From positions 186,001 to 250,000 of the forward strand of contig NZ_JACRAH010000021.1 of assembly GCF_016234775.1 (NCBI RefSeq): 64,000 bases of DNA, read 5' to 3'. Position numbers and translations under genes: made by a program. This DNA comes from Aquabacterium sp. (GTDB lineage: Bacteria > Pseudomonadota > Gammaproteobacteria > Burkholderiales > Burkholderiaceae_C). Shown here piece by piece: positions 1 to 64,000 of the stretch. Numbering within the stretch: the stretch's first letter is position 1; the number at the start of each line of letters is the position of its first letter. The notes under the pieces are model-generated. The model had not been told where the DNA came from. It saw only the letters and a program-made list of their open reading frames with translations, and searched no databases.

Positions 1-40
1 CAATGACCGTGTCCGCCACGGCCACCAGCGACTGATCCAT
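1..40 (-). CDS. Truncated 5' end of an unidentified gene
   Basis: An ATG on the minus strand at base 40 overlaps the TGA of the DUF1993 gene (TGATG arrangement), and the frame stays open to the window edge, giving MDQSLVAVADTVI. Such a stop-start overlap normally means translational coupling, so this is probably the second gene of an operon with the DUF1993 gene. Only 13 residues are visible, so no family can be assigned. Confidence 0.5.
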   Translation of the reverse strand, partial: MDQSLVAVADTVI

Positions 41-546
41 CAGGCGCCGCCCAGGAAGTCGGCTTTGCCGATCTCCACGCCACCGTGGCGCAACAGGTTG
101 TAGGCCGTGGTGGTGTGGAAGTACAGATTGGGCAGCACCCAGCCTGTCAGGTAGGCCTGGCCCTTGAACTCGAAAGTGCGTGACGGGAAGCTCAGCACGA
201 TGTCGGCGTCTTCCTTGCCATCGATCTGTTCGGGCGTGATGGTCTTGAGGAAAGCGACGGTCTTGTCGATGCGCGCCTGCAGTTCGGCAAACGTCGCTTC
301 GTTGTCCTCGTACTTGGGCATGTCGATGCCTGCCAGGCGTGCTGCGCCGCCCTTGACCGTGTCCGAGGCGATCTGAACCTGGCGGATCAAGGGGAACATG
401 TCGGGGTAGATGCGCGCCGTCAAGAAGGCGTTCGGATCGATCTTGCGCGCCTCACAATGCGCCGCACCCTTGGCCAGGATGGCCGCCAGGTTGTGGAGGG
501 TGTGGATGGCCACAGGGACGAAGGCCGAGTACATGGACAGGCTCAT
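40..546 (-). CDS. DUF1993 family protein
   Basis: A 168-residue cytosolic protein that I recognise as the DUF1993 family, which has a four-helix DinB/YfiT-like bundle and no established biochemical role. It has the expected full length and the C-terminal segment rich in Tyr and His (YFHTTTAYNLLRHGGVEIG) that is typical of the family. There is no signal peptide or membrane segment. The start ATG at 546 is preceded by a good ribosome binding site (GAGGAAG on the minus strand). Its stop overlaps the start of the next minus-strand gene at the window edge. The family assignment is fairly sure; the function is unknown. Confidence 0.85.
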   Translation of the reverse strand: MSLSMYSAFVPVAIHTLHNLAAILAKGAAHCEARKIDPNAFLTARIYPDMFPLIRQVQIASDTVKGGAARLAGIDMPKYEDNEATFAELQARIDKTVAFLKTITPEQIDGKEDADIVLSFPSRTFEFKGQAYLTGWVLPNLYFHTTTAYNLLRHGGVEIGKADFLGGA

Positions 547-603
547 GAAGCTTCCTCATTGTGTTGGGGGTGGCGCTTTGTACATCGAACAACGCCTTGA
601 TGC

Positions 604-1560
604 TCAACCGCGCTTGAATAGGCCCATGAGCTTGCTGCCCAACATGACCACGGCCAGCGCGAGGGCGCCCGCTGCGATACCGGCGACCGCATCCAGCACC
701 ACCGGCGCCACCACAGCCAGCACCCCGCCGATAGCTGGCACGCCGTGCACCGCATGTTCGGCCGCCTCCACCACCTCATGTGCGCCAGGCAGACCATGCA
801 GCAAGATGCCACCGCCCACCAGGAACATGGCCGCCGTGCCAACAACCGACAGCGTTTTCATCAACACGGGCGCAGCAGCCAGCAACCCTTGGCCAACGCG
901 ACGCCGCAGGGCTGGCAAAGGCCCCTGCCCTTCCATCTGACTGAAGTACAGCCCCACGTCGTCCATCTTCACGATCGCGGCCACCAGGCCATAAACACCC
1001 ACCGTGATCGCCACCGACACGCCGCTGAGCACCAGCACCTGCTTCATCAAGGAAGCTTCGGCCACCGTCCCCAAGGTGATCGTCACGATCTCGGCTGACA
1101 GGATGAAGTCGGTGCGCACAGCACCTTCTATCTTGTCCTTCTCGAACGCCACCATGTCCACCTCGGCGTCGGCCAGCGCATGGGCCAGGGCTTCGCGATG
1201 CGCCTCTTCTTCGTGGTCATCACCATGCAGGAAGGGATGCGCCAGCTTTTCAACGCCTTCAAAGCACAGGTAAGCGCCTCCGAGCATCAGCAGGGGTGTC
1301 ACGGCCCAGGGTGCCAGGGCGCTGATGGCCAGCGCTGCGGGCACCAGGATCACCTTGTTGCGCACCGATCCTTTGGCCACGGCCCAGACCACCGGCAGTT
1401 CACGCTCGGCACGAATGCCAGCCACCTGCTGGGCGTTGAGGGCCAGATCGTCCCCCAACACGCCCGCCGTCTTCTTGGCGGCCACCTTGGCCATGACGGA
1501 CACGTCGTCGAGGACGAGCGCAATGTCGTCGAGCAATACCAGGAGGCTGGATACAGCCAT
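604..1560 (-). CDS. DUF808 (YedI-type) inner membrane protein
   Basis: A 318-residue polytopic membrane protein of the DUF808/YedI family, whose role is unknown. The N-terminus ([16 protein letters not shown]) and the following stretch naming a soluble domain ([18 protein letters not shown]) are hallmarks of the family. Several hydrophobic helices follow (about residues 75-100, 160-200, 225-255 and 270-305). A His/Glu-rich cytoplasmic loop ([12 protein letters not shown]) sits near residue 115. The ATG at 1560 has a clear Shine-Dalgarno (AAGGGAG). It lies 58 bases upstream of the DUF1993 gene on the same strand, so the two may be cotranscribed. Confidence 0.88.
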
Positions 1561-1663
1561 GATGTGGACTCCCTTGAATTCATCGCCTGCGTGGCCGATT
1601 GTTGGCCACAGGCAAGGCGTGAATGTTAACGGCTGAGCGGCCGCCGGGAGTCAAGCAGCCTGA

Positions 1664-2548
1664 TCAGGCCGATTCGAAGATGTCGCGCAGTTCTTCTTCC
1701 CAGGCCATCTGTTCGTCCACACTGACCTGCAGCCACTCCATGGCAGTAGCACCGTGGACTTTCCAGTCCACGTCCTGCTCCAGGCCTTCGTGGCGGCGCA
1801 TGTAGTAATCGGCCAGCAAGCCCATGGACACCAGGGTGTTGACTTCCGACTTCGCGCCCTTTTCCCTGAGGATGTCCAGATCGTGGTGCAGGCGAATGGC
1901 CGCCGTCACCGAGGGCGACAGGCGCCACACGCGGGCCACCAGGGCACCGACCACCGCGTGATCGGTTTTGTGGTTGGCATTCTCGGTTTCGACGAAGGAG
2001 CGATCAATGCGCGCATGGGCCTCGATCAGGGTGCCCAGGTAGCCACGCACACTTTGCGCCATCACGGCCATGCCAACGTGGCAGAACAGGCCATAGGTGT
2101 GCGCCAGATCGGTGGACACACCGGGCAATTTGCCCGCCATGAAGGCCATGGCCAGGGCCCGCTTGGTACAGCGTTCCCAGAAGCGCAACAGATGTTTGGA
2201 ATTGACCTTGATGGCGCGGCGTGCCAGAAAACCGATCATCACCGCGGCCGTGTTTTCCAGGCCCAGGCGGTTCATCGCCTGACCGATGGTCTGAGCAGGC
2301 TGGCCGCCAGCGGCGTACAAAGGGCTGTTGGCCGCACGCAGCAAGGCGGCCGACATGGCCACGTCACTGGTGGCGATGTGCGCCACCTCGTTGAGGTCCG
2401 GCTCCTCCTTGGCCATGGCGCCCTGCAGGCGGGTCAGCAATGCAGGGCATGGCGGGATCTGGATGTCATGCAAGGGGCCGTTTTTTCTGGCCTTGTCCAA
2501 CTCCGTGAGGATGTCATCGATGCAGGTGGGCTCGGTGGCGGTGGTCAT
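1664..2548 (-). CDS. HDOD domain protein
   Basis: A 294-residue protein with an HDOD domain, a catalytically modified relative of HD phosphohydrolases used in signalling and often linked to chemotaxis, c-di-GMP or stress control. The domain spans about residues 30-240: the segment IPPCPALLTRLQGAM opens it, and AMSAALLRAANSPLYAAGG is the characteristic helix pair. No kinase, receiver or GGDEF domain is attached. It is a stand-alone gene on the minus strand, between the DUF808 and P450 genes. The ribosome binding site at 2548 is weak, so the start is not certain. Confidence 0.85.
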   Translation of the reverse strand: MTTATEPTCIDDILTELDKARKNGPLHDIQIPPCPALLTRLQGAMAKEEPDLNEVAHIATSDVAMSAALLRAANSPLYAAGGQPAQTIGQAMNRLGLENTAAVMIGFLARRAIKVNSKHLLRFWERCTKRALAMAFMAGKLPGVSTDLAHTYGLFCHVGMAVMAQSVRGYLGTLIEAHARIDRSFVETENANHKTDHAVVGALVARVWRLSPSVTAAIRLHHDLDILREKGAKSEVNTLVSMGLLADYYMRRHEGLEQDVDWKVHGATAMEWLQVSVDEQMAWEEELRDIFESA

Positions 2549-2610
2549 GGCGGCAGACGTGGGAACGATGGGTATTTATCGGACAAGCCCACCCGTTCTT
2601 GAGCCCTGAT

Positions 2611-4050
2611 TCAGGGTGAAATTGGCGACAATTTCAGGGTCAGACCGACCGGTGTCATCGTGAAGGACATCACTTCTGCCGCCTCGCTGCCATCGGGCGT
2701 GTCCACGGCCTCAATGCGGAACTGGCTCAGCAAGGTGGCGAGCGCCAGTTTCATTTCGACCAGGGCCAGATATCGCCCCGGGCAGACGCGTGGCCCGGCT
2801 CCGAATGGCGTGGACACCCGCTTGGCGCTGCTCGCCTGCGCCGCATCGGCATCCAGCCATCGCTCGGGGGCGAATCTTTCGGGATCCGGGAAGTAGGTGG
2901 CATCCATGGCGTCATGGCGTGACACGCACCAGATCATGGTGTCCTTGGGTACCGCCACATCGGCCACCACGGTGTCGCGCAAGGCTTGCACCACGCGAAA
3001 TGGCGCCACCGGCTTGAGGCGCATGGTTTCGTGGCACACGGCCTCCAGATAAGGCAGTTGCGCCATGTGGTCCATGGTGAGCATCGAGAGATCCGCGCCC
3101 ACCACATCCCGGGCTTCCTGCTGGGCTTGTTGAAGGACCGCCGGGTTGCGGTGCAGCAGGTAGATCGCCCAGGCCAGGGTGTTGGCGGTCGTGTCCTCGC
3201 CGGCCAGCAACATGGTCATGACGTTGCCCGCCACATCGTCATCGGTTACACCGCTGTCGGGCTGGTCTGCAGCCGCGATCATGGCTTCCAGCAGGTTGGT
3301 GGGTTGCGCCACGCGAGCGGGGTCGTCACGCATGCGCTGGCGTGCCTGGGCGATGAAATCCTCGATGGCCTGGCTGACAATGGTCAGGCTGTGCGCCAGC
3401 TCGCGATCCTTGGCGCGCTTGAACCAGCGCCAGTAAGGCACCAGCGCATTGACCCGGCTGAACAGCGCCGGGAAGATCTTGTCCAGATGGTGCTGGATGA
3501 TGTCCTCGTCGGACTCCAGCGTGTTGGTCTCGGCGCCAAAGGCCAGGCCCGCGATGGCATCCACCGTGAAGCGCATCAGATCAGCTTGCAGGTCGATGGG
3601 CTGATGTGCGCTGGCCGCCTTGATCCAGCGAGCCTGCAAGCGCCTCGACACGCTCAGCAGCAAGGGGAAATAGGCCCGCACATGGCTGGGCGAGAACGCC
3701 GACATCACCATGCGGCGCTGGGCGTACCAGACGGCCCCTTCCGCGTTGAACACGCCGGGGTGCAAGCCCATCTCGCGCACGAGCTGATCGAGCTTGGCGG
3801 GCCGCCTGAAACCCTCAGGGCGATCACGCATCACCGTGTTGATGAGGTCGTGATCGCGCAGCACCAGCACCTTCGCCGGCCCCAGCCTGGCCTTGAAGAT
3901 CGGGCCGTAAGCCTTGGCCCAGTCTTCCAGATCGATGTGGATCTGGTTGAGCTGGATCTGCAGGGCATTGCCCACGATGGGCCAGGCCTTGGGGCCCGGC
4001 AGATCGGCCCATTGGCGCAAAGGCGCGGCATGGCTGGTGGTGGTGCTCAT
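2611..4050 (-). CDS. Cytochrome P450
   Basis: A 479-residue soluble P450 monooxygenase. Visible landmarks are the I-helix oxygen-binding motif AGEDTT (283-288), the ExxR pair E341/R344, and the haem-binding loop PFGAGPRVCPG with the thiolate ligand C423. No membrane anchor or fused reductase is present, so it must use separate ferredoxin/flavodoxin partners, none of which is encoded nearby. The ATG at 4050 is chosen because it has an AGAGAGG ribosome binding site; an upstream in-frame start at 4125 has none. The substrate cannot be read from sequence. It is transcribed divergently from dusC. Confidence 0.93.
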   Translation of the reverse strand: MSTTTSHAAPLRQWADLPGPKAWPIVGNALQIQLNQIHIDLEDWAKAYGPIFKARLGPAKVLVLRDHDLINTVMRDRPEGFRRPAKLDQLVREMGLHPGVFNAEGAVWYAQRRMVMSAFSPSHVRAYFPLLLSVSRRLQARWIKAASAHQPIDLQADLMRFTVDAIAGLAFGAETNTLESDEDIIQHHLDKIFPALFSRVNALVPYWRWFKRAKDRELAHSLTIVSQAIEDFIAQARQRMRDDPARVAQPTNLLEAMIAAADQPDSGVTDDDVAGNVMTMLLAGEDTTANTLAWAIYLLHRNPAVLQQAQQEARDVVGADLSMLTMDHMAQLPYLEAVCHETMRLKPVAPFRVVQALRDTVVADVAVPKDTMIWCVSRHDAMDATYFPDPERFAPERWLDADAAQASSAKRVSTPFGAGPRVCPGRYLALVEMKLALATLLSQFRIEAVDTPDGSEAAEVMSFTMTPVGLTLKLSPISP

Positions 4051-4158
4051 TGACGCCTCTCTTGAACCGTGGATGGGGCAGGAAGGCGCACATTGTGACC
4101 CCGACACGCGGCCAAATACGTACACTGGCGCCCCGGTTGTTCCCTAGGTTTTTCTCTC

Positions 4159-5163
4159 ATGGCCATCCTGCTGGCGCCCATGGAGGGTTTGCTGGACTTC
4201 GCCTTGCGCGATGTCCTGACCCGCGTGGGCGGCATAGACCGTTGCGTCTCCGAATTCATCCGCGTGACCGACACGCTGCTGCCGGCCCGCGCCTTCCTGC
4301 GCGTGGTGCCGGAGCTTGGCCATGGCAGCCGCACACCGGCAGGTGTGCCCGTGCGCGCCCAACTGCTGGGCTCGGACCCCATTTGCCTGGCTGACAACGC
4401 TGCACGGCTGGCCGAACTGGGCTCTGCCGGCATCGACTTGAACTTCGGCTGCCCGGCCAAGGTGGTCAACCGGCATGGCGGCGGCGCGGCCCTTCTGCAA
4501 GACCCCGAGCTGTTGCACCGCATCCTGACGGCTGTGCGGCAGGCCGTGCCGGGCGAAGTGCCGGTGTCGGCCAAGATGCGCCTGGGTTTTCACGATGACG
4601 ACCTGGCCGAAGACTGCGCCCGGGCCATCGAAGCCGGTGGTGCCGATGAACTGGTGGTGCACGCCCGCACCAAGGCGCATGGCTACCGCCCCCCGGCCTA
4701 CTGGGACCGCATCGCCGACATCCGAACCAGCGTGCGCATTCCCGTGGTGGCCAATGGCGAGATCTGGACGGTAGACGATGCGCGACGTTGCGTGGAAGTG
4801 TCAGGCTGCACCGACATCATGCTGGGGCGAGGCATCGTGGTGGACCCGGGCCTGGCACTGGCCATCCTGATCGATCAGGGCTTGCCCATTGCAGGCCAGG
4901 CCCAACCTGACTGGCCCAGCCTGCAGCCTCTGCTGGGCTACTTCTGGGAGCTGATCCTTGCTCACGTCGAGCCGCGCGCCCGCACGGGCCGCATGAAGCA
5001 GTGGCTCAACTACATGCGCAAGCGCCACCCTGAGGCGCAAGAGGCCTATATGCAGATCCGCACATTGACCGACTCACGCCTGGTGGACCCGATCGTGCGG
5101 GCCTGGGTGGGTGACGCCGCGCTGCCTGCGCCTCAGTCCGCCTCGACCATTTCGGAAGACTGA
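4159..5163 (+). CDS. dusC: tRNA-dihydrouridine(16) synthase DusC
   Basis: A 334-residue FMN-dependent enzyme that reduces uridine in the D-loop of tRNA. The N-terminus (LLAPMEGLLDFALRDVLT), the active-site segment INLNFGCPAK-type sequence (GIDLNFGCPAKVVNRHGGGA) with the catalytic Cys, and the phosphate-binding glycines near the C-terminus match the Dus family. The LLPARAFLRVVPEL stretch fits the DusC branch that modifies U16. The 3' end overlaps the convergent MipA gene by 31 bases. Confidence 0.92.
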   Translation: MAILLAPMEGLLDFALRDVLTRVGGIDRCVSEFIRVTDTLLPARAFLRVVPELGHGSRTPAGVPVRAQLLGSDPICLADNAARLAELGSAGIDLNFGCPAKVVNRHGGGAALLQDPELLHRILTAVRQAVPGEVPVSAKMRLGFHDDDLAEDCARAIEAGGADELVVHARTKAHGYRPPAYWDRIADIRTSVRIPVVANGEIWTVDDARRCVEVSGCTDIMLGRGIVVDPGLALAILIDQGLPIAGQAQPDWPSLQPLLGYFWELILAHVEPRARTGRMKQWLNYMRKRHPEAQEAYMQIRTLTDSRLVDPIVRAWVGDAALPAPQSASTISED

Positions 5164-5957
5164 CCCAGCACCCAGGCCACGGCTACGCCACCGGCCAGGT
5201 AGCTGCGCGTCCTGACCAGGGGGCTGTCGCGGAAGACGGCACCATTGAGGTTGTCATAGCGCATGAAGGCGCCCACCCAGGTCTTGTCGAAACGCTTGCT
5301 CAGGCCGGCCACGAACTGCGCCCCCGAATAACCCGCCGTGGCCTTGTAGGCAGGGCGCGCGGCCGTGGCGTACTGGGGCGCCACGTCGTAGAAGTAGGCA
5401 TGACGGCGCGTGGTGGCATAGATGGGGCCTGTCAGCATGGTGAGGTTCCAGCCTGACAAGCCCGCCACGTTGCGGATATCGAGATTGAGGTTCGGGCTGG
5501 CCTGCCAGCCGTCGCTGCCCACGCCGTTGCCCAAAGTGATGCCATAGGTCACGGGCACGCGCATCTTCAAACGGACGCGGTCACCTTCGGACTTGTAGAA
5601 ATGCACTTCCAGCGCCGGCCCGATCTCGATGGCGCCAGACAGGCTGGGCATGCCACGGCGCGCCTGGTTTTTCACGCTGGAGACAGGAATGCTGCCGTTG
5701 AGCCCCAGATCCACGTGAGCCGAAGGCCCCAGATCGATCAGTTCTGCACGCGCGCCCTGACGGTCCGCCTTGATCCAGTCGCCACGGTAAACCAGATAGG
5801 GAATCGGGAACAAGTAGGCGCGAGACTCATCCGAGCCCCGGTAATCGGGAAAGCTCATGGCTGCGGCACCCAGGCCCAGCTCCCATTTGGGCTTTTCCTC
5901 GGCTTGCACTGACAAGGCCAGGCCGCACAAGAGCAGCGTCCATACACGTTTGGGCAT
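5133..5957 (-). CDS. MipA/OmpV family outer membrane protein
   Basis: A 274-residue outer-membrane beta-barrel protein of the MipA/OmpV family (originally described as a murein-synthesis scaffold interacting protein). A signal peptide (about residues 1-18, ending VQA) precedes the family's first strand motif GLGAAAMSFPDYRGSDES. Alternating beta strands run to the C-terminus. The start at 5957 is preferred to 6029 because a GGAG lies upstream and the signal peptide begins there. Its 5' region faces the ylqF gene, so the two share a promoter region of about 107 bases. Confidence 0.88.
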   Translation of the reverse strand: MPKRVWTLLLCGLALSVQAEEKPKWELGLGAAAMSFPDYRGSDESRAYLFPIPYLVYRGDWIKADRQGARAELIDLGPSAHVDLGLNGSIPVSSVKNQARRGMPSLSGAIEIGPALEVHFYKSEGDRVRLKMRVPVTYGITLGNGVGSDGWQASPNLNLDIRNVAGLSGWNLTMLTGPIYATTRRHAYFYDVAPQYATAARPAYKATAGYSGAQFVAGLSKRFDKTWVGAFMRYDNLNGAVFRDSPLVRTRSYLAGGVAVAWVLGQSSEMVEAD

Positions 5958-6064
5958 CCCACGCACTCCATTTGAATGATGGCGCACATTCTGACATTCA
6001 GAAGCAAGCACAATGGAGGGTTTGCACATCTGCGCGGCCCCAGCCCAGGAAAGAGAACACCCCG

Positions 6065-7024
6065 ATGGCCATCAACTGGTTCCCCGGTCACATGAATGTG
6101 ACCAAGAAAGCCATCATCGAACGCATGAAGGAGATCGACGTCGTCATCGAGATGCTCGATGCACGGCTGCCGGGCTCCAGCGCCAACCCCATGCTGGCGG
6201 AGCTGACCGGCACGCGCCACAAGCTCAAGATCCTCAACAAGCAGGACGTGGCCGACCCCGAGCGCACCGCCGCCTGGCTGGCCTGGTACAACGCCCAGGA
6301 AGGCACGCAAGCCATCGCGCTGGATGCCAGCGACACCGCCCCGGCCCAACGCCTGATCAAGGCCTGCCGCGAACTGGCGCCCAATCGTGGCGGCATGGCC
6401 AAGCCCTTGCGCGTGCTGATCTGCGGCATCCCCAATGTGGGCAAATCCACGCTGATGAACACCCTGGTGGGCAAGAAGGCGGCCAAGACGGGCGACGAGG
6501 CCGGCATCACCAAGATCGAGCAACGCATCAACCTGGCCAGTGATTTCTACCTGTTCGACACGCCCGGCATGCTGTGGCCCAAGATCACCATCGAGCAAGG
6601 TGGCTACAACCTGGCCGCCAGTGGCGCCGTGGGCCGCAACGCCTATGACGAAGAAGAAGTGGCGCTGGAGCTGCTGGCCCGACTGAAAGGGCCTTATGCC
6701 GCCTTGCTGGCCGCACGCTACAAACTCGATGATGTGGCCGGCATCCCCGCCCTGCATGACGATGTTCTGCTGACTGAGATCGGCCGCAAGCGCGGGGCCG
6801 TGATGACGGGTGGCCGCGTCAACCTGCAGAAAGCCGCCGAGATCGTGCTCAACGACTTCCGCAGCGCGATCCTGGGGCCCATCACGCTGGAAACGCCTGA
6901 AGAGTTCGCGCAATGGGCTGCCGTGGCGGAAGAAGCCGAAGCGGAACGCCAGCGCAAGAAGGCGGCCCGCAACAAGAAAGGCAGCGGCCGACGCCAGGAT
7001 GACGACGACGATCAAGAAGACTGA
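6065..7024 (+). CDS. ylqF: Ribosome biogenesis GTPase YlqF
   Basis: A 319-residue circularly permuted GTPase of the YlqF/RbgA family, which acts in assembly of the large ribosomal subunit. The motif order is permuted as expected: G4 NKQD (near residue 58), then G1 GIPNVGKST (near 122) and G3 DTPG. The opening INWFPGHM is diagnostic. A low-complexity Lys/Arg then Asp-rich tail (ends QDDDDDQED) forms the last 30 residues. The ATG at 6065 follows an AGGAAAGAG ribosome binding site; an earlier in-frame ATG at 5972 lies in the divergent promoter region and is rejected. Confidence 0.92.
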   Translation: MAINWFPGHMNVTKKAIIERMKEIDVVIEMLDARLPGSSANPMLAELTGTRHKLKILNKQDVADPERTAAWLAWYNAQEGTQAIALDASDTAPAQRLIKACRELAPNRGGMAKPLRVLICGIPNVGKSTLMNTLVGKKAAKTGDEAGITKIEQRINLASDFYLFDTPGMLWPKITIEQGGYNLAASGAVGRNAYDEEEVALELLARLKGPYAALLAARYKLDDVAGIPALHDDVLLTEIGRKRGAVMTGGRVNLQKAAEIVLNDFRSAILGPITLETPEEFAQWAAVAEEAEAERQRKKAARNKKGSGRRQDDDDDQED

Positions 7025-7072
7025 CGCCGGCACCCTGTACAACGCTAATCAGATCAACACAGGAGCCTTTCC

Positions 7073-7714
7073 ATGCCCAAGCCCATCCTTTCCGTGATCC
7101 GCATGCTGAGCATGGCCATCACGCTGGCCGTCACATGCGCTGCGCAAGCGGCAGGCAGCAAGCCATTCGACTACTACGTGTTGGCCTTGTCCTGGTCGCC
7201 CACCTACTGCCTGATGCACAGCCAGGACAAAAATCAGTGCGGCAAAGGCTATGGCTTTGTGCTGCACGGGCTGTGGCCGCAGTACAAGGCGGGCGGCTAC
7301 CCTCAGTTCTGCCAGACAACAGAAACCTTGAGCCGCGACGCCATCATCTACGGCGTCAGCCTGTTCCCCAGCCCATCGCTGATTCGGCACGAGTGGGACA
7401 AACACGGTACGTGCAGCAACCAGAGTGCCCTGGCTTACTTCAAGACCGCAGACCTGGCCCTGGCCAGCATCCGCGTGCCTTCGTCCATGCAGGCACCGGT
7501 CAAGCCCTTGTTCATGCCAGCCAAGGCGATTGCATCGGCCATCCAGCAAGCCAACCCCGCGCTGCCCGCCAACAGTGTGGTCGTGAGTTGCAGCGGGCCG
7601 GAGTTGTCTGAAGTGCGCGTGTGCATGAGCAAGGACCTGAAAGCCATGGCCTGCGGCAAGGGTGTCACGACCGCCTGCCGCAGCGGCAACATCCGCATCC
7701 CATCGGTGCGTTGA
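7073..7714 (+). CDS. rna: Secreted ribonuclease T2
   Basis: A 213-residue ribonuclease of the T2/RNase I family, which cleaves RNA non-specifically through a 2',3'-cyclic phosphate. Both active-site segments are intact: FVLHGLWPQ (first catalytic His) and HEWDKHGTC (second catalytic His, with Glu and Lys). A signal peptide of about 27 residues ends in AQA-AG, so the enzyme is periplasmic or secreted; six or more cysteines could form disulfides. The AGGAG at about 8 bases upstream supports the start. It ends 9 bases before the helicase gene. Confidence 0.93.
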   Translation: MPKPILSVIRMLSMAITLAVTCAAQAAGSKPFDYYVLALSWSPTYCLMHSQDKNQCGKGYGFVLHGLWPQYKAGGYPQFCQTTETLSRDAIIYGVSLFPSPSLIRHEWDKHGTCSNQSALAYFKTADLALASIRVPSSMQAPVKPLFMPAKAIASAIQQANPALPANSVVVSCSGPELSEVRVCMSKDLKAMACGKGVTTACRSGNIRIPSVR

Positions 7715-7723
7715 GCCTGTTGA

Positions 7724-9691
7724 ATGGCGCCCATGGCTGACACCTGCTATCAACCCAAGGGCATCGTGCCCACAGCCGAACAACTGGCCATCCAGTTGGG
7801 GCGCCACAAGCGCGTGATCGTGGAGGCCAATGCGGGTGCCGCCAAAACCACCACACTGGCCTTGCGCCTGGCTCAGGCGCTCGAACGCGGCGCCGATGCC
7901 GAGCGCATCCTGGCCCTCACCTATACCGACGCCGCCGTACTGGCCTTGAAACAGGCGCTGGAGCGCATCGGCCTGCCAGCGGCCGTGCGCAACCGCATCA
8001 AGATCCGCACCTTCGATGACTTCTGCCGCGCCCGCCTGCAGCATGTGGAAGGCGGCAATGTGCACCACTACGACACGCCCGAACAGCTCAAGCCCTACGT
8101 GCTGCAAGCCATCGAGCGCGTGATGTCCAACCCGGACGAACGGCACGCGGACGAGTTTGCCGTCGATGGCAGCGGCGAGGCCATGGTCGAAGGCTTGCTG
8201 CAGGCGTTCGCACGGCTCAAGGGCACCTTGCAGTGGTTCCTGGAGGCCGGCGAACAGGTGCTCACACCTGATCTGGCCAACGAACTGGGCTTCGATTACC
8301 TGACGCTGCGCACCTTCTGGGCCTACGAGATCCTGCGGCGCGGCGGGCACCCCGATCACCCGGCTTTTCGCGCCCCGCATGACGCCACCTATGACCTGGC
8401 CTGCCTGCTGCTGGACGACGAAGCCTTCGTGGACCTGCCGCAACCGCTGGCCATGGGCCTGCATCTGATCCTGGTCGATGAGATGCACGACACCAACCGG
8501 GCCATGTTCACGGTGCTGCGCCATCTGTTGATCCAGAACCCGCAAACCGCCTTTGTCGGGGTGGGCGACCGGGATCAGGTCATCCATGCGGTGGCGGGGG
8601 CCGATGCCGGCTTCATGGGGGACACCTTCGAGCGTGAAATCGGTGAGGCCGAAAGGCTACCCTTGACCGCCTCATATCGATTCGGACCCAAGCTGGCGGC
8701 ATCGGTCAGCAGGCTGTCGAACAAACGCTATGACTCGCTGAGCAGCATGGCCACCGACATCCAGGTGGTGGGCTACGACGATATCAAAGACGCACACAGG
8801 CACATCATCGAGGTGATCCAGCAAGGCGTTGGCCTGGGCCCCAAGGCCACGCGAAGCGAGCTGGCCATCCTCCTGCGCCAGCCGCATCAATCCGTGGCGC
8901 TGGAGAACCACCTGCTCGACAAGGGGGTGGACTACCGCACCAGCGGCTTTGACACCTATTTGATGCGCCCGGAAGTGCTGTTTGTACGCGGCCTCATCGC
9001 CTGTGCGCGCAACAGCTTTGCCGGCATCGAGCGCATCGAGACGCGCATGCGGGTGCTGCAGGCCATGCTGACCTTTGCGGGCTCCCATGTCGAGAGCGCA
9101 CAAGACACGGCAGAGGACCGCGCCAAGGAGCAGCACGAGGCCATCAAGAGCGTGGCGCACACGCCCGAACTGGTCGAGGTGTTCCTGGAGAACCAGATCC
9201 TGCGCAATGCAGGCAAGGCCGCGCGCCATCAACTGGAAGCGGCCATCGACATCGCCAGCACCAATGCCACGCATGTGCTGCTGGAGCGCTTTGTGGCGGC
9301 CCTGTCGCCGCAGACACTGGCCGCACGCGTGATGGTGCAACGCAGCGACATCGCCCAGGTCAGTGCCAACATCCAGGGCCTGATCGCATCAGCGGCCACG
9401 TATGACCATGTCGAATCCTTCTTCCGCGCGATGAACGAGCGCGAGATCCGTCAGCAAGGCATGCGCGGCAAGGACTGCATCGTGCTGTCCAGCATCGAAG
9501 CCGCCAAGGGCCTGGAGTTCGATCACGTCATCCTGCCCGGGCTCAACAAGGGCGAGTTCGCCATTGGCGGCAACACCACCGACAACCGCAACCTGCTTTA
9601 TGTGGGCATGACGCGGGCCCGCCAGCGGCTCACCATCCTGTGCGACCGCCAGCGCCCCAGCCAATACCTGGTGGATGCAGGCCTGATCTGA
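7724..9691 (+). CDS. UvrD/Rep-type superfamily 1 DNA helicase
   Basis: A 655-residue SF1A helicase. Motifs read in order: Walker A variant NAGAAKTTT, motif II LVDEMHD, motif III-like GVGDRDQVIHAVAGA, motif IV ASYRFGP, motif V SSIEAAKGLEFDHVILPG and motif VI LLYVGMTRARQRL. The Walker A differs from canonical GxGKT by an Ala before Lys. No exonuclease domain is attached, so this is not RecB or AddA. The start is ambiguous between ATGs at 7724 and 7733. It is likely cotranscribed with the RNase gene. The biological role within SF1 is undetermined. Confidence 0.88.
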   Translation: MAPMADTCYQPKGIVPTAEQLAIQLGRHKRVIVEANAGAAKTTTLALRLAQALERGADAERILALTYTDAAVLALKQALERIGLPAAVRNRIKIRTFDDFCRARLQHVEGGNVHHYDTPEQLKPYVLQAIERVMSNPDERHADEFAVDGSGEAMVEGLLQAFARLKGTLQWFLEAGEQVLTPDLANELGFDYLTLRTFWAYEILRRGGHPDHPAFRAPHDATYDLACLLLDDEAFVDLPQPLAMGLHLILVDEMHDTNRAMFTVLRHLLIQNPQTAFVGVGDRDQVIHAVAGADAGFMGDTFEREIGEAERLPLTASYRFGPKLAASVSRLSNKRYDSLSSMATDIQVVGYDDIKDAHRHIIEVIQQGVGLGPKATRSELAILLRQPHQSVALENHLLDKGVDYRTSGFDTYLMRPEVLFVRGLIACARNSFAGIERIETRMRVLQAMLTFAGSHVESAQDTAEDRAKEQHEAIKSVAHTPELVEVFLENQILRNAGKAARHQLEAAIDIASTNATHVLLERFVAALSPQTLAARVMVQRSDIAQVSANIQGLIASAATYDHVESFFRAMNEREIRQQGMRGKDCIVLSSIEAAKGLEFDHVILPGLNKGEFAIGGNTTDNRNLLYVGMTRARQRLTILCDRQRPSQYLVDAGLI

Positions 9692-9697
9692 GGGGGT

Positions 9698-10387
9698 TCA
9701 GGCTTCGGGCAGCAAGGCACGCGCCCCCAGGATCAGGGCCGCAAACATGGACAGCAACTCGTCGGTCAAAGCGGGCACCGAAGGCGGCGTGTCGCCCATG
9801 AGCCACTCGCACATGAGTTCGTTGACCGCGCCCACCATGGCCAGGCAGGACAGGCCGTAGTCCCGTTTCGGCAGCAAACCGCTCTGGGCCATGGCGTTGG
9901 CATAAGCCTCTATCAGGCCCGCAAATTCGTGGATGACCGCACGGCGGCGGCGGGCCATGTCGGCGCTCACCCCCACCACTTCGACACAAGCCAGACGGGC
10001 GTGGCGCGCGTCGTCCGTGTAGGCACGCACAAAAGCGCGGATGGCTTCGTTGATCAGCTCAGTCGGCATCAAGCCTGGGGTCTGCAGGGCGGCCTGCACC
10101 TGGCTGCGGGCGTGCGCCACCACCTGCTCGTAGATCGCCAGCAACAAGGCCTCGCGGGTGTCGAACTGCTCGTAGAAGTGCCGGGGCGTGACCTTGGCCT
10201 CCGCGCAGATGGCGTCAATCCGTGTGTGCTGGAAGCCCAACGTACAAAACAGGGTCAGCCCGGCTGCCATCAGGCGCTGGCGCCGCTCCAGCAACAGTTC
10301 CTCCGCACTGCGCCCCCCATAACCACGCCGAGGCACCCGAGCTTTTGCCCCGGGCTCGGCCATTGGTTTGCGGGATGAGTGGAGCAT
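9698..10387 (-). CDS. TetR/AcrR family transcriptional regulator
   Basis: A 229-residue one-component regulator. The N-terminal helix-turn-helix is clear (AGLTLFCTLGFQHTRIDAIC, then VTPRHFYEQFDTREALLLAIY, about residues 40-90), followed by an alpha-helical ligand domain of low similarity to anything I know. A basic leader of about 25 residues precedes the DNA-binding domain; an ATG at 10363 would shorten it. It is divergent from the DUF1571 gene across only 64 bases, so it probably controls that gene and itself. Confidence 0.88.
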   Translation of the reverse strand: MLHSSRKPMAEPGAKARVPRRGYGGRSAEELLLERRQRLMAAGLTLFCTLGFQHTRIDAICAEAKVTPRHFYEQFDTREALLLAIYEQVVAHARSQVQAALQTPGLMPTELINEAIRAFVRAYTDDARHARLACVEVVGVSADMARRRRAVIHEFAGLIEAYANAMAQSGLLPKRDYGLSCLAMVGAVNELMCEWLMGDTPPSVPALTDELLSMFAALILGARALLPEA

Positions 10388-10451
10388 GTTTGCATTCAGG
10401 AAATTTTTCTTTCCTTATACTAACACCATCGACATGCTCGCAGGAGTCACC

Positions 10452-11336
10452 ATGAAGCCAAGCCGTGTTCCCCGTATTCCATCTTGCATCCTGGGTGGTC
10501 TGGCGCTGGCGTGCGGCATGCTCACATCGGTGCCAATCAGCGCAGGTGCGGCCACAACCGCGAGCGCGCATGGCACCGAAGCCAGCATGGACGAAGCCGA
10601 CGCACTGGTCCAGAAGATCAAGGCCGGCACCTTGCAGGCCATGAACGACGACCAACTGATCAAAACCTTCACACAGCTCGCCCCGCAGACCTACTCCGGC
10701 TATCTGGATGTGGGCCTCAAGCAGCTCAACGAGTACGAGTTGTGGATGAAACGCGAAGAGCGGCTGAGCGGCACCTGGACCAGTCAGCCCTTCGTCAACT
10801 ACATCAAATACCGCCACAAGCCCCGTCAGGTCTACATGAAGTGGCTCAAGGAGAGCCCGAAGTCCGGCCAGGAAATCATCTACGACGAGACCAGGCGCAA
10901 GGACGCCAGCTATGGGCACCTGGGCGGTTTGTTCAACGTCACCTCGATGTGGACAGCCATTGACGGCGCCATGGCCAAGGGCAACTCCAATCACACCGTG
11001 CGCGATCTGGGCATGCAGTCGGTCGTCGCCATCCTGGTTGACAGCTACAAGATGCGCGTCAAGGATGGCCATCCCACCGCCCCCAATCAGATCGAGTTGG
11101 CCAAGGTCAACGGCGAACGCACCATCGCCCTGACCTGGGTGACCCCTGCCGGCATGACGGGCGCCTATGCCGCCAAATCCAAGGTCTATGTGAACCTGCA
11201 GCAACCCTGGGTGCGCATGATTGAATCGTGGAACGAGCGCGGAGAAATGATCGAACGCATCAGCTTTGACAAGGTCCTGCCCGCCACCTTCACCGACGCC
11301 GATTTCGACCCGAAGAACAGCAACTATGCGTTTTGA
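10452..11336 (+). CDS. DUF1571 family secreted protein
   Basis: A 294-residue exported protein with a signal peptide of about 35 residues and a DUF1571 domain (about 60-290), of unknown function. The segment YELWMKREERLSG followed by VYMKWLKESPKSGQEIIYDE resembles outer-membrane lipoprotein-sorting (LolA/LolB-like) half-barrels, which is the fold I would suspect. The start at 10452 has an AGGAG ribosome binding site; earlier in-frame codons overlap the divergent TetR promoter. Regulation by the adjacent TetR protein is likely from the gene arrangement. Confidence 0.82.
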   Translation: MKPSRVPRIPSCILGGLALACGMLTSVPISAGAATTASAHGTEASMDEADALVQKIKAGTLQAMNDDQLIKTFTQLAPQTYSGYLDVGLKQLNEYELWMKREERLSGTWTSQPFVNYIKYRHKPRQVYMKWLKESPKSGQEIIYDETRRKDASYGHLGGLFNVTSMWTAIDGAMAKGNSNHTVRDLGMQSVVAILVDSYKMRVKDGHPTAPNQIELAKVNGERTIALTWVTPAGMTGAYAAKSKVYVNLQQPWVRMIESWNERGEMIERISFDKVLPATFTDADFDPKNSNYAF

Positions 11337-11404
11337 TCGCTGAAGGCGCCAACTTGGGCCCTGGTCATGTGATGATTCGCCCCACTAAGACCAAAGAGAA
11401 CAAC

Positions 11405-12787
11405 ATGGCCCTCCCCCAAGACAACATCAGCATGGCGCTGTTTTGCGACTTCGAAAACGTCGCCCTCGGCGTGCGCGACGCCAACTACGAGAAGTTCGAC
11501 ATCAAGCGCGTGCTGGAGCGCCTGCTGCTCAAGGGCAGCATCGTGGTCAAGAAGGCCTATTGCGACTGGGAGCGCTACAAGGGTTTCAAGGCCGCCATGC
11601 ACGAGGCCAACTTCGAGTTGATCGAGATCCCGCATGTGCGGCAGTCCGGCAAGAACTCGGCCGACATCCGCCTGGTGGTGGACGCACTGGACCTTTGCTA
11701 CACCAAGTCCCACGTCAATACCTTCGTGATCATCTCGGGTGACTCGGACTTTTCGCCGCTGGTCTCCAAGCTGCGCGAGAACGCCAAGTACGTGATCGGC
11801 GTGGGCGTGAAAAACTCCACCTCCGACCTGCTGATTGCCAACTGCGACGAATTCATCTTCTATGACGACCTGGTGCGCGAAAGCCAGCGCCAGGCGGCAC
11901 GCCGCGATAACCGCGACCAGCCCCAGCAACGCCGCACGCCCGAGGAAGACCGCCGCCGCCGCGAAGAAATGGACCTGCGTCGCACCAAGGCCGTCGAGAT
12001 GGCCGCAGAGACCTACGAAGCGCTCGTCACGGACCGCGACGAAGGTGGTCGCGTCTGGGCCTCGGTGCTCAAGGAAGCCATCAAGCGCCGCAACCCCGGC
12101 TTCAACGAGAACTACTACGGCTTCCGCACCTTCGGCAACCTGCTGGAAGATGCCCAGCAGCGTGGTTTGCTGGAGTTCGGTCGCGATGAGAAATCCGGTG
12201 CCTATGTGTCACGTGGCACAGGCACAGTGGCGCCCCGCATCGAGCAGGCAAACGTGAACGCCACGCAGCCTGCCGAGATGCTGGAAGCATCCAAACCTCA
12301 AGCTGCCCCCCAACATCACCAGGATGCGGACACCACGTCAACGACGAACGCCAACGCGAGTGCACAAGCTGATGCGGACAGCATGGCAGCCGCCTCAGAA
12401 GAAGAAGGACCATCCACACGCCAGCGTGGTCGCCAACGCAATGGCGGGCGCCAGGCTGCGGCCAAGAATGCCGCCCGCAAGACCTCGCGCCGCAAGGATG
12501 ATGGGTTGTCTGAATTGAATGTCCAGCAGCACGATGCGCCAGCGACCCCGGCACCAGCCGCTCCCATGGCGCAAGCAGATGCGATACCTGCACCAGCACC
12601 TGCCCGCACCAGGAACACCGAGCGCAAGGCCGCCCCAGCCAGGCCCCGCGCAGCCACTGCGGGCAATGAGCCCGCCGACGCACCAGCCCAGGCAGCAGCA
12701 CCATCCGACGAGGCGCCCGCCGCACGCAAGAGCGCATCACGCTCGCGACGCCCTCGCAAGCCTGCTGCCAAGAAAACGGCGGAATAA
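11405..12787 (+). CDS. LabA/MARF1-type NYN nuclease with OST-HTH (LOTUS) domain
   Basis: A 460-residue protein. Residues 8-150 form a NYN (PIN-like) RNase domain with the acidic residues in ALFCDFENV, SADIRLVVDALD and ISGDSDFSPLV that would bind metal. Residues about 180-260 form an OST-HTH/LOTUS RNA-binding domain (GRVWASVLKEAIKRRNPGF and LLEDAQQRGLLEF). The last 170 residues are an Ala/Pro/Lys/Arg-rich disordered tail resembling histone H1-like tails of this order. The start at 11405 is preferred because the conserved domain begins immediately. The RNA target is unknown. Confidence 0.88.
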   Translation: MALPQDNISMALFCDFENVALGVRDANYEKFDIKRVLERLLLKGSIVVKKAYCDWERYKGFKAAMHEANFELIEIPHVRQSGKNSADIRLVVDALDLCYTKSHVNTFVIISGDSDFSPLVSKLRENAKYVIGVGVKNSTSDLLIANCDEFIFYDDLVRESQRQAARRDNRDQPQQRRTPEEDRRRREEMDLRRTKAVEMAAETYEALVTDRDEGGRVWASVLKEAIKRRNPGFNENYYGFRTFGNLLEDAQQRGLLEFGRDEKSGAYVSRGTGTVAPRIEQANVNATQPAEMLEASKPQAAPQHHQDADTTSTTNANASAQADADSMAAASEEEGPSTRQRGRQRNGGRQAAAKNAARKTSRRKDDGLSELNVQQHDAPATPAPAAPMAQADAIPAPAPARTRNTERKAAPARPRAATAGNEPADAPAQAAAPSDEAPAARKSASRSRRPRKPAAKKTAE

Positions 12788-12871
12788 GCCAGTCCGCGGC
12801 AGCATGATGTGTGAGCGATAGATGAGCCGACATGGCCGCATCGCCACACATCACAGGGAGGACTTCGCCAC

Positions 12872-13627
12872 ATGCACACGGCACTCGCCTTGTTGGCACT
12901 GATCCCGATAGGTGCCCTGACTTTCACCTTTTGGCGGCGCCAGCGGACGCTGCAGCGCGAAGCCTTCATCCGTCACTTCGCCTTCCCGAAAGGTGTGTTC
13001 GGCAAGGTCATCGAACGCCACCCGCAACTCACACAACGGGACATGGAACTGGTCAGCCGAGGGCTGCGCCAGTTTTTCCTGGCCTACCACCGCAGCGGGC
13101 ACCACTACGTGTCCATGCCATCGCAGCTTGCAGATGAGCTCTGGCACGAGTTCATCCTGTATACACGCCACTACGAGGCCTTCTGTCGACAGGCCTTTGG
13201 TCGATTCCTGCATCACACGCCGGCTGTCGTGCTCAAGCAAAGCCAGTTGGGTAACGAAGGCTTGCGCCGATGCTGGCGCTGCTGTTGCCAGGAAGAAAAC
13301 ATCAACCCCCGCAAGCCCTCACGCCTGCCTCTGCTGTTTGCGCTGGACAGCAAATACCAGGTCCCCAACGGCTTTGTGTACGTGGCCGATTGCAGCGGCG
13401 TACGGCGCGAAGGACAGGAACGGGACGACGTTGCAGCCGTCTACTGTGGCGGTGACTTCAGCGACAACACGGTAGACGGCAGGACAAGTGGCCTGTCTGA
13501 CAACGACGGTCCGGGCGCTGATCAAGGTGGCGCGCACGGCCACTCGGGCGGCCATGGCGATGGCGGTGATGGCAGCAGCAGCGGGGGCGACGGCGGCAGT
13601 TGTGGTGGCGGCTGCGGCGGCGACTGA
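12872..13627 (+). CDS. Conserved protein with glycine/cysteine-rich tail
   Basis: A 251-residue protein with one N-terminal membrane helix (residues 3-20). A conserved-looking core around ADELWHEFILYTRHYEAFC and FGRFLHHTP recalls the DUF1399/glycine-rich domain proteins. A cysteine cluster follows (CWRCCCQEEN). The last 50 residues are almost only Gly, Ser, Asp and His, ending in GGSCGGGCGGD, which may bind metal. GGGAGGA upstream supports the start. It follows the LabA-like gene by 84 bases on the same strand. The function is unknown. Confidence 0.75.
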   Translation: MHTALALLALIPIGALTFTFWRRQRTLQREAFIRHFAFPKGVFGKVIERHPQLTQRDMELVSRGLRQFFLAYHRSGHHYVSMPSQLADELWHEFILYTRHYEAFCRQAFGRFLHHTPAVVLKQSQLGNEGLRRCWRCCCQEENINPRKPSRLPLLFALDSKYQVPNGFVYVADCSGVRREGQERDDVAAVYCGGDFSDNTVDGRTSGLSDNDGPGADQGGAHGHSGGHGDGGDGSSSGGDGGSCGGGCGGD

Positions 13628-13721
13628 CTCGCTCAGCACTGAACCAGCGCCAGCGTCATCCCCCTTGATTGAACGCACCTCGGTACAAGTCCTGATGCCG
13701 TCCGGATTTCACTGGCTCAAC

Positions 13722-13742
13722 ATTGTTATATCGCATAACAAT
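13722..13742. promoter_or_regulatory. Perfect 8-base inverted repeat upstream of the lipase gene
   Basis: ATTGTTAT (13722-13729) and ATAACAAT (13735-13742) are exact reverse complements separated by five bases (ATCGC). The repeat ends 17 bases before the lipase start and just ahead of its GGAG ribosome binding site, where a repressor bound to DNA would block transcription. It is AT-rich in an otherwise GC-rich region. It could instead be a leader hairpin. Confidence 0.5.
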
Positions 13743-13759
13743 TTACCTGGAGTCAGATC

Positions 13760-14680
13760 ATGTCCACCTCATCGCTTTCTCGCTGTGTCTCCTTGGCCGC
13801 CACCTTGTTGGCTGCGTTAAGCACCTCGGCTTGCTACGCAGCCACCGCCACGGCGAAGACGAAATACCCCATCGTGCTGGTGCACGGCATGGCCGGCTTC
13901 GACTCGATCATGGGGATCGACTACTTCTACCAGGTGCCCGATGAACTGCGCAAGAACGGTGCCACGGTGTTCGTGGCCTCCGTGTCATCCTTCAATGACA
14001 ACGATGTACGCGGCGAACAATTGCTCAAGCAAATGAAAGACTGGGCGGCCGCCAAGGGCTACACGAAGTTCAACCTGATCGCGCACAGCCAGGGCGGCCC
14101 GACCGCACGCTATGTGCATGGCGTGGCCCCGGGCATGGTGGCCAGCATCACCTCGATCGGCTCTCCGCACGACCTCACCACCATGCAGGCCGACAACACC
14201 CTGGGTGACCTGCTCACCAACTACAGCAAGGTGGTGGCAGCCATGGGCAGCGTGATCGGCTGGGCCTCGGGCAACAGCAAGCTGCCGCAGGATCCGGTCG
14301 CCTTGCAAGCCTGGGCATCCAACACCGTAGCCTTCAACGCACGCTTTCCGGCAGGCAAACCCATCAGCTATTGCGGCGAAGGTGCCGAGAAGGTGGGCAA
14401 TACGCTGTTCTATTCGATCACCGGCAATCAGGCTGCCACCAACAGCTGGGACATCTCTGACGCCATCCTCAAGCAAGCCGGCGCCAGCACCCCCGGCGTG
14501 GCCACCGATGGCCTGGTGCCGGTCTGCGCCGCGCACTGGGGCAAGGTCCTGCGTGACGACTACCCCTGGAACCACCTCGATGAGATCAACCACGTGCTGG
14601 GGCTGGTAGGAAAAGGTGCGCCGGATCCTGTCGCCTTCTACATACAACAGGCCGTGCGCCTCAAACTCAAGGGGCTGTGA
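13760..14680 (+). CDS. Secreted triacylglycerol lipase (bacterial family I)
   Basis: A 306-residue alpha/beta hydrolase. A signal peptide of about 27 residues is followed by the oxyanion strand IVLVHGMAG (38-46). The nucleophile S110 lies in AHSQGG, and VASITSIGSPHD follows as in Pseudomonas/Burkholderia lipases. D250 (TDGLVP) and H272 (NHLDEIN) complete the triad, and C205/C256 could form the conserved disulfide. The pentapeptide is AxSxG, not the usual GxSxG. No lipase foldase gene lies next to it. The start has a good GGAG. The exact substrate chain length is unknown. Confidence 0.9.
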   Translation: MSTSSLSRCVSLAATLLAALSTSACYAATATAKTKYPIVLVHGMAGFDSIMGIDYFYQVPDELRKNGATVFVASVSSFNDNDVRGEQLLKQMKDWAAAKGYTKFNLIAHSQGGPTARYVHGVAPGMVASITSIGSPHDLTTMQADNTLGDLLTNYSKVVAAMGSVIGWASGNSKLPQDPVALQAWASNTVAFNARFPAGKPISYCGEGAEKVGNTLFYSITGNQAATNSWDISDAILKQAGASTPGVATDGLVPVCAAHWGKVLRDDYPWNHLDEINHVLGLVGKGAPDPVAFYIQQAVRLKLKGL

Positions 14681-14726
14681 CGCCGCGCTGCCCACAGGCT
14701 TGAGCTGGTGTGCGGCGAGCCCGCCT

Positions 14727-15134
14727 TCAGCGTCGTGTTGGTATACGCCAGACCACCAGCAAGCCCACCAAGGCCAGGCCGAACAGCAAGGCCACAGCGC
14801 CCGGTGGGGCACGCAAGCTCCAGGCTGACAGACTAACCATGGCCAGCATCATGGCGCTGGCCAGCCATTTCACTTTCAGCGGTAGAGAGCGATGGGCCTC
14901 CCAGTCACGCACCATGGGACCAAACCAGCGGTTGTGTTTCAGCCAGGCATGCCAACGTGGTGAGGCCTTGGCAAAACAGGCTGCGGCCAGCAAAACAAAG
15001 GGCGTGGTGGGAAGACCCGGCAGAACCACCCCCAACACACCCAGACCCAAGGCCACGATGCCGGCCAGCATCAGGGCATAGCGTTGCCATGCCGGGCGGA
15101 TGTCAGCTCGCAGAGTTGGTTCAGATCGGTCCAT
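14727..15134 (-). CDS. DUF454 (YbaN-type) small membrane protein
   Basis: A 135-residue inner membrane protein of the DUF454/YbaN family. The diagnostic segment LGVVLPGLPTTPFVLLAAACF (about 35-56) is followed by FAKASPRWHAWLKHNRWFGP and two further hydrophobic helices near the C-terminus (about 88-128). The role of the family is not established. It is convergent with the lipase gene, leaving 46 bases between the stops, and lies back-to-back with the PEP-CTERM gene at 15194. Confidence 0.87.
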   Translation of the reverse strand: MDRSEPTLRADIRPAWQRYALMLAGIVALGLGVLGVVLPGLPTTPFVLLAAACFAKASPRWHAWLKHNRWFGPMVRDWEAHRSLPLKVKWLASAMMLAMVSLSAWSLRAPPGAVALLFGLALVGLLVVWRIPTRR

Positions 15135-15193
15135 GATGTTCGAGATACCCCTGGAAACGCCGTGTCACGGGCCAGTCATGAAGCTAGTGCAGC

Positions 15194-16762
15194 ATGCGGA
15201 TCACCGTCATCCTACCCGCAAGCAGTCCCATGACTTTCCCGACTTTTCCCGCGCTCATCCGCCGCGCGTGCACCACGGCACTTCTGCTGACCACACTGTC
15301 CGCTCAGGCAGGCGCACTGGACAACATCACCAAATCCTGGACCTATCAGCACAGCAACACTGGCGGCTTCCTCTCGGAGATTGTGAGCTTCGACAGCGCC
15401 ACGAATACCGTGTGGGTGTCCGGCGTGGCGGGGGTGGACGTCCTCAACGCCCAGACTGGCACATTCCTTGAGCGCATCGACACGTCGGCATGGGGCTCGA
15501 TCAACAGCGTGGCCATCCACAACGGTGTGGCCGCTTTCGCCATCGAATCGAGCACGCGCACCAATTCCGGCGTGGTCAAACTGTTCGATACCGGTACGCG
15601 CACCTTGCTCAGCGGCACGAACACCATCACTGTCGGCGCCCTGCCCGACATGTTGACCTTCACCAAGGATGGCAGCAAGTTGCTGGTTGCCAACGAAGGC
15701 ACCCCCGGCACCTACGGTACGCGTCTGACTGACTCAAACGGGCATCGCAACTATGGCGTCCCCGCACTGGATCCGGTCGGCAGTGTCAGCATCATCAACA
15801 TGAACACCCGCACGGTGGCCCACACCGCCACGCTCGCTGGCGTGCCGCAAAGCGGCACCCACATCCGCGCCAACACGGGCATGGATTTCGAGCCTGAGTA
15901 CATCGCGGTCAACAAGCAAGGTACCGAAGCCTACGTCACGCTGCAAGAAGGCAATGCCATGGGCGTGCTGAATCTGCAGACCGGCGGCTTCGAGAAGGTC
16001 ATCGGACTGGGCGCCAAGAACTTCAGCCTGCCCGGCAATCGCATTGACCCACTCAACAACGACACCACGAACTCGGCACCTGCCACGCTCATCTCCGTCA
16101 ATGCCAAAGGCCTGTACATGCCCGACGGCATCGCGGCTTATGAAGCCGGCGGCAAGACCCTGGTCGTGATGGCCAACGAGGGTGACTTCCGGGAAGATGA
16201 CGCTGACCGCTCGGCGGCCAGCAGCTTCGGCGCCACTTCGCCGCTGAACGCCTTGCGTGTGTCCAACACCGATTCGTCCACCGGCGATCTGTATGCGGCA
16301 GGCGCGCGGTCGTTCTCGATCCGAGACTCACTGACCGGCGACATCGTCTACGACAGCGGCGAGATCCTGGACCGCGAGGCCATTGCACGTGGCATCTACG
16401 ATGACAACCGCAGCCGCGACAAGGGTGTCGAACCCGAGGGCGTGGAAATCCTGGAGATCGACGGCCGCAGCTACGCCTTCATCGGTCTGGAGCGCACCCG
16501 CAAGGCTGCCGTAGCCATCTTCGACATCACCGACCCGGCCAACAGCAGCTTTGTCGACATGCTGGTGTCCGATGGTGACCTCTCGCCCGAAGGACTCAAA
16601 GGCTTCGTGATGAACGGCAAGGTCTTCCTGGCCTTCTCCAATGAAGTATCGAACACCACATCGATGTACCAACTGGCCGCTGTTCCAGAACCTTCGACCT
16701 ACGCCCTGGCACTGAGTGCACTGGGCCTGATCGCTGCGGCCAAGGTTCGCCGTCGCCGCTGA
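15194..16762 (+). CDS. Choice-of-anchor I protein with PEP-CTERM sorting signal
   Basis: A 522-residue exported protein. The body has a beta-propeller-like arrangement seen in the choice-of-anchor I/alkaline-phosphatase-like family (LPDMLTFTKDGSKLLVANEG; GMDFEPEYIAVN; PDGIAAYEAGGKTLVVMANEGDFRED; GVEPEGVEI). The C-terminus carries VPEPSTYALALSAL, a membrane helix and a KVRRRR cluster, i.e. a PEP-CTERM exosortase signal. A signal peptide ends near ALSAQAGA. The start is uncertain: ATGs at 15194 and 15230 both lack a clear ribosome binding site. Exosortase itself is not in this window. Confidence 0.87.
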   Translation: MRITVILPASSPMTFPTFPALIRRACTTALLLTTLSAQAGALDNITKSWTYQHSNTGGFLSEIVSFDSATNTVWVSGVAGVDVLNAQTGTFLERIDTSAWGSINSVAIHNGVAAFAIESSTRTNSGVVKLFDTGTRTLLSGTNTITVGALPDMLTFTKDGSKLLVANEGTPGTYGTRLTDSNGHRNYGVPALDPVGSVSIINMNTRTVAHTATLAGVPQSGTHIRANTGMDFEPEYIAVNKQGTEAYVTLQEGNAMGVLNLQTGGFEKVIGLGAKNFSLPGNRIDPLNNDTTNSAPATLISVNAKGLYMPDGIAAYEAGGKTLVVMANEGDFREDDADRSAASSFGATSPLNALRVSNTDSSTGDLYAAGARSFSIRDSLTGDIVYDSGEILDREAIARGIYDDNRSRDKGVEPEGVEILEIDGRSYAFIGLERTRKAAVAIFDITDPANSSFVDMLVSDGDLSPEGLKGFVMNGKVFLAFSNEVSNTTSMYQLAAVPEPSTYALALSALGLIAAAKVRRRR

Positions 16763-16770
16763 GAAGCAAT

Positions 16771-16797
16771 GCGCGACAGGATCGGCACCTGTCGCGC
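16771..16797. terminator. Hairpin between convergent genes
   Basis: GCGCGACAGG (16771-16780) and CCTGTCGCGC (16788-16797) are perfect 10-base arms around a 7-base loop, filling the gap between the convergent stops of the PEP-CTERM gene and the AraC gene. No strong T-run follows on either side, so termination may need additional factors. Confidence 0.6.
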
Positions 16798-16800
16798 CAG

Positions 16801-17709
16801 TCAGACAGACAGACCGAGCCAATCGCGCGGCGACATGCCCACTCGCTGGCGAAATACGCGAGACAGCGCCGATGGATTGGCATAACCCAACTCATCGGCA
16901 ATCTGCTTGATGGATCGCCCGGCGCGCAGTTGCGATTGCGCCAGGCTCAAGCGCCACTGCGTGAGGTAGTCAGCCGGGGTGTCGCCCACCTCCTGCTTGA
17001 ACAAGGCCGCGAAGGCACTGCGCGACATGCCAGCGCTGGCGGCCATGCTGGCCAACGACCAGTTCAAACCAGGCTGCTCCTGCATGGCCACCAAGGCCTT
17101 GGCCAGGCGAGGCTCGGACAAACCATTGAGCAGGCCCGCGCTGACGCCACCTTCCTGAGGGTGGTCGAGCAACCAGCGCAGCAGTTGCAGCAGCAGCACC
17201 TCAAACAAGCGGTCTGCCAGCAAACGCTGACCACAGCGCACGCGCTCCGACTCGCCGAACAGCAAAGCCAGCGTGTGGCTCATCTCGCCCATCTGCGACA
17301 AGGGCAGGATCAGCAGGGGCGGCAACGATCGGGCCAAGGGATGCATGGCTCCGCCGTCAAAAGCCAGGGTCGCGCAGGTGAAGTCACTGCCTTCTTCGGG
17401 CGCGTTGTGAAAGTCATGCGCCAGTGGCCGCGGATAGAAGATCAAGGCGGGCTCGTTCACCTGCACCTTGCGCGGCGCACCGCTGCGGGCCTTGTGCGTC
17501 ACGGTCATGGTGCCGCGGCGCATCACATGCAAAAAGCCCAGGCCCGGCTCAGCCGCAAAGTGCGTGACGCCACACAAAGGCCCGTTGTGAAACAGGTGCG
17601 CCCGCACACTGAATCGCTCCAGCAGCGAAGACAGGCGATCCAGCGCTGGTGTTGAAGCAGGCTCCATCATGGACGATATGGTTTGTTTCGTGGACGAAAT
17701 GAACCCCAT
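16801..17709 (-). CDS. AraC family transcriptional regulator (cupin N-terminus)
   Basis: A 302-residue regulator. The N-terminal half resembles the AraC-type cupin-like ligand domain (GPLCGVTHFAAEPGLGFLHVMRRG, then a Phe/Tyr-rich core with LIFYPRPLAHDF). The C-terminal 100 residues hold two helix-turn-helix motifs (LASMAASAGMSRSAFAALFK and IKQIADELGYANPSALSRVF). It is divergent from the carboxymuconolactone-decarboxylase-like gene, which is a common pairing and its probable target. The start could be 17709 or the ATG pair at 17667-17670; see the palindrome at 17686. Confidence 0.88.
   Translation of the reverse strand: MGFISSTKQTISSMMEPASTPALDRLSSLLERFSVRAHLFHNGPLCGVTHFAAEPGLGFLHVMRRGTMTVTHKARSGAPRKVQVNEPALIFYPRPLAHDFHNAPEEGSDFTCATLAFDGGAMHPLARSLPPLLILPLSQMGEMSHTLALLFGESERVRCGQRLLADRLFEVLLLQLLRWLLDHPQEGGVSAGLLNGLSEPRLAKALVAMQEQPGLNWSLASMAASAGMSRSAFAALFKQEVGDTPADYLTQWRLSLAQSQLRAGRSIKQIADELGYANPSALSRVFRQRVGMSPRDWLGLSV
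17686..17699. promoter_or_regulatory. Small palindrome at the AraC gene start
   Basis: TTTCGT and ACGAAA are exact inverted arms around two bases. If the AraC gene starts at 17709 the repeat is coding; if it starts at 17670 it lies in the divergent control region. Weak evidence. Confidence 0.25.
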
Positions 17710-17804
17710 GATACAGACCTGAGCGCGACACTTTCCTTCAGCACACCGATGTGCGCCACGCCCACCAGGGCATCAACCGGCATTCAGCCAGGAAAGGAAA
17801 CACC

Positions 17805-18350
17805 ATGTCTCGCCTCCCACTGCATCACACCGCCCAAGCCCCCGCCCATAGCCAGCCCCTGCTTCAGCAGATCCAGCAAGCCTTTGGCACCGTGCCCAAT
17901 ATGTTCAAGGCCGTCTCGAACTCACCGGCTGCGCTGCAAAGCATGTGGGGTTCGTTTGGCGCCCTGGGTGGTGGCAGCATCGACGCCCAGTTAGGTGAGC
18001 AGATCGCCGTGGCCGTGGCCGACCGCAATGCCTGCGAATACTGCCTGGCTGCACACACGGCCCTGGGCCGCAAGGCCGGCGTGTCATCGCAAGACATGCA
18101 GGCTGCACAACAAGGCGAATCGGCCAACCCACGAACCGCCGCCGCCTTGCGCTTTGCACTCAAGCTGGTCAACGACCGTGGTCAGGTGACGGACCATGAC
18201 GTGCAGGCACTGCGCGAGGTCGGGTTCAACGATGGACAGATCGTCGAGATCCTGGCGCATGTGGCACTTAACCTGTTCACCAACTACGTGAACGTGGCGT
18301 TTGCCGTGCCGGTGGACTTCCCTGCCGTCCCGCTGAGCCGCAAGGGCTGA
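17805..18350 (+). CDS. Carboxymuconolactone decarboxylase / AhpD-like protein
   Basis: A 181-residue protein of the CMD/AhpD family, most of whose members are peroxidase-like thiol enzymes. The active-site helix ACEYCLAAHTALGRKAG carries the Glu-x-x-Cys-x-x-x-His pattern, here with a second Cys (C-x-x-C) as in AhpD. The segment FGTVPNMFKAVSNSPAALQ at the start is typical of the uncharacterised peroxidase-related subgroup. AGGAAAGGA precedes the ATG. It is divergent from the AraC gene and ends at a strong terminator. Physiological substrate unknown. Confidence 0.88.
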   Translation: MSRLPLHHTAQAPAHSQPLLQQIQQAFGTVPNMFKAVSNSPAALQSMWGSFGALGGGSIDAQLGEQIAVAVADRNACEYCLAAHTALGRKAGVSSQDMQAAQQGESANPRTAAALRFALKLVNDRGQVTDHDVQALREVGFNDGQIVEILAHVALNLFTNYVNVAFAVPVDFPAVPLSRKG

Positions 18351-18359
18351 TCCACCAAA

Positions 18360-18386
18360 ACAAAGGGCGCCTTGAGCGCCCTTTGT
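18360..18386. terminator. Bidirectional Rho-independent terminator
   Basis: A perfect 11-base stem (ACAAAGGGCGC with GCGCCCTTTGT) with the five-base loop CTTGA sits between the convergent CMD-like gene and glnS. Flanking A-rich (left) and T-rich (right) bases suit termination from both directions. Confidence 0.8.
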
Positions 18387-18412
18387 TCATATGCGGATAC
18401 GTAAACCGACCA

Positions 18413-20224
18413 TCACTTTGCCCAGTTGCCGTCCTTCATGCCCGTGATCTTGTTGAACACGGGTTTGCCGGCCGCGTGGTCCAGGCGATCAGCCACAAAG
18501 TAGCCAAAGCGTTCGAACTGGAACTTCTGGTCAGGTTGAGCCTGCGCCAGTGAAGGCTCGACGTAAGCCGTCACGATCTTCTTGCTGTCAGGGTTCAGGC
18601 TGGCCTTGAAGTCCTTGCCACCCGCATCAGGCTGGGCTTCGGTGAAGAGGCGGTCATACAAGCGCACTTCAGCAGCCACGCCATCGGCCACACCCACCCA
18701 GGTGATCGCGGCCTTGACCTTGACGCTGTCCGCGCCGGGTGTGCCGCTCTTGGTGTCGGGCACCACGGTGGCCAGCACCTCGGTGACCTGGCCATTGGCA
18801 TCCTTGACGCAACCCGTGCACTCGATGACATAGCCGCCCTTGAGGCGCACCTTGTTGCCGGGGAACAAACGCTTGTAGCCCTTGGGCGGCACTTCTTCGA
18901 AGTCCTCGCGCTCGATCCACACTTCCTTGCCGATGGTGAACTGGCGGTGTGCGGGCTCGGGCGTGCCTTCGGGCGGATGCGGCAAGGCGGGCAGAGAGCA
19001 AGGATCCAGGTGGCCAGCGCCCATCACCTCGTCCCAGTTGGTGAGCACCAGCTTGACCGGGTCCAGCACAGCCATGCCACGGTGGGCCTTGTGCTCCAGG
19101 TCGTCACGCAGGGCAATGTCCAGCGTGCTGTAGTCGATCCAGCTATCAGACTTGCTCACGCCGATGCGCTCGCAGAACAGATGGATGGCCTCGGGTGTGT
19201 AGCCACGGCGGCGCAGGCCCACGATGGTCGGCATACGGGGGTCATCCCAACCTTCCACCACGTTCTCGTCCACCAACTGTTTGAGCTTGCGCTTGGACGT
19301 GATCACGTAGGTCAGGTTGAGGCGGGCAAATTCGTACTGACGTGGCGTGGGCTGCTTGAGCAAGCCGCCTTCGGCCAGTCGGTCCACCAACCAGTCGTAG
19401 AACGGGCGCTGGTCTTCGAACTCGAGCGTGCAGATCGAGTGGGTGATCTGCTCCAGCGCGTCTTCGATGGGGTGCGCGAAGGTGTACATCGGGTAGATGC
19501 ACCACTTGTCGCCCGTGTTGTGGTGGGTGGCGCGACGAATGCGGTAGATGGCCGGATCGCGCATGTTGATGTTGGGTGCGGCCATGTCGATCTTGGCGCG
19601 CAGCACCATGCTGCCGTCAGGGTGCTGGCCGTCGCGCATCTCGCGGAAACGGTTCAGGTTCTCCTGCGGGGTGCGCGTGCGGAAGGGGCTGTCCTTGCCA
19701 GGCGTAGAGAAGTCCCCGCGGTTGGCGCGCATCTCTTCGGGCGTCTGCTCGTCCACATAGGCCAGACCAGCGTCAATCAGGTACTCGGCGGCGCGGTACA
19801 TGTGGTCGAAGTAGTTGCTGGCGTAGTACAGGTGGCGCTCGGCCTTGCCATTGAAGTTCGAGTCCCAGCCAAAGCCCAGCCACTTGACGGCGTCCAGGAT
19901 GGCGTCGACGTATTCCTGCTCTTCCTTCTCCGGGTTGGTGTCATCAAAGCGCATGTGGCAAATGCCGCCGTAGTCGCGCGCCAGGCCGAAGTTCAGGCAG
20001 ATGCTCTTGGCGTGGCCCACGTGCAGGTAACCGTTGGGTTCCGGCGGGAAGCGGGTGCGGATCTTGGCGGGGTCTGGCTGGCCCTGTTCGTGGTGAGCGG
20101 CATCACCGGGCGAGCCGGCCCAACGGCGGCTGGCATAGGTGCCCTGCTCCAGATCGCGGTCAATGATGCCGCGAAGGAAATTGCTGGGTTTCGAGGGAGT
20201 GTTGTCGTCAATAGGCGCGTTCAT
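18413..20224 (-). CDS. glnS: Glutaminyl-tRNA synthetase
   Basis: A 603-residue class I aminoacyl-tRNA synthetase that charges tRNA-Gln with glutamine. The HIGH-type motif appears in FPPEPNGYLHVGHAKS (about residue 60), followed by SICLNFGLARDYGG; the KMSKS-type motif is the ITSKRKLKQLV stretch; and the C-terminal anticodon-binding beta-barrels are present (GKEVWIEREDFEEVPP). The length is somewhat above the E. coli enzyme (554) because of short insertions. Presence of GlnRS fits a beta/gammaproteobacterium. Terminated by the shared hairpin at 18360. Confidence 0.96.
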   Translation of the reverse strand: MNAPIDDNTPSKPSNFLRGIIDRDLEQGTYASRRWAGSPGDAAHHEQGQPDPAKIRTRFPPEPNGYLHVGHAKSICLNFGLARDYGGICHMRFDDTNPEKEEQEYVDAILDAVKWLGFGWDSNFNGKAERHLYYASNYFDHMYRAAEYLIDAGLAYVDEQTPEEMRANRGDFSTPGKDSPFRTRTPQENLNRFREMRDGQHPDGSMVLRAKIDMAAPNINMRDPAIYRIRRATHHNTGDKWCIYPMYTFAHPIEDALEQITHSICTLEFEDQRPFYDWLVDRLAEGGLLKQPTPRQYEFARLNLTYVITSKRKLKQLVDENVVEGWDDPRMPTIVGLRRRGYTPEAIHLFCERIGVSKSDSWIDYSTLDIALRDDLEHKAHRGMAVLDPVKLVLTNWDEVMGAGHLDPCSLPALPHPPEGTPEPAHRQFTIGKEVWIEREDFEEVPPKGYKRLFPGNKVRLKGGYVIECTGCVKDANGQVTEVLATVVPDTKSGTPGADSVKVKAAITWVGVADGVAAEVRLYDRLFTEAQPDAGGKDFKASLNPDSKKIVTAYVEPSLAQAQPDQKFQFERFGYFVADRLDHAAGKPVFNKITGMKDGNWAK

Positions 20225-20296
20225 GCCTCGATTCTATCGACCCCCTTGCCTGCGTGATCCGCCGAGGTCTTCATTCGGGTTCGCCCGGTTGGCTTT

Positions 20297-20334
20297 GTTA
20301 TGCAAGACAACTATCTTTGCGATAAAAACATAAC
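20297..20334. promoter_or_regulatory. Inverted half-sites upstream of the alpha/beta hydrolase gene
   Basis: GTTATG (20297-20302) and CATAAC (20329-20334) are inverted, about three helical turns apart, in the AT-rich region upstream of the gene at 20372. TTGTTAT, the half-site of the lipase palindrome at 13722, occurs here at 20295. A chance match is possible. Confidence 0.3.
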
Positions 20335-20371
20335 GAACACCATTCCATTAAACGCATTACAGGAGCACCGC

Positions 20372-21784
20372 ATGCAAGTTGGAACAAAACACGTCCTCAG
20401 CCGGCTGACACTGGCCACATGGCTGATCTGCGCAGGGGCCTCGGCCATCGCCGCAGCCCCGCAAGCCGCCATCACAGCCAGCCCGGCCACACCGGGTTAC
20501 GGTGACCGCGCCGATGTCGATCACCTCGATCAATACGGCTTCACCGAGCGCGAATTCATCATCTCTGGCCTGGCCCGCAAGTTCAAGGGCGTGGGCACAC
20601 TGGGCAGCGATGGCAAGTGGGCCGCCAGTGTGGTGTCCAGCAACACGCCGTACAACACGATGATGATCGTGCGTAGCCCTTCTGATCCAGCCAAATTCAA
20701 CGGCATCGTGATTGTGGAATGGCTCAATGTCAGCACCGGTTACCCGCTGGATGTGGACTGGGGCATGGCGCACGAGGCCATCCTGCGCGAGGGCTATGCC
20801 TATGTGGGCGTGAACGTCCAGAAGGTGGGCATCCAGGGTGTGCAAAAGCTCACGGCCTATGGCGATCGCTATGCCGCCGGCAGCATCCCCAGTGACGACA
20901 TTTCTTACGACATCCTGTCGCAAACAGCGCAGGCCCTGCGTGACCAAAATGACCTGATTCTGGGTGGCCTGCGGCCTCACAAACTGATCGCCAGCGGACA
21001 CTCCCAATCAGCGATGCGCATGATGACCTACGCCAACGCCATCCAGCCGCTGGACAAGGTGTTTGACGGCATCCTGATCCACGGCCGACTCAACAGTGGC
21101 GCCAAGATGGCTTCATCCGACAACATGCCCTCGCTGGCAGCCGTGCGCAGCGACACCAACGTGCCGGTCTTTCTGATTCAGTCGGAAATGGATGTGGCGG
21201 TCGCGGGCGGCACCTCCAGACAGATCGACACGGACCGCATCCGCCATTGGGAGGTGGCCGGCTCGGCCCATGCAGATCAATACCTGCTGGACAGCATCGG
21301 ATCCGTGAGCGGGCGAGAAGTTGGCTGGACACCACCCGAATGTGGCAGCCCCTACAACGCCATGCCTTTTTACATGGCCCAGATCGCTGCCTATGACCAC
21401 CTGAAAAACTGGATGCTCAATGGCAAGGTACCACCTGTGGCGCCACGCATGCAGCGCGACTGGTTGGGCAGCGTCAAGAAGGACGCCAACGGCAATGCCG
21501 TCGGGGGTTTGCGCCTGCCCGAGATCGACGTGCCCATTGCCAAGTACGGCCACGCGAACTTCACGACCGGCTCACTGGCCTTCCTGGACTTGTTCGCTTG
21601 TGTAGCCGGAGGCAATACCAATTATTTCTCGGCCACCAAGCTCAAATCGCTGTACCCCACTCACGCCGACTACGTGAGCAAGTACAAGGCCGCCGCAGAC
21701 GCTGCGCTGGCCAAGGGCTACATCCGGCCTGCCGACTACCTCCAGGCACTCAAACGCGCACAGGCTGCACCCGTACCGCAGTAA
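20372..21784 (+). CDS. Secreted alpha/beta hydrolase domain protein
   Basis: A 470-residue exported protein of the uncharacterised alpha/beta-hydrolase-domain family (Abhydrolase_10-like). A signal peptide of about 30 residues ends ASAIAAAPQ. The core shows a strand-turn with GIVIVEWLNVSTGYPLDVDWG and the nucleophile elbow ASGHSQSAMRMMTY (Ser in GHSQS), with a late His in AGSAHADQY. AGGAG precedes the ATG at 20372; the earlier in-frame ATG at 20300 lies within the putative control region. It likely hydrolyses an ester outside the cytoplasm; the substrate is unknown. Confidence 0.85.
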   Translation: MQVGTKHVLSRLTLATWLICAGASAIAAAPQAAITASPATPGYGDRADVDHLDQYGFTEREFIISGLARKFKGVGTLGSDGKWAASVVSSNTPYNTMMIVRSPSDPAKFNGIVIVEWLNVSTGYPLDVDWGMAHEAILREGYAYVGVNVQKVGIQGVQKLTAYGDRYAAGSIPSDDISYDILSQTAQALRDQNDLILGGLRPHKLIASGHSQSAMRMMTYANAIQPLDKVFDGILIHGRLNSGAKMASSDNMPSLAAVRSDTNVPVFLIQSEMDVAVAGGTSRQIDTDRIRHWEVAGSAHADQYLLDSIGSVSGREVGWTPPECGSPYNAMPFYMAQIAAYDHLKNWMLNGKVPPVAPRMQRDWLGSVKKDANGNAVGGLRLPEIDVPIAKYGHANFTTGSLAFLDLFACVAGGNTNYFSATKLKSLYPTHADYVSKYKAAADAALAKGYIRPADYLQALKRAQAAPVPQ

Positions 21785-21791
21785 AGCCCCA

Positions 21792-21830
21792 GGGCCCGAG
21801 GGGTGCCATACCCTCCGGCCCTTCTGTTAA
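21792..21830 (+). terminator. Probable terminator after the hydrolase gene
   Basis: GGGCCCGAGGG (21792-21802) pairs with CCCTCCGGCCC (21811-21821) with one central mismatch, followed by TTCTGTT. It starts eight bases after the stop at 21784. Confidence 0.55.
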
Positions 21831-22005
21831 ACGGATTTCAAACAAACGTTCGACGTTGTACATAGGAGAAATATCACCGTTTCAAACACCCCCCATTTGA
21901 AGGGTTGAGCCAAAACGCAAGGGTTGCCCCTCTCGGGCAAGGCTGTGGGCAAACGGAAGAATCAAGCCCATAGACAACGTCAAACGCCACCCGAAAGTCG
22001 TCACC

Positions 22006-22770
22006 ATGCTCACCACCCGCTACCAGAAGGTCAACACGCTGAGTGTCGTGGACATCGCCCGCATGCACGAGTTGTTCGAGGCGAACTACGCCTACAGCCC
22101 GCTGTCGACCTTCATCAGCGACCTGGAAAAGAAGGATGGCGCCTTCATCGTGCGCCACAAGTCGACTCAGGAAATCGTGGGCTTCTCGACGTTGGGCATC
22201 TACACCTTCAAGCTGGGCGGCAAGCAGGCCAAGGGCCTGTTCAGCGGCGACACCATCATCGACCGCAACTACTGGGGTTCACGTTCTCTGCAAAAGGCGT
22301 TTGCATTCAAGCTGTTCTGGGAAGCGCTCAAATCGCCCCTGACGCCGCAGTACTGGACGCTGATCTCCAAGGGCTACAAAACCTATCTGCTGCTGGCACG
22401 CAACTTCCCAGATTTCTACCCCAAGCGCGGCGGCACGGCATCAACGGATCTGCAAGAGCTGGTGATCGAATACTGTGAAGCCATGTTCCCCGGCAAGCTC
22501 GATCAAGACAAGATGCTGCTGGACTTTGGCGACGGCGCCAATTGCCTGAAGGACCATGTCGCCGAGATCACCGACGACATGCGCGCAGATCCGGACATCG
22601 CCTACTTCGAACAACGCAACCCGACCTGGCAGCGCGGCACCGAACTGCCCTGCATCGCGCGCGCGGACCTCAAGACCTTCCTGACCTATATCTGGCCTTT
22701 CATTGTCAAGGCCTGGAAGGGCAAGCCATCGGGCACCACACAGGCAGGGCGTCAGACCCGCACGGCTTGA
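22006..22770 (+). CDS. Conserved protein, possible GNAT-like acyltransferase
   Basis: A 254-residue cytosolic protein that I do not recognise with confidence. The layout (helix-rich start, FIVRHKSTQEIVGFSTLGIY strand pair, then SGDTIIDRNYWGSRSLQKAF and WTLISKGYKTYLLLARNF) resembles an acyl-CoA N-acyltransferase fold, but no clear CoA-binding loop is visible. It has no signal peptide. The ribosome binding site is weak. It stands alone between a terminator and the LytTR regulator gene. The region 21840-22005 upstream holds a TTCAAA/TTTGAA inverted repeat at 21881-21901. Confidence 0.6.
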   Translation: MLTTRYQKVNTLSVVDIARMHELFEANYAYSPLSTFISDLEKKDGAFIVRHKSTQEIVGFSTLGIYTFKLGGKQAKGLFSGDTIIDRNYWGSRSLQKAFAFKLFWEALKSPLTPQYWTLISKGYKTYLLLARNFPDFYPKRGGTASTDLQELVIEYCEAMFPGKLDQDKMLLDFGDGANCLKDHVAEITDDMRADPDIAYFEQRNPTWQRGTELPCIARADLKTFLTYIWPFIVKAWKGKPSGTTQAGRQTRTA

Positions 22771-22803
22771 TCGACAACCCGCAACGCGCCGAAGCGCCTT
22801 GGC

Positions 22804-23622
22804 TCACATGGCCTTGAACAAATGCGCGTACAGACGGCTGACGGTCAGCTTGTCTGCATGCCCCTTGAGCGTCAAGGTGTAGCGGCCCGTTTCCTCCCGG
22901 CGTGCGGTCGCAATGGCATCGGCCTTCACCAGCGTGCTGCGATGGACCTGCCAGAACTGGCCTGCGGGCAAGCGCGGCGCCAGCTCCTTGAGCGACATGC
23001 GCAGCAGGTGTTCTGACTGCGCCGTGACCGCGCGCACGTACTTGTCGGCCGCCTCGAAGTAGATCACCTCGTCAACCGGAACCATGTGCAGGGTCTGGCC
23101 CTGGCTGGCTTGCAGCACGCGCAATGGCGGCGGCATGTTGCGCTCGTCGGAGCGGGGTTTCTCGGCCTGAATCAAGGCGCGCAACTGGGAGATGATGGGG
23201 GCCATCATTGGCTCAGCCGCATCGTCCTCTACTTGGCGTTTCAAGGCGAGTTGCAGGCGCTGACAGGTGCGCTCCAAACGTGATGTCTGCACCGGCTTGA
23301 GCACATAGTCCACGGCCGCGTGCTCGAAGGCATCCAGCGCGTGCTGATCGTAGGCCGTCACGAACACGATCAGCGGCAGCGAGGCCTCGTGGCCAGGCCA
23401 GTCTTCCGAGATGGCCTGCGCCGCCTCCAGCCCGCTCATGCCCGGCATGCGGATGTCCAGAAACACGATCTGCGGCCGCTTCTGCAGGGTCTCCTGCACG
23501 GCGGATTGACCGTCCGGCACCTCCGCCAGAACCTGCAGATCAGGCCAGAGTTGCTGAAGCTCCTGGCGCAGTGAGGCGGCCAACAAGGGTTCGTCTTCGG
23601 CAATCAGGGCGGTGGCTTTCAT
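22804..23622 (-). CDS. LytTR family response regulator
   Basis: A 272-residue response regulator (LytR/AlgR type). The receiver spans 1-125 with acidic pocket E9-D10 and phosphoacceptor D56 (FLDIRMPG), and the conserved Lys in YVLKPV. The LytTR DNA-binding domain is at about 165-270 (VDEVIYFEAADKYVRAVT; FWQVHRSTLVKADAI). The start at 23622 has a GGAG; an upstream in-frame ATG at 23646 overlaps the kinase stop as ATGA but lacks a ribosome binding site. It forms an operon with the LytS-like kinase. Confidence 0.92.
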   Translation of the reverse strand: MKATALIAEDEPLLAASLRQELQQLWPDLQVLAEVPDGQSAVQETLQKRPQIVFLDIRMPGMSGLEAAQAISEDWPGHEASLPLIVFVTAYDQHALDAFEHAAVDYVLKPVQTSRLERTCQRLQLALKRQVEDDAAEPMMAPIISQLRALIQAEKPRSDERNMPPPLRVLQASQGQTLHMVPVDEVIYFEAADKYVRAVTAQSEHLLRMSLKELAPRLPAGQFWQVHRSTLVKADAIATARREETGRYTLTLKGHADKLTVSRLYAHLFKAM

Positions 23623-23642
23623 GCCGGTGTGTGCTCCAAGGG

Positions 23643-24785
23643 TCATGAACAGGGGCAGCTCAAAGTCACGACCGTGCCGCCTTCAGGGCGGTCTGCGAGT
23701 TGCAGCGAGGCGGCATCGCCCCAGGTCACCGCCAGCCGCTCCCTGACTTGCTGCAGGCCGAAGCCCGTTCCAGGGCGGCCTGATGCCGATTCGCCTGCAG
23801 CCCGGCCCAGCCCCGTGTCCAGCACGGTCACCTGCAACTGGCAGCCATGGCGGCTGGCTTCCACCCGCAACTCACCGCCGTCCAGCTTGGGCTCCAGGCC
23901 ATGCTGAATGGCGTTTTCAACCAGGGGTTGCAGGAGCAGCGGCGGCACCATGCAGCCGCGCAAGCTGTCTGGCAGCATCAAGTGCACGCGCAACCTGGCG
24001 CCCATGCGGACCTGCATCAAGGCCAGGTAGTCCGACACGCGATCGAACTCATCGGACAAGGGATGAGCGGCCTGCCTGCTGGCGCTCAGGGTGGCACGCA
24101 GAAAACTGATCAGGCTGTCCAGCATGGCCTGGGCTCTGGCCGCGTCCATCTGGATCAACACGCGCAGATTAGCCAGGGTGTTGAACAGCATGTGCGGCTC
24201 CAGTTGAGCCTGTAGCAAGCGCAACTGGCTTTCCGCCGCCAAACGGCGCGCGGCTTCAGCCTCTTTCAGACTCAGGGCGACCCGCTCGCGGGCATAGAAG
24301 ACATAGCTGACCACCAGGGTCACACCCAAGGTCACCATGGCAGCCACGGGCCAGGCGGTCTGGCTTTGGGTCATGGCACTGCGGTAACCTGGCAACCAGC
24401 CCATGCCCAGTGCCAGCCATTGCGCCAGCCACGCGCCAGACCACATGCCCGCCAAGGTGCCCAGCACCACGCACGGTCCCATCCAGCGCCAACCCGGCCA
24501 GTGCGGCAGGGTGCCGTCCGGTGCGGGCTCGGCCTGCCGGGCATCGAGGCCCATGCGACGCCAGCGCCAGCCCGACACGATGGCCCGGCTCACGTCTACA
24601 TGGAACCAGCAGGCCACGCCCACACAGAGCGAATCCAGGAAACCGATCCACATCTGCCCGCGAAGCATACCCATCAACACGCCCACGCCAGCGCTGGCCA
24701 GCAAGGCCATCACGCCACGCTGCCCGAACGCCCGCACAGAGTTGAAAGATGAAGGAGATGCCAAAGCACGTTCAGACGATGCCAT
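23643..24785 (-). CDS. LytS/YehU-type sensor histidine kinase
   Basis: A 380-residue membrane kinase of the His_kinase (LytS) family. Four or so hydrophobic helices lie in the first 150 residues, followed by a coiled segment and the phosphoacceptor region LLQAQLEPHMLFNTLANLRVLIQ-type sequence with the His in LEPHMLFNTL. The ATPase domain has the N box (LVENAIQHG) and G box (DTGLGRAAG, GTGFGLQQVRERL). It is the cognate partner of the LytTR regulator encoded directly downstream. The signal is unknown. The ATG at 24785 has no strong ribosome binding site. Confidence 0.92.
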   Translation of the reverse strand: MASSERALASPSSFNSVRAFGQRGVMALLASAGVGVLMGMLRGQMWIGFLDSLCVGVACWFHVDVSRAIVSGWRWRRMGLDARQAEPAPDGTLPHWPGWRWMGPCVVLGTLAGMWSGAWLAQWLALGMGWLPGYRSAMTQSQTAWPVAAMVTLGVTLVVSYVFYARERVALSLKEAEAARRLAAESQLRLLQAQLEPHMLFNTLANLRVLIQMDAARAQAMLDSLISFLRATLSASRQAAHPLSDEFDRVSDYLALMQVRMGARLRVHLMLPDSLRGCMVPPLLLQPLVENAIQHGLEPKLDGGELRVEASRHGCQLQVTVLDTGLGRAAGESASGRPGTGFGLQQVRERLAVTWGDAASLQLADRPEGGTVVTLSCPCS

Positions 24786-24874
24786 GGGCTGCAATTGTGA
24801 ACGAGCCTCGCCAGCAGGCAAGCCCCTTGCGACAAACCGCCCGACGACGATCCTCAGCGGGCTGGCGCGGGCGA

Positions 24875-25327
24875 TTAAACGCCGCCCGACGCAGCGGTGG
24901 CCGCTTTCGTCGCCGCTTCAGCACCCTCACGGGCGCGCTCGGCATAGCGGTTGAAGCGCCAGGATGTGGCGTCCAGCGTGATGCGGCGCCAGGTAGCCCG
25001 CTTTTCGAACGGCGTCATCTCGGGCCACAGTTGCACCTCGTCAAAGGTACGGCCACAGCCCTTGCAGATGTCATCGCCCTGGCTGGTCGAGCAAATCGCG
25101 ATGCACGGGGTATCGGGTGTGGTGTCGTACCAGGCCAGCCAGGCCTGGCGGGCTGCCACGGGCATGGTGACGTCATCACACACCGTCTCGCGGTAATACA
25201 CCATGAGCGCGTACACCTCGGCCAGCGACTTGACTTCGTCGCACAAGCTGATGCCATCAGGCGAGGGCCGTTGGTCGCGCCACCAGTTGATGGCCGATTC
25301 GATGTCGGTGATGTGGATGCCGGCCAT
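24875..25327 (-). CDS. DUF3717 / DUF1289 protein
   Basis: A 150-residue protein combining two small families. The N-terminal half (AGIHITDIESAINWWRDQRP) is DUF3717, common in Burkholderiales. The second half is DUF1289, a small cysteine domain with CIAICST and ICKGCGRTFDEVQLW, four Cys probably binding iron-sulfur or zinc, followed by KRATWRRI. The start at 25327 is 13 bases after the trpS stop; a longer start at 25381 would overlap trpS. An Ala-rich tail closes the protein. Function unknown. Confidence 0.85.
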   Translation of the reverse strand: MAGIHITDIESAINWWRDQRPSPDGISLCDEVKSLAEVYALMVYYRETVCDDVTMPVAARQAWLAWYDTTPDTPCIAICSTSQGDDICKGCGRTFDEVQLWPEMTPFEKRATWRRITLDATSWRFNRYAERAREGAEAATKAATAASGGV

Positions 25328-25340
25328 GATGTGCGTCAGC

Positions 25341-26678
25341 TCAGCCCTTGGCGGCCTTGCTGGCTTCCTGCTCGGCTTCATGCGCTTGCAAGGCCGTCAA
25401 CGCTGCCTCTGCCATATCACGTGCCACACCCTCAGCCAGGTTCACCGGGGCCTCGCCCAGCACCACGGCACCTTCAGCCTTGAAGCGCTTGACCCACGCC
25501 CCCGCTTCACGGCCTTCGGCAAAGGCCTGGCTTTGCAGCAGCAAGGTGCCATCGGCTGCCGTCAGCTTGAAATAGAACTGGCCGTCTGACTCGCGGTATT
25601 GCTTGAAAACGGGCACATCAGCCTTCACGGCCTGCACCTTGGCCACCTTGGCTTGAGGCACCGCCACCATGGCGCGCAAGCCCACGGCCTGACGCAACTC
25701 GGTCAGGAAGGGCGTGGCCACGGCACGTGCCTTGGCAGCACCGGCCTGCAACACGGCTTCGATCTGCTCGGGATGCGCCACCAGTTGCGCATAACGTTCG
25801 CGCATCGGGCCCACATGGTCTTCGATCAGTTTGACCACACGTTGCTTGGCCTCGCCCCAGCCCAGGCCGGCACGCAGGTCGGCATGGAAGGCGGCACGCG
25901 TGGCGGCATCGGCAAAGGCATCGTGGATGGTGACGAGGTGCGCGCTCTCAGGGTCCTTGGGCTCGCCAGGCAGGCACGAGTCCGTGACGATGCGGGCAAT
26001 CGCGTCCTTCAGGGCCTTGGGGCCGCCGTCGAACAGGGGCACGGTGTTGTCGTAGCTCTTGGACATCTTGCGACCGTCCAGGCCCGGCAAGGTGGCCACA
26101 CTTTCTTCGATTTCGGCCTGCGGCAACACGAACAGCTCGCGGCCCTTGCCGAAGGTGTGATTGAAACGCTGAGCCACGTCCCGCGCCATCTCGATATGCT
26201 GAACCTGATCGCGGCCCACAGGCACACGGTGCGCGTTGAACAGGAGGATGTCGGCGGCCATCAGGATGGGATAGCAGTACAGGCCCATGGTGATGCCCGC
26301 ATCCGGATCCTCGGCATTCACGCCATTGGCATCCACCGCCGCCTTGTAGGCATGCGCCCGGTTCATCTGGCCCTTGGCCGTCACACAGGTCAGCAGCCAG
26401 TTCAGCTCGGTGATCTCGGGCACATCGCTCTGGCGGTAGAAGGTCACGCGCTCGGTGTCCAAGCCGGCGGCCAGCCAGGTCGCGGCGATTTCCAGACGCG
26501 AACGCTCGATGCGGTCCGGATCGTCACACTTGATCAGCGCGTGGTAATCGGCCAGGAAAAAATAGCTCTCGACCCCGGCCTCGCGGCTGGCGGCAATGGC
26601 CGGACGGATGGCGCCCACGTAATTGCCCAGGTGGGGGGTGCCGGTGGTCGTGATACCGGTGAGAACGCGTGCGGTCAT
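25341..26678 (-). CDS. trpS: Tryptophanyl-tRNA synthetase with C-terminal extension
   Basis: A 445-residue class I synthetase. The HIGH-type motif is TGTPHLGNY (12-20), the KMSKS motif is at 204-208 ([10 protein letters not shown]), and the tryptophan-binding core follows the usual order to about residue 335. Typical bacterial TrpS ends near 330-340; here about 100 further residues follow, including [19 protein letters not shown] (368-386), which resembles a DUF1508/YegP repeat, and an Ala/Glu/Lys tail. It lies upstream of the DUF3717/DUF1289 gene on the same strand and is divergent from purN. Confidence 0.95.
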
Positions 26679-26802
26679 GGCTGGCTGGTCGACTGGTTGA
26701 CGGCTTGTGGAAAGCGATGATTTCGAATGGAGAAACGAAAACGGGAAAGTGCCGAATTGTAGGTGCCCGGCCACGTGCGAGGCACATTACACTGTCGCCC
26801 GC

Positions 26803-27435
26803 ATGAAGAACATCGTCATCCTGATCTCCGGCCGAGGCTCCAATATGGAAGCCATTGTGGACACCTGCGCCAGCGAGCAATGGCCCGCCCGCATCGCGGC
26901 CGTGGTCAGCAACAAGGCCAGCGCTGGCGGCCTGCAGTTTGCCGCTTCGCGCGGCATCGCCACGGCCGTGCTGGATCACAAGGCCTTCGAGACACGCGAG
27001 GCGTTCGACGCCGAACTGGCCCGCGTGATCGACGGCTACGCGCCCGATCTGGTGGTGCTGGCCGGTTTCATGCGTATCCTGACAGAAGGCTTCGTGCGCC
27101 ATTACGAAGGCCGTTTGCTGAACATCCACCCTTCCCTGCTGCCGGCCTTTCCAGGCCTGCACACGCACCAGCGTGCCATCGAAGCCGGCTGCAAGCTGGC
27201 CGGCGCCACCGTTCACTTCGTGACGCCAGAGCTCGATCACGGCCCCATCGTGGCCCAGGCGGCGGTGCCCGTCCTGAGCGAGGACACAGAAGGCAGCCTG
27301 TCAGCCCGGGTGCTCAAGCAAGAACACGTGATCTACCCGCGTGCCGTGAAATGGTTCGTGGAAGATGCCCTCACCCTGCAAGGTGGCCTGGTGACGCACA
27401 AGGCAGGCGCCCCGCAGTTGATCGTGAGCGCCTGA
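26803..27435 (+). CDS. purN: Phosphoribosylglycinamide formyltransferase
   Basis: A 210-residue enzyme of purine synthesis that transfers a formyl group from 10-formyl-tetrahydrofolate to GAR. The start IVILISGRGSNMEAI, the catalytic Asn/His in NIHPSLLPAFPGLHTHQ and the catalytic Asp in TPELDHGPIV are all intact. The length is normal for the family. The ATG at 26803 is chosen because the conserved domain starts there. The last 65 bases overlap, in antisense, the gene for a PEP-CTERM protein. Confidence 0.95.
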   Translation: MKNIVILISGRGSNMEAIVDTCASEQWPARIAAVVSNKASAGGLQFAASRGIATAVLDHKAFETREAFDAELARVIDGYAPDLVVLAGFMRILTEGFVRHYEGRLLNIHPSLLPAFPGLHTHQRAIEAGCKLAGATVHFVTPELDHGPIVAQAAVPVLSEDTEGSLSARVLKQEHVIYPRAVKWFVEDALTLQGGLVTHKAGAPQLIVSA

Positions 27436-28042
27436 ACGCCGAGGCGCCGCCCATCAAAGCGGCCCCAACAACGAACAATGCCCACGTGGACGACTCAGGC
27501 ACGGCGCTCACCACGACGTTGTCAAGGTGAACGGTTTCAATGGGGCCATTGCCTGCCTCCATGTTGATGTCCACGCGCTGCAGGTTGGCCACAATGCTCG
27601 CAAACATGCCTGGCTCAACGCCCCATTCGCTGGCGTCCAGCTTCAAGCTGTAGGTCCGCCAGTCCGAACCTGGCTCGCCGGAAGGCACAAGGTCCAGCAC
27701 CACACTGCCTTGACTCGAAATCAGGGAAACCGCACCGAACTCCGGCCAGTACGAGGAGATGGGCAACGCCAGCCTGGCATCAAACGAGAAGGCCCCCCCC
27801 AGATAAGGCAGCCATCCACCGGCCACCGCACTCTCCGGAAGGCTCAACATCACATTGGTGGCATCCGTCAGATCCTGGATGCGCAAGTATCCCGCTGACT
27901 CGTGCGCCAGCATGCCCGCCGCATCGCCATTGATAGAAAACCCCTGCGCATCGGCATCAAACGTGTAGCGCAACTCAGCGTGAGACAGACATGCCGCCCC
28001 GGAAAGGGCCCCCGCCCACAACAACCGATACAAACCATTCAT
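27371..28042 (-). CDS. PEP-CTERM protein with laminin-B-like domain
   Basis: A 223-residue exported protein. A signal peptide (about 1-21, ending SHA) is followed by a jelly-roll domain resembling Laminin B/domain IV (ISYPYLGGAFSFDAR-like segments; WRTYSLKLDASEW). The sorting signal VPESSTWALFVVGAAL plus FRRSRS is recognisable, but the frame continues for about 15 more residues (from TAGRLP on) past the Arg cluster, where PEP-CTERM proteins normally end. AAGGAG precedes the ATG at 28042. The extra tail lies antisense to the 3' end of purN. Confidence 0.8.
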   Translation of the reverse strand: MNGLYRLLWAGALSGAACLSHAELRYTFDADAQGFSINGDAAGMLAHESAGYLRIQDLTDATNVMLSLPESAVAGGWLPYLGGAFSFDARLALPISSYWPEFGAVSLISSQGSVVLDLVPSGEPGSDWRTYSLKLDASEWGVEPGMFASIVANLQRVDINMEAGNGPIETVHLDNVVVSAVPESSTWALFVVGAALMGGASAFRRSRSTAGRLPCASPGHLAG

Positions 28043-28101
28043 GCTGAGACTCCTTGATTGAATATCTCTAGGGACGAAAAGTCTAAAAGCTGGCACGTCG
28101 A

Positions 28102-28131
28102 TTGGAAAGCACTGTTACTGTCTCTGATAAC
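28102..28131 (+). promoter_or_regulatory. Possible sigma-70 promoter for the DUF2167 gene
   Basis: TTGGAA (28102-28107) and GATAAC (28126-28131), 18 bases apart, each match four of six consensus bases and lie about 30 bases before the ATG at 28162. Weak prediction. Confidence 0.3.
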
Positions 28132-28161
28132 CTTTGCGGCCGTTGAAACAAGGGAGCCGCC

Positions 28162-29100
28162 ATGAGAACAAGCACATTCAGCATATACCGATGGTTGATT
28201 CAAGTCACATTGAGCGCCGTGCTGTGCACCGCCATGGCCACCGCCATCGCCGACGAGCACCAATCTGATACCGCCCAGAGCAATGCCCACCAGGCCGCCA
28301 TCGCAGAGGCCTCCAAGGCCATGCAGGCCGCCCAGATCAGGGGACCTGCCGAGATCAAGCTGCGCGATCAGGCCACCCTCAAGCTGCCTGCCGGCTACAT
28401 CTGGGTGCCGGAGCCTGCCGCCAGTCAGTTCATGAAAGCCGTGGGCAACCACCCCGACGAGCGCGAGCTGGGCCTGGTCTTCCCGGAATCGGATGCACAA
28501 GGCTGGATGGTGGTGGCCCGCTATGAAGACGCCGGCTACATCAAGGATGATGACGCCAGGAACTGGGACGTGGACGAGCTGTTCAAGAGCCTGAAGGAAG
28601 GTACCGAAGCCTCCAACGAAGAGCGCCGCAAAAACGGCTACCCCGAACTCGACATCCTGGGCTGGGTGGAAAAGCCCAACTACGTGGCAGACGCGCACCG
28701 CCTGGTGTGGTCCATGTCAGCACGCGTCAAGGGCGCCCCCGCCGATGAACCCACCAGCATCAACTACAACACCTATGCCTTGGGCCGCGAAGGCTACATC
28801 ACGCTCAACCTGATCACCGGCTCGCAGGCCATCGGCCAGGACAAGGCCCACGCTCAGACGCTGCTGACGGCACTGGACTTCAATGAAGGCAAGCGCTATG
28901 CAGACTTCAATCAGTCCACCGACAAAGTAGCGGAGTATGGTCTGGCTGCGCTCGTGGGTGGCCTGGCAGCCAAGAAGCTGGGCATGTTCGCCCTGGCTGC
29001 CGGCTTCCTGGCAAAGTTTGCCAAGGTGATCCTGCTGGCCGGCGCAGGCGTGTTCGCTGTGTTCACCAAGTTCTTCAAGCGTGACAAAAACCAAGGCTGA
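28162..29100 (+). CDS. DUF2167 membrane-anchored protein
   Basis: A 312-residue protein of family DUF2167, of unknown function. A signal peptide (about 1-28) precedes the conserved domain (IKLRDQATLKLPAGYIWVPEP; GLVFPESDAQGWMVVARYEDAGYIKDDD; ILGWVEKPNYVADAHRLVW). Two hydrophobic helices lie near the C-terminus (about 258-300), so the domain probably faces the periplasm. GGGAG precedes the ATG. A site-2-protease-like gene starts 21 bases after its stop, which suggests an operon and a functional link. Confidence 0.85.
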   Translation: MRTSTFSIYRWLIQVTLSAVLCTAMATAIADEHQSDTAQSNAHQAAIAEASKAMQAAQIRGPAEIKLRDQATLKLPAGYIWVPEPAASQFMKAVGNHPDERELGLVFPESDAQGWMVVARYEDAGYIKDDDARNWDVDELFKSLKEGTEASNEERRKNGYPELDILGWVEKPNYVADAHRLVWSMSARVKGAPADEPTSINYNTYALGREGYITLNLITGSQAIGQDKAHAQTLLTALDFNEGKRYADFNQSTDKVAEYGLAALVGGLAAKKLGMFALAAGFLAKFAKVILLAGAGVFAVFTKFFKRDKNQG

Positions 29101-29121
29101 CCTTCGTTCAGTGCCCACACC

Positions 29122-29847
29122 ATGTTGAAGATCCTGTTGCTGCTGTTCAGCGGCCTGAAGTTCGGCAAGCTGCTCACCACGGGCGGCACCATGCTGATTT
29201 CGCTGGTGGTGTACGCCTTCATCTACGGGTGGAAATACGCCGCTGGCTTCATCGCCCTGCTGTTCGTGCACGAGATGGGACACTTCATCGCCGCACGCCA
29301 GCGCGGCCTGCAAGTAGGTGCACCCACCTTCATCCCCTTCATGGGCGCCTGGATCGAGATGAAGGATCTGCCCCATGACGCAGAGACCGAGGCCTACGTG
29401 GGCCTGGGCGGGCCGCTGGTGGGCACGCTGGGTGCGCTGGCCTGCTACTTCCTTGCACGGGACCTGGACCACAGTGGCAAGTGGCTGCTGGCCGTGGCCT
29501 ACGCCGGCTTCTTCCTGAACCTGTTCAACCTGATCCCTCTGTCACCTCTGGACGGCGGACGCATCACGGCCGTGCTGTCGCCACGCCTGTGGCTGTTGGG
29601 TGTGCCGGTAATGGGATTCCTGCTGTGGCAGAACCCACTCAATCCAGTGCTGATCCTGATCGCCATCATGGCCATTCCGCAATTGATCAAGGCCTGGAAG
29701 TTCCGTGCTGATGATCCCTCGCATGCAGGCTATTACGTGGCCTCCGCCGAAACCCGGCTGACCTACGCCACCGCCTACATCGGCCTGCTGGCCTTCCTGG
29801 CCGTGATGACGCATGACGTGCACGAGATGCTGGCCGTCATCCGATAG
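29122..29847 (+). CDS. Site-2 protease family (M50) membrane metallopeptidase
   Basis: A 241-residue polytopic protein. Zinc ligands are visible as HEMGH (about residue 51) and the second metal-site Asp in NLFNLIPLSPLDGGRI (about 135). The protein lacks the PDZ domain of RseP/RasP, so it belongs to the compact M50 group. At least five hydrophobic segments are present. It follows the DUF2167 gene closely. The target of cleavage is unknown; the neighbouring membrane protein is one candidate. Confidence 0.88.
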   Translation: MLKILLLLFSGLKFGKLLTTGGTMLISLVVYAFIYGWKYAAGFIALLFVHEMGHFIAARQRGLQVGAPTFIPFMGAWIEMKDLPHDAETEAYVGLGGPLVGTLGALACYFLARDLDHSGKWLLAVAYAGFFLNLFNLIPLSPLDGGRITAVLSPRLWLLGVPVMGFLLWQNPLNPVLILIAIMAIPQLIKAWKFRADDPSHAGYYVASAETRLTYATAYIGLLAFLAVMTHDVHEMLAVIR

Positions 29848-29852
29848 CGCCT

Positions 29853-31193
29853 TCACTCGGTGATCGGCACCTCGAACCAGAAAAGGCTGCCGCAGCCTGG
29901 TTGACTGTCCACGCCGATGCGCCCGTTCATCATGTCCACCAGGCGCTTGCAGATGGCCAGCCCCAGGCCCGATCCACCGTATTGACGGATGGTGCTGTCA
30001 CTGGCCTTGTTGAAGGGCTGAAACAGCTGGCACAGCGCTTCATGCGGAATACCGATGCCCGAATCCTGGACTTCCACGTACAAGGCATGCTGGCCATCAT
30101 CGGCCTGCATGGTCCGGCAGCGCACGGAGACCTCGCCATGGGGCGTGAACTTCACGGCATTGGCCAGCAAGTTGAGCAAGACCTGCTTGACCCGCAGCGG
30201 ATCACCCATGGCGTCAATCTCGCCGTCGGGAAACTCTCGAATCAGTGACACACCCTTCTGCTCGGCGATGGACGAGACCATGTCCACGGCCTCATGGGCC
30301 AACTGCACGGCGTCAAACCGTTGCGATGCCAACTGTGTAGGGTGCGACTCCAGGCGAGAAAAATCCAGCACGTCGTTGACGATCTGCATCAAGGTATCAC
30401 CGCAACGATCAATCTGTTCGACATAGAGCGACTGCTGATTGGTGAGTTCACCGCGCTTGAGCAATTGTGTGAAGCCCAGGATGCCGTTGAGCGGCGTGCG
30501 CACTTCGTGGCTGATCTGGGCGAACATGCGCGTGCGATCCAGGCTGGACTGTTGAACGGCCTGCAGCATGCTCTCCAACTTGACCGCACGCCGCTCCAGC
30601 GACAGGTTCTGTCTGTCGATCATGCGCTGGTTCGCATCGATCTCTTCACCAAATCGATCATAGGCGCGCCGCACCACGATGCCAAAGCCCGCGCCAATGA
30701 TCAGGAAGCCGATCTGCATGATGAACAAGGGGTTGTCTTCATGCCGCATCAAGGGCTGCACCCAGCCATGCTGCTGGTTCTGCCACATCAACACGGCGGA
30801 CAGCAGCGCGATGGCCGTCCAGATCAGGCCGTCGACCACGCCCATCAGATGGGCCACGAACATGGGCCACCACACCAGCCACCACACGGCGGTGCTCGGC
30901 GTCAGGCCCATCCACATCAAGGCCAGCACCAGTCCGGCCAGATTGCCCAGCAACATCACATAGCTGCAGGCGCGGATGCTGATAGGGCTCAATCTGGATT
31001 TGAACAGTGGGAACAAGGCCAGCACGAGTGTGGCAGGCAAGCCCAGCATGGCCGCTATCGACCATTGGCCCAGATACAGGCCATATGCCAGTGCGAACGC
31101 AAAGTGCCCAGCAACCGACACATAGATCAGTTCGCTGAAACGCTTGTATTTGACCCAGCCAGCGACCCAATGCGCTGGAGGTGGTGATGCCAT
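29853..31193 (-). CDS. Membrane sensor histidine kinase
   Basis: A 446-residue kinase. About six hydrophobic helices fill the first 190 residues, with no recognisable periplasmic sensor. A coiled segment leads to the HisKA box AQISHEVRTPLNGILGF (His near residue 232) and an HATPase_c domain (N box LLANAVKFT, G boxes DSGIGIP and GGSGLGLAICKRL). There is no receiver domain. AGGAG precedes the ATG at 31193. It is the third of three signalling genes in this order on the minus strand: hybrid kinase, NarL-type regulator, this kinase. Confidence 0.9.
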   Translation of the reverse strand: MASPPPAHWVAGWVKYKRFSELIYVSVAGHFAFALAYGLYLGQWSIAAMLGLPATLVLALFPLFKSRLSPISIRACSYVMLLGNLAGLVLALMWMGLTPSTAVWWLVWWPMFVAHLMGVVDGLIWTAIALLSAVLMWQNQQHGWVQPLMRHEDNPLFIMQIGFLIIGAGFGIVVRRAYDRFGEEIDANQRMIDRQNLSLERRAVKLESMLQAVQQSSLDRTRMFAQISHEVRTPLNGILGFTQLLKRGELTNQQSLYVEQIDRCGDTLMQIVNDVLDFSRLESHPTQLASQRFDAVQLAHEAVDMVSSIAEQKGVSLIREFPDGEIDAMGDPLRVKQVLLNLLANAVKFTPHGEVSVRCRTMQADDGQHALYVEVQDSGIGIPHEALCQLFQPFNKASDSTIRQYGGSGLGLAICKRLVDMMNGRIGVDSQPGCGSLFWFEVPITE

Positions 31194-31300
31194 GTACTGC
31201 TCCTGTGGCCTCAACTGTTGGCGTGCCAAGACGCCGCCCGCAAGCCTAACGCATGCTGACGTGAACTACCCCTGTTGCTGCATGAGGGTTTGCGAGATGA

Positions 31301-31324
31301 CAAGAACCTTGCTGAGGGTTCTTG
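31301..31324 (-). terminator. Hairpin after the NarL-type regulator gene
   Basis: CAAGAACC (31301-31308) and GGTTCTTG (31317-31324) are perfect 8-base arms around eight bases, starting 11 bases downstream of the regulator stop on the minus strand. There is no T-run, so partial termination or mRNA processing before the next kinase gene is also possible. Confidence 0.45.
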
Positions 31325-31334
31325 CACTCGATCA

Positions 31335-32003
31335 TCAAGCTGAGATGGCCCTGCTGGCGAGCGCCGCAGCAGCTGCGCGGGTCTCCACGCCGAGCTTTTC
31401 GAAGATGTGTTCCAGGTGCTTGTTGACCGTGCGATGACTCATGCCCAGGATGTCGGCGATATCTCGGTTGGTCTTACCCTTTGCCAGCCAGCTGAGGACT
31501 TCGGTTTCACGGGGTGTCAAGGCGGCATCACTCAAACGACTGAGCTCTGTTGAACCGCCTTCGCTTGTGCGTTGTCCTTGTTGCATGACATGCAGCGCAT
31601 CACGTGCCATGCGTGCGTTGCGCACATGCGTGCTCAATCTGGCCAGCACCTCTTCGATTCGAACCGGCTTGACCACGTAGTCCACGCCCCCCGCTTCAAA
31701 GCCTGCGACGACATCAGCTGTCTCTGACAAGCCCGTCATGAAGATCACCGGGATGGCAGACCATGCCGCATGATTCTTGATGCGTTGACAGGTCTCGAAG
31801 CCAGTCAGCCCAGGCATGACGCCGTCCATCAGGATGGCATCGGGAGACACCACATCGAGCCTGGCCAATGCCTGCTCGCCATCACGGGCCACCAGCACGG
31901 TATAGCCTTCATCGGCCAGCGCATCACACAACATGCGCAGGGTGTCCGGCGCATCATCCACCACCAGGACGGTGCCCTGGCTCTGCTCAAGCTTGGGATT
32001 CAT
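31335..32003 (-). CDS. NarL/FixJ family response regulator
   Basis: A 222-residue regulator: receiver domain 10-130 with acidic pair D16-D17 and phosphoacceptor D60 (AILMDGVMPG), conserved Lys in YVVKPV, then a LuxR-type helix-turn-helix at about 160-215 (LTPRETEVLSWLAKGKTNRDI, MSHRTVNKHLEHIFEKLGV). The ATG at 32003 lies inside the 3' end of the hybrid kinase gene (17-base overlap), with an AGAGGA ribosome binding site, so the two are translationally linked. It is the most likely binder of the TACGT-N6-ACGTA boxes upstream of urtA and amiE. Confidence 0.93.
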   Translation of the reverse strand: MNPKLEQSQGTVLVVDDAPDTLRMLCDALADEGYTVLVARDGEQALARLDVVSPDAILMDGVMPGLTGFETCQRIKNHAAWSAIPVIFMTGLSETADVVAGFEAGGVDYVVKPVRIEEVLARLSTHVRNARMARDALHVMQQGQRTSEGGSTELSRLSDAALTPRETEVLSWLAKGKTNRDIADILGMSHRTVNKHLEHIFEKLGVETRAAAAALASRAISA

Positions 32004-35000
32004 CAAGCGTGTCCTCTGCGAGATAGGGGGCCACATAGGAGACCACAGCCTCCATGTCAAATTGATCGATCAGTTCGCGCAGGCGGCGCCAATGGCGAGC
32101 CTGCTCCGGCGCGGACTGCGTCCATTCCTCCAGCGCAGATTGCAAGCCCTGCACATGACCCTTGCGCGCCAGACGATCGAGCTCCCAGGCCGCATCCTGT
32201 GGCATGACGTTGTCTGACGCCGTGAACAAATCCAGTTGCGGCAAGTCCGTGGGTTCGGCGTGGTCCGCATTGATGGCTGCAAGCGGCGCCGTCACCCACT
32301 GCAATGACAGATAGCGCGCCAGGGTATCGAGCAACTCCGACTCCATCACCGGCTTGGCCACAAAAGCCTGGCACTCGGCAGCGGCCAGGTTCTCAGGCCG
32401 GTTCTCGAACACATTGGCCGACACGAGCACGATGGGCACCTCGCGAAAGCCAGCTTGCCTGATCGCCCGCGCGGTACGCCAGCCATCCATGTCGTCCATC
32501 GAGATGTCCAGCAGCACAGCGTCCGGGCAGGCCTCCTTCACGCTTTCCAGGCCCTCCTGGCCACTGGCTGCTTCTCGAATATCAAAGCCCAGTGGCAACA
32601 ACATGCCCGCCAGCATCTGCCGCTGTATCGGTTGATCGTCCACCACCAGCAGGGTCTTGCGCTTGCCTTCATAGCCAGTGATCGGGCGCTGCAGCAGACG
32701 CATGGTGCGTTCCCCGTTTTCCCGCAACTTCGATTCAGGCGGCGCAACAATTTCTCGCAGGTACAGGCGCACGCTGAAGGTACTGCCCTGCCCCATCACG
32801 CTCTGCACACTCAACTCGCCGCCCATGAGTTCCGTCAGCAAGTGCGTGATGGTCAAGCCCAGGCCGGTACCTGGCTCGCTGCTGCGACGCCCGCCACTGC
32901 CACGCTCGAAGGGCAGGAAGATGCGCTCCAGGTCCTGGGGCGCAATGCCGATGCCGGTGTCGAGCACTTCAAAACGCAGCACCTCACGGCGTGCATCAAG
33001 GCGCAAGGTGATCCGCCCCTTCTGCGTGAAGCGCACGGCGTTGCTCAACAAATTGAGCAGGATCTGACGCAGCCGCTTGGCATCAGCCTGCACCCACGAA
33101 GGCACCTTGCCTCGTGTCTCCAGTTTGAAGCCCAGGCCTTTGGCCTCTGCCTGCGGTTGCACCATGCTGACCACATCATCCAGAAACTCGGGCAAAGGAA
33201 CGGGTGCTGATTCCAGTCGCAATCGACCGGCTTCAATGCGCGCGAGATCGAGCAAGCCATCAATCAGGCCCATGAGGTGCTCGCCACTGCGCTGGATGGT
33301 GTTGAGTGCGGTGCGCTTTTTGCCAACAGGCGGGGCCTCCTTGAGCAGGATCTGCGCATAACCCAGGATGCTGTTGAGCGGTGTGCGCAACTCGTGCGTC
33401 ATGCCGGCCACATAGCGCGTCTTGGCTTGATTGGCCGCTTCGGCCAGTTCCTTGGCCTGCTGCAAGGCCGCATCAGTGCGCCGGTGAGCGTCGATTTCGA
33501 GTTGCAGCAACTGGTTGTGGCGGTTGGAATCATCCTGCGCCATGCGCCGGCTCTCGGAGGCCAGCACCACCCACCAGGCGCACACGGCCGCCGCCAATAA
33601 CAGCAGGGCGAACACCTTCACGAAGGGCCCGTCCAGCATGGTTTGCCCGGTGACCACGCCTTCCTGGTAGTAAACAACACCCAGCACGAAGGCCAGCAGG
33701 GTGGCAATCGACAGGAACACCACCAGGTAGTGCCCCACCCTGAAGTTGATGCGTTTGGAGAGCGCCACCGGCAGCACCGCCATCAGGCCATCCGAGACCT
33801 GTTCGGCCGCGCGCGATCGCGTCTTGCAGCGATCATGGCAGCGAGACTCCAGCGTGCAACACAAGGAGCAGATCGGCGCATCGTAGGCCGGGCACATGGC
33901 CATGTCTTCGGCCTCGAAGTGGTTCTCACACACCGAGCAGCGCACCAATTGGCCCGGTTTCCACTGTGTGCGAGGCAATCTGGCCAGGTAGTAACGCCCC
34001 TGCGTGATCCAGGCCAGCAAGGGCGACATGACCATGGCGATGCCCAGGGCAATGAAGGAGGACCAGGCCACGGCCCCCTCCCCCAGCAGCCCGGCATGTG
34101 CCGCCACCGCCACCACCGCTGCCGACAAGGTGGCCCCCAGCCCGACCGGATTGAGGTCATACAGATGCGCGCGCTTGAACTCGATCCCCTTGGGCGACCA
34201 ACCCATGGGCTTGTTGATCATCAGATCAGCCACCAACGCGCCCACCCAGGCGATCGCCACATTGCTGTAGAGGCCCAGAACGCGCTCCAGCGCGCCGAAC
34301 ACGCCCAGCGTCATCAACAGCACGGCGATGATGACATTGAAGACCAGCCACACCACCCGCCCCGGATGGCTGTGCGTGAGCCGCGCAAAGAAGTTGGACC
34401 AGGCCAGCGAGCCCGCATACGCATTGGTCACATTGATCTTGACCTGCGACACGATGACGAACAGCACCGTGGCACCCAATGCCCACGCTGGCGATGAGAA
34501 CACCTCACTGAAACCGGCCAGGTACATCTGCGTGGGCTCGATGGCCTTGTCAACCGGCACTTCGTGTTGCAAGGCCAGAAAGGCCAGAAAGGCCCCCGCC
34601 AGCATCTTGAGCATGCCGGGCACCACCCAGCCCGGGCCCGCCACCAGGACGGCCGTCCACCAGCGCACACGGTTCTCGCGTGTCTTCTCCGGCAGGAAGC
34701 GCAGGAAGTCCACCTGCTCGCCAACCTGTACGACCAGCGAGAAAGCCACAGTAGAGGCCAGCCCCACCGCAGTCATGTCAAAACCACTGCTGCCCGTGCT
34801 GCGACCGCTCAGCGAGGTAAAGGCCACATAGGCCTCAGGATTCTGAAAGGCCACGAACAGGAAGGGGCAGATCCACAGGCTCAGCCAAACAGGCTGAGAC
34901 CACATCTGCAATCGAGAGATCAGCGTGATGCCATGGGTGACCAGCGGGATGATGGCCAGCGAAGACGCCACATAGCAAACGGGCAAGGGCCAGCCAAACA

Positions 35001-35433
35001 ACATCTGCAGGGCCAGCGCCATGATGGCCGCCTCCAGCGCAAAGAAGATGAAGGTGAAGCTGGCGTAGATCAGCGAAGTCAGCGTGGAGCCCAGGTAGCC
35101 AAAACCGGCACCCCGAGTGAGCAAGTCCATGTCCACGCCGTATTTCGCAGCGTAATAACTGATGGGCAGGGCGGTCAGAAAGGTGATCAGCCCAACCACC
35201 AGGATGGCCCACAGCGCGTTGGTGAAGCCGTAATTCAGCGCAATGGCGCCGCCTATGGCCTCCAGCGCCAAAAAAGACACGGCACCAAACGCCGTGTTGG
35301 CCACCCGCATTTCGCTCCATTTGCGGAAGGTGCGCGGGGTGTAGCGCAGCGCGTAGTCCTCCAGGGTCTCGTTGGCCACCCAGGAGTTGTATTCACGGCG
35401 AATGCGAAAGATCTTTTGCCGGGCTACGGACAC
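31987..35433 (-). CDS. NCS1-permease-like hybrid sensor histidine kinase
   Basis: An 1148-residue fusion. Residues about 20-480 form a complete-looking NCS1-type purine/cytosine/hydantoin permease (about 12 helices; ALRYTPRTFRKWSEMRVANTA opening, ISYYAAKYGVDMDLLTRGAGF, VKINVTNAYAGSLAWSNFF). Residues 499-536 hold eight cysteines (C499, C502, C514, C522, C525, C526, C532, C536), a probable zinc or Fe-S site. Two more helices follow (568-588, 605-625), then HisKA (H680 in GMTHELRTP), HATPase (DTGIGIA, GTGLGL) and a receiver (925-1045, D976). A helical tail of about 70 residues lacks an Hpt His motif. GTG start with GGAG. It is divergent from urtA, so it probably senses urea or an amide. Confidence 0.93.
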   Translation of the reverse strand: MSVARQKIFRIRREYNSWVANETLEDYALRYTPRTFRKWSEMRVANTAFGAVSFLALEAIGGAIALNYGFTNALWAILVVGLITFLTALPISYYAAKYGVDMDLLTRGAGFGYLGSTLTSLIYASFTFIFFALEAAIMALALQMLFGWPLPVCYVASSLAIIPLVTHGITLISRLQMWSQPVWLSLWICPFLFVAFQNPEAYVAFTSLSGRSTGSSGFDMTAVGLASTVAFSLVVQVGEQVDFLRFLPEKTRENRVRWWTAVLVAGPGWVVPGMLKMLAGAFLAFLALQHEVPVDKAIEPTQMYLAGFSEVFSSPAWALGATVLFVIVSQVKINVTNAYAGSLAWSNFFARLTHSHPGRVVWLVFNVIIAVLLMTLGVFGALERVLGLYSNVAIAWVGALVADLMINKPMGWSPKGIEFKRAHLYDLNPVGLGATLSAAVVAVAAHAGLLGEGAVAWSSFIALGIAMVMSPLLAWITQGRYYLARLPRTQWKPGQLVRCSVCENHFEAEDMAMCPAYDAPICSLCCTLESRCHDRCKTRSRAAEQVSDGLMAVLPVALSKRINFRVGHYLVVFLSIATLLAFVLGVVYYQEGVVTGQTMLDGPFVKVFALLLLAAAVCAWWVVLASESRRMAQDDSNRHNQLLQLEIDAHRRTDAALQQAKELAEAANQAKTRYVAGMTHELRTPLNSILGYAQILLKEAPPVGKKRTALNTIQRSGEHLMGLIDGLLDLARIEAGRLRLESAPVPLPEFLDDVVSMVQPQAEAKGLGFKLETRGKVPSWVQADAKRLRQILLNLLSNAVRFTQKGRITLRLDARREVLRFEVLDTGIGIAPQDLERIFLPFERGSGGRRSSEPGTGLGLTITHLLTELMGGELSVQSVMGQGSTFSVRLYLREIVAPPESKLRENGERTMRLLQRPITGYEGKRKTLLVVDDQPIQRQMLAGMLLPLGFDIREAASGQEGLESVKEACPDAVLLDISMDDMDGWRTARAIRQAGFREVPIVLVSANVFENRPENLAAAECQAFVAKPVMESELLDTLARYLSLQWVTAPLAAINADHAEPTDLPQLDLFTASDNVMPQDAAWELDRLARKGHVQGLQSALEEWTQSAPEQARHWRRLRELIDQFDMEAVVSYVAPYLAEDTLDESQA

Positions 35434-35503
35434 GAACTGGCTCCGAAAAGAAGGACGGCTCTGCTCGTATGCAAGAAGCGATCCACCGGTTTTGGCAACG
35501 TGT

Positions 35504-35531
35504 GCGTACGCCCACTACGTCAATTAACGTA
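35504..35531. promoter_or_regulatory. Probable regulator box upstream of urtA (TACGT-N6-ACGTA)
   Basis: TACGT (35516-35520) and ACGTA (35527-35531) form an inverted repeat with a six-base spacer. Directly upstream lies the palindrome GCGTACGC (35504-35511). The same repeat with the same spacer length and matching flanks (C before, TT after) stands upstream of amiE at 51691. It is between the divergent hybrid kinase and urtA genes, 135 bases before the urtA start. The binding protein is inferred to be the NarL-type regulator. Confidence 0.65.
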
Positions 35532-35666
35532 TTCATGGAAAACCCGCTCGTCCGTACTGTTGCACCCAAGGTCGCGACAAGCGGTGCGGGATGACAGGTT
35601 CGACAAGGGCCACTCATGCACCACTGCGCGGCATCGGCAACCCGTTTTTGTGCAAGGAGTCCTTTC

Positions 35667-36917
35667 ATGTCGAATGACCAGAATGATCAGTCCCTCAACC
35701 GCCGCCGCGTCCTGCAAGGGCTGGGCACCGTCCCCCTGATGGGCGTCGCCGGCCTGAGCTACGGTGCGGCACCCGCCACCTCGGCTGTCAACACGACCAA
35801 GCTGGCCGTGACCGACACCGAGGTCATCGTGGGCCAGTTGCACTCCGCGACGGGCACCATGGCCATCTCGGAAACGGGATCGATCCAGGCAGAGCAACTG
35901 GCCATTGATCAGATCAACGCCATGGGCGGCGTGCTGGGCCGCAAGATCAAGGTCATCAAGGAAGACGGCGCATCGGACTGGCCGACCTTTGCCGAGAAGT
36001 CCAAGAAGCTGCTGGTCAATGACAAGGTGGCCTGCGTGTTCGGCTGCTGGACATCGGCTTCGCGCAAGGCCGTGCTGCCCATCTTCGAAAAGGAAAACGG
36101 CCTGCTGTACTACCCCACCTTCTATGAAGGCCTGGAACAGTCCAAGAACGTGATCTACACCGGCCAGGAAGCCACGCAGCAGATCATCTGGGGCCTGGAC
36201 TGGGGCGCCAAGGAGAAAAAGGCCAAGAAGTTCTTCCTGGTGGGGTCCGACTACATCTGGCCACGCACGTCGATGAAGATCGCCCGCAAGCACATCGAAA
36301 ACTTCCAGAAGGGTTCAGTGGTGGGTGAGGAGTACTACCCACTGGGCAATACCAACTTCAACTCCCTGATCAACAAGATCAAGCTGGCCAAGCCAGACTG
36401 CATCTTTGCGGCAGTGGTCGGGGGCTCCAACGTGGCCTTCTACAAGCAACTCAAGGCTGCCGGGATCACGGGCGCCAAGCAGTTCCTGCTGACCCTGTCG
36501 GTGACCGAAGACGAAATGCTGGGTGTAGGCGGCGAAAACTTCGCCGGCTTCTATTCCTCGATGAAGTACTTCCAATCGCTGCCCAACGAGAACAACAAGA
36601 AGTTCGTCGAGGCCTTCAAGAAGGCTTACGGTCCCAAGTCGGTCATCGGGGACGTGACGCAGGCCGGCTACCTGGGGCCCTGGTTGTGGAAGGCTGCCGT
36701 CGAAAAGGCCGGCAGCTTCGACGTCGACAAGGTCGTGGCCGCCTCGCCTGGCATCGAGTTGAAAACGGCGCCGGAAGGCTACGTCAAAGTCCACGCCAAC
36801 CACCACCTCTACAGCAAGGCACGCATCGCTCAGGGCATGCCGGATGGCACGTTCAAGGTGGTAGCCGAATCAACCGACCTGATCGAGCCGAATCCATTCC
36901 CCAAGGGATATCAATAA
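35667..36917 (+). CDS. urtA: Urea/short-amide ABC transporter substrate-binding protein UrtA
   Basis: A 416-residue periplasmic binding protein of the branched-chain-amino-acid type, urea-specific subgroup. The leader contains NRRRVLQGLGTVPLMG, a twin-arginine-like signal. The mature protein begins with IVGQLHSATGTMAISETG and contains the subgroup hallmarks ACVFGCWTSASRKAVLPIFE, LLYYPTFYEGLEQS and NVIYTGQEATQQI. AAGGAG (35654-35659) supports the start at 35667. It is the first gene of the urtABCDE-fmdAB run. Since formamidase, not urease, follows, the bound substrate could be formamide or another short amide. Confidence 0.95.
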   Translation: MSNDQNDQSLNRRRVLQGLGTVPLMGVAGLSYGAAPATSAVNTTKLAVTDTEVIVGQLHSATGTMAISETGSIQAEQLAIDQINAMGGVLGRKIKVIKEDGASDWPTFAEKSKKLLVNDKVACVFGCWTSASRKAVLPIFEKENGLLYYPTFYEGLEQSKNVIYTGQEATQQIIWGLDWGAKEKKAKKFFLVGSDYIWPRTSMKIARKHIENFQKGSVVGEEYYPLGNTNFNSLINKIKLAKPDCIFAAVVGGSNVAFYKQLKAAGITGAKQFLLTLSVTEDEMLGVGGENFAGFYSSMKYFQSLPNENNKKFVEAFKKAYGPKSVIGDVTQAGYLGPWLWKAAVEKAGSFDVDKVVAASPGIELKTAPEGYVKVHANHHLYSKARIAQGMPDGTFKVVAESTDLIEPNPFPKGYQ

Positions 36918-36940
36918 CCCACCCCCTACGGCCTTGGCCT

Positions 36941-36954
36941 CCCCCTCAAGGGGG
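36941..36954. repeat. CCCCC-TCAA-GGGGG hairpin in the urtA-urtB gap
   Basis: A GC stem of five pairs with loop TCAA lies 24 bases after the urtA stop, inside a CCCTACGGCCTTGGCC-type context. From memory, very similar segments recur between genes in Comamonadaceae, so it may be a dispersed element; this needs a search. It could also stabilise the urtA mRNA 3' end. Confidence 0.4.
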
Positions 36955-36992
36955 CTGATGGGCCGAACTGCGTGTGTTCGAAGGATGAGCGC

Positions 36993-37045
36993 GCGATCTG
37001 CCTGCCGTATTCAGACGACGGCCAGGGTTCAGGCAAGCAGATCGC
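36993..37045 (+). promoter_or_regulatory. Long stem-loop between urtA and urtB
   Basis: GCGATCTGCCTGCC (36993-37006) pairs with GGCAAGCAGATCGC (37032-37045): 13 of 14 positions match, around a 25-base loop. It lies about 70 bases before urtB. Such a structure may lower read-through, letting the binding protein be made in excess over the permease, or protect the urtA message. Confidence 0.5.
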
Positions 37046-37116
37046 TTCCTGCGTCAGCGTCGGTTGCAGTCACGGACCGGTGCTGCGCGGGCTTTTTGGA
37101 TTGAAGGGGATGACCC

Positions 37117-38031
37117 ATGTCTTTTGAAGAACTACTCAATATCGGCCTGATGCAGGGCTTCGCAGGCTTGAGCCTGTTTTCGGTGCTGCTGCTCATGGGC
37201 CTGGGGCTGGCCGTGATTTTTGGCCAGATGGGTGTGATCAACATGGCGCACGGTGAATTCATGACCATCGGCGCCTATACGGTGTTCATGGGATCGACCG
37301 TGATCGAGAAATACGCACCGGACCTCATCCAGGCTTACTTCCCGTTTGCCATCGTCGCCGCATTCCTGATCGCCTTCGGCATCGGATGGCTCACTGAATG
37401 GGCACTGATCCGTCACCTCTACAAACGGCCACTGGATACCCTGCTCGCAACCTGGGGCTTGAGCCTCGGTCTTCAACAGATCTTCCGCACGGCCATCGGC
37501 CCCAAGGAAGTCAGCCCGACGCTGCCCGATTGGCTGATGGGCTCCTGGGCGCCTCAAGAGGGCCTGGACATTCCCATCAACGGCATGTTCGTGATGGGCC
37601 TTACCGCCCTGGTCACGGTGCTGCTGATGCTGGCGCTGTACAAGGCCCGCTGGGGTTTGCGTGTGCGAGCCACGGTGAGCAACCGCGTGATGGCCAACGC
37701 CATCGGCATCAATACCAAACAGACGGACCGACTCACCTTTGCGATTGGCTGCGGCATCGCCGGTGTGGCCGGTGCCGCCTTCACCACCATCGGCTCCACA
37801 GGCCCTACCAGCGGCTCTCTCTACATCGTGGACTCCTTCCTCGTGGTCACTTTCGGTGGCGCAGGCAGCCTGCTGGGCACCGTGGCATCGGCCTTCGGCA
37901 TCGCCCAGACGCAATCGATCAGCGAGTTCTTCATGACAGGCTCGAACGCCAAGGTGCTCACGTTGCTCACGGTCGTGACGATCCTGATGCTGCGTCCACA
38001 AGGCCTGTTCCCCTCGAAGGTTCGCAAGTAA
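37117..38031 (+). CDS. urtB: Urea/short-amide ABC transporter permease UrtB
   Basis: A 304-residue LivH-type inner membrane permease with eight or so hydrophobic helices. The conserved GLAVIFGQMGVINMAHGEFM (about 30-50) and the EAA-like loop with ANAIGINTKQTDRLTFAIGCG identify the UrtB branch. The AAGGGG before the ATG at 37117 supports the start. It is separated from urtA by about 200 bases holding two hairpins, and followed by urtC after 25 bases. Confidence 0.94.
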   Translation: MSFEELLNIGLMQGFAGLSLFSVLLLMGLGLAVIFGQMGVINMAHGEFMTIGAYTVFMGSTVIEKYAPDLIQAYFPFAIVAAFLIAFGIGWLTEWALIRHLYKRPLDTLLATWGLSLGLQQIFRTAIGPKEVSPTLPDWLMGSWAPQEGLDIPINGMFVMGLTALVTVLLMLALYKARWGLRVRATVSNRVMANAIGINTKQTDRLTFAIGCGIAGVAGAAFTTIGSTGPTSGSLYIVDSFLVVTFGGAGSLLGTVASAFGIAQTQSISEFFMTGSNAKVLTLLTVVTILMLRPQGLFPSKVRK

Positions 38032-38056
38032 TCCAACGGTTTGAAAGGAGTTTTTC

Positions 38057-39247
38057 ATGGGCAAAGTTCAAACCTGGATCACACAGCAAAAGCTGGGCAG
38101 CATCGCGCTGCTGGCCCTGCTGCTGATCGTGGTCTTCCCCCTCGCGCTGGACATATTCCGCCTCAACCTCATCGGCAAGTACCTGACCTACGCCTTCGTG
38201 GCACTCGGCCTGGTCATGCTGTGGGGGCATGCCGGCATCCTCAGCCTGGGGCAAGGGGTGTTCTTCGGCCTGGGTGGCTACATGATGGCCATGTTCCTCA
38301 AGCTGGAGGCGTCGGATCCCATCAGCACCAAGATCCAGTCCACACCCGGCATCCCCGACTTCATGGACTGGAACCAGCTCACAGCCCTGCCGTCCTGGTG
38401 GGTGCCATTCAAGAGCCTGCCCCTGGCCTTGATCGCCGTGCTGGTGGTGCCCACGTTGTTGGCCTTCATCATCAGCTACGCCATGTTCAAGCGGCGCGTG
38501 GGGGGCGTGTACTTCGCCATCATCACGCAGGCTGTGGCCCTGATCCTGACGGTGCTCATCATCGGTCAGCAAGGCTACACAGGCGGCGTCAACGGCATCA
38601 CCGACTTGAAGACCATGCTGGGCTGGGACATCCGCACCGACCACGCCAAGTACGTGCTGTACTACGTGTGCGTGGGCCTGCTGCTGGCCTCGGTCTTTCT
38701 GTGCCGCTGGGTACAGTCTTCCAAGCTGGGGACCTTGCTGCTGGCCATGCGCGACAAGGAAGACCGCGTGCGCTTCTCTGGCTACGACGTGGCCATGTTC
38801 AAGGTCTTCGCCTTCTGCCTGGCCGCCATGTTGTCCGCCATCGGTGGTGCCATGTTCACCTTGCAGGTGGGCTTCATGTCGCCTTCATTCGTGGGCATCG
38901 TGCCTTCCATCGAGATGGTGATCTTCGCCGCAGTGGGTGGCCGCATGAGCCTGGTTGGCGCCATCTACGGCGCGCTGATCGTGAACTTCGGCAAGACCTA
39001 CTTCTCAGAGAGCGCACCGGATCTGTGGCTGTTCCTGATGTCGGGCCTGTTCATCGGCGTGACCATGGCCTTCCCCGATGGCCTGGCCGGTCTGTGGGAG
39101 CAAAAGATCAAACCCTGGTGGGACAAGCGTCAGGCCGATCGTGCCACTCAAGCAGAGCGCATCAAGGCGGCCCACGCGGCCTACCCCAATGTGCTGCCGC
39201 CCGGCAAGGATGGCCTGCCCCCCGGCATGAGCGGCCAACAAGCCTGA
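38057..39247 (+). CDS. urtC: Urea/short-amide ABC transporter permease UrtC
   Basis: A 396-residue LivM-type permease. Hydrophobic helices start near residue 15; FVALGLVMLWGHAGILSLGQGVFF and the later loop GYDVAMFKVFAFCLAAMLSAIGGAMF are family signatures. A long cytoplasmic tail (about 350-396) is Pro/Gly-rich. AAGGAG precedes the ATG. It pairs with UrtB to form the membrane channel driven by UrtD and UrtE. Confidence 0.94.
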   Translation: MGKVQTWITQQKLGSIALLALLLIVVFPLALDIFRLNLIGKYLTYAFVALGLVMLWGHAGILSLGQGVFFGLGGYMMAMFLKLEASDPISTKIQSTPGIPDFMDWNQLTALPSWWVPFKSLPLALIAVLVVPTLLAFIISYAMFKRRVGGVYFAIITQAVALILTVLIIGQQGYTGGVNGITDLKTMLGWDIRTDHAKYVLYYVCVGLLLASVFLCRWVQSSKLGTLLLAMRDKEDRVRFSGYDVAMFKVFAFCLAAMLSAIGGAMFTLQVGFMSPSFVGIVPSIEMVIFAAVGGRMSLVGAIYGALIVNFGKTYFSESAPDLWLFLMSGLFIGVTMAFPDGLAGLWEQKIKPWWDKRQADRATQAERIKAAHAAYPNVLPPGKDGLPPGMSGQQA

Positions 39248-39279
39248 CACCCTCACCTGTTCACACAAGGAACCTCATC

Positions 39280-40035
39280 ATGAGTGACACAAGTGGCAAG
39301 AAAGAGTTCGTGCTCTACATCGAGGATCTGACGGTGTCCTTCGATGGCTTCAAGGCCATCGACAGCCTCAACCTCTATGTCGACAAGAACGAGTTGCGCG
39401 TGATCATCGGCCCCAACGGAGCCGGCAAGACCACGCTGCTGGACCTGATCTGCGGCAAGACCAAGGCCAGCACAGGCAGCATCAAGTTCAAGGACCAGGA
39501 GCTGACCAGAACGCCCGAGCACAAGATCGTGCGGGCGGGTGTGGGCCGCAAGTTCCAGACCCCCTCCATCTACGAGAACCTGAGCGTCTTCCAGAACCTG
39601 GAGGTGTCTTTCCCGCAAGGCCGCAGCGTACTGGGCGCGCTGGGCTTCAAGTGCACGGACGAGGTCAAGGCGCGCGTGCAGGTGGTGGCCGAAGAAATCG
39701 GTCTGTCGGACAAGCTGGAGACCGAGGCGGGCCTGCTCTCACACGGCCAGAAGCAATGGCTGGAGATCGGCATGTTGCTGATGCAGGAGCCCGAGCTGCT
39801 GATGCTGGACGAACCCATCGCCGGCATGAGCGCCAAGGAGCGCGAGCAAACCGCAGAGTTGCTCAAGCGCATCTGCAAGAACCGCTCGATGATCGTGATC
39901 GAACACGACATGGCCTTTGTGGCTCAGATTGCATCCAAGGTCACGGTGATGCACCAGGGCAAGATCCTGGCCGAAGGCACGATGGACCAGGTCCAGAGTG
40001 ATCCCAAGGTGATTGACGTTTATCTGGGTCACTGA
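39280..40035 (+). CDS. urtD: Urea/short-amide ABC transporter ATPase UrtD
   Basis: A 251-residue ATPase of the LivG type. Walker A GPNGAGKTT, signature LSHGQKQWLEIG, Walker B LLMLDEPIAGM and the switch His in IVIEHDMAFV are all intact. The signature has the SHGQ variant instead of SGGQ, as is usual for UrtD. The ATG at 39280 follows an AAGG-containing ribosome binding site in the short gap after urtC. It ends 11 bases before urtE. Confidence 0.95.
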   Translation: MSDTSGKKEFVLYIEDLTVSFDGFKAIDSLNLYVDKNELRVIIGPNGAGKTTLLDLICGKTKASTGSIKFKDQELTRTPEHKIVRAGVGRKFQTPSIYENLSVFQNLEVSFPQGRSVLGALGFKCTDEVKARVQVVAEEIGLSDKLETEAGLLSHGQKQWLEIGMLLMQEPELLMLDEPIAGMSAKEREQTAELLKRICKNRSMIVIEHDMAFVAQIASKVTVMHQGKILAEGTMDQVQSDPKVIDVYLGH

Positions 40036-40046
40036 GGAGACACACC

Positions 40047-40736
40047 ATGCTGGAAGTCAAAGACCTGTTCGTGAGTTATGGCCAGAGCGAGGCGCTGCAT
40101 GGCATCTCGTTTGAAGCCAACAAGAACGAGACCGTGGCCATCATGGGCCGCAATGGCATGGGCAAGACCACGCTGTTCAAAAGCCTGATGGGCGTGCTGC
40201 CCACCAAGTCCGGCGAGATCAGCGTGGCAGGCAGCAGCGTCGTCAAGGACGAGAGCTACAAGCGCGTAGCCAAAGGCATCGCCTATGTGCCGCAAGGCCG
40301 CATGATCTTCCCGACATTGACGGTGGAAGAGAACATCCAGACCGGTCTGGAGAACAGCAAGAGCAAGAAGATCCCTGACGAGATCTACTCGCTCTTCCCC
40401 GTGCTGTTCGACATGCGCGCACGCAAGGGCGGCAACCTGTCGGGCGGGCAGCAACAGCAACTGGCCATTGCCAGAGCCTTGGTGACCAACCCCAAGGTGC
40501 TGCTGCTCGATGAACCCACCGAGGGCATTCAGCCTTCCATCATCAAGGACATCGCCAAGGCCCTCAACGAGATCCGCAAGTTGCGCGAGATCACGATCGT
40601 GGTGTCCGAACAGGTGCTGTCCTTTGCGATGGACGTGGCTGATCGTCTGTTCGTGATCGAAGGCGGCCGACTGGTGCATGAGACCACGCGCGCCGACACC
40701 GATGCCGAGCGCATCAAAGCCTATTTGTCTGTCTGA
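40047..40736 (+). CDS. urtE: Urea/short-amide ABC transporter ATPase UrtE
   Basis: A 229-residue ATPase of the LivF type. Walker A GRNGMGKTT, signature LSGGQQQQLAIARAL, Walker B VLLLDEPTEGI, and the C-terminal His switch region are replaced by the LivF-type VVSEQVLSFAM. The start is supported by GAGGAG nine bases upstream. It completes the importer; the formamidase gene follows after 35 bases with its own AGAGG. Confidence 0.95.
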   Translation: MLEVKDLFVSYGQSEALHGISFEANKNETVAIMGRNGMGKTTLFKSLMGVLPTKSGEISVAGSSVVKDESYKRVAKGIAYVPQGRMIFPTLTVEENIQTGLENSKSKKIPDEIYSLFPVLFDMRARKGGNLSGGQQQQLAIARALVTNPKVLLLDEPTEGIQPSIIKDIAKALNEIRKLREITIVVSEQVLSFAMDVADRLFVIEGGRLVHETTRADTDAERIKAYLSV

Positions 40737-40771
40737 TTTCTTCGAAACCCATCTTCACCAAGAGGTACGCC

Positions 40772-42001
40772 ATGGCTGACACCCTGATCAAAGTCGACCT
40801 GACCCAATCGCCCACCCTGAACGAGAACATCCACAACCGATGGCACCCGGACATCCCGATGGCCTGCTGGGTCAACCCTGGTGATGAGTTCATCCTGGAA
40901 ACCTTCGACTGGACCGGTGGCTTCATCAAGAACAATGACTCGGCCGATGACGTTCGCGACATCGACCTGAGCACCGTGCACTACCTCAGCGGCCCCGTGG
41001 GCGTGAAGGGTGCAGAGCCTGGCGACCTTTTGGTGGTAGACCTGCTGGACATCGGCGCCAAGCAAGACTCGCTGTGGGGCTTCAACGGCTTCTTCAGCAA
41101 GCAAAACGGTGGTGGCTTCCTGACCGAGCACTTCCCGCTGGCGCAGAAGTCCATCTGGGACATCCACGGCATGTTCACCAAGAGCCGCCATGTGCCCGGT
41201 GTGAGCTATGCCGGCCTGATCCACCCAGGCCTGATCGGCTGCCTGCCTGATCACAAGATGCTGGAGGCCTGGAACACGCGTGAGCAAGAGCTGATCGACT
41301 CGAACCCCGGCGTGACCGGCCTGGCCAACCCGCCTTTCGCCGGCACAGCCCACATGGGCAAGCTCACCGGCGAAGCCAAGGACAAGGCCGCCGCTACCGC
41401 AGCCCGCACCGTTCCCCCACGTGAACACGGCGGCAACTGCGACATCAAGGATCTCTCGCGGGGCTCCAAGGTTTACTTCCCCGTGTATGTAGATGGCGCT
41501 GGCCTATCGGTGGGCGACCTGCACTTCAGCCAGGGCGATGGCGAGATCACCTTCTGCGGCGCCATCGAGATGGCCGGCTGGGTGCACATGAAGGTCACGC
41601 TGATCAAGGGCGGCATGGCCAAGTACGGCATCAAGAACCCCATCTTCAAGCCCAGCCCGATCAAGCCTGTCTACAACGACTACCTGATCTTCGAAGGCAT
41701 CTCGGTGGACGAGCAAGGCAAGCAGCTCTACCTGGACGTGAACGTGGCCTACCGCCAGGCCTGCCTCAACGCCATCGAGTACCTCAAGAAGTTCGGCTAC
41801 AGCGGTGCGCAGGCCTATTCCATCCTGGGGACGGCGCCCGTGCAGGGCCACATCAGCGGCGTGGTCGACGTGCCCAATGCCTGCGCGACCTTGTGGCTGC
41901 CCACCGAGATCTTCGACTTCGACATCAACCCGACCGCCGCCGGGCCCACGAAGTTCCTCGACGGCAGCATCGACATGCCGATCTCGCCGGACATCAAGTA
42001 A
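40772..42001 (+). CDS. fmdA: Formamidase
   Basis: A 409-residue member of the acetamidase/formamidase family, which hydrolyses formamide (and less well acetamide) to ammonia and the acid. It matches the Methylophilus FmdA type: NRWHPDIPMACWVNPGDEF near the start, GPVGVKGAEPGDLLVVDLLD, and HGGNCDIKDLSRGSKVYFP with the metal-binding Asp/His region. The length is normal. It lies in the urt operon, so imported substrate is probably cleaved here to release ammonium. Next comes fmdB. Confidence 0.95.
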   Translation: MADTLIKVDLTQSPTLNENIHNRWHPDIPMACWVNPGDEFILETFDWTGGFIKNNDSADDVRDIDLSTVHYLSGPVGVKGAEPGDLLVVDLLDIGAKQDSLWGFNGFFSKQNGGGFLTEHFPLAQKSIWDIHGMFTKSRHVPGVSYAGLIHPGLIGCLPDHKMLEAWNTREQELIDSNPGVTGLANPPFAGTAHMGKLTGEAKDKAAATAARTVPPREHGGNCDIKDLSRGSKVYFPVYVDGAGLSVGDLHFSQGDGEITFCGAIEMAGWVHMKVTLIKGGMAKYGIKNPIFKPSPIKPVYNDYLIFEGISVDEQGKQLYLDVNVAYRQACLNAIEYLKKFGYSGAQAYSILGTAPVQGHISGVVDVPNACATLWLPTEIFDFDINPTAAGPTKFLDGSIDMPISPDIK

Positions 42002-42018
42002 GCACCAGGAGCACGCTC

Positions 42019-42372
42019 ATGCCCACCTATGACTATGCGTGCCCGAGCTGCGGCGGCTTCGACGCCTTTCGCAGCCTGGCTCAGCGCAATGACCCATGTG
42101 CCTGCCCTGACTGCGGCACGGACTCGCAACGTGTGTTCGTGAGTGCACCGCGCCTGGCCTGCGTGAGCAGCGACACGCGCACGGCCATGGAGACCAATGA
42201 GCGCGCGCAACACGCGCCCATGTCATCCAAGGAGTACGGTGGGTATCAGCGGCTCAAACATCCGTCAGGATGCGGCTGCTGCTCGCCAGGGGCCAAGCGC
42301 AGCGCCACGGTCAAGGCGGCCAACGGGAACAAGATGTTCCCGAGCAAGCGGCCGTGGATGATCAGCCACTGA
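42019..42372 (+). CDS. fmdB: FmdB-type zinc ribbon protein
   Basis: A 117-residue small protein with an N-terminal zinc ribbon: CPSC (about 8-11) and CACPDC (about 28-33) supply four metal-binding cysteines. The C-terminal half ends in a second small Cys group, SGCGCCSPG, then a basic tail. FmdB-type proteins are thought to regulate or assist amidases. AGGAG precedes the ATG at 42019, 17 bases after the formamidase stop. It is the last gene of the urt-fmd operon. Confidence 0.92.
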   Translation: MPTYDYACPSCGGFDAFRSLAQRNDPCACPDCGTDSQRVFVSAPRLACVSSDTRTAMETNERAQHAPMSSKEYGGYQRLKHPSGCGCCSPGAKRSATVKAANGNKMFPSKRPWMISH

Positions 42373-42397
42373 ACTGGCTGACAGCACATCGAGCAAC

Positions 42398-42838
42398 TCA
42401 GGCACGCACGCCCGAGATGTAGTGCTCCAGTTGCTCGATGATGAACTTCTGCTCGGAGATGATGCCCTTGACCAGATCGCCGATGGACACCATGCCGAGC
42501 AGGCGATCACCGTCCATCACGGGTAAATGGCGCAGGCGGTTCTCGGTCATCAGGGCCATGCACTCTTCGCTGGTCTGACTCGGGCTCACGTACATCACGG
42601 CCGAGGTCATGATCTCGCTCACGTCCGTCTCCCGGGACAAGCGAGACATGAGCGCAATCTTGCGTGCGTAGTCGCGCTCGGTGATGATCCCGACGACCTC
42701 GCCGTCCTCCATCACCAGCAGCGCACCCACGCGTTTTTCCGACATCTTGACCAAGGCGTCATAGACCGACGCTGTAGGTGCAATGGTGTGCACGAACTGG
42801 TCCTTCTTGGACCGGAGAATGTCAGCAGCAGTGGTCAC
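42398..42838 (-). CDS. Two-CBS-domain protein
   Basis: A 146-residue protein made of two CBS domains (about 10-70 and 78-135) with the usual GIITERDYARKIAL and GMVSIGDLVKGII strand-helix patterns. CBS pairs bind adenine nucleotides as energy sensors; the partner is unknown. The start is a GTG at 42838, supported by an AGAGGAG ribosome binding site; no ATG lies nearby in frame. It is convergent with fmdB. Confidence 0.9.
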   Translation of the reverse strand: MTTAADILRSKKDQFVHTIAPTASVYDALVKMSEKRVGALLVMEDGEVVGIITERDYARKIALMSRLSRETDVSEIMTSAVMYVSPSQTSEECMALMTENRLRHLPVMDGDRLLGMVSIGDLVKGIISEQKFIIEQLEHYISGVRA

Positions 42839-42871
42839 CTTGTCGCTCCTCTTTGTGGGTCAAACACGTGA

Positions 42872-43384
42872 TCAGGGAAAAGAAGGCACATGCGGATCGT
42901 GCCCCTCGAAATGGGCATCCGGGCTATTCGCTTCCATCAAGGCCTCGATGTCCTTCACGCGGGAATGGGGGATGTCCGCCATGAGCAGGATCATCCCGTG
43001 CTCGATATCCCACTTGAATCGCGCCAGACGACGACTGGGAACGGATACCCCGACCATGCTGGCCGTCCAGGCGCCAAATAGGGCGCCGGATCCAGACAGG
43101 GCCGCCACCAGCGCGGGTTTGTTGGCGTCATCCAGCCATGGCGAGAAGGCGAACAAGGCGCCGCAGGCCGCGCCCAGCGCCGCCCCCAGAGCCAGGCCGC
43201 GTTGCGCGGCACTCACCAGATCGGAAGACTGCAGCGCGCTGGCCTTGTGCAGGCTGCCCAGATCGGTGCCCTCTCGGGCGTGGAAATGCAGATGGCGGTG
43301 CTCGATGCGAGCCAGGAGCAATTGATCCATGGCGCGGCGGGCACTCGCGAGATCCGGCAGCAACCAGTAGATTCGGTGGCGCAT
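42872..43384 (-). CDS. DUF1269-like membrane protein
   Basis: A 170-residue protein. The N-terminus forms a ferredoxin-like domain (RIYWLLPDLASARRAMDQLL, HFHAREGTDLG), followed by a glycine/alanine-rich hydrophobic hairpin (AAQRGLALGAALGAACGALFAF, ALVAALSGSGALFGAWTAS) of the glycine-zipper kind. This layout resembles DUF1269 stress-related proteins. The tail ends in a His/Pro-rich stretch. GGAGGG supports the ATG at 43384. Probably cotranscribed with the CBS gene, 33 bases downstream. Confidence 0.75.
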   Translation of the reverse strand: MRHRIYWLLPDLASARRAMDQLLLARIEHRHLHFHAREGTDLGSLHKASALQSSDLVSAAQRGLALGAALGAACGALFAFSPWLDDANKPALVAALSGSGALFGAWTASMVGVSVPSRRLARFKWDIEHGMILLMADIPHSRVKDIEALMEANSPDAHFEGHDPHVPSFP

Positions 43385-43507
43385 GGTTCCCTCCGATCAG
43401 CGCCAGCAAACAGGCGCCAGACGGCACTTGTACACCCACGCCAGGCATCAGGCAAGCCCTGCCACCAGTAGGGATTTGACCGTGAGAGCGCCAGGCCTGG
43501 CGCCTGG

Positions 43508-44086
43508 TTACTTCTCGAGCGCGGCCTTGTAAACAGACTGCCTGGGCGCAGCCATCACACGCCGCAGCATGGGCTCGAAAAAGCTCAAAGGCAGCATCTC
43601 GGCCTGGCCATCAAAGGCGGGGTTGTCGTACTTCTCGACGAACTCGGCGGTCAGTGCCGAGAACGGATGATCCTTGAACTGGTCGCGCATGTGACGATCC
43701 AGACCAATGTGATGGAAGAAGTTGTAGCCCTGGAAGATGCCATGGTGTTGCACCATCCACAGGTTCGCCTCGCTCACAAACGGCTTGAGGATGGCCGCGG
43801 CAATATCCGGGTGGTTGTAGCTGCCCAGCGTGTCGCCAATGTCGTGCAGCAGCGCGCACACCACGTACTCTTCATCTCGGCCATCGCGATAGGCCAGCGT
43901 GGCCGACTGGCGGCAGTGGCTCAGCCTGTCGATCGGGAAGCCGCCGAAGTCACCATCGAGCAGTTGCAGATGGGCCAGCACGCGATCCGGCAAGGCCCGC
44001 GCCATCTTCATGGCCTCGGGCATGATGAGCACCCAATCAGCCTGGGTGCTGTCTTCCATGCGAGTGAAGGTGGCGCGAACGGTCAT
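43508..44086 (-). CDS. HD-domain phosphohydrolase-like protein
   Basis: A 192-residue protein with a His/Asp metal site: SHCRQSATLAYRDG, CALLHDIGDTLGSYNHPDIAAAIL and WMVQHHGIFQGYNF supply the candidate ligands. The arrangement resembles the mixed-valence di-iron oxygenase/HD group (PhnZ-like) as well as plain HD hydrolases; I cannot tell them apart by eye. GGAG precedes the ATG at 44086, and it follows the membrane protein gene at 44107 on the same strand after 21 bases. Confidence 0.8.
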   Translation of the reverse strand: MTVRATFTRMEDSTQADWVLIMPEAMKMARALPDRVLAHLQLLDGDFGGFPIDRLSHCRQSATLAYRDGRDEEYVVCALLHDIGDTLGSYNHPDIAAAILKPFVSEANLWMVQHHGIFQGYNFFHHIGLDRHMRDQFKDHPFSALTAEFVEKYDNPAFDGQAEMLPLSFFEPMLRRVMAAPRQSVYKAALEK

Positions 44087-44106
44087 GTTGGCAAACTCCG
44101 GCTGTC

Positions 44107-44565
44107 TCAGTGGTTGATCGCACGCTCGATCTGCTTGTCCATGATGGAGGGCTCGCCTGGCGGCCCCGCCAGATCACGGACGTTGGGCAAGCGCCCCTTG
44201 TGCTCGGGGGTGGCAGCAGCCTCAGAACTCTCGCTTTTCACCACGGTCACCGAGCCCTTGTCCAGCGGGCGTTCCGCTGCTGGGTTCTTGCAAGGCTCAT
44301 CGGTATACGTGACCTTGTCACCCACCTTGCATTTGTGGATGCCCGCAGGAGCCTGAGGCAGTGACTCGACTGGTGGCCGCTCGACCTTGGCCTCACGGCT
44401 CACGGTGGCGGCCAACTCCTTGACCTGCACCACCTCCTGCTTGATGGCAGCAGGCAAGACATGTTCAGGCACAAGCGTATTCAAGCGCCCCGCCACGAAG
44501 TATTTCCAGACCAGGGCCAGCAACACTGCCAACACCGCGCCCACCAGTATCTTGCGAACCAACAT
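44107..44565 (-). CDS. DUF4124-like anchored protein
   Basis: A 152-residue protein with one N-terminal membrane helix (about 5-25) and a small DUF4124-like segment HKCKVGDKVTYTDEPC (about 80-95) with two cysteines, typical of envelope proteins of this order. The rest is low complexity and rich in Lys, Glu and Pro. AAGGAG lies eight bases before the ATG at 44565. It is preceded (44566-44645) by a gap of about 80 bases with no evident feature. Confidence 0.7.
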   Translation of the reverse strand: MLVRKILVGAVLAVLLALVWKYFVAGRLNTLVPEHVLPAAIKQEVVQVKELAATVSREAKVERPPVESLPQAPAGIHKCKVGDKVTYTDEPCKNPAAERPLDKGSVTVVKSESSEAAATPEHKGRLPNVRDLAGPPGEPSIMDKQIERAINH

Positions 44566-44645
44566 CAACCGGACTCCTTGCAGACTTGTTGTTCAAGTCT
44601 CGCATTGTCCCGCACCGGCGCCCAGGCTGTCTGGCCCTGGTGCCC

Positions 44646-45395
44646 TCAACGCCCCGTTGGGCCGTAAACCTTCTCGCGCAAGGCCTGCAACTGGGCCTCC
44701 AGCGTGGCAGGATCCTTGTTGGCCGTCGGTGTGGTCTGCCACTTGGCGACCAGCTCTGCCTGCAAGGCAGCGAACTCGTCATTCTTGCGCTTTTCTTCGG
44801 TCAGGGCCTTGGCCTGAGCCTCGCTTTGCATGCCATGAAGTCGGCTCAATTGCTGGTCTATCCAGGCCTGCTGCCTGGTCGAGTCTGGCTCCATGTCAGC
44901 GGCCAGCGCTCTGAGCAGCAGCGACGCCTCACCGGAATTGACCTCGCCATTGGCAGCATGCAGCGGCAACTGATCCACCAGTTCACGGGCCAGTGCCTGC
45001 CGGCCGGCCACGTTCGGGCCGTCCTTCATCTCGCTCCATTGAGTCACAGCACGTTGAAAGCGCAGGTAAGACACCAGACGCTGCCGCTCCTGAGCCTTGT
45101 TGGGCTCGTTCTCCAGCGCCTTGTTCAAGGCATCCCAGGCATCCTGGGTGATATCGGCAGGTCGCGAGTCGCCCACCGGGCTGCGGGGGATCAAGGGCTG
45201 GCCGTCGCTGTTCCCCGCTGAGGCGGTGATTGGCCAACCACCTGACGCGGGTGCCATCGCCTGGGAATGAGTGGCGCCGTCAACGCCCGACACCGTGCGC
45301 TGCCACGCCACATACGCACCTGCAGCCACCACGGCCACCACAGGCAACCAGAGCCAGCGCTTGGAAAAAGACTTGTCGATCAAAGTGGTGGACAT
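44646..45395 (-). CDS. Single-pass membrane protein with helical periplasmic domain
   Basis: A 249-residue protein that I cannot assign. It has one membrane helix at about 15-35 and a long, charged alpha-helical region with coiled-coil-like heptads (about 85-240; ALNKALENEPNKAQERQRL, QSEAQAKALTEEKRKNDEF). The layout recalls lipase foldases (Lif), and a secreted esterase gene lies just upstream, but the LSAxGE-type motif of that family is absent. The start at 45395 has only a weak ribosome binding site. Confidence 0.6.
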   Translation of the reverse strand: MSTTLIDKSFSKRWLWLPVVAVVAAGAYVAWQRTVSGVDGATHSQAMAPASGGWPITASAGNSDGQPLIPRSPVGDSRPADITQDAWDALNKALENEPNKAQERQRLVSYLRFQRAVTQWSEMKDGPNVAGRQALARELVDQLPLHAANGEVNSGEASLLLRALAADMEPDSTRQQAWIDQQLSRLHGMQSEAQAKALTEEKRKNDEFAALQAELVAKWQTTPTANKDPATLEAQLQALREKVYGPTGR

Positions 45396-45420
45396 GGGGG
45401 CAACGCATCAAAGTCAAACG

Positions 45421-45442
45421 CGGCCTGCCATGTAGCAGGCCG
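45421..45442 (-). terminator. Hairpin after the esterase gene
   Basis: CGGCCTGC (45421-45428) and GCAGGCCG (45435-45442) are perfect 8-base arms around six bases. It lies 12 bases after the esterase stop on the minus strand and is followed there by a moderately T-rich stretch. Confidence 0.5.
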
Positions 45443-45453
45443 TCCAGCCGCGA

Positions 45454-46719
45454 TTAAAGCGGAATCAGATCAGACAGGCCATCCGCAATGATGTCACTGA
45501 GGTAAACCCGCTTGGGTGGCGGATTCAGCTCTTCTGCGCGCAACACAGGGCCTGAGCCATCCAGCAGATTGTCAACGAAGACCCCGAGGGATTGATAGCC
45601 CCGCTCGACGATGCTGGAGCCACCAAAAGTCAGGATGGTGCTGCAGTGAGCCTGGTTGAACTTGCGCCAGTTGGGGATGTAGTACCCCACGTTCGGGTAG
45701 GCACTCAGGGCGGCCAGCCAGGGCTTGAGGTCCTGGCGCCACTTCTGATTGAGCAGCTTCAGACGCTGCTCGTTGGTCGGCGCATTGGCAATCTCGGGGA
45801 AGAACTTCTGGTACGAGAAGGCCGAAAACACGCCATCTTCCTGGAACAGGGTGTAGCCCAGCCGGTCATTGGGGAAGAGCTTGCCCAAATTGCCTTGCAG
45901 CGTGCCCAGGTTGTTGGGATCGCCCACGCCAGGGTACTTCGCCACGATCTCGGTGACCATGCCCTTGGCCCCATCCAGCCCCCAGGCTTCACGGATCTTG
46001 TTGTGCAAGGGCACCGACGGGTATTGCGCCGGATCGCCGTTGCGCGGTGCGATCATCAAGGGCCCCGCATCCGACAACAAGGCCGATTTCTTCGGGCGCA
46101 GCGTTTCACGGAAGGTCGCGTAATGAGCGGAAGAAGCCACACCACCCGCCGAGAAGCCGGTGACGAGCAAGTGTGCCGGCGCCCCCATGTTGATGGACAT
46201 CCAGGACGCCACGTACTTCATGTTGGGCAGGCCCTTGTGCTCGAAGGCATAGGCCTTGGCAGGATCTTCTGGGTTGTAAACGACGGTGCGGTTGCCGGTC
46301 TGCACATCGCCCGTGCAGTAAGGCACGTAGACGATGTTCCACGATTGGGTCTTCACCGCCTGCAGTGGATTGATGCGCGCCGTGAAGGGGGTGACCAGAC
46401 CGAGGTGAGCCTGCCGGTTGAAGTCCGACATGTAGTTGGCCGGAACGCCATCAGGGTTGACGGCCGCCAGCATGGAGCCGCCCTTGCAGGCCACGCCATC
46501 CCAGCAGGCACCACCACCCTCGAACATGATGACGGTCTTGCTGGTGAAGGGTGTGCGGTTGACGAAGAAGCGGTAAGGCGTGCCATTGCCACAGGTGGCA
46601 CCGGTGGTGGCCGGTGCGGTCACCGTTTCCCACTGGAAGTAGCCTGCGTGGGCCAATCCGCTGATCAGGGTACCGGCGATGGCCTTGGTGGCCAGAAGCG
46701 AAAAACGACTTACTTTCAT
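45454..46719 (-). CDS. Secreted pectin-acetylesterase/Notum-type hydrolase
   Basis: A 421-residue exported alpha/beta hydrolase of the pectin acetylesterase (PAE/Notum) family. A signal peptide (about 1-25) is followed by IMFEGGGACWDG (family oxyanion motif), WNIVYVPYCTGDVQTGN and the nucleophile elbow VTGFSAGGVASS with the catalytic Ser. Several cysteines may form disulfides. The substrate need not be pectin: bacterial members hydrolyse varied esters. AAGGACC lies before the ATG. It is divergent from the flavoenzyme operon at 46979, with a palindrome in between, so joint control is likely. Confidence 0.87.
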   Translation of the reverse strand: MKVSRFSLLATKAIAGTLISGLAHAGYFQWETVTAPATTGATCGNGTPYRFFVNRTPFTSKTVIMFEGGGACWDGVACKGGSMLAAVNPDGVPANYMSDFNRQAHLGLVTPFTARINPLQAVKTQSWNIVYVPYCTGDVQTGNRTVVYNPEDPAKAYAFEHKGLPNMKYVASWMSINMGAPAHLLVTGFSAGGVASSAHYATFRETLRPKKSALLSDAGPLMIAPRNGDPAQYPSVPLHNKIREAWGLDGAKGMVTEIVAKYPGVGDPNNLGTLQGNLGKLFPNDRLGYTLFQEDGVFSAFSYQKFFPEIANAPTNEQRLKLLNQKWRQDLKPWLAALSAYPNVGYYIPNWRKFNQAHCSTILTFGGSSIVERGYQSLGVFVDNLLDGSGPVLRAEELNPPPKRVYLSDIIADGLSDLIPL

Positions 46720-46791
46720 CTCGGGTCCTTTTGCTTGTTTGGGGGGGCGCTACCCAGTCTGAACAGCGACATCAAACAGGCCAACAAGGAC

Positions 46792-46807
46792 TAACCCGAA
46801 CGGGTTA
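46792..46807. promoter_or_regulatory. Palindrome between divergent esterase and flavoenzyme genes
   Basis: TAACCCG and CGGGTTA are perfect 7-base inverted arms around two bases (AA). It stands 73 bases upstream of the esterase start and about 170 bases upstream of the flavoenzyme start, in a gap of 259 bases. It looks like an operator for a dimeric repressor. No regulator gene is adjacent. Confidence 0.5.
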
Positions 46808-46932
46808 TTTGCACGCACTCGAACAAGGGGGCAGCAACTGTCAGAAGCCTTACAGTCAAACGCTTTTTTGCTACGCGGTGACGTACAGATAGGGGTTTCC
46901 TTCAATAAACATTGAGCCTTCAGGCCACTAGT

Positions 46933-46969
46933 CTGAAAAACGTTGTTATTTTTCACTTCAACGTTTCAG
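46933..46969 (+). promoter_or_regulatory. Hairpin overlapping the leader of the flavoenzyme operon
   Basis: AAACGTTG (46938-46945) pairs exactly with CAACGTTT (46959-46966), extended by CTGA/TCAG across a two-base bulge. The right arm ends within the AGGAA ribosome binding site region just before the ATG at 46979, so it could control translation or be an operator. Confidence 0.4.
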
Positions 46970-46978
46970 GAACTGATC

Positions 46979-48469
46979 ATGAGCCAACCCGAGACCCCAT
47001 CGCGCCGCCGCCTGCTGGGTGGCCTGACCGCCACGGCCGCCGCCGCCCTGCTGCCAGCAGGCCGAGACAACCTGGCTCAGGCTGCCACAGGTCCCGGCGC
47101 AATGGGCGACTACAACACCGATGTCGTCGTGATTGGTGGGGGCTACGCTGGCCTCGCGTGTGCCCGCGCCCTGGTGGCCGCTGGCAGGCAGGTCGTGCTG
47201 CTGGAAGCCCGTGATCGGGTGGGCGGCCGCTGCTTCAACATCAACCTGCCCGCTCCCTACGGCCAGTACACGGTGGAAGGCGGGGCCGAGTTCATCGGCC
47301 CCACGCAAGACCGCATGTACAGCCTGGTTCAGCAACTGGGCCTCAAGACCTTCCCCTCCTACAACACGGGCAAACAGATCAACTACATCGGCGGCAAGCG
47401 CAGCACCTACAGCGGCGTGCTGCCCTGGACGGGCCTTTACTCCACCGCGGAAATCGGCATCGCCATGCTGCGCCTGGATGACATGGCCAAGACCGTACCG
47501 CTGGACGCGCCCTGGAACGCCAGCAAGGCCATGCAGTGGGACAACCAAAGCGCCCAGACCTGGATGGACGCCAACGTGCTGAGCGCCGATGCCAAGTCGC
47601 TGCTGCGTCTGGCCGTCCTGGCACTGCTGTCTGTGGAGCCTCGCGACGTCTCCATGCTCTACCTGCTCTTCTACATTCACTCTGGCGGCGGCCTCACCTC
47701 GCTGCTGAGCACGGCAGGCGGCGCGCAGCAAGACCGCATCGTGGGCGGCTCTCAGGCTATCGCACTGGGCATGGCGCGCGAACTGGGCACACGCATCCTC
47801 TACAACTCGCCGGTTCGCAAGGTCAAGCAGGATGCCTATGGCATCGCGGTGTCTGGCGATGGCTTCACCGTGCGCGCCCAGCATGCCGTGATGGCCATGT
47901 CGCCCTGGATGGCCTCGCGCCTGGCCTACGAGCCCTTTGACGGCCCACTGCAATACCGCATGCAGATGATGCAGCGCGTCCCCATGGGTTCGATCTGGAA
48001 GGTGCACTGCGTGTACGACAAGCCTTTCTGGCGCGACGACGGCTTGTGTGGCCAGGTCACCAGCGACGCCTACCTGCCCAAACTCGTGTTCGACAACACC
48101 CCACCGGAACCCGGTGCGCCAGGCGTGCTCATGGGCTTCATCGACGGCCAGGATGCCCGTGATGCGGTCCTGATGACGCCGGAGGCCCGCAAGGCCAATG
48201 TGCTCAAGGCCATGAGCATCTACTTCGGCGCCAAGGCGGCCACACCCATCGCCTATACCGAGAACAACTGGCAATCAGAGAACTTCAGCGCCGGCGGCCC
48301 GACAGGCGTGTTCCCGCCCGGCGTGCTCACCGGTTTCGGCGCGGCACTGCGCGCACCCTCCGGCCGACTGCACTGGGCCGGCACGGAGACCTCCACCGTG
48401 TGGACAGGCTATATGGATGGTGCCGTCCGCTCCGGGGAGCGCGCCGCCAGCGAAATCCTGGGGCAATGA
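46979..48469 (+). CDS. FAD-dependent flavin amine oxidase
   Basis: A 496-residue flavoprotein. The leader SRRRLLGGLTATAAAALLPAG is a twin-arginine signal, so the enzyme is exported folded. The FAD-binding motif VVVIGGGYAGLACARALVAAG, the GGR-type segment RVGGRC and GGAEFIGPTQDRMY follow, and the C-terminal LHWAGTETSTVWTGYMDGA is the amine-oxidase FAD signature. The start at 46979 follows AGGAA. Its stop overlaps the next start (ATGATGA). Substrate unknown; monoamine oxidase-like. Confidence 0.9.
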   Translation: MSQPETPSRRRLLGGLTATAAAALLPAGRDNLAQAATGPGAMGDYNTDVVVIGGGYAGLACARALVAAGRQVVLLEARDRVGGRCFNINLPAPYGQYTVEGGAEFIGPTQDRMYSLVQQLGLKTFPSYNTGKQINYIGGKRSTYSGVLPWTGLYSTAEIGIAMLRLDDMAKTVPLDAPWNASKAMQWDNQSAQTWMDANVLSADAKSLLRLAVLALLSVEPRDVSMLYLLFYIHSGGGLTSLLSTAGGAQQDRIVGGSQAIALGMARELGTRILYNSPVRKVKQDAYGIAVSGDGFTVRAQHAVMAMSPWMASRLAYEPFDGPLQYRMQMMQRVPMGSIWKVHCVYDKPFWRDDGLCGQVTSDAYLPKLVFDNTPPEPGAPGVLMGFIDGQDARDAVLMTPEARKANVLKAMSIYFGAKAATPIAYTENNWQSENFSAGGPTGVFPPGVLTGFGAALRAPSGRLHWAGTETSTVWTGYMDGAVRSGERAASEILGQ

Positions 48470-49599
48470 TGACGCAGCCACTTCAGCAGACCGATGTCAT
48501 CATCGTGGGTGCCGGGCCGGCTGGCCTGGCCGTGGCGGCATGCCTGAAACGCACAGGCAAGTCATGCGTGATCCTGGAGCGGGAAGCACAGGTCGGCTCG
48601 TCCTGGCGCACGCACTACGATCGGCTGCATCTTCACACGGACAAGGCGCACTCCTCGTTGCCAGGCTACAAGCTGCCCGACAGCTACCCCCGCTATCCCG
48701 CCCGGCAACAGGTGGTGGATTACCTGGACGCGTACGCACGTCATTACGATTTGCATCCCCGCTTTCTGGAAGAAGTGCGTGATGCCCGGCGCCTCAATGG
48801 CCAATGGGAAGTGACGAGCAGCGAGGGCGTCTACCGGGCGAAATCGCTGGTGGTGGCCAGCGGCTACAACAACGTGCCGCAGATACCCAAGTGGCCCGGT
48901 CAGGACAAGTTCCAGGGCCGCATTCTGCACAGCAAGCACTACCGCAACGGCGCCGCGTTCAAGGACAAGGACGTGCTGGTGGTTGGCCTGGGCAACTCGG
49001 GCGGCGAGATGCTGATCGACCTGCATGAGCATGGCGCACGCCCGTGCATTGCCGTGCGCAGTCCGGTCAACGTGATTCCGCGCGAGGTCATGGGCGTGCC
49101 CTTCCTGACCATGGGCATCCTGCAGCGCAACCTGCCATCGCGACTGGTCGACAAGCTCAACGCCCCCATCACCAACGCCATCATCGGCGACCTGCGCCCC
49201 TACGGCATCCGCCGCCCCGCCGAGGGCCCGGTCACCCAGATCCGCGAGCAGGGGCGCGTGCCCTTCATCGATGTCGGCACCATCCGCCTCATCAAGGAGG
49301 GCCATGTCACCGTCTATCCCAACATCGAGTGTTTCACGCCCACTGGCGTGATGTTCGTGGACGGTCGTCAGCGCGATGTCGATGCCATCGTGCTGGCCAC
49401 CGGCTTCAAGCCTGTGTTGAACCACTGGTTGCACGCGCCAGGCGCGATGGACGATCAGGGCACGCCGCATTCCAGTGGCGAGGCGGTGGTCGGTCAGAAC
49501 CTCTACTTCTGCGGTTTTTACATATCGCCGACGGGCATGCTGCGCGAAATCGCCATGGAAGCGCAGGACATCAGCGAGCACATCGTGCGATCAGCCTGA
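48466..49599 (+). CDS. Flavin-containing monooxygenase-like NAD(P)/FAD oxidoreductase
   Basis: A 377-residue two-dinucleotide-binding flavoprotein similar to YUCCA/flavin monooxygenases. The FAD site is VIIVGAGPAGLAVAACL (about 12-28), the NADPH site VLVVGLGNSGGEML (about 171-184), and the FMO-like hinge IVLATGFKPVL appears later. Either of two adjacent ATGs (48466, 48469) may start it; the first overlaps the stop of the amine oxidase gene, implying translational coupling. Both enzymes probably act in one pathway of unknown substrate. Confidence 0.88.
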   Translation: MMTQPLQQTDVIIVGAGPAGLAVAACLKRTGKSCVILEREAQVGSSWRTHYDRLHLHTDKAHSSLPGYKLPDSYPRYPARQQVVDYLDAYARHYDLHPRFLEEVRDARRLNGQWEVTSSEGVYRAKSLVVASGYNNVPQIPKWPGQDKFQGRILHSKHYRNGAAFKDKDVLVVGLGNSGGEMLIDLHEHGARPCIAVRSPVNVIPREVMGVPFLTMGILQRNLPSRLVDKLNAPITNAIIGDLRPYGIRRPAEGPVTQIREQGRVPFIDVGTIRLIKEGHVTVYPNIECFTPTGVMFVDGRQRDVDAIVLATGFKPVLNHWLHAPGAMDDQGTPHSSGEAVVGQNLYFCGFYISPTGMLREIAMEAQDISEHIVRSA

Positions 49600-49768
49600 G
49601 CCACTACCCTGCACACCCCGCCCAAGCGAGAGAAAAGTCGCTCAAGCGGGCCAGTCGTCGCCAGTGGTTCCATACAGGCCATCAAGTCACGCCGGATCCT
49701 GACCGACATACGAAAAGGACCGGCGTGCGACTGTCGCGCGCCCGTATTGCCGTGATTTTGTCGCGCAG

Positions 49769-50977
49769 ATGTCATCCCTTCCGGATCCTCAGCAAAATGG
49801 AGCACCCGCCCCTGCCCCAACCTGGCAAGGCGAGACGGGTGCGCTCAGCAGTACGGATCAATCGCGCAATCAGGCCCTGATCGACACCACGGCGCGCATC
49901 ACCGGCGCGATGTATGTCTACGTCTCGCTGTGGCTGGTGATCACACTCGTCAGCGGCTTGCAGCGGAGCCATCCTGTACTGGTGTGGGGCGCGGCCGCCT
50001 GGCTGGGATTGCTTGCGCTGGTACGAGGCGTCGTTGGGCATCAACTGAAAAGCCTGCTGGACTACAACCCGGGTCTGGCACACAAGCTCACCGTCGGGCT
50101 GGTGTTGTGCAATGGCCTGACATGGGGCTTGCTGACTGCGGCCAGCGTCTATTTCCCCGAACTGGAGCCAATTCGCACATCGATGCTGCTGGTGGGCGTC
50201 GGCCTGAGTTCGGGCGGCACGGTGGCCATGGCCATCAACCCCACGCTCAAGGTCTGGTTCCCGGTCTCGGTGATCACGCCGGTGGCCCTGGCCACGGCCA
50301 GCAACATGACGCAAGGCAACCTGATGCTGGCAGGCCTGATGATGGTCTACACGGTCTACATCATGCATGCCTCACGCGTGGTCAGCCAGGACTACTGGCG
50401 CGCGCAGGTGGCCTACAAGGCGCTGGAACACGCCAGCCTGACCGACACGCTGACCCAGATCCCCAACCGTCTGCATTTCGACAGGCAGTATCAGGCCGAG
50501 TGGCGACGGGCATGCCGGCTGGGCACCAGGCTGGCGGTGATGATCGTGGACCTGGACCACTTCAAGCGCATCAACGACGAACACGGCCACCCTGTTGGTG
50601 ACGCCGTGCTGCAGGAAGCCGCCAATGCCATGCGCCAGGCCATCATGCGGCCCTGTGACGTACTGGCCCGGTATGGTGGCGAGGAGTTCATCGTGCTGCT
50701 GCCCGACATCACGGAAGATGGCGCGCACGTGGTCGCCGAGCGGCTGCGCGTACAAGTGGCCAACCTGAAGATCGCCGTACCGACTCGCAGCACCCACGTC
50801 AGCGTGACCTGCAGCCTGGGCTATGCCTGCACGATACCCCAGCACCATCACGATGCGGACGAGCCCATCCGACAGGCCGATGCGGCGCTCTACCGAGCCA
50901 AGACAGAGGGCCGCAATCGCAGCCGCTCATGGCAGGCGCCCTCCCCGCTGCGCACCTCGCCACTCACCACGACTTGA
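49769..50977 (+). CDS. Membrane diguanylate cyclase (GGDEF)
   Basis: A 402-residue protein. About six hydrophobic helices lie at residues 45-200, then a GGDEF domain at about 220-385 with the active motif GGEEF (303-307) and a matching inhibitory I-site RPCD at 294-297, so it should be an active c-di-GMP synthase with product inhibition. A short Pro/Ser-rich tail follows. No ribosome binding site is apparent before the ATG at 49769. The 170 bases before it hold no other feature I can see. Confidence 0.92.
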   Translation: MSSLPDPQQNGAPAPAPTWQGETGALSSTDQSRNQALIDTTARITGAMYVYVSLWLVITLVSGLQRSHPVLVWGAAAWLGLLALVRGVVGHQLKSLLDYNPGLAHKLTVGLVLCNGLTWGLLTAASVYFPELEPIRTSMLLVGVGLSSGGTVAMAINPTLKVWFPVSVITPVALATASNMTQGNLMLAGLMMVYTVYIMHASRVVSQDYWRAQVAYKALEHASLTDTLTQIPNRLHFDRQYQAEWRRACRLGTRLAVMIVDLDHFKRINDEHGHPVGDAVLQEAANAMRQAIMRPCDVLARYGGEEFIVLLPDITEDGAHVVAERLRVQVANLKIAVPTRSTHVSVTCSLGYACTIPQHHHDADEPIRQADAALYRAKTEGRNRSRSWQAPSPLRTSPLTTT

Positions 50978-51070
50978 GGTCGGTCGACCGCCTGCAGTCA
51001 GGGCAGTCTGTGCGGAAAACGCACTAACATCGCTCGACCACTCGCTCCCGGCCTTCGCGACTCGTCTTGC

Positions 51071-51673
51071 ATGTCTTTGCCCGTTCTGTATTCATTCCGA
51101 CGCTGCCCCTATGCCATCCGGGCCAGGCTGGCATTGCGCTACGCCGATGTGCCTTATGCCCTGAGGGAAGTGGCCTTGCGCGACAAACCTGCAGACATGC
51201 TGACCCTGTCGCCCAAAGGCACCGTGCCGGTGCTGCACCTGCCCGATGGCCGCGTGCTGGAGCAAAGCCTGGACATCATGCAATGGGCACTGGCGCAAGC
51301 TGATCCACAAGGATGGCTGACCGTGGCGCCGCTGGATGACATGCGCTCGCTGATCCTGCTCAACGACACGCAGTTCAAACCACTGCTGGATCGCTACAAA
51401 TACCCAGAACGTCATCCGATGCAAGACCGCACGACCTATCGTCAACAAGCGCTGGACTGCATGCTGGTTGACTTGAACCAGCGCTTGCGGCGCCACACGC
51501 ATCTGTTTGCCGCACAGCCCTGCCTGGCCGACATGGCCATCGTGCCCTTCGTGCGGCAGTTTGCACAAGTAGATCGCCACTGGTGGGATCACAACGAGCT
51601 CGACGCCTTGCGCAACTGGCTGCACTCACTGACGACCAGTTCACTGTTCGAGGCCGTCATGGCCAAACCCTGA
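51071..51673 (+). CDS. Glutathione S-transferase family protein
   Basis: A 200-residue GST-fold protein. The thioredoxin-like N-terminus reads VLYSFRRCPYAIRARLALRY with Cys in the usual nucleophile region, followed by GTVPVLHLPDGRVLEQSLDI, the glutathione-contacting segment. The C-terminal half is helical as expected (DYMLVDLNQRLRRHT-like pattern). It may be a grxB-like or omega-type enzyme; the substrate is unknown. It ends 98 bases before amiE with the regulator box in between. Confidence 0.88.
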   Translation: MSLPVLYSFRRCPYAIRARLALRYADVPYALREVALRDKPADMLTLSPKGTVPVLHLPDGRVLEQSLDIMQWALAQADPQGWLTVAPLDDMRSLILLNDTQFKPLLDRYKYPERHPMQDRTTYRQQALDCMLVDLNQRLRRHTHLFAAQPCLADMAIVPFVRQFAQVDRHWWDHNELDALRNWLHSLTTSSLFEAVMAKP

Positions 51674-51690
51674 GCGCGCTCTGCCCTGCC

Positions 51691-51706
51691 TACGTCAAAC
51701 AACGTA
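51691..51706. promoter_or_regulatory. Probable regulator box upstream of amiE (TACGT-N6-ACGTA)
   Basis: TACGT (51691-51695) and ACGTA (51702-51706) form an inverted repeat with a six-base spacer (CAAACA), flanked by C before and TT after, as in the urtA box at 35516. Thirteen of the 16 bases agree with the urtA box (CAA is also common). It lies 64 bases before the amidase start, a normal activator position. Confidence 0.65.
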
Positions 51707-51770
51707 TTGGCGCCCCCTCCTGTGATTTTCAAAATGGGCATCGTCATTGGCCCATCCACAGGAGCGCACC

Positions 51771-52811
51771 ATGCTTCACGGCGATATCTCCAGCAGCGAC
51801 GACACCGTGGGTGTCGCTGTCGTCAACTACAAGATGCCCCGCCTGCATACCAAGGCGGAGGTCCTTGAGAACGCGCACAAGATCAGGCAGATGATCGAGG
51901 GCATGAAGCTGGGCCTGCCGGGCCTGGATCTGGTCATCTTCCCCGAGTACAGCACGCACGGCATCATGTATGACAAACAGGAGATGATGGACACGGCCTC
52001 CACCATCCCTGGCGACGAGACCGAGATCTTTGCGCAGGCCTGCCGCAACGCCAAGGTATGGGGCGTGTTCTCGCTCACAGGCGAGCGGCATGAAGAGCAC
52101 CCCAGAAAGGTGCCCTACAACACGCTCATCCTCATGAACCCTGAAGGTGAGATCGTTCAGAAGTACCGCAAGATCATGCCGTGGACGCCCATCGAGGGCT
52201 GGTACCCGGGCGACAAGACCTATGTGTCCGATGGCCCCAAGGGCATGAAGATCAGCCTCATCATCTGCGACGACGGCAACTACCCCGAGATCTGGCGCGA
52301 CGTCACCATGAAAGGGGCCGAGCTGGTGGTGCGCTGCCAGGGTTACATGTACCCCGCCAAGGATCAGCAGGTGCTCATGGCCAAAGCCATGGCCTGGGCC
52401 AACAACACCTATGTGGCCGTGGCCAATGCCTCCGGCTTTGACGGCGTCTACAGCTACTTCGGGCACTCGGCGATCATCGGCTTTGATGGCCGCACGCTGG
52501 GCGAATGCGGCGAGGAAGACTACGGCATCCAGTACGCGCAACTCAGCAAGCGCCTGATCCGTGATGCCCGCAGCACGGGCCAGTCACAGAACCACCTGTT
52601 CAAACTGCTGCATCGGGGCTATACCGGCCTGATCAATTCAGGCGAGGGCGACAAGGGCCTGGCCACCTGCCCGTACGAGTTTTACGAGAAGTGGATCAAA
52701 GATCCCGAGGGGACAAGAGAGATGGTCGAGGCACTGACCCGACCCACCGTGGGCACCGCAGAGTGCCCCATCGAAGGCCTGCCCAACGATGCGAGGTTGA
52801 AGTACGAGTGA
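51771..52811 (+). CDS. amiE: Aliphatic amidase
   Basis: A 346-residue nitrilase-superfamily amidase that hydrolyses short aliphatic amides such as acetamide and propionamide to ammonia and the acid. The sequence follows Pseudomonas aeruginosa AmiE almost word for word from its start, and the catalytic triad sits at the same numbers: E59 (FPEY), K134 (KYRKIMPW) and C166 (IICDDGNY). AGGAG precedes the ATG at 51771. The box at 51691 suggests shared control with urtABCDE-fmdAB. There is no amiR/amiC nearby. Confidence 0.97.
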
Positions 52812-52820
52812 GCCCGAGGG

Positions 52821-53840
52821 TCACCAGCGCGAGCGGTGATCTTCCGTCACGCCCAGCAGGTTGTCGACACGAACAGGCGCGCTGTCGATGGCGCGGCGCA
52901 CGGTCCCGTGGAAGGTGCCCACCGGCTGGATGTAGTAACTCGCTGCGATCAGGATGTCGCGGTCGTCCTGGCGCGCGCCTTCTGGCGTGAAGCTCAGGTC
53001 CAGCAGGCCATCTTCCGTGTGCACACGCCAAGGTGCCAGCGGTTCTTTTTCATTGAAATCGAAATGCGCGGCGCCCAGCGGGATCAGCTCGCCATCCAGC
53101 CACAGCACGTTCTCCTGCCCGCCGAAATAGCCTTGCTGCAGATTGAAGCCCACACGCTGGCTATGCGCGCAGGCCCAGCGCCATGATGTGTCTCGCGCCA
53201 GCAGGCCATTGGAGCTGTCGAGGCAAGCCACCGCCTGCCCCAGATCCCAGCGCTGCTCATCGACCTCCACCCAACCGCGCACCGGCAAGGCACTGGACTT
53301 CTGGGTGGCATGCGCCACGCCGCCCTCAATTGGCCCCACAGCGAGCAGAAAAGGCGCGCACTGTGACAAGGCCAGTTCGACCTGCATGGCCATGGCCGGG
53401 GTTCGCACCCGCAAGCTCATGATGTCGCCGTCCTCGTGCAACAAAGACAAGGAGGCACCCGGCCCTCGAAAGCGTGCATCGGCGCCTTGCACCGGCTGAT
53501 CGGACACCCCGCCAGACAGGCCTGGCAGGCCATCTTGCGCCCAATCGGCGATCACGCGCTTGCGCAATCGATCGAACACATAGGCAAAGGCCGTGACGCT
53601 CCAGCCCAGGTCCACGATGGCCACGCCAATGTAGAGCTCTTGCGAACCGATGCCCACGTACTGCCAGCGCTTGTGATGAAGACGCTTCCACAGGCCGGAC
53701 CGGCTGTAGCTGCCTTGCAGACCGGACCAATCGATCTCGTCAATGCGGCCGGCATAGCGCCCGTGCAAAGGCTCGCCGGATGCCACGACGCGACGCGGCA
53801 CGCAAGGCAGTGTGTTCAGCTGCAGGGCAGCGACGGTCAT
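52821..53840 (-). CDS. DUF2804 family protein
   Basis: A 339-residue cytosolic protein of family DUF2804, of unknown function. Typical segments include YAGRIDEIDWSGLQGSYSRS, WQYVGIGSQELYIGVAIVDLG and the C-terminal AHFDFNEKEPLAPWRV with DLSFTPEG. The ATG overlaps the stop of the upstream AraC gene (ATGA), so the two form a translationally coupled operon in which AraC may regulate it. No signal peptide is present. It is convergent with amiE, ten bases apart. Confidence 0.88.
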   Translation of the reverse strand: MTVAALQLNTLPCVPRRVVASGEPLHGRYAGRIDEIDWSGLQGSYSRSGLWKRLHHKRWQYVGIGSQELYIGVAIVDLGWSVTAFAYVFDRLRKRVIADWAQDGLPGLSGGVSDQPVQGADARFRGPGASLSLLHEDGDIMSLRVRTPAMAMQVELALSQCAPFLLAVGPIEGGVAHATQKSSALPVRGWVEVDEQRWDLGQAVACLDSSNGLLARDTSWRWACAHSQRVGFNLQQGYFGGQENVLWLDGELIPLGAAHFDFNEKEPLAPWRVHTEDGLLDLSFTPEGARQDDRDILIAASYYIQPVGTFHGTVRRAIDSAPVRVDNLLGVTEDHRSRW

Positions 53841-54838
53841 GCGGCCTCAGCCTTGAGTTGATGGCGACGCCACTGAGCAGGCGCCAGGCCCGTCCAGGCA
53901 CGAAACGCCCGCGTGAAAGCACTTTGTTCGGAATAGCCCAGCAACAAGGCGATCTCGGCCAGATCCAGCTTGGCATCACGCAGATGGCCTTCCGCCAGAT
54001 GCTGACGGGTGTTGTCCAGCAGTTGCTGGAAGCTCGTGCCCTGCTCCGACAAACGACGCTGCAGACTGCGCGGGCTGGTGTGATGGGCCTGAGCGAGTGC
54101 CGCCAGCGAGGTCTTGCCTTCACGAATCAAAGGCACCAGCGTCTTGCGCCAGGCGTCCACGATGGCCGGCACCGCAGCGACCTGCTGCAACAGGCTTTCA
54201 GCCTGCTGGTCCAGCAAGGACAACAAGGCGGGATCGGACTTGCGCAGCGGCAAGGCCAGGTATTCATGCGCAAAGACCAGTCGCGTCACGGGCGAGCCGA
54301 ACACCACCTGACCACCGAAGAAGTCTTCGTAGGGCTGGGTGCTCTCGGGTGCTGCATTGACAAAGCTGACGGCCTTCACCGGCCAGTAACGCCCGGTCAT
54401 GTCGCGCGCCAGTTGCACGACGGACGCGATCGCCGTTTCGTCCACCAGGGCGCCGGGACGGCCGCGCTCCACGCCCCACTCGATGACCACACCTTCTTCA
54501 GTGGCGGTGATCATGGCGGGGTTGGCGTCATACACCGAGGTGTGATAGCGCTCCAGGCGCTGCATGGCCTCGGCCAGGGTGCCGCAAGCGAGGGCGGCAT
54601 AGCCCACCACGCCGAAGTGGCGCGCGCTGATGCCTTCCGCAATGCGCAAAGCCAGGGCTGGGCGATTCTCCATGGCGTCCACCCGGCGCAGCCAGGTCTG
54701 CCAGTCACTCATGGGAATGAAGTGCTGAGCTTGATCCGGGCGTGGTGCGCCCAACACCTGGACAGGGTCCAGCCCCTGTTTTTCCAGGTAGTCGTACAAG
54801 AGCAATGCGTACGAAGATGCAACGCGGTTTTCGGCCAT
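53837..54838 (-). CDS. AraC family regulator (arabinose-binding-like N-terminus)
   Basis: A 333-residue regulator. The N-terminal 190 residues resemble the AraC_binding_2/OruR-like domain (LGVVGYAALACGTLAEAMQRLERY, QARHFGV pattern), and the C-terminal DNA-binding part holds QAHHTSPRSLQRRLSEQGTSF and LDLAEIALLLGYSEQSAF. It is coupled to the DUF2804 gene downstream and divergent from the sterol-desaturase-like gene at 55022. The divergent gap (54839-55021) holds no site I can define. Confidence 0.9.
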   Translation of the reverse strand: MAENRVASSYALLLYDYLEKQGLDPVQVLGAPRPDQAQHFIPMSDWQTWLRRVDAMENRPALALRIAEGISARHFGVVGYAALACGTLAEAMQRLERYHTSVYDANPAMITATEEGVVIEWGVERGRPGALVDETAIASVVQLARDMTGRYWPVKAVSFVNAAPESTQPYEDFFGGQVVFGSPVTRLVFAHEYLALPLRKSDPALLSLLDQQAESLLQQVAAVPAIVDAWRKTLVPLIREGKTSLAALAQAHHTSPRSLQRRLSEQGTSFQQLLDNTRQHLAEGHLRDAKLDLAEIALLLGYSEQSAFTRAFRAWTGLAPAQWRRHQLKAEAA

Positions 54839-55021
54839 GGGTACTTCTTCACCAAGCGTGGCCCATGATGATGCCCATCGAAAACGATATTGCCCATTCG
54901 GGCTACACGGGATCCGACATTCGTCAATTTGGCGCGAAACGTCAAGAATCTGACCGCAAAGATCAAGCCAGAAATCGGCGAACCGGTCAGGATGATGGGG
55001 CCTCCACGTCCGGATTTGTGA

Positions 55022-55984
55022 ATGCCTGATTTCGATAGCCTGTACGCCCTGGCCACCACCTGGATCAACCAGACCGACCTGAAGGATTGGTTGCTGGTGC
55101 TGCTGTCACCCGTGTTTTTCGTGACCGTGGCCATCGAGTGGCTGCGGTTTCGCCGCTCGGACAAACAGCGCGCCACGCCCATCTACGACCTGCGCGACTC
55201 TATGGACAGCATGACCCTGGGTGGCGTCTACACCTTCCTGGATGTGCTCATCGTGGTGATGCTGGTGCTGCCGGCGATGGTGTGGGCTTACCAGTTCCGC
55301 CTAAGTACCATCGAGATCACGCCCTGGACGTTCGCTGCGCTCTACCTGGGCGTGGAGTTCTGCTACTACTGGTTCCACCGCGCCAGCCACCGCATCCGCT
55401 GGTTCTGGTGCGCGCACGTGGTGCACCACGCCTCCGAGCACATGAACTTCACCACCGCCATGCGCCAGAGCTGGCTCTACAGCTTCGCCGGCAACTGGCT
55501 GTTCTACACGCCCATGGTGCTGCTGGGCTTCGAACCAGGCTGGGTGCTGTTTGCCCTGTCCTTGAACCTGGCCTACCAGTTCTTCGTGCACACGCAGTGG
55601 ATCAAGAAACTGCCCGCGCCGATCGAGTTCATCTTCAACACCCCCTCGCACCACCGCGCCCACCACGGCCGCAACCCGGTCTACATCGACAAGAACTACG
55701 GCGGTACCCTGATCGTGTTCGACCGCCTGTTCGGCACCTTCGTCGCCGAGACCGAGGCGCCTGATTACGGCCTGGTTCGCCAGGTACACAGCCACAATCC
55801 CATCTGGTTGACCATACACGAATGGGTGGACATGATCCGTGACATGCTGCGCCCCGGCCCCCTGAATCAGCGCCTCAAACACCTTTGGGCGCCACCCGAG
55901 TGGGAACGCGGCGCCGGTACGCGGGATAATCCCCCCCATGCACCCGAACGCTCTTCTCGACCTCAGCACGCAACTCGTCCGTGA
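55022..55984 (+). CDS. Sterol desaturase / fatty acid hydroxylase family protein
   Basis: A 320-residue integral membrane di-iron enzyme. Hydrophobic helices occur near 20-40, 75-100 and 105-130. The three His clusters of the family are HRASH (about 120), HVVHHASEHMN (about 132-142) and HHRAHHGRN (about 210-220). Bacterial members desaturate or hydroxylate lipids; the substrate is unknown. The start has no strong ribosome binding site. Its last 47 bases overlap rsmB on the same strand, and it is divergent from the AraC gene. Confidence 0.88.
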   Translation: MPDFDSLYALATTWINQTDLKDWLLVLLSPVFFVTVAIEWLRFRRSDKQRATPIYDLRDSMDSMTLGGVYTFLDVLIVVMLVLPAMVWAYQFRLSTIEITPWTFAALYLGVEFCYYWFHRASHRIRWFWCAHVVHHASEHMNFTTAMRQSWLYSFAGNWLFYTPMVLLGFEPGWVLFALSLNLAYQFFVHTQWIKKLPAPIEFIFNTPSHHRAHHGRNPVYIDKNYGGTLIVFDRLFGTFVAETEAPDYGLVRQVHSHNPIWLTIHEWVDMIRDMLRPGPLNQRLKHLWAPPEWERGAGTRDNPPHAPERSSRPQHATRP

Positions 55985-57203
55985 GGTTCTCAAGCTCGAC
56001 GCCCCCGCCGACAGCATCGTTTCCTACTTTTTCCGCCAGCACAAGGCCCTGGGCCAGCGGGAACGCCACGCCCTGGCCGAGACGGCCTACGCCGTGCTGC
56101 GCCAGCGCCTGCTGTGGGCCCACCTGGCCCAATCCGGCCACGGCCCCATGGAGCGCCGCCTGGTACTGCTGGCCTGGCAAGGTCAGCCTCACGTCCTGAA
56201 AAACGGCATCACGACCGACGAAGGTCAGTGGCTGGAGCGCACCGCCACCATCGACCGCAGCACCCTGCAGGACAAGCTGCGCCACAACCTGCCCGACTGG
56301 ATCTCCAACAGCCTGCGGCAACAACTGGGCGAAGAAGAGTTCTGGCAACTGGTCGACACTTTCTCGGCTGGCGCACCGCTGGACCTGCGCGTCAACCCGA
56401 TCAAGGCCAAGCGCGAAGCCGTGCTGGAGGCCCTGGTGGCCGCCGGCATCCCGGCTGTGCCCACGCCGTTCGCCCCCACCGGCATCCGCATCGAAGGTAA
56501 GCCGGCGCTGCAGAAGATGCCGCTGTACACCGAAGGCCATGTCGAGGTGCAGGACGAAGGCAGCCAGTTGCTGGCCCTGCTGACCGGCGCCAAACGTGGC
56601 GAGATGGTGGTGGACTTCTGCGCAGGCGCCGGTGGCAAGACCCTGGCCCTGGGCGCCATGATGCGCAACACCGGCCGCCTGTACGCTTTCGACGTATCAG
56701 GCCATCGCCTGGAAAACCTCAAGCCGCGTCTGGCGCGCAGTGGACTGTCCAATGTGTACGCCACGCAGATCGCGCACGAGAACGACGAGCGCATCAAACG
56801 CCTGCGCGGCAAGATCGACCGCGTGCTGGTGGATGCCCCATGCTCCGGCCTGGGCACCCTGCGTCGCAACCCCGATCTGAAGTGGCGCCAGAGCCCCAAA
56901 GCCATCGAGCAATTGCAGGCCAAGCAGACTGCCATCCTCCACAGCGCGTCGCGTTTGCTCAAACCCGGCGGCCGCCTGGTTTACGCGACCTGCAGCCTGA
57001 TGCCCGCAGAGAACGAAATCATTGCGAACGCCTTCACGGCCGAGCATCCGGATTTCGTGCAGCTCGATGCACGCGAGAAGCTGGAACAAGCGGGCGTGAC
57101 GCAGGCCGAATCGCTGGTCACGGAAGCGGGCCACCTGAGACTGTGGCCGCATCGCCATGCCACCGACGGTTTCTACGCCGTGGCATGGGAAAAGAAAGCC
57201 TGA
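55938..57203 (+). CDS. rsmB: 16S rRNA m5C methyltransferase RsmB
   Basis: A 421-residue SAM-dependent methyltransferase that makes m5C967 in 16S rRNA. An N-terminal NusB-like region precedes the catalytic domain with motif I DFCAGAGGKTLALG, the PC motif DAPCSGLGTLRRNPDLKW and the catalytic Cys motif VYATCSLMPAEN. The NusB part (LDLSTQLVREVLKLDAP, AETAYAVLRQRLLW) is shorter than in E. coli, so other Rsm/NOP family members are possible. The start overlaps the sterol desaturase gene by 47 bases. Confidence 0.85.
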   Translation: MHPNALLDLSTQLVREVLKLDAPADSIVSYFFRQHKALGQRERHALAETAYAVLRQRLLWAHLAQSGHGPMERRLVLLAWQGQPHVLKNGITTDEGQWLERTATIDRSTLQDKLRHNLPDWISNSLRQQLGEEEFWQLVDTFSAGAPLDLRVNPIKAKREAVLEALVAAGIPAVPTPFAPTGIRIEGKPALQKMPLYTEGHVEVQDEGSQLLALLTGAKRGEMVVDFCAGAGGKTLALGAMMRNTGRLYAFDVSGHRLENLKPRLARSGLSNVYATQIAHENDERIKRLRGKIDRVLVDAPCSGLGTLRRNPDLKWRQSPKAIEQLQAKQTAILHSASRLLKPGGRLVYATCSLMPAENEIIANAFTAEHPDFVQLDAREKLEQAGVTQAESLVTEAGHLRLWPHRHATDGFYAVAWEKKA

Positions 57204-57213
57204 CGCTTCAGGC
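57198..57213. terminator. Small hairpin at the end of rsmB
   Basis: GCCTGA (57198-57203) and TCAGGC (57208-57213) flank four bases and are followed by a pyrimidine-rich CTTCTTC stretch. It lies between convergent rsmB and the polysaccharide export gene. Short stem. Confidence 0.35.
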
Positions 57214-57233
57214 CTTCTTCTGCAGGGAAGCCT

Positions 57234-58052
57234 TTAGAACAGGCTTTCCTTCACATAGATCACGTCGCCGTTTTGCAGCTTGTCGTTCATGTCAGGCTGG
57301 ATGACCTGAACCTGACCAGACGCATCGCGACGGTGCACACGGATGCCGCGCTGCGTACCACGCAGCGTCAGGCCACCGCCAGAGGCCAGGGCTTGCAGCA
57401 CGGTCATGTCGCGCTGCAGCAGCATGGTGCCAGCGCGTTGCACTTCACCGTAGATGTAGATCTGGGGCGCACGGTCCACCCAGATGCTGTCGCCGCCAGC
57501 CAGGGTAAAGTCATCCACACCACTGCCGGCCGCGAACACACGAGGAAAATCGATTTCCTTGCGGAAGGACTTGCCATCGCGGGTACCCGACACCACCACG
57601 ATGTCCGACCCCGCGTTGGCCAAGGTGCCGCCAGCTTGTGCAAGGATTTCACTCAGCTTGTTGCCGCCTGCGCTTGCTCCCAAGGCGAAACGACCAGGAC
57701 GGTTAACCTGGCCCAGCACGGACACCATATTGGCCTTGGCGTCCATCACCAAAATGGAGACCTGAGGCTGCTTCAGAAAATTGCCGTCGCGCAATCCGGC
57801 GGCAATCTTCTTTTCAGCGTCGGACACGGACAAGCCACCCAGCTTCACCACACCCAGCAGAGGATATGAAATGGTGCCACTTTCATTGATGCGCGCATCC
57901 AGCAGCAAGTCCTGGTTCTGGTAGACGAAGATCCGGATCTGGTCACCAGCACCCAGAACGTAATCGTTCTGACCGGCAGCTTGTGCGCCCATACCGAACA
58001 CCAGCAGCATGGTGGCCAGCAGCCACCGAGCCATGTCACGCATCCACTTCAT
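57234..58052 (-). CDS. Polysaccharide export protein (Wza-like)
   Basis: A 272-residue periplasmic/outer-membrane export protein. A signal peptide (about 1-26, ending AQA) without a lipobox precedes a Poly_export domain (NDYVLGAGDQIRIFVYQNQD) and SLBB repeats (VLGQVNRPGRFALG; IYIYGEVQRAGTMLLQRDM). It resembles the EpsE component of exosortase-linked exopolysaccharide loci. No glycosyltransferases or kinases lie nearby, so the gene is separated from the locus it serves. The ATG at 58052 is used; a TTG six bases earlier is possible. The 164 bases upstream hold no clear feature. Confidence 0.88.
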   Translation of the reverse strand: MKWMRDMARWLLATMLLVFGMGAQAAGQNDYVLGAGDQIRIFVYQNQDLLLDARINESGTISYPLLGVVKLGGLSVSDAEKKIAAGLRDGNFLKQPQVSILVMDAKANMVSVLGQVNRPGRFALGASAGGNKLSEILAQAGGTLANAGSDIVVVSGTRDGKSFRKEIDFPRVFAAGSGVDDFTLAGGDSIWVDRAPQIYIYGEVQRAGTMLLQRDMTVLQALASGGGLTLRGTQRGIRVHRRDASGQVQVIQPDMNDKLQNGDVIYVKESLF

Positions 58053-58216
58053 ATGCAAAAGTCCTCTGAAAAATGATGATGCAATGTATCACCCGGGCAT
58101 GACAAAGCGATGCCAGCTTCGGGAGAGTGCAACAAAGGTGTCTAGATCACGTTTGAACGGATTGGTTCCACCAGATTCGCCCCAGGAAACCCCTCAGGAG
58201 AAGGCCCCCACTCGCC

Positions 58217-60604
58217 TCAGTGCTCGGCCATGGCCAGGGTGGTGCGCTCCAGATAGGCGCGCACCTCGCTGCCCGGCATGGGGCGGGCGATCAGGTAACC
58301 CTGCACATCGTCACAACCCAGGGCACGCAGCATCACCAATTGCTCGGAGGTCTCGATGCCCTCGGCGGTGGTTTCCAGCCGCAAGGCACGCGCCAGGCTG
58401 ATGATGGCAGTGACAACCGCCTGTGCGTCCTGGTCGCTGTCGAGCGAGCGAACGAACATGCCGTCGATCTTGAGCTTGTCCATCGGGAAGCTGCGCAGGT
58501 AGGCCAGCGACGAGTACCCGGTACCAAAATCATCCATGGCCACCCGTACGCCCCGGCTGCGCAGGGCCATCAGCGTGGATTGCGCACCATCGTGGTCCTC
58601 GATCAGGGCCGACTCGGTGATTTCCACCTCCAGGCGCTCGGGATCCAGACCACTCTCTGCCAAGGCCTCGTCCACCAGGTCGATCACGGCGGAGCTGCGG
58701 AACTGCACCGCCGACAGGTTGACGGCCACGCGCAGGTCACCCGGCCACTTGGCCGCCACGCGGCAGGCCTCGCGCAGCACCCAGTTGCCCAGGGGCACGA
58801 TCTGGCCGGTTTCTTCGGCCACAGGGATGAACTCGCCCGGCCCGATCAGCCCACGCTCGGAATGTTGCCAGCGCACCAAGGCCTCGAAACCAATGATCTC
58901 GCCCGTGTCCAGCCGCATCTGGGGTTGGAAGAACAAGGTGAACTGGTTGGCGTTAAGCGCCTGACCCAGCTCGTGCTGCAAGCGCACACGGGCCCGGGCG
59001 CTTTCAGCCATCTGCTGATCAAAGAAACGATAGGTATTGCGACCTGCCGCCTTGGCCGCGTACAAGGCCAGATCGGCGCACTGCAGCAGCGATTGCGGAT
59101 CCTTGCCGTCGCGAGGCGCCAGGGCCACACCCATGCTGGCGCGCACCTCTACCATGGCATCGTCCAGCTGACAGGGTTCGGCCAGCAGGACCACCAGGCG
59201 TTCTGCCAGAGCGGCAGCTTCTTCGTGCGAGGCATAACGCCAGCTCAACAAGGCGAATTCGTCGCCTCCCAGGCGGGCCAGCAGGTCGCCCTCCGCCACG
59301 CAGGATTTCAGGCGCGCCCCGACTCGGCGCAAGAGCTGATCGCCCACACCGTGCCCCAGGGAGTCGTTGATGTTCTTGAAATTGTCCAGATCCAGGAACA
59401 ACAATGAACAGGGGCGGTTCGGCGTCTTGGGATCGGAGGCCAGCTTGCTCAGTTCGGAGCTGAAACGATGGCGATTGGCCAGGCCGGTCAAGGCATCGAA
59501 ATTGGCCAGGCGGGCCAGTTCGTCGCGGGTACGGCGCGTGTGGGTGATGTCCGAGCCCACGCCGCGCCAGCCTGCCGAGCGCCCGGTGTCGTCCAGCAAG
59601 GGCTTGGCGGTCAGTGACCAGCAGTGGATCTCGTGCCCCACCTCGACCGCAAGTTCCAGATCGCGGAAAGGCTGCCCCATGCGGATGCAGGTGGTGAGGT
59701 GCGCCAGCGCGGCGGTGGCCTCGTCGTCGTCTGGCGGCAGCATGTTGGACAGCAGATCGATGAAGGACTTCTGCAGCAAGGCCTTGGTGGGCATGCCAAA
59801 GGCGTGCGCCAGCCGGGTTGACACATGCCGCAGGTGCCCTGTAGGCGATATTTCCCACAACCAGTCGGAGGCATGCTCTTCGAAGTCTCGCAGCAGCAGG
59901 TCGATCAGCTGCTTCTGGCGCTCGGTTTCCGCCTCGGCGCGAAGCCGGCTCATGAAGACCTTGCCATTGGTATAGCTCACGCCGCTCATGATCACCATAT
60001 AGACCACCAACGCGATCATCAGCGCTTCACTGGTGGCGTAATCGGACTGCAGCAGGCCGATCACGCAGGTAGAGCACATGGTGATCACATAGGCCATCGC
60101 GGCCGGCACCATGGGGCTGAGCATGAAAGCGCCACCGCAGATGGTACCCACGACCACCGTGGCGACCAGCATCGCACCGTTGTGATCCGCGCTGGGAAAC
60201 ACGATCAAGGGCAACACCGACCACAACACGGCAAACAGGATCACGTGCCCGACGATGATGTACTGCGCCGACTTCTGGGCCAGCACCCGTGCGCCATCGG
60301 TGATCAACATGCGCCACCAGACGGCCGCAATCGGCAGCGCCGAGATCACAAAGAAGCACCAGAGCCCCAGCCCAAGGCTGTTGATCTTGCCCCAGAACAC
60401 CCAGCAGATTACCAGCGTGTTGATGCCGTTGCCCGTCATGATGAGCGGCAACAGACGCATCAAGGCCTGAACCTGACGCCCACGGAAATAGGAAGCCTGC
60501 GGCCCGTCTATGGCCTCCTGAGGCGAGACCTCGTTGAGCAGTTCTTCAAACCGCTGCCGGATCGTTGGCGTCTGAGTAGCTTTGGAAGGAAACATCCCCA
60601 CCAT
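58217..60604 (-). CDS. PAS-GGDEF-EAL membrane protein
   Basis: A 795-residue c-di-GMP enzyme. Hydrophobic helices fill residues 50-210, a PAS-like domain lies at about 235-355, then GGDEF (motif GGDEF at 446-450) and EAL (EAL at 574-576; DDFGTGYSSL at 691-700). Both catalytic motifs are intact; which activity dominates cannot be seen. The I-site pattern RxxD before GGDEF is absent (VAEGDLLARL). The start is either 60604 or 60595. It is divergent from maeB, sharing a control region of about 176 bases. Confidence 0.92.
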   Translation of the reverse strand: MVGMFPSKATQTPTIRQRFEELLNEVSPQEAIDGPQASYFRGRQVQALMRLLPLIMTGNGINTLVICWVFWGKINSLGLGLWCFFVISALPIAAVWWRMLITDGARVLAQKSAQYIIVGHVILFAVLWSVLPLIVFPSADHNGAMLVATVVVGTICGGAFMLSPMVPAAMAYVITMCSTCVIGLLQSDYATSEALMIALVVYMVIMSGVSYTNGKVFMSRLRAEAETERQKQLIDLLLRDFEEHASDWLWEISPTGHLRHVSTRLAHAFGMPTKALLQKSFIDLLSNMLPPDDDEATAALAHLTTCIRMGQPFRDLELAVEVGHEIHCWSLTAKPLLDDTGRSAGWRGVGSDITHTRRTRDELARLANFDALTGLANRHRFSSELSKLASDPKTPNRPCSLLFLDLDNFKNINDSLGHGVGDQLLRRVGARLKSCVAEGDLLARLGGDEFALLSWRYASHEEAAALAERLVVLLAEPCQLDDAMVEVRASMGVALAPRDGKDPQSLLQCADLALYAAKAAGRNTYRFFDQQMAESARARVRLQHELGQALNANQFTLFFQPQMRLDTGEIIGFEALVRWQHSERGLIGPGEFIPVAEETGQIVPLGNWVLREACRVAAKWPGDLRVAVNLSAVQFRSSAVIDLVDEALAESGLDPERLEVEITESALIEDHDGAQSTLMALRSRGVRVAMDDFGTGYSSLAYLRSFPMDKLKIDGMFVRSLDSDQDAQAVVTAIISLARALRLETTAEGIETSEQLVMLRALGCDDVQGYLIARPMPGSEVRAYLERTTLAMAEH

Positions 60605-60780
60605 TCAATCCAATGTGGATAACCCTGACGGAATCGGCAGTTTGCCCCCGAACTTGATATCGTCAGACGAAATTGGATGCCTTGTTCACGGGGTTGCAGC
60701 GGCATAAGGCACGCCCGCCCCAGTAATTTGGTGCGTCATTTGGCTTACCATCTCCGCCCTTGCTGAGTGAAAAAGCCAAT

Positions 60781-63093
<2,313 letters not shown>

Positions 63094-63106
63094 GGCCGCA
63101 GAAGCA

Positions 63107-63790
63107 TCAGTGCATCTTCGACCTGCGGCGCAACGCACCAAGTGCGCCCAGGCCGATGGCCATCATCACCCACGACGACGCCTCTGGCACCACGCTCACC
63201 TTGATGCTTCCAGAGGCGTATTTATTGACATAGGCGCCGGGATTTGAAATTCCCCCGCTAACTGCCATGCTGTAGACGCCCGGCTTCAATGTTGCCAGCA
63301 CGGTTGCCCGCAAGCCTGCACCAGTTGTACTAGGCAGCAGAGTTGGTGTGAAGTCACCATTGGGTCCTGTCAGGGTCAGTCGAGTCGCGGGAACGCCCGG
63401 GTCATTCGTGCGGTCCACATCAAACTGAACCGACGTGTCGCTCAGAACCGAAAAGGACAACGCCATGCTCGATGAAGCGTTGCCACCTGAAGGCCCCACG
63501 TCCCCCGAAGGCCCGTTGTACCACCAAGACGACGTTGTCCATATCGAGATGCTGCTGTCACCGATAAGTGAAACTGCAGACGCACGACCCGTCGTCAACC
63601 CTCGCCCCCCCGTCGCCGCAAACGACGCGCTTTGGCCCACAGAAGCAGATACCGTGCTTCCTGTTGGTGTGCGGCTTGTCTGACCCACGGTCGCGGAACC
63701 ACTTTGACTGACCACGCTGAGTTGGGCTTGGGCTGCCAACGGCAACGCAATCAGCAACGCCACGCATGACGCGTGTAACCTCATATTCAT
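63107..63790 (-). CDS. PEP-CTERM protein
   Basis: A 227-residue exported protein. A signal peptide (about 1-22, ending AQAQ) precedes a Ser/Thr/Gly-rich beta-sandwich-like body with no recognisable domain (FQFDVDRTNDPGVPATRL-like pattern). The end VVPEASSWVMMAIGLGAL followed by RRRSKMH is a PEP-CTERM signal. AGGAAGG precedes the ATG at 63790. It is convergent with maeB, 13 bases apart. Confidence 0.82.
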   Translation of the reverse strand: MNMRLHASCVALLIALPLAAQAQLSVVSQSGSATVGQTSRTPTGSTVSASVGQSASFAATGGRGLTTGRASAVSLIGDSSISIWTTSSWWYNGPSGDVGPSGGNASSSMALSFSVLSDTSVQFDVDRTNDPGVPATRLTLTGPNGDFTPTLLPSTTGAGLRATVLATLKPGVYSMAVSGGISNPGAYVNKYASGSIKVSVVPEASSWVMMAIGLGALGALRRRSKMH

Positions 63791-63972
63791 GAGTTTTCCT
63801 TCCTGTTTTATGTGTGGATTCAGCCCGACGTCGAGCTTGGGCTGAATTGAAAGCCTAGCAGATCAAACACCTTAGTCAATCGGCCTAACCCGACAGCCAG
63901 ATTGAACCCAAGCTGCCAATGGCCACCAGAAGTTGGCCTATTCGTTTTTGGCTTCGCCGCTAGACTGAGCCC

Positions 63973-64000
63973 ATGACCTCACTCGCGCGTACGCCAGCTC
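63973..64000 (+). CDS. Possible truncated start of the next gene
   Basis: An ATG at 63973 opens the frame MTSLARTPA to the window edge. There is no good ribosome binding site. The gap 63791-63972 shows nothing else I can define. Weak call. Confidence 0.3.

Follow-up and report, generated by a model that had tools for sequence, protein, structure and literature searches.

Organization of the cluster

The window considered here is the whole 64,000-nucleotide stretch of Aquabacterium sp. DNA that was analysed. On its plus strand, urtA (35667..36917; TIGR03407, 514.6 bits), which encodes a urea/short-amide ABC binding protein, is followed by the permease genes urtB (37117..38031; TIGR03409) and urtC (38057..39247; TIGR03408), the ATPase genes urtD (39238..40035, start approximate; PF00005 and PF12399, named from its position) and urtE (40047..40736; TIGR03410), the formamidase gene fmdA (40772..42001; NF045496) and a gene for an fmdB-like zinc-ribbon protein (42019..42372; PF09723), which owes its name to its position adjoining fmdA. 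Farther along the same strand lies amiE, for an aliphatic amidase (51771..52811; NF009802, 706 bits). The minus strand carries the gene for a hybrid sensor kinase (31987..35433), made up of an NCS1-like membrane domain, a cysteine-rich linker, HisKA, HATPase and a receiver, and that for a response regulator (31335..32003) with receiver and GerE domains, the latter a LuxR/NarL-type helix-turn-helix; the regulator start was set at the ATG that overlaps the 3' end of the kinase gene.

Residues 1-540 of the kinase matched no Pfam family at E values up to 10 and no transporter family model. A predicted model of the N-terminus (pLDDT 74.9, pTM 0.78) matched the folds of Mhp1 (4d1a, TM 0.60/0.70) and CodB (7qoa, TM 0.56/0.73), and the five best fold matches were all to these NCS1 proteins (E 1e-8 to 4e-7); SLC5 structures appeared at 7e-5 and weaker, and the domain was not assigned to SLC5. 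The membrane part of the kinase is thus predicted, from this model, to be a transporter-like domain with the NCS1 (LeuT) fold, whereas the SLC5-STAC sensor kinases CbrA, CrbS and RpuS have an SLC5 domain instead. The segment between the membrane part and HisKA has a conserved cysteine cluster and no Pfam match (Pfam may hold no STAC model).

Two inverted repeats

The preliminary description reported the same TACGT-N6-ACGTA box upstream of urtA and of amiE, and both 16-mers are indeed present. Box 1 (TACGTCAATTAACGTA; 35516..35531, plus strand) reads TACGTCA-AT-TAACGTA, a 7-2-7 inverted repeat in the intergenic region between the divergent kinase gene and urtA, 135 bases from the urtA ATG at 35667; box 2 (TACGTCAAACAACGTA; 51691..51706, plus strand) reads TACGTCA-AA-CAACGTA and is 64 bases from the amiE ATG at 51771. 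With flanks included, CTACGTCAA-N2-AACGTATT is identical at the two sites. The box is better described as TACGTCA-N2-TGACGTA, an inverted repeat of the NarL-type 7-2-7 form, than as two TACGT arms.

Across the 4.27-Mb Aquabacterium genome, TACGT-N6-ACGTA occurs only as boxes 1 and 2, both in the urt/amiE cluster; two occurrences against 1.8 expected from base composition make the bare pattern no rarer than chance, and a reversed control pattern matched four times. With two mismatches allowed, the pattern showed no enrichment in the window (5 observed vs. 4.4 expected). Tighter forms, defined post hoc when the boxes had already been seen, gave 2 observed vs. 0.11 expected per genome for TACGTYRNNYRACGTA and, for TACGYYRNNYRRCGTA, 2 matches in the window vs. 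0 in 100 shuffles. A frequent box with no enrichment before urea or amide genes was the outcome that the preliminary description had set against its own proposal; the bare count is at chance level, yet the placement before urtA and amiE is conserved in relatives, and it is this position and conservation, rather than the bare count, that puts the sites beyond chance. A third site in the same genome, with one mismatch (C22:32093), has no urt or amiE gene recognised among the open frames listed.

Conservation in relatives

Box 1 is present in all 32 cases, exactly so in 31, where the DNA ahead of an Aquabacterium urtA orthologue could be read, and an alignment of 30 loci shows that the intergenic DNA around it has mostly diverged within Aquabacterium while the box has been kept. 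Among 75 named loci with a divergent urtA, which reach as far as Pseudomonas, the box is exact in 70 and near in 5. Upstream of amiE, it is found in 23 of 30 Aquabacterium orthologues; the seven without it come from genomes in which the kinase is present, and in two of these (G002 and G008) it is an amiE paralogue that has the box instead. Box 2 has counterparts in other genera as well, where nine sites precede amiE at 59-99 bp from the start. A scan of relatives, which the preliminary description had proposed, returns, in line with its prediction, sites upstream of urtA and its divergent kinase gene and of aliphatic amidase genes, and at 6 of the 43 distinct family sites examined neither urtA nor amiE was recognised alongside.

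The distribution of the box follows that of the regulator. In 246 other genomes of the family, scored with an E-value cut that was picked after the tables were seen, box and regulator occur together in 47, the regulator only in 7, the box only in 2 and neither in 190. Three of the seven regulator-only genomes (G106, G259 and G284) have the sister box described below, so that what was matched in them may be the sister regulator; the remaining four are not explained in this way. Within the genus, the eight genomes that lack kinase and urtA orthologues (E <= 1e-60) have no box except for two chance-like sites. The earlier suggestion that an inverted repeat of this kind suits the LuxR-type regulator encoded at 31335 agrees with both the domains of that protein (PF00072 and PF00196) and its co-occurrence with the box.

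Promoter layout

At the sequence level, each box lies just upstream of a -35-like element, the promoters and starts being predicted. Box 1 abuts TTCATG (35532..35537, plus strand), recognised from the sequence and the alignment of 30 loci, and a -10-like hexamer, TACTGT (35555..35560, plus strand), stands 24-29 bases 3' of the box; a scan for TANNNT over this and 19 other offsets finds it here alone, in 47 of 70 named loci. Box 2 abuts TTGGCG (51707..51712, plus strand) and is followed, again at 24-29 bases, by CAAAAT (51730..51735, plus strand), the columns of which are conserved in 32 distinct promoters (A25 81%, A27 84%, A28 84%, T29 88%). The same box-to--10 spacing thus recurs at two unrelated promoters, and at both the placement appears to be that of an activator centred near -43.5.

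On the other side of box 1, a sigma-54-like promoter (TGGATCGCTTCTTGCA; 35470..35485, minus strand) points towards the kinase gene and is conserved in the Aquabacterium alignment. Strict matches occur in 18 of the 70 named loci, vs. 0.11 expected from base shuffles, and are concentrated in one set of loci (L256-L264, 9/9, and 9 among the other 61), so the feature is lineage-limited and was rejected as a general rule for the kinase gene. The distance from box 1 to the kinase start is 61-95 bp in the genus sites and 46-241 bp in the named loci.

A sister system beside urease

Urease had also been expected downstream of the box, an expectation that was not borne out: no TACGTCA box with ureABC as its target was found, and these genes adjoin a paralogous kinase and regulator instead. 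The cluster of this sister pair includes a second urtA, preceded by a sister box, TACGCCA-N2-TGGCGTA, that differs by one base per half-site; it stands before urtA2 at 28 of the 30 loci from the genus and at 24 of the 27 from the family. As it is urtA2 and not ureA that follows the sister box, urease is not placed under either box. The recognition helix is also changed, reading TVKKQLEH in the sister system vs. TVNKHLEH. In one genome (G096), a TACGT-type box stands in front of the second urtA. The "urea" transporter of the window may well serve amides; a second urtABC is located with urease beside the sister kinase.

Proposed mechanism and its alternatives

We consider it very probable that the regulator at 31335, the partner of the kinase at 31987, has its operator in this box and that the box mediates class-II-type activation of urtABCDE-fmdAB and amiE. 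The NCS1-like membrane domain would meet a ligand, for which formamide, acetamide and urea are the likeliest candidates; the engaged kinase would phosphorylate the regulator, which would then dimerise on the 7-2-7 box and activate the two promoters from a position centred near -43.5. The class-II-type assignment follows from the box abutting the -35 element at both promoters. The kinase-regulator operon and urtA diverge from the region that contains box 1, and the bound regulator may for this reason exert feedback on the kinase gene too. The view of the preliminary description that urtA-type import, formamidase and amidase form one regulon of the transporter-like kinase gains support from the conserved placement and from the co-occurrence of box and regulator. 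It is an even bet, in our judgement, that NCS1-fold kinases reading small amides or urea make up an undescribed sensor class whose amide and urea branches are insulated by one base pair per half-site and a few helix residues.

An unlikely reading is that the box belongs to another regulator, be it an orphan protein of the LuxR type or one with a general role in nitrogen control, and that the adjacent kinase and regulator are merely its target. The sigma-54-like promoter at the Aquabacterium kinase gene lends itself to this, since a general nitrogen regulator may then act on the region; it sits poorly with the co-occurrence of box and adjacent regulator in family genomes, with the near absence of sites from the eight Aquabacterium genomes that have neither kinase nor urtA orthologues, and with the correspondingly altered box in the cluster of the sister regulator. 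Somewhat less likely still, the adjacent regulator might bind the box and repress, or chiefly autoregulate the kinase operon, with urtA and amiE answering to something else. In the Aquabacterium sites, box 1 is close enough to the start of the kinase gene that it could act on both sides, but across the named loci this distance is variable, whereas in front of urtA and amiE the box adjoins a -35-like element and keeps a fixed distance from a poor -10 hexamer, the layout of an activator-dependent promoter.

That the boxes are chance palindromes or terminator hairpins is scarcely credible. Bare counts equal to chance expectation are insufficient by themselves to reject a chance origin, which is ruled out by the conservation of place across genera and families; RNA folding of both sites is ordinary (z 0.23 and -0.14) and gives no pointer to a terminator hairpin.

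Comparison with known systems

The window heptamer, TACGTCA, shares the outer TAC with the NarL heptamer consensus, TACYYMT, and otherwise differs from it; the kinase type and targets differ too. The NarL/NarP operators likewise have two inverted 7-base elements 2 bp apart, and the operator of E. coli NarL at ogt is likewise a 7-2-7 site abutting the -35 element, centred at -44.5 (PMC7419079). CrbS/CrbR of Pseudomonas and Vibrio similarly combines a transporter-fused hybrid kinase, a LuxR-type regulator and an inverted repeat ahead of a substrate-use promoter, the ACTU motif at -52 to -36 lying just before an RpoD promoter (PMC5715377). That system has an SLC5-STAC sensor and acetate genes, in contrast to the NCS1-like sensor, cysteine-rich linker and amide genes of the window, and the window box, nearly perfect as a 7-2-7 palindrome, has a sequence other than that of the CrbR repeat. 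Transporter-fused kinases would in this way extend beyond SLC5 to an NCS1-like fold.

Among clusters of related content, fmdCABDEF of Methylophilus methylotrophus, which is induced by formamide and urea and repressed by ammonia, resembles the window in that formamidase goes together with a transporter and a porin for urea and short amides; the portion of that review consulted names no regulator beyond a putative positive one from within the cluster, whereas an adjacent two-component system and an operator are indicated here (PMC10781810). Pseudomonas veronii Yu15 has an amiE-fmdAB-urtABCDE cluster with no AmiC/AmiR (PMC13209695), and Ectopseudomonas guguanensis G3 has a histidine kinase and LuxR regulator beside a urtABCDE operon (PMC13296017); the Yu15 gene set is the same as that of the window, and the available portions of both reports give no operator or regulon. 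AmiR, an RNA-binding antiterminator, controls amiE with AmiC, according to the same part of the Yu15 report (PMC13209695). The target enzyme is shared with the window, where the ANTAR gene beside amiE is missing, and AmiR-type control was set aside: contig C3, which contains the window, has no ANTAR match, and the three in the genome lie on C23, C39 and C63. In the open-licence papers searched, we found no description of the box or of an NCS1-type kinase. The present analysis puts forward a likely regulator and a likely operator for urtABCDE-fmdAB-amiE clusters, an operator being absent from the consulted portions of the related-cluster papers, and it offers a duplicated two-component pair whose insulation can be examined through one base pair change per half-site.

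A porin gene is a possible further member of the regulon. In four Aquabacterium genomes (G001, G026, G035 and G036), the box lies ~95-110 bp upstream of it; four orthologues checked at 66-71% (L367, L369, L371 and L372) and the 52% relative from the window genome (L389) lack it. The longer hairpin at the porin site could instead be a terminator belonging to the gene before it.

Extent and type of the box

The two boxes that the preliminary description placed upstream of urtA (window 35516-35531; urtA at 35667) and amiE (51691-51706; amiE at 51771) are present exactly as it stated, and they are the sole occurrences of TACGT-N6-ACGTA in the whole genome (4,271,391 bases, 68 contigs). Box 1 has urtABCDE-fmdA-fmdB to its right on the forward strand and, to its left and divergent from urtA, the genes for a hybrid sensor kinase (31987-35433, reverse strand) and a response regulator with receiver and GerE domains (31335-32003, reverse strand); box 2 precedes amiE, also on the forward strand. 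The pattern occurs in 36 of 42 Aquabacterium genomes, and the six positions that the search left unspecified are mostly conserved there too (forms TACGTCAATTAACGTA, TACGTCAAACAACGTA and TACGTCATTCAACGTA; perfect palindrome, TACGTCAATTGACGTA). Judged by this conservation, the predicted operator unit is TACGTCA-N2-TGACGTA, a 7-2-7 inverted repeat, of which the shorter unit first proposed had the arms right and the extent too small. The box has this arrangement in common with operators described for NarL (PMC7419079, in part). No description of the box or of NCS1-type kinases was found in the open-licence literature searched; the author of the preliminary description had not seen the box described either.

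Predicted targets within Aquabacterium

The urtA orthologue gave 33 hits (87-100% identical), of which 30 were taken as loci, and the box lies upstream in all 30, exact in 29 and as TACGTCATTCGGCGTA in one (G021). Two further hits (G034, G003) also have the exact box, and the sequence of the last (G035) starts inside the gene, its upstream DNA being absent; in G014 a contig end precedes any kinase gene, hence the divergent arrangement is unseen there. An additional box precedes urtC in three genomes (G020, G021, G032). Among 30 amiE orthologue loci, 19 have the exact box, four a variant starting TGCGTC, and seven none (G002, G008, G016, G017, G031, G032, G038). All seven of these genomes encode the kinase orthologue (77-83%), and G002, G008 and the fragmentary G039 carry the box before a more distant amiE relative (55-57%). 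Five box-less amiE copies (L127-L131) share an upstream CCGATTCTTGC element, perhaps a different type of promoter.

Eight genomes (G011, G013, G022-G024, G028-G030) lack an orthologue of the kinase, their matches to it reaching 61% at most, and the same eight lack both a urtA orthologue and any amiE match at E <= 1e-60; a single chance-like site was found in each of G013 and G028 and none in the other six. Sites near which no urt, kinase or ami gene was recognised occur at L014, L015, L026, L028, L069, L073, L076 and L089, and likewise before porin genes in four Aquabacterium genomes (L090:4543, L024:1501, L031:1057, L062:5001), where the box is set inside a longer palindrome, CATACGTC..GACGTATG, that might be either an operator or the terminator of the preceding gene.

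Distribution beyond the genus

Across the family, TACGTYRNNYRACGTA was found in 80 of 399 genomes and 42 of 141 genera. The 246 non-Aquabacterium genomes searched for the regulator as well as the box comprise 47 with both, 7 with the regulator only, 2 with the box only and 190 with neither, at a regulator threshold (E <= 5e-44) chosen after the table had been seen; the resulting p of 2e-40 is too strong because related genomes are not independent. In one of the two box-only genomes, G108, the boxes are on short contigs, in the kinase-urtA intergenic region and ahead of amiE. When relatives were scanned and downstream genes listed, as had been suggested, 28 of 43 distinct sites examined (42 family, 1 genus) were found to precede urtA, in one case (G096) the second urtA, and nine lie 59-99 bp before the start of amiE; six have neither gene recognised (G059, second site of G214, G344, first site of G397, G411, G430).

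Among the best 80 of at least 552 named kinase loci, which include Variovorax, Acidovorax, Polaromonas, Rhizobacter, Noviherbaspirillum, Methyloversatilis, Pseudomonas and Stutzerimonas, 75 have a divergent urtA, with the box exact in 70 and near in five (L272, L275, L304, L318, L332). Two contain no upstream DNA, and the three without a divergent urtA have no exact box, L319 having a one-base variant. A public record titled Bordetella parapertussis (a MAG; L274) contains a typical Burkholderiales amide cluster and is perhaps a mislabelled environmental bin.

Promoter layout

On the urtA side, in the named loci among these best 80 of at least 552, TTC or TGG comes next after the box in most cases, and a -10-like hexamer lies 24-29 bases past it; TANNNT stands there in 47 of 70 loci and at none of the 19 other offsets scanned, with columns A25 and T29 each 89% conserved. 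The 32 distinct amiE promoters have T1 (100%), T2 (91%) and G3 (75%) followed by A25 (81%), A27 (84%), A28 (84%) and T29 (88%), and a narrower motif count gave 12 at the 24-29 offset and one at each of four others. The two unrelated genes thus conserve the same box-to-hexamer offset and have one geometry in common. If the usual 6 bases are assumed between -10 and start, the box centre would lie near -43.5, as compared with -44.5 for the NarL site at ogt (PMC7419079, in part) and a span of -52 to -36 for the CrbR repeat (PMC5715377, in part). The layout is not universal, since seven Pseudomonas and Stutzerimonas loci (L326, L327, L329, L330, L331, L333, L335) differ in spacing and have a second, imperfect TACGTCA..TGCGTA pair after the first box on the urtA side.

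The sensor kinase and a proposed mechanism

A Pfam search with an E limit of 10 found no family for kinase residues 1-540. In a structure model built from 25 sequences (pLDDT 74.9, pTM 0.78), the predicted membrane domain finds its best fold matches in NCS1 transporters, Mhp1 and CodB taking ranks 1-5 and Nramp and SLC5 structures ranking below them. A conserved cysteine cluster (residues 498-535) joins the NCS1-like domain to HisKA, possibly as a metal-binding linker in the place that STAC occupies in related kinases; the phosphorelay parts of the kinase are standard. A sigma-54-like promoter, TGGATCGCTTCTTGCA (window 35470-35485, reverse strand), strongly conserved in Aquabacterium, reads towards the kinase-regulator operon, and a paralogous kinase beside urease likewise has one (e.g., CGGCATCGAAATTGC in L162). 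Such promoter sequences suggest that nitrogen limitation sets sensor levels.

The best account, in our view, is that the box would be the operator of the adjacent NarL-type regulator, that the NCS1-like kinase would sense an amide, and that the regulator would then activate the genes for amide uptake (urtABCDE), formamidase and amidase. In Pseudomonas veronii, the urtABCDE genes next to fmdA have been suspected of importing formamide (PMC13209695, in part).

A sister system beside urease

The paralogous kinase, 47-50% identical to that of the window (ten measured), is divergent from the urease gamma subunit gene, recognised by its start sequence, in 20 of 20 genomes examined, and its cluster also holds a regulator and a second urtA (39-41% identical, three loci listed). 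In the window's genome this cluster lies at G000:C16:150000-169900 (L162), divergent from ureABC, whose three genes ureA, ureB and ureC were each verified with NCBIfam; the cluster's own box, TACGCCAGGTGGCGTA, occupies C16:165985-166000. The sister box, TACGCCA-N2-TGGCGTA, stands upstream of the second urtA in all 20 sister loci; it occurs as a single copy in each of 31 of 42 Aquabacterium genomes, 32 of 250 genomes of the family have it, and it precedes the second urtA in 28 of 30 genus and 24 of 27 family loci examined. Urease had been expected among the genes downstream of the TACGT-type box, where it was not found; ureABC adjoins the sister kinase, and the sister box was located before the second urtA and not before ureA, which leaves urease outside the supported targets of the sister box as well. 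The urea model TIGR03407 accepts both urtA proteins and scores the sister protein higher, at 590.6 bits compared with 514.6. The recognition helix reads TVNKHLEH in 18 of 19 readable window-type regulators and TVSKHLEH in the remaining one; in the sister regulators it reads TVKKQLEH in 10 of 10.
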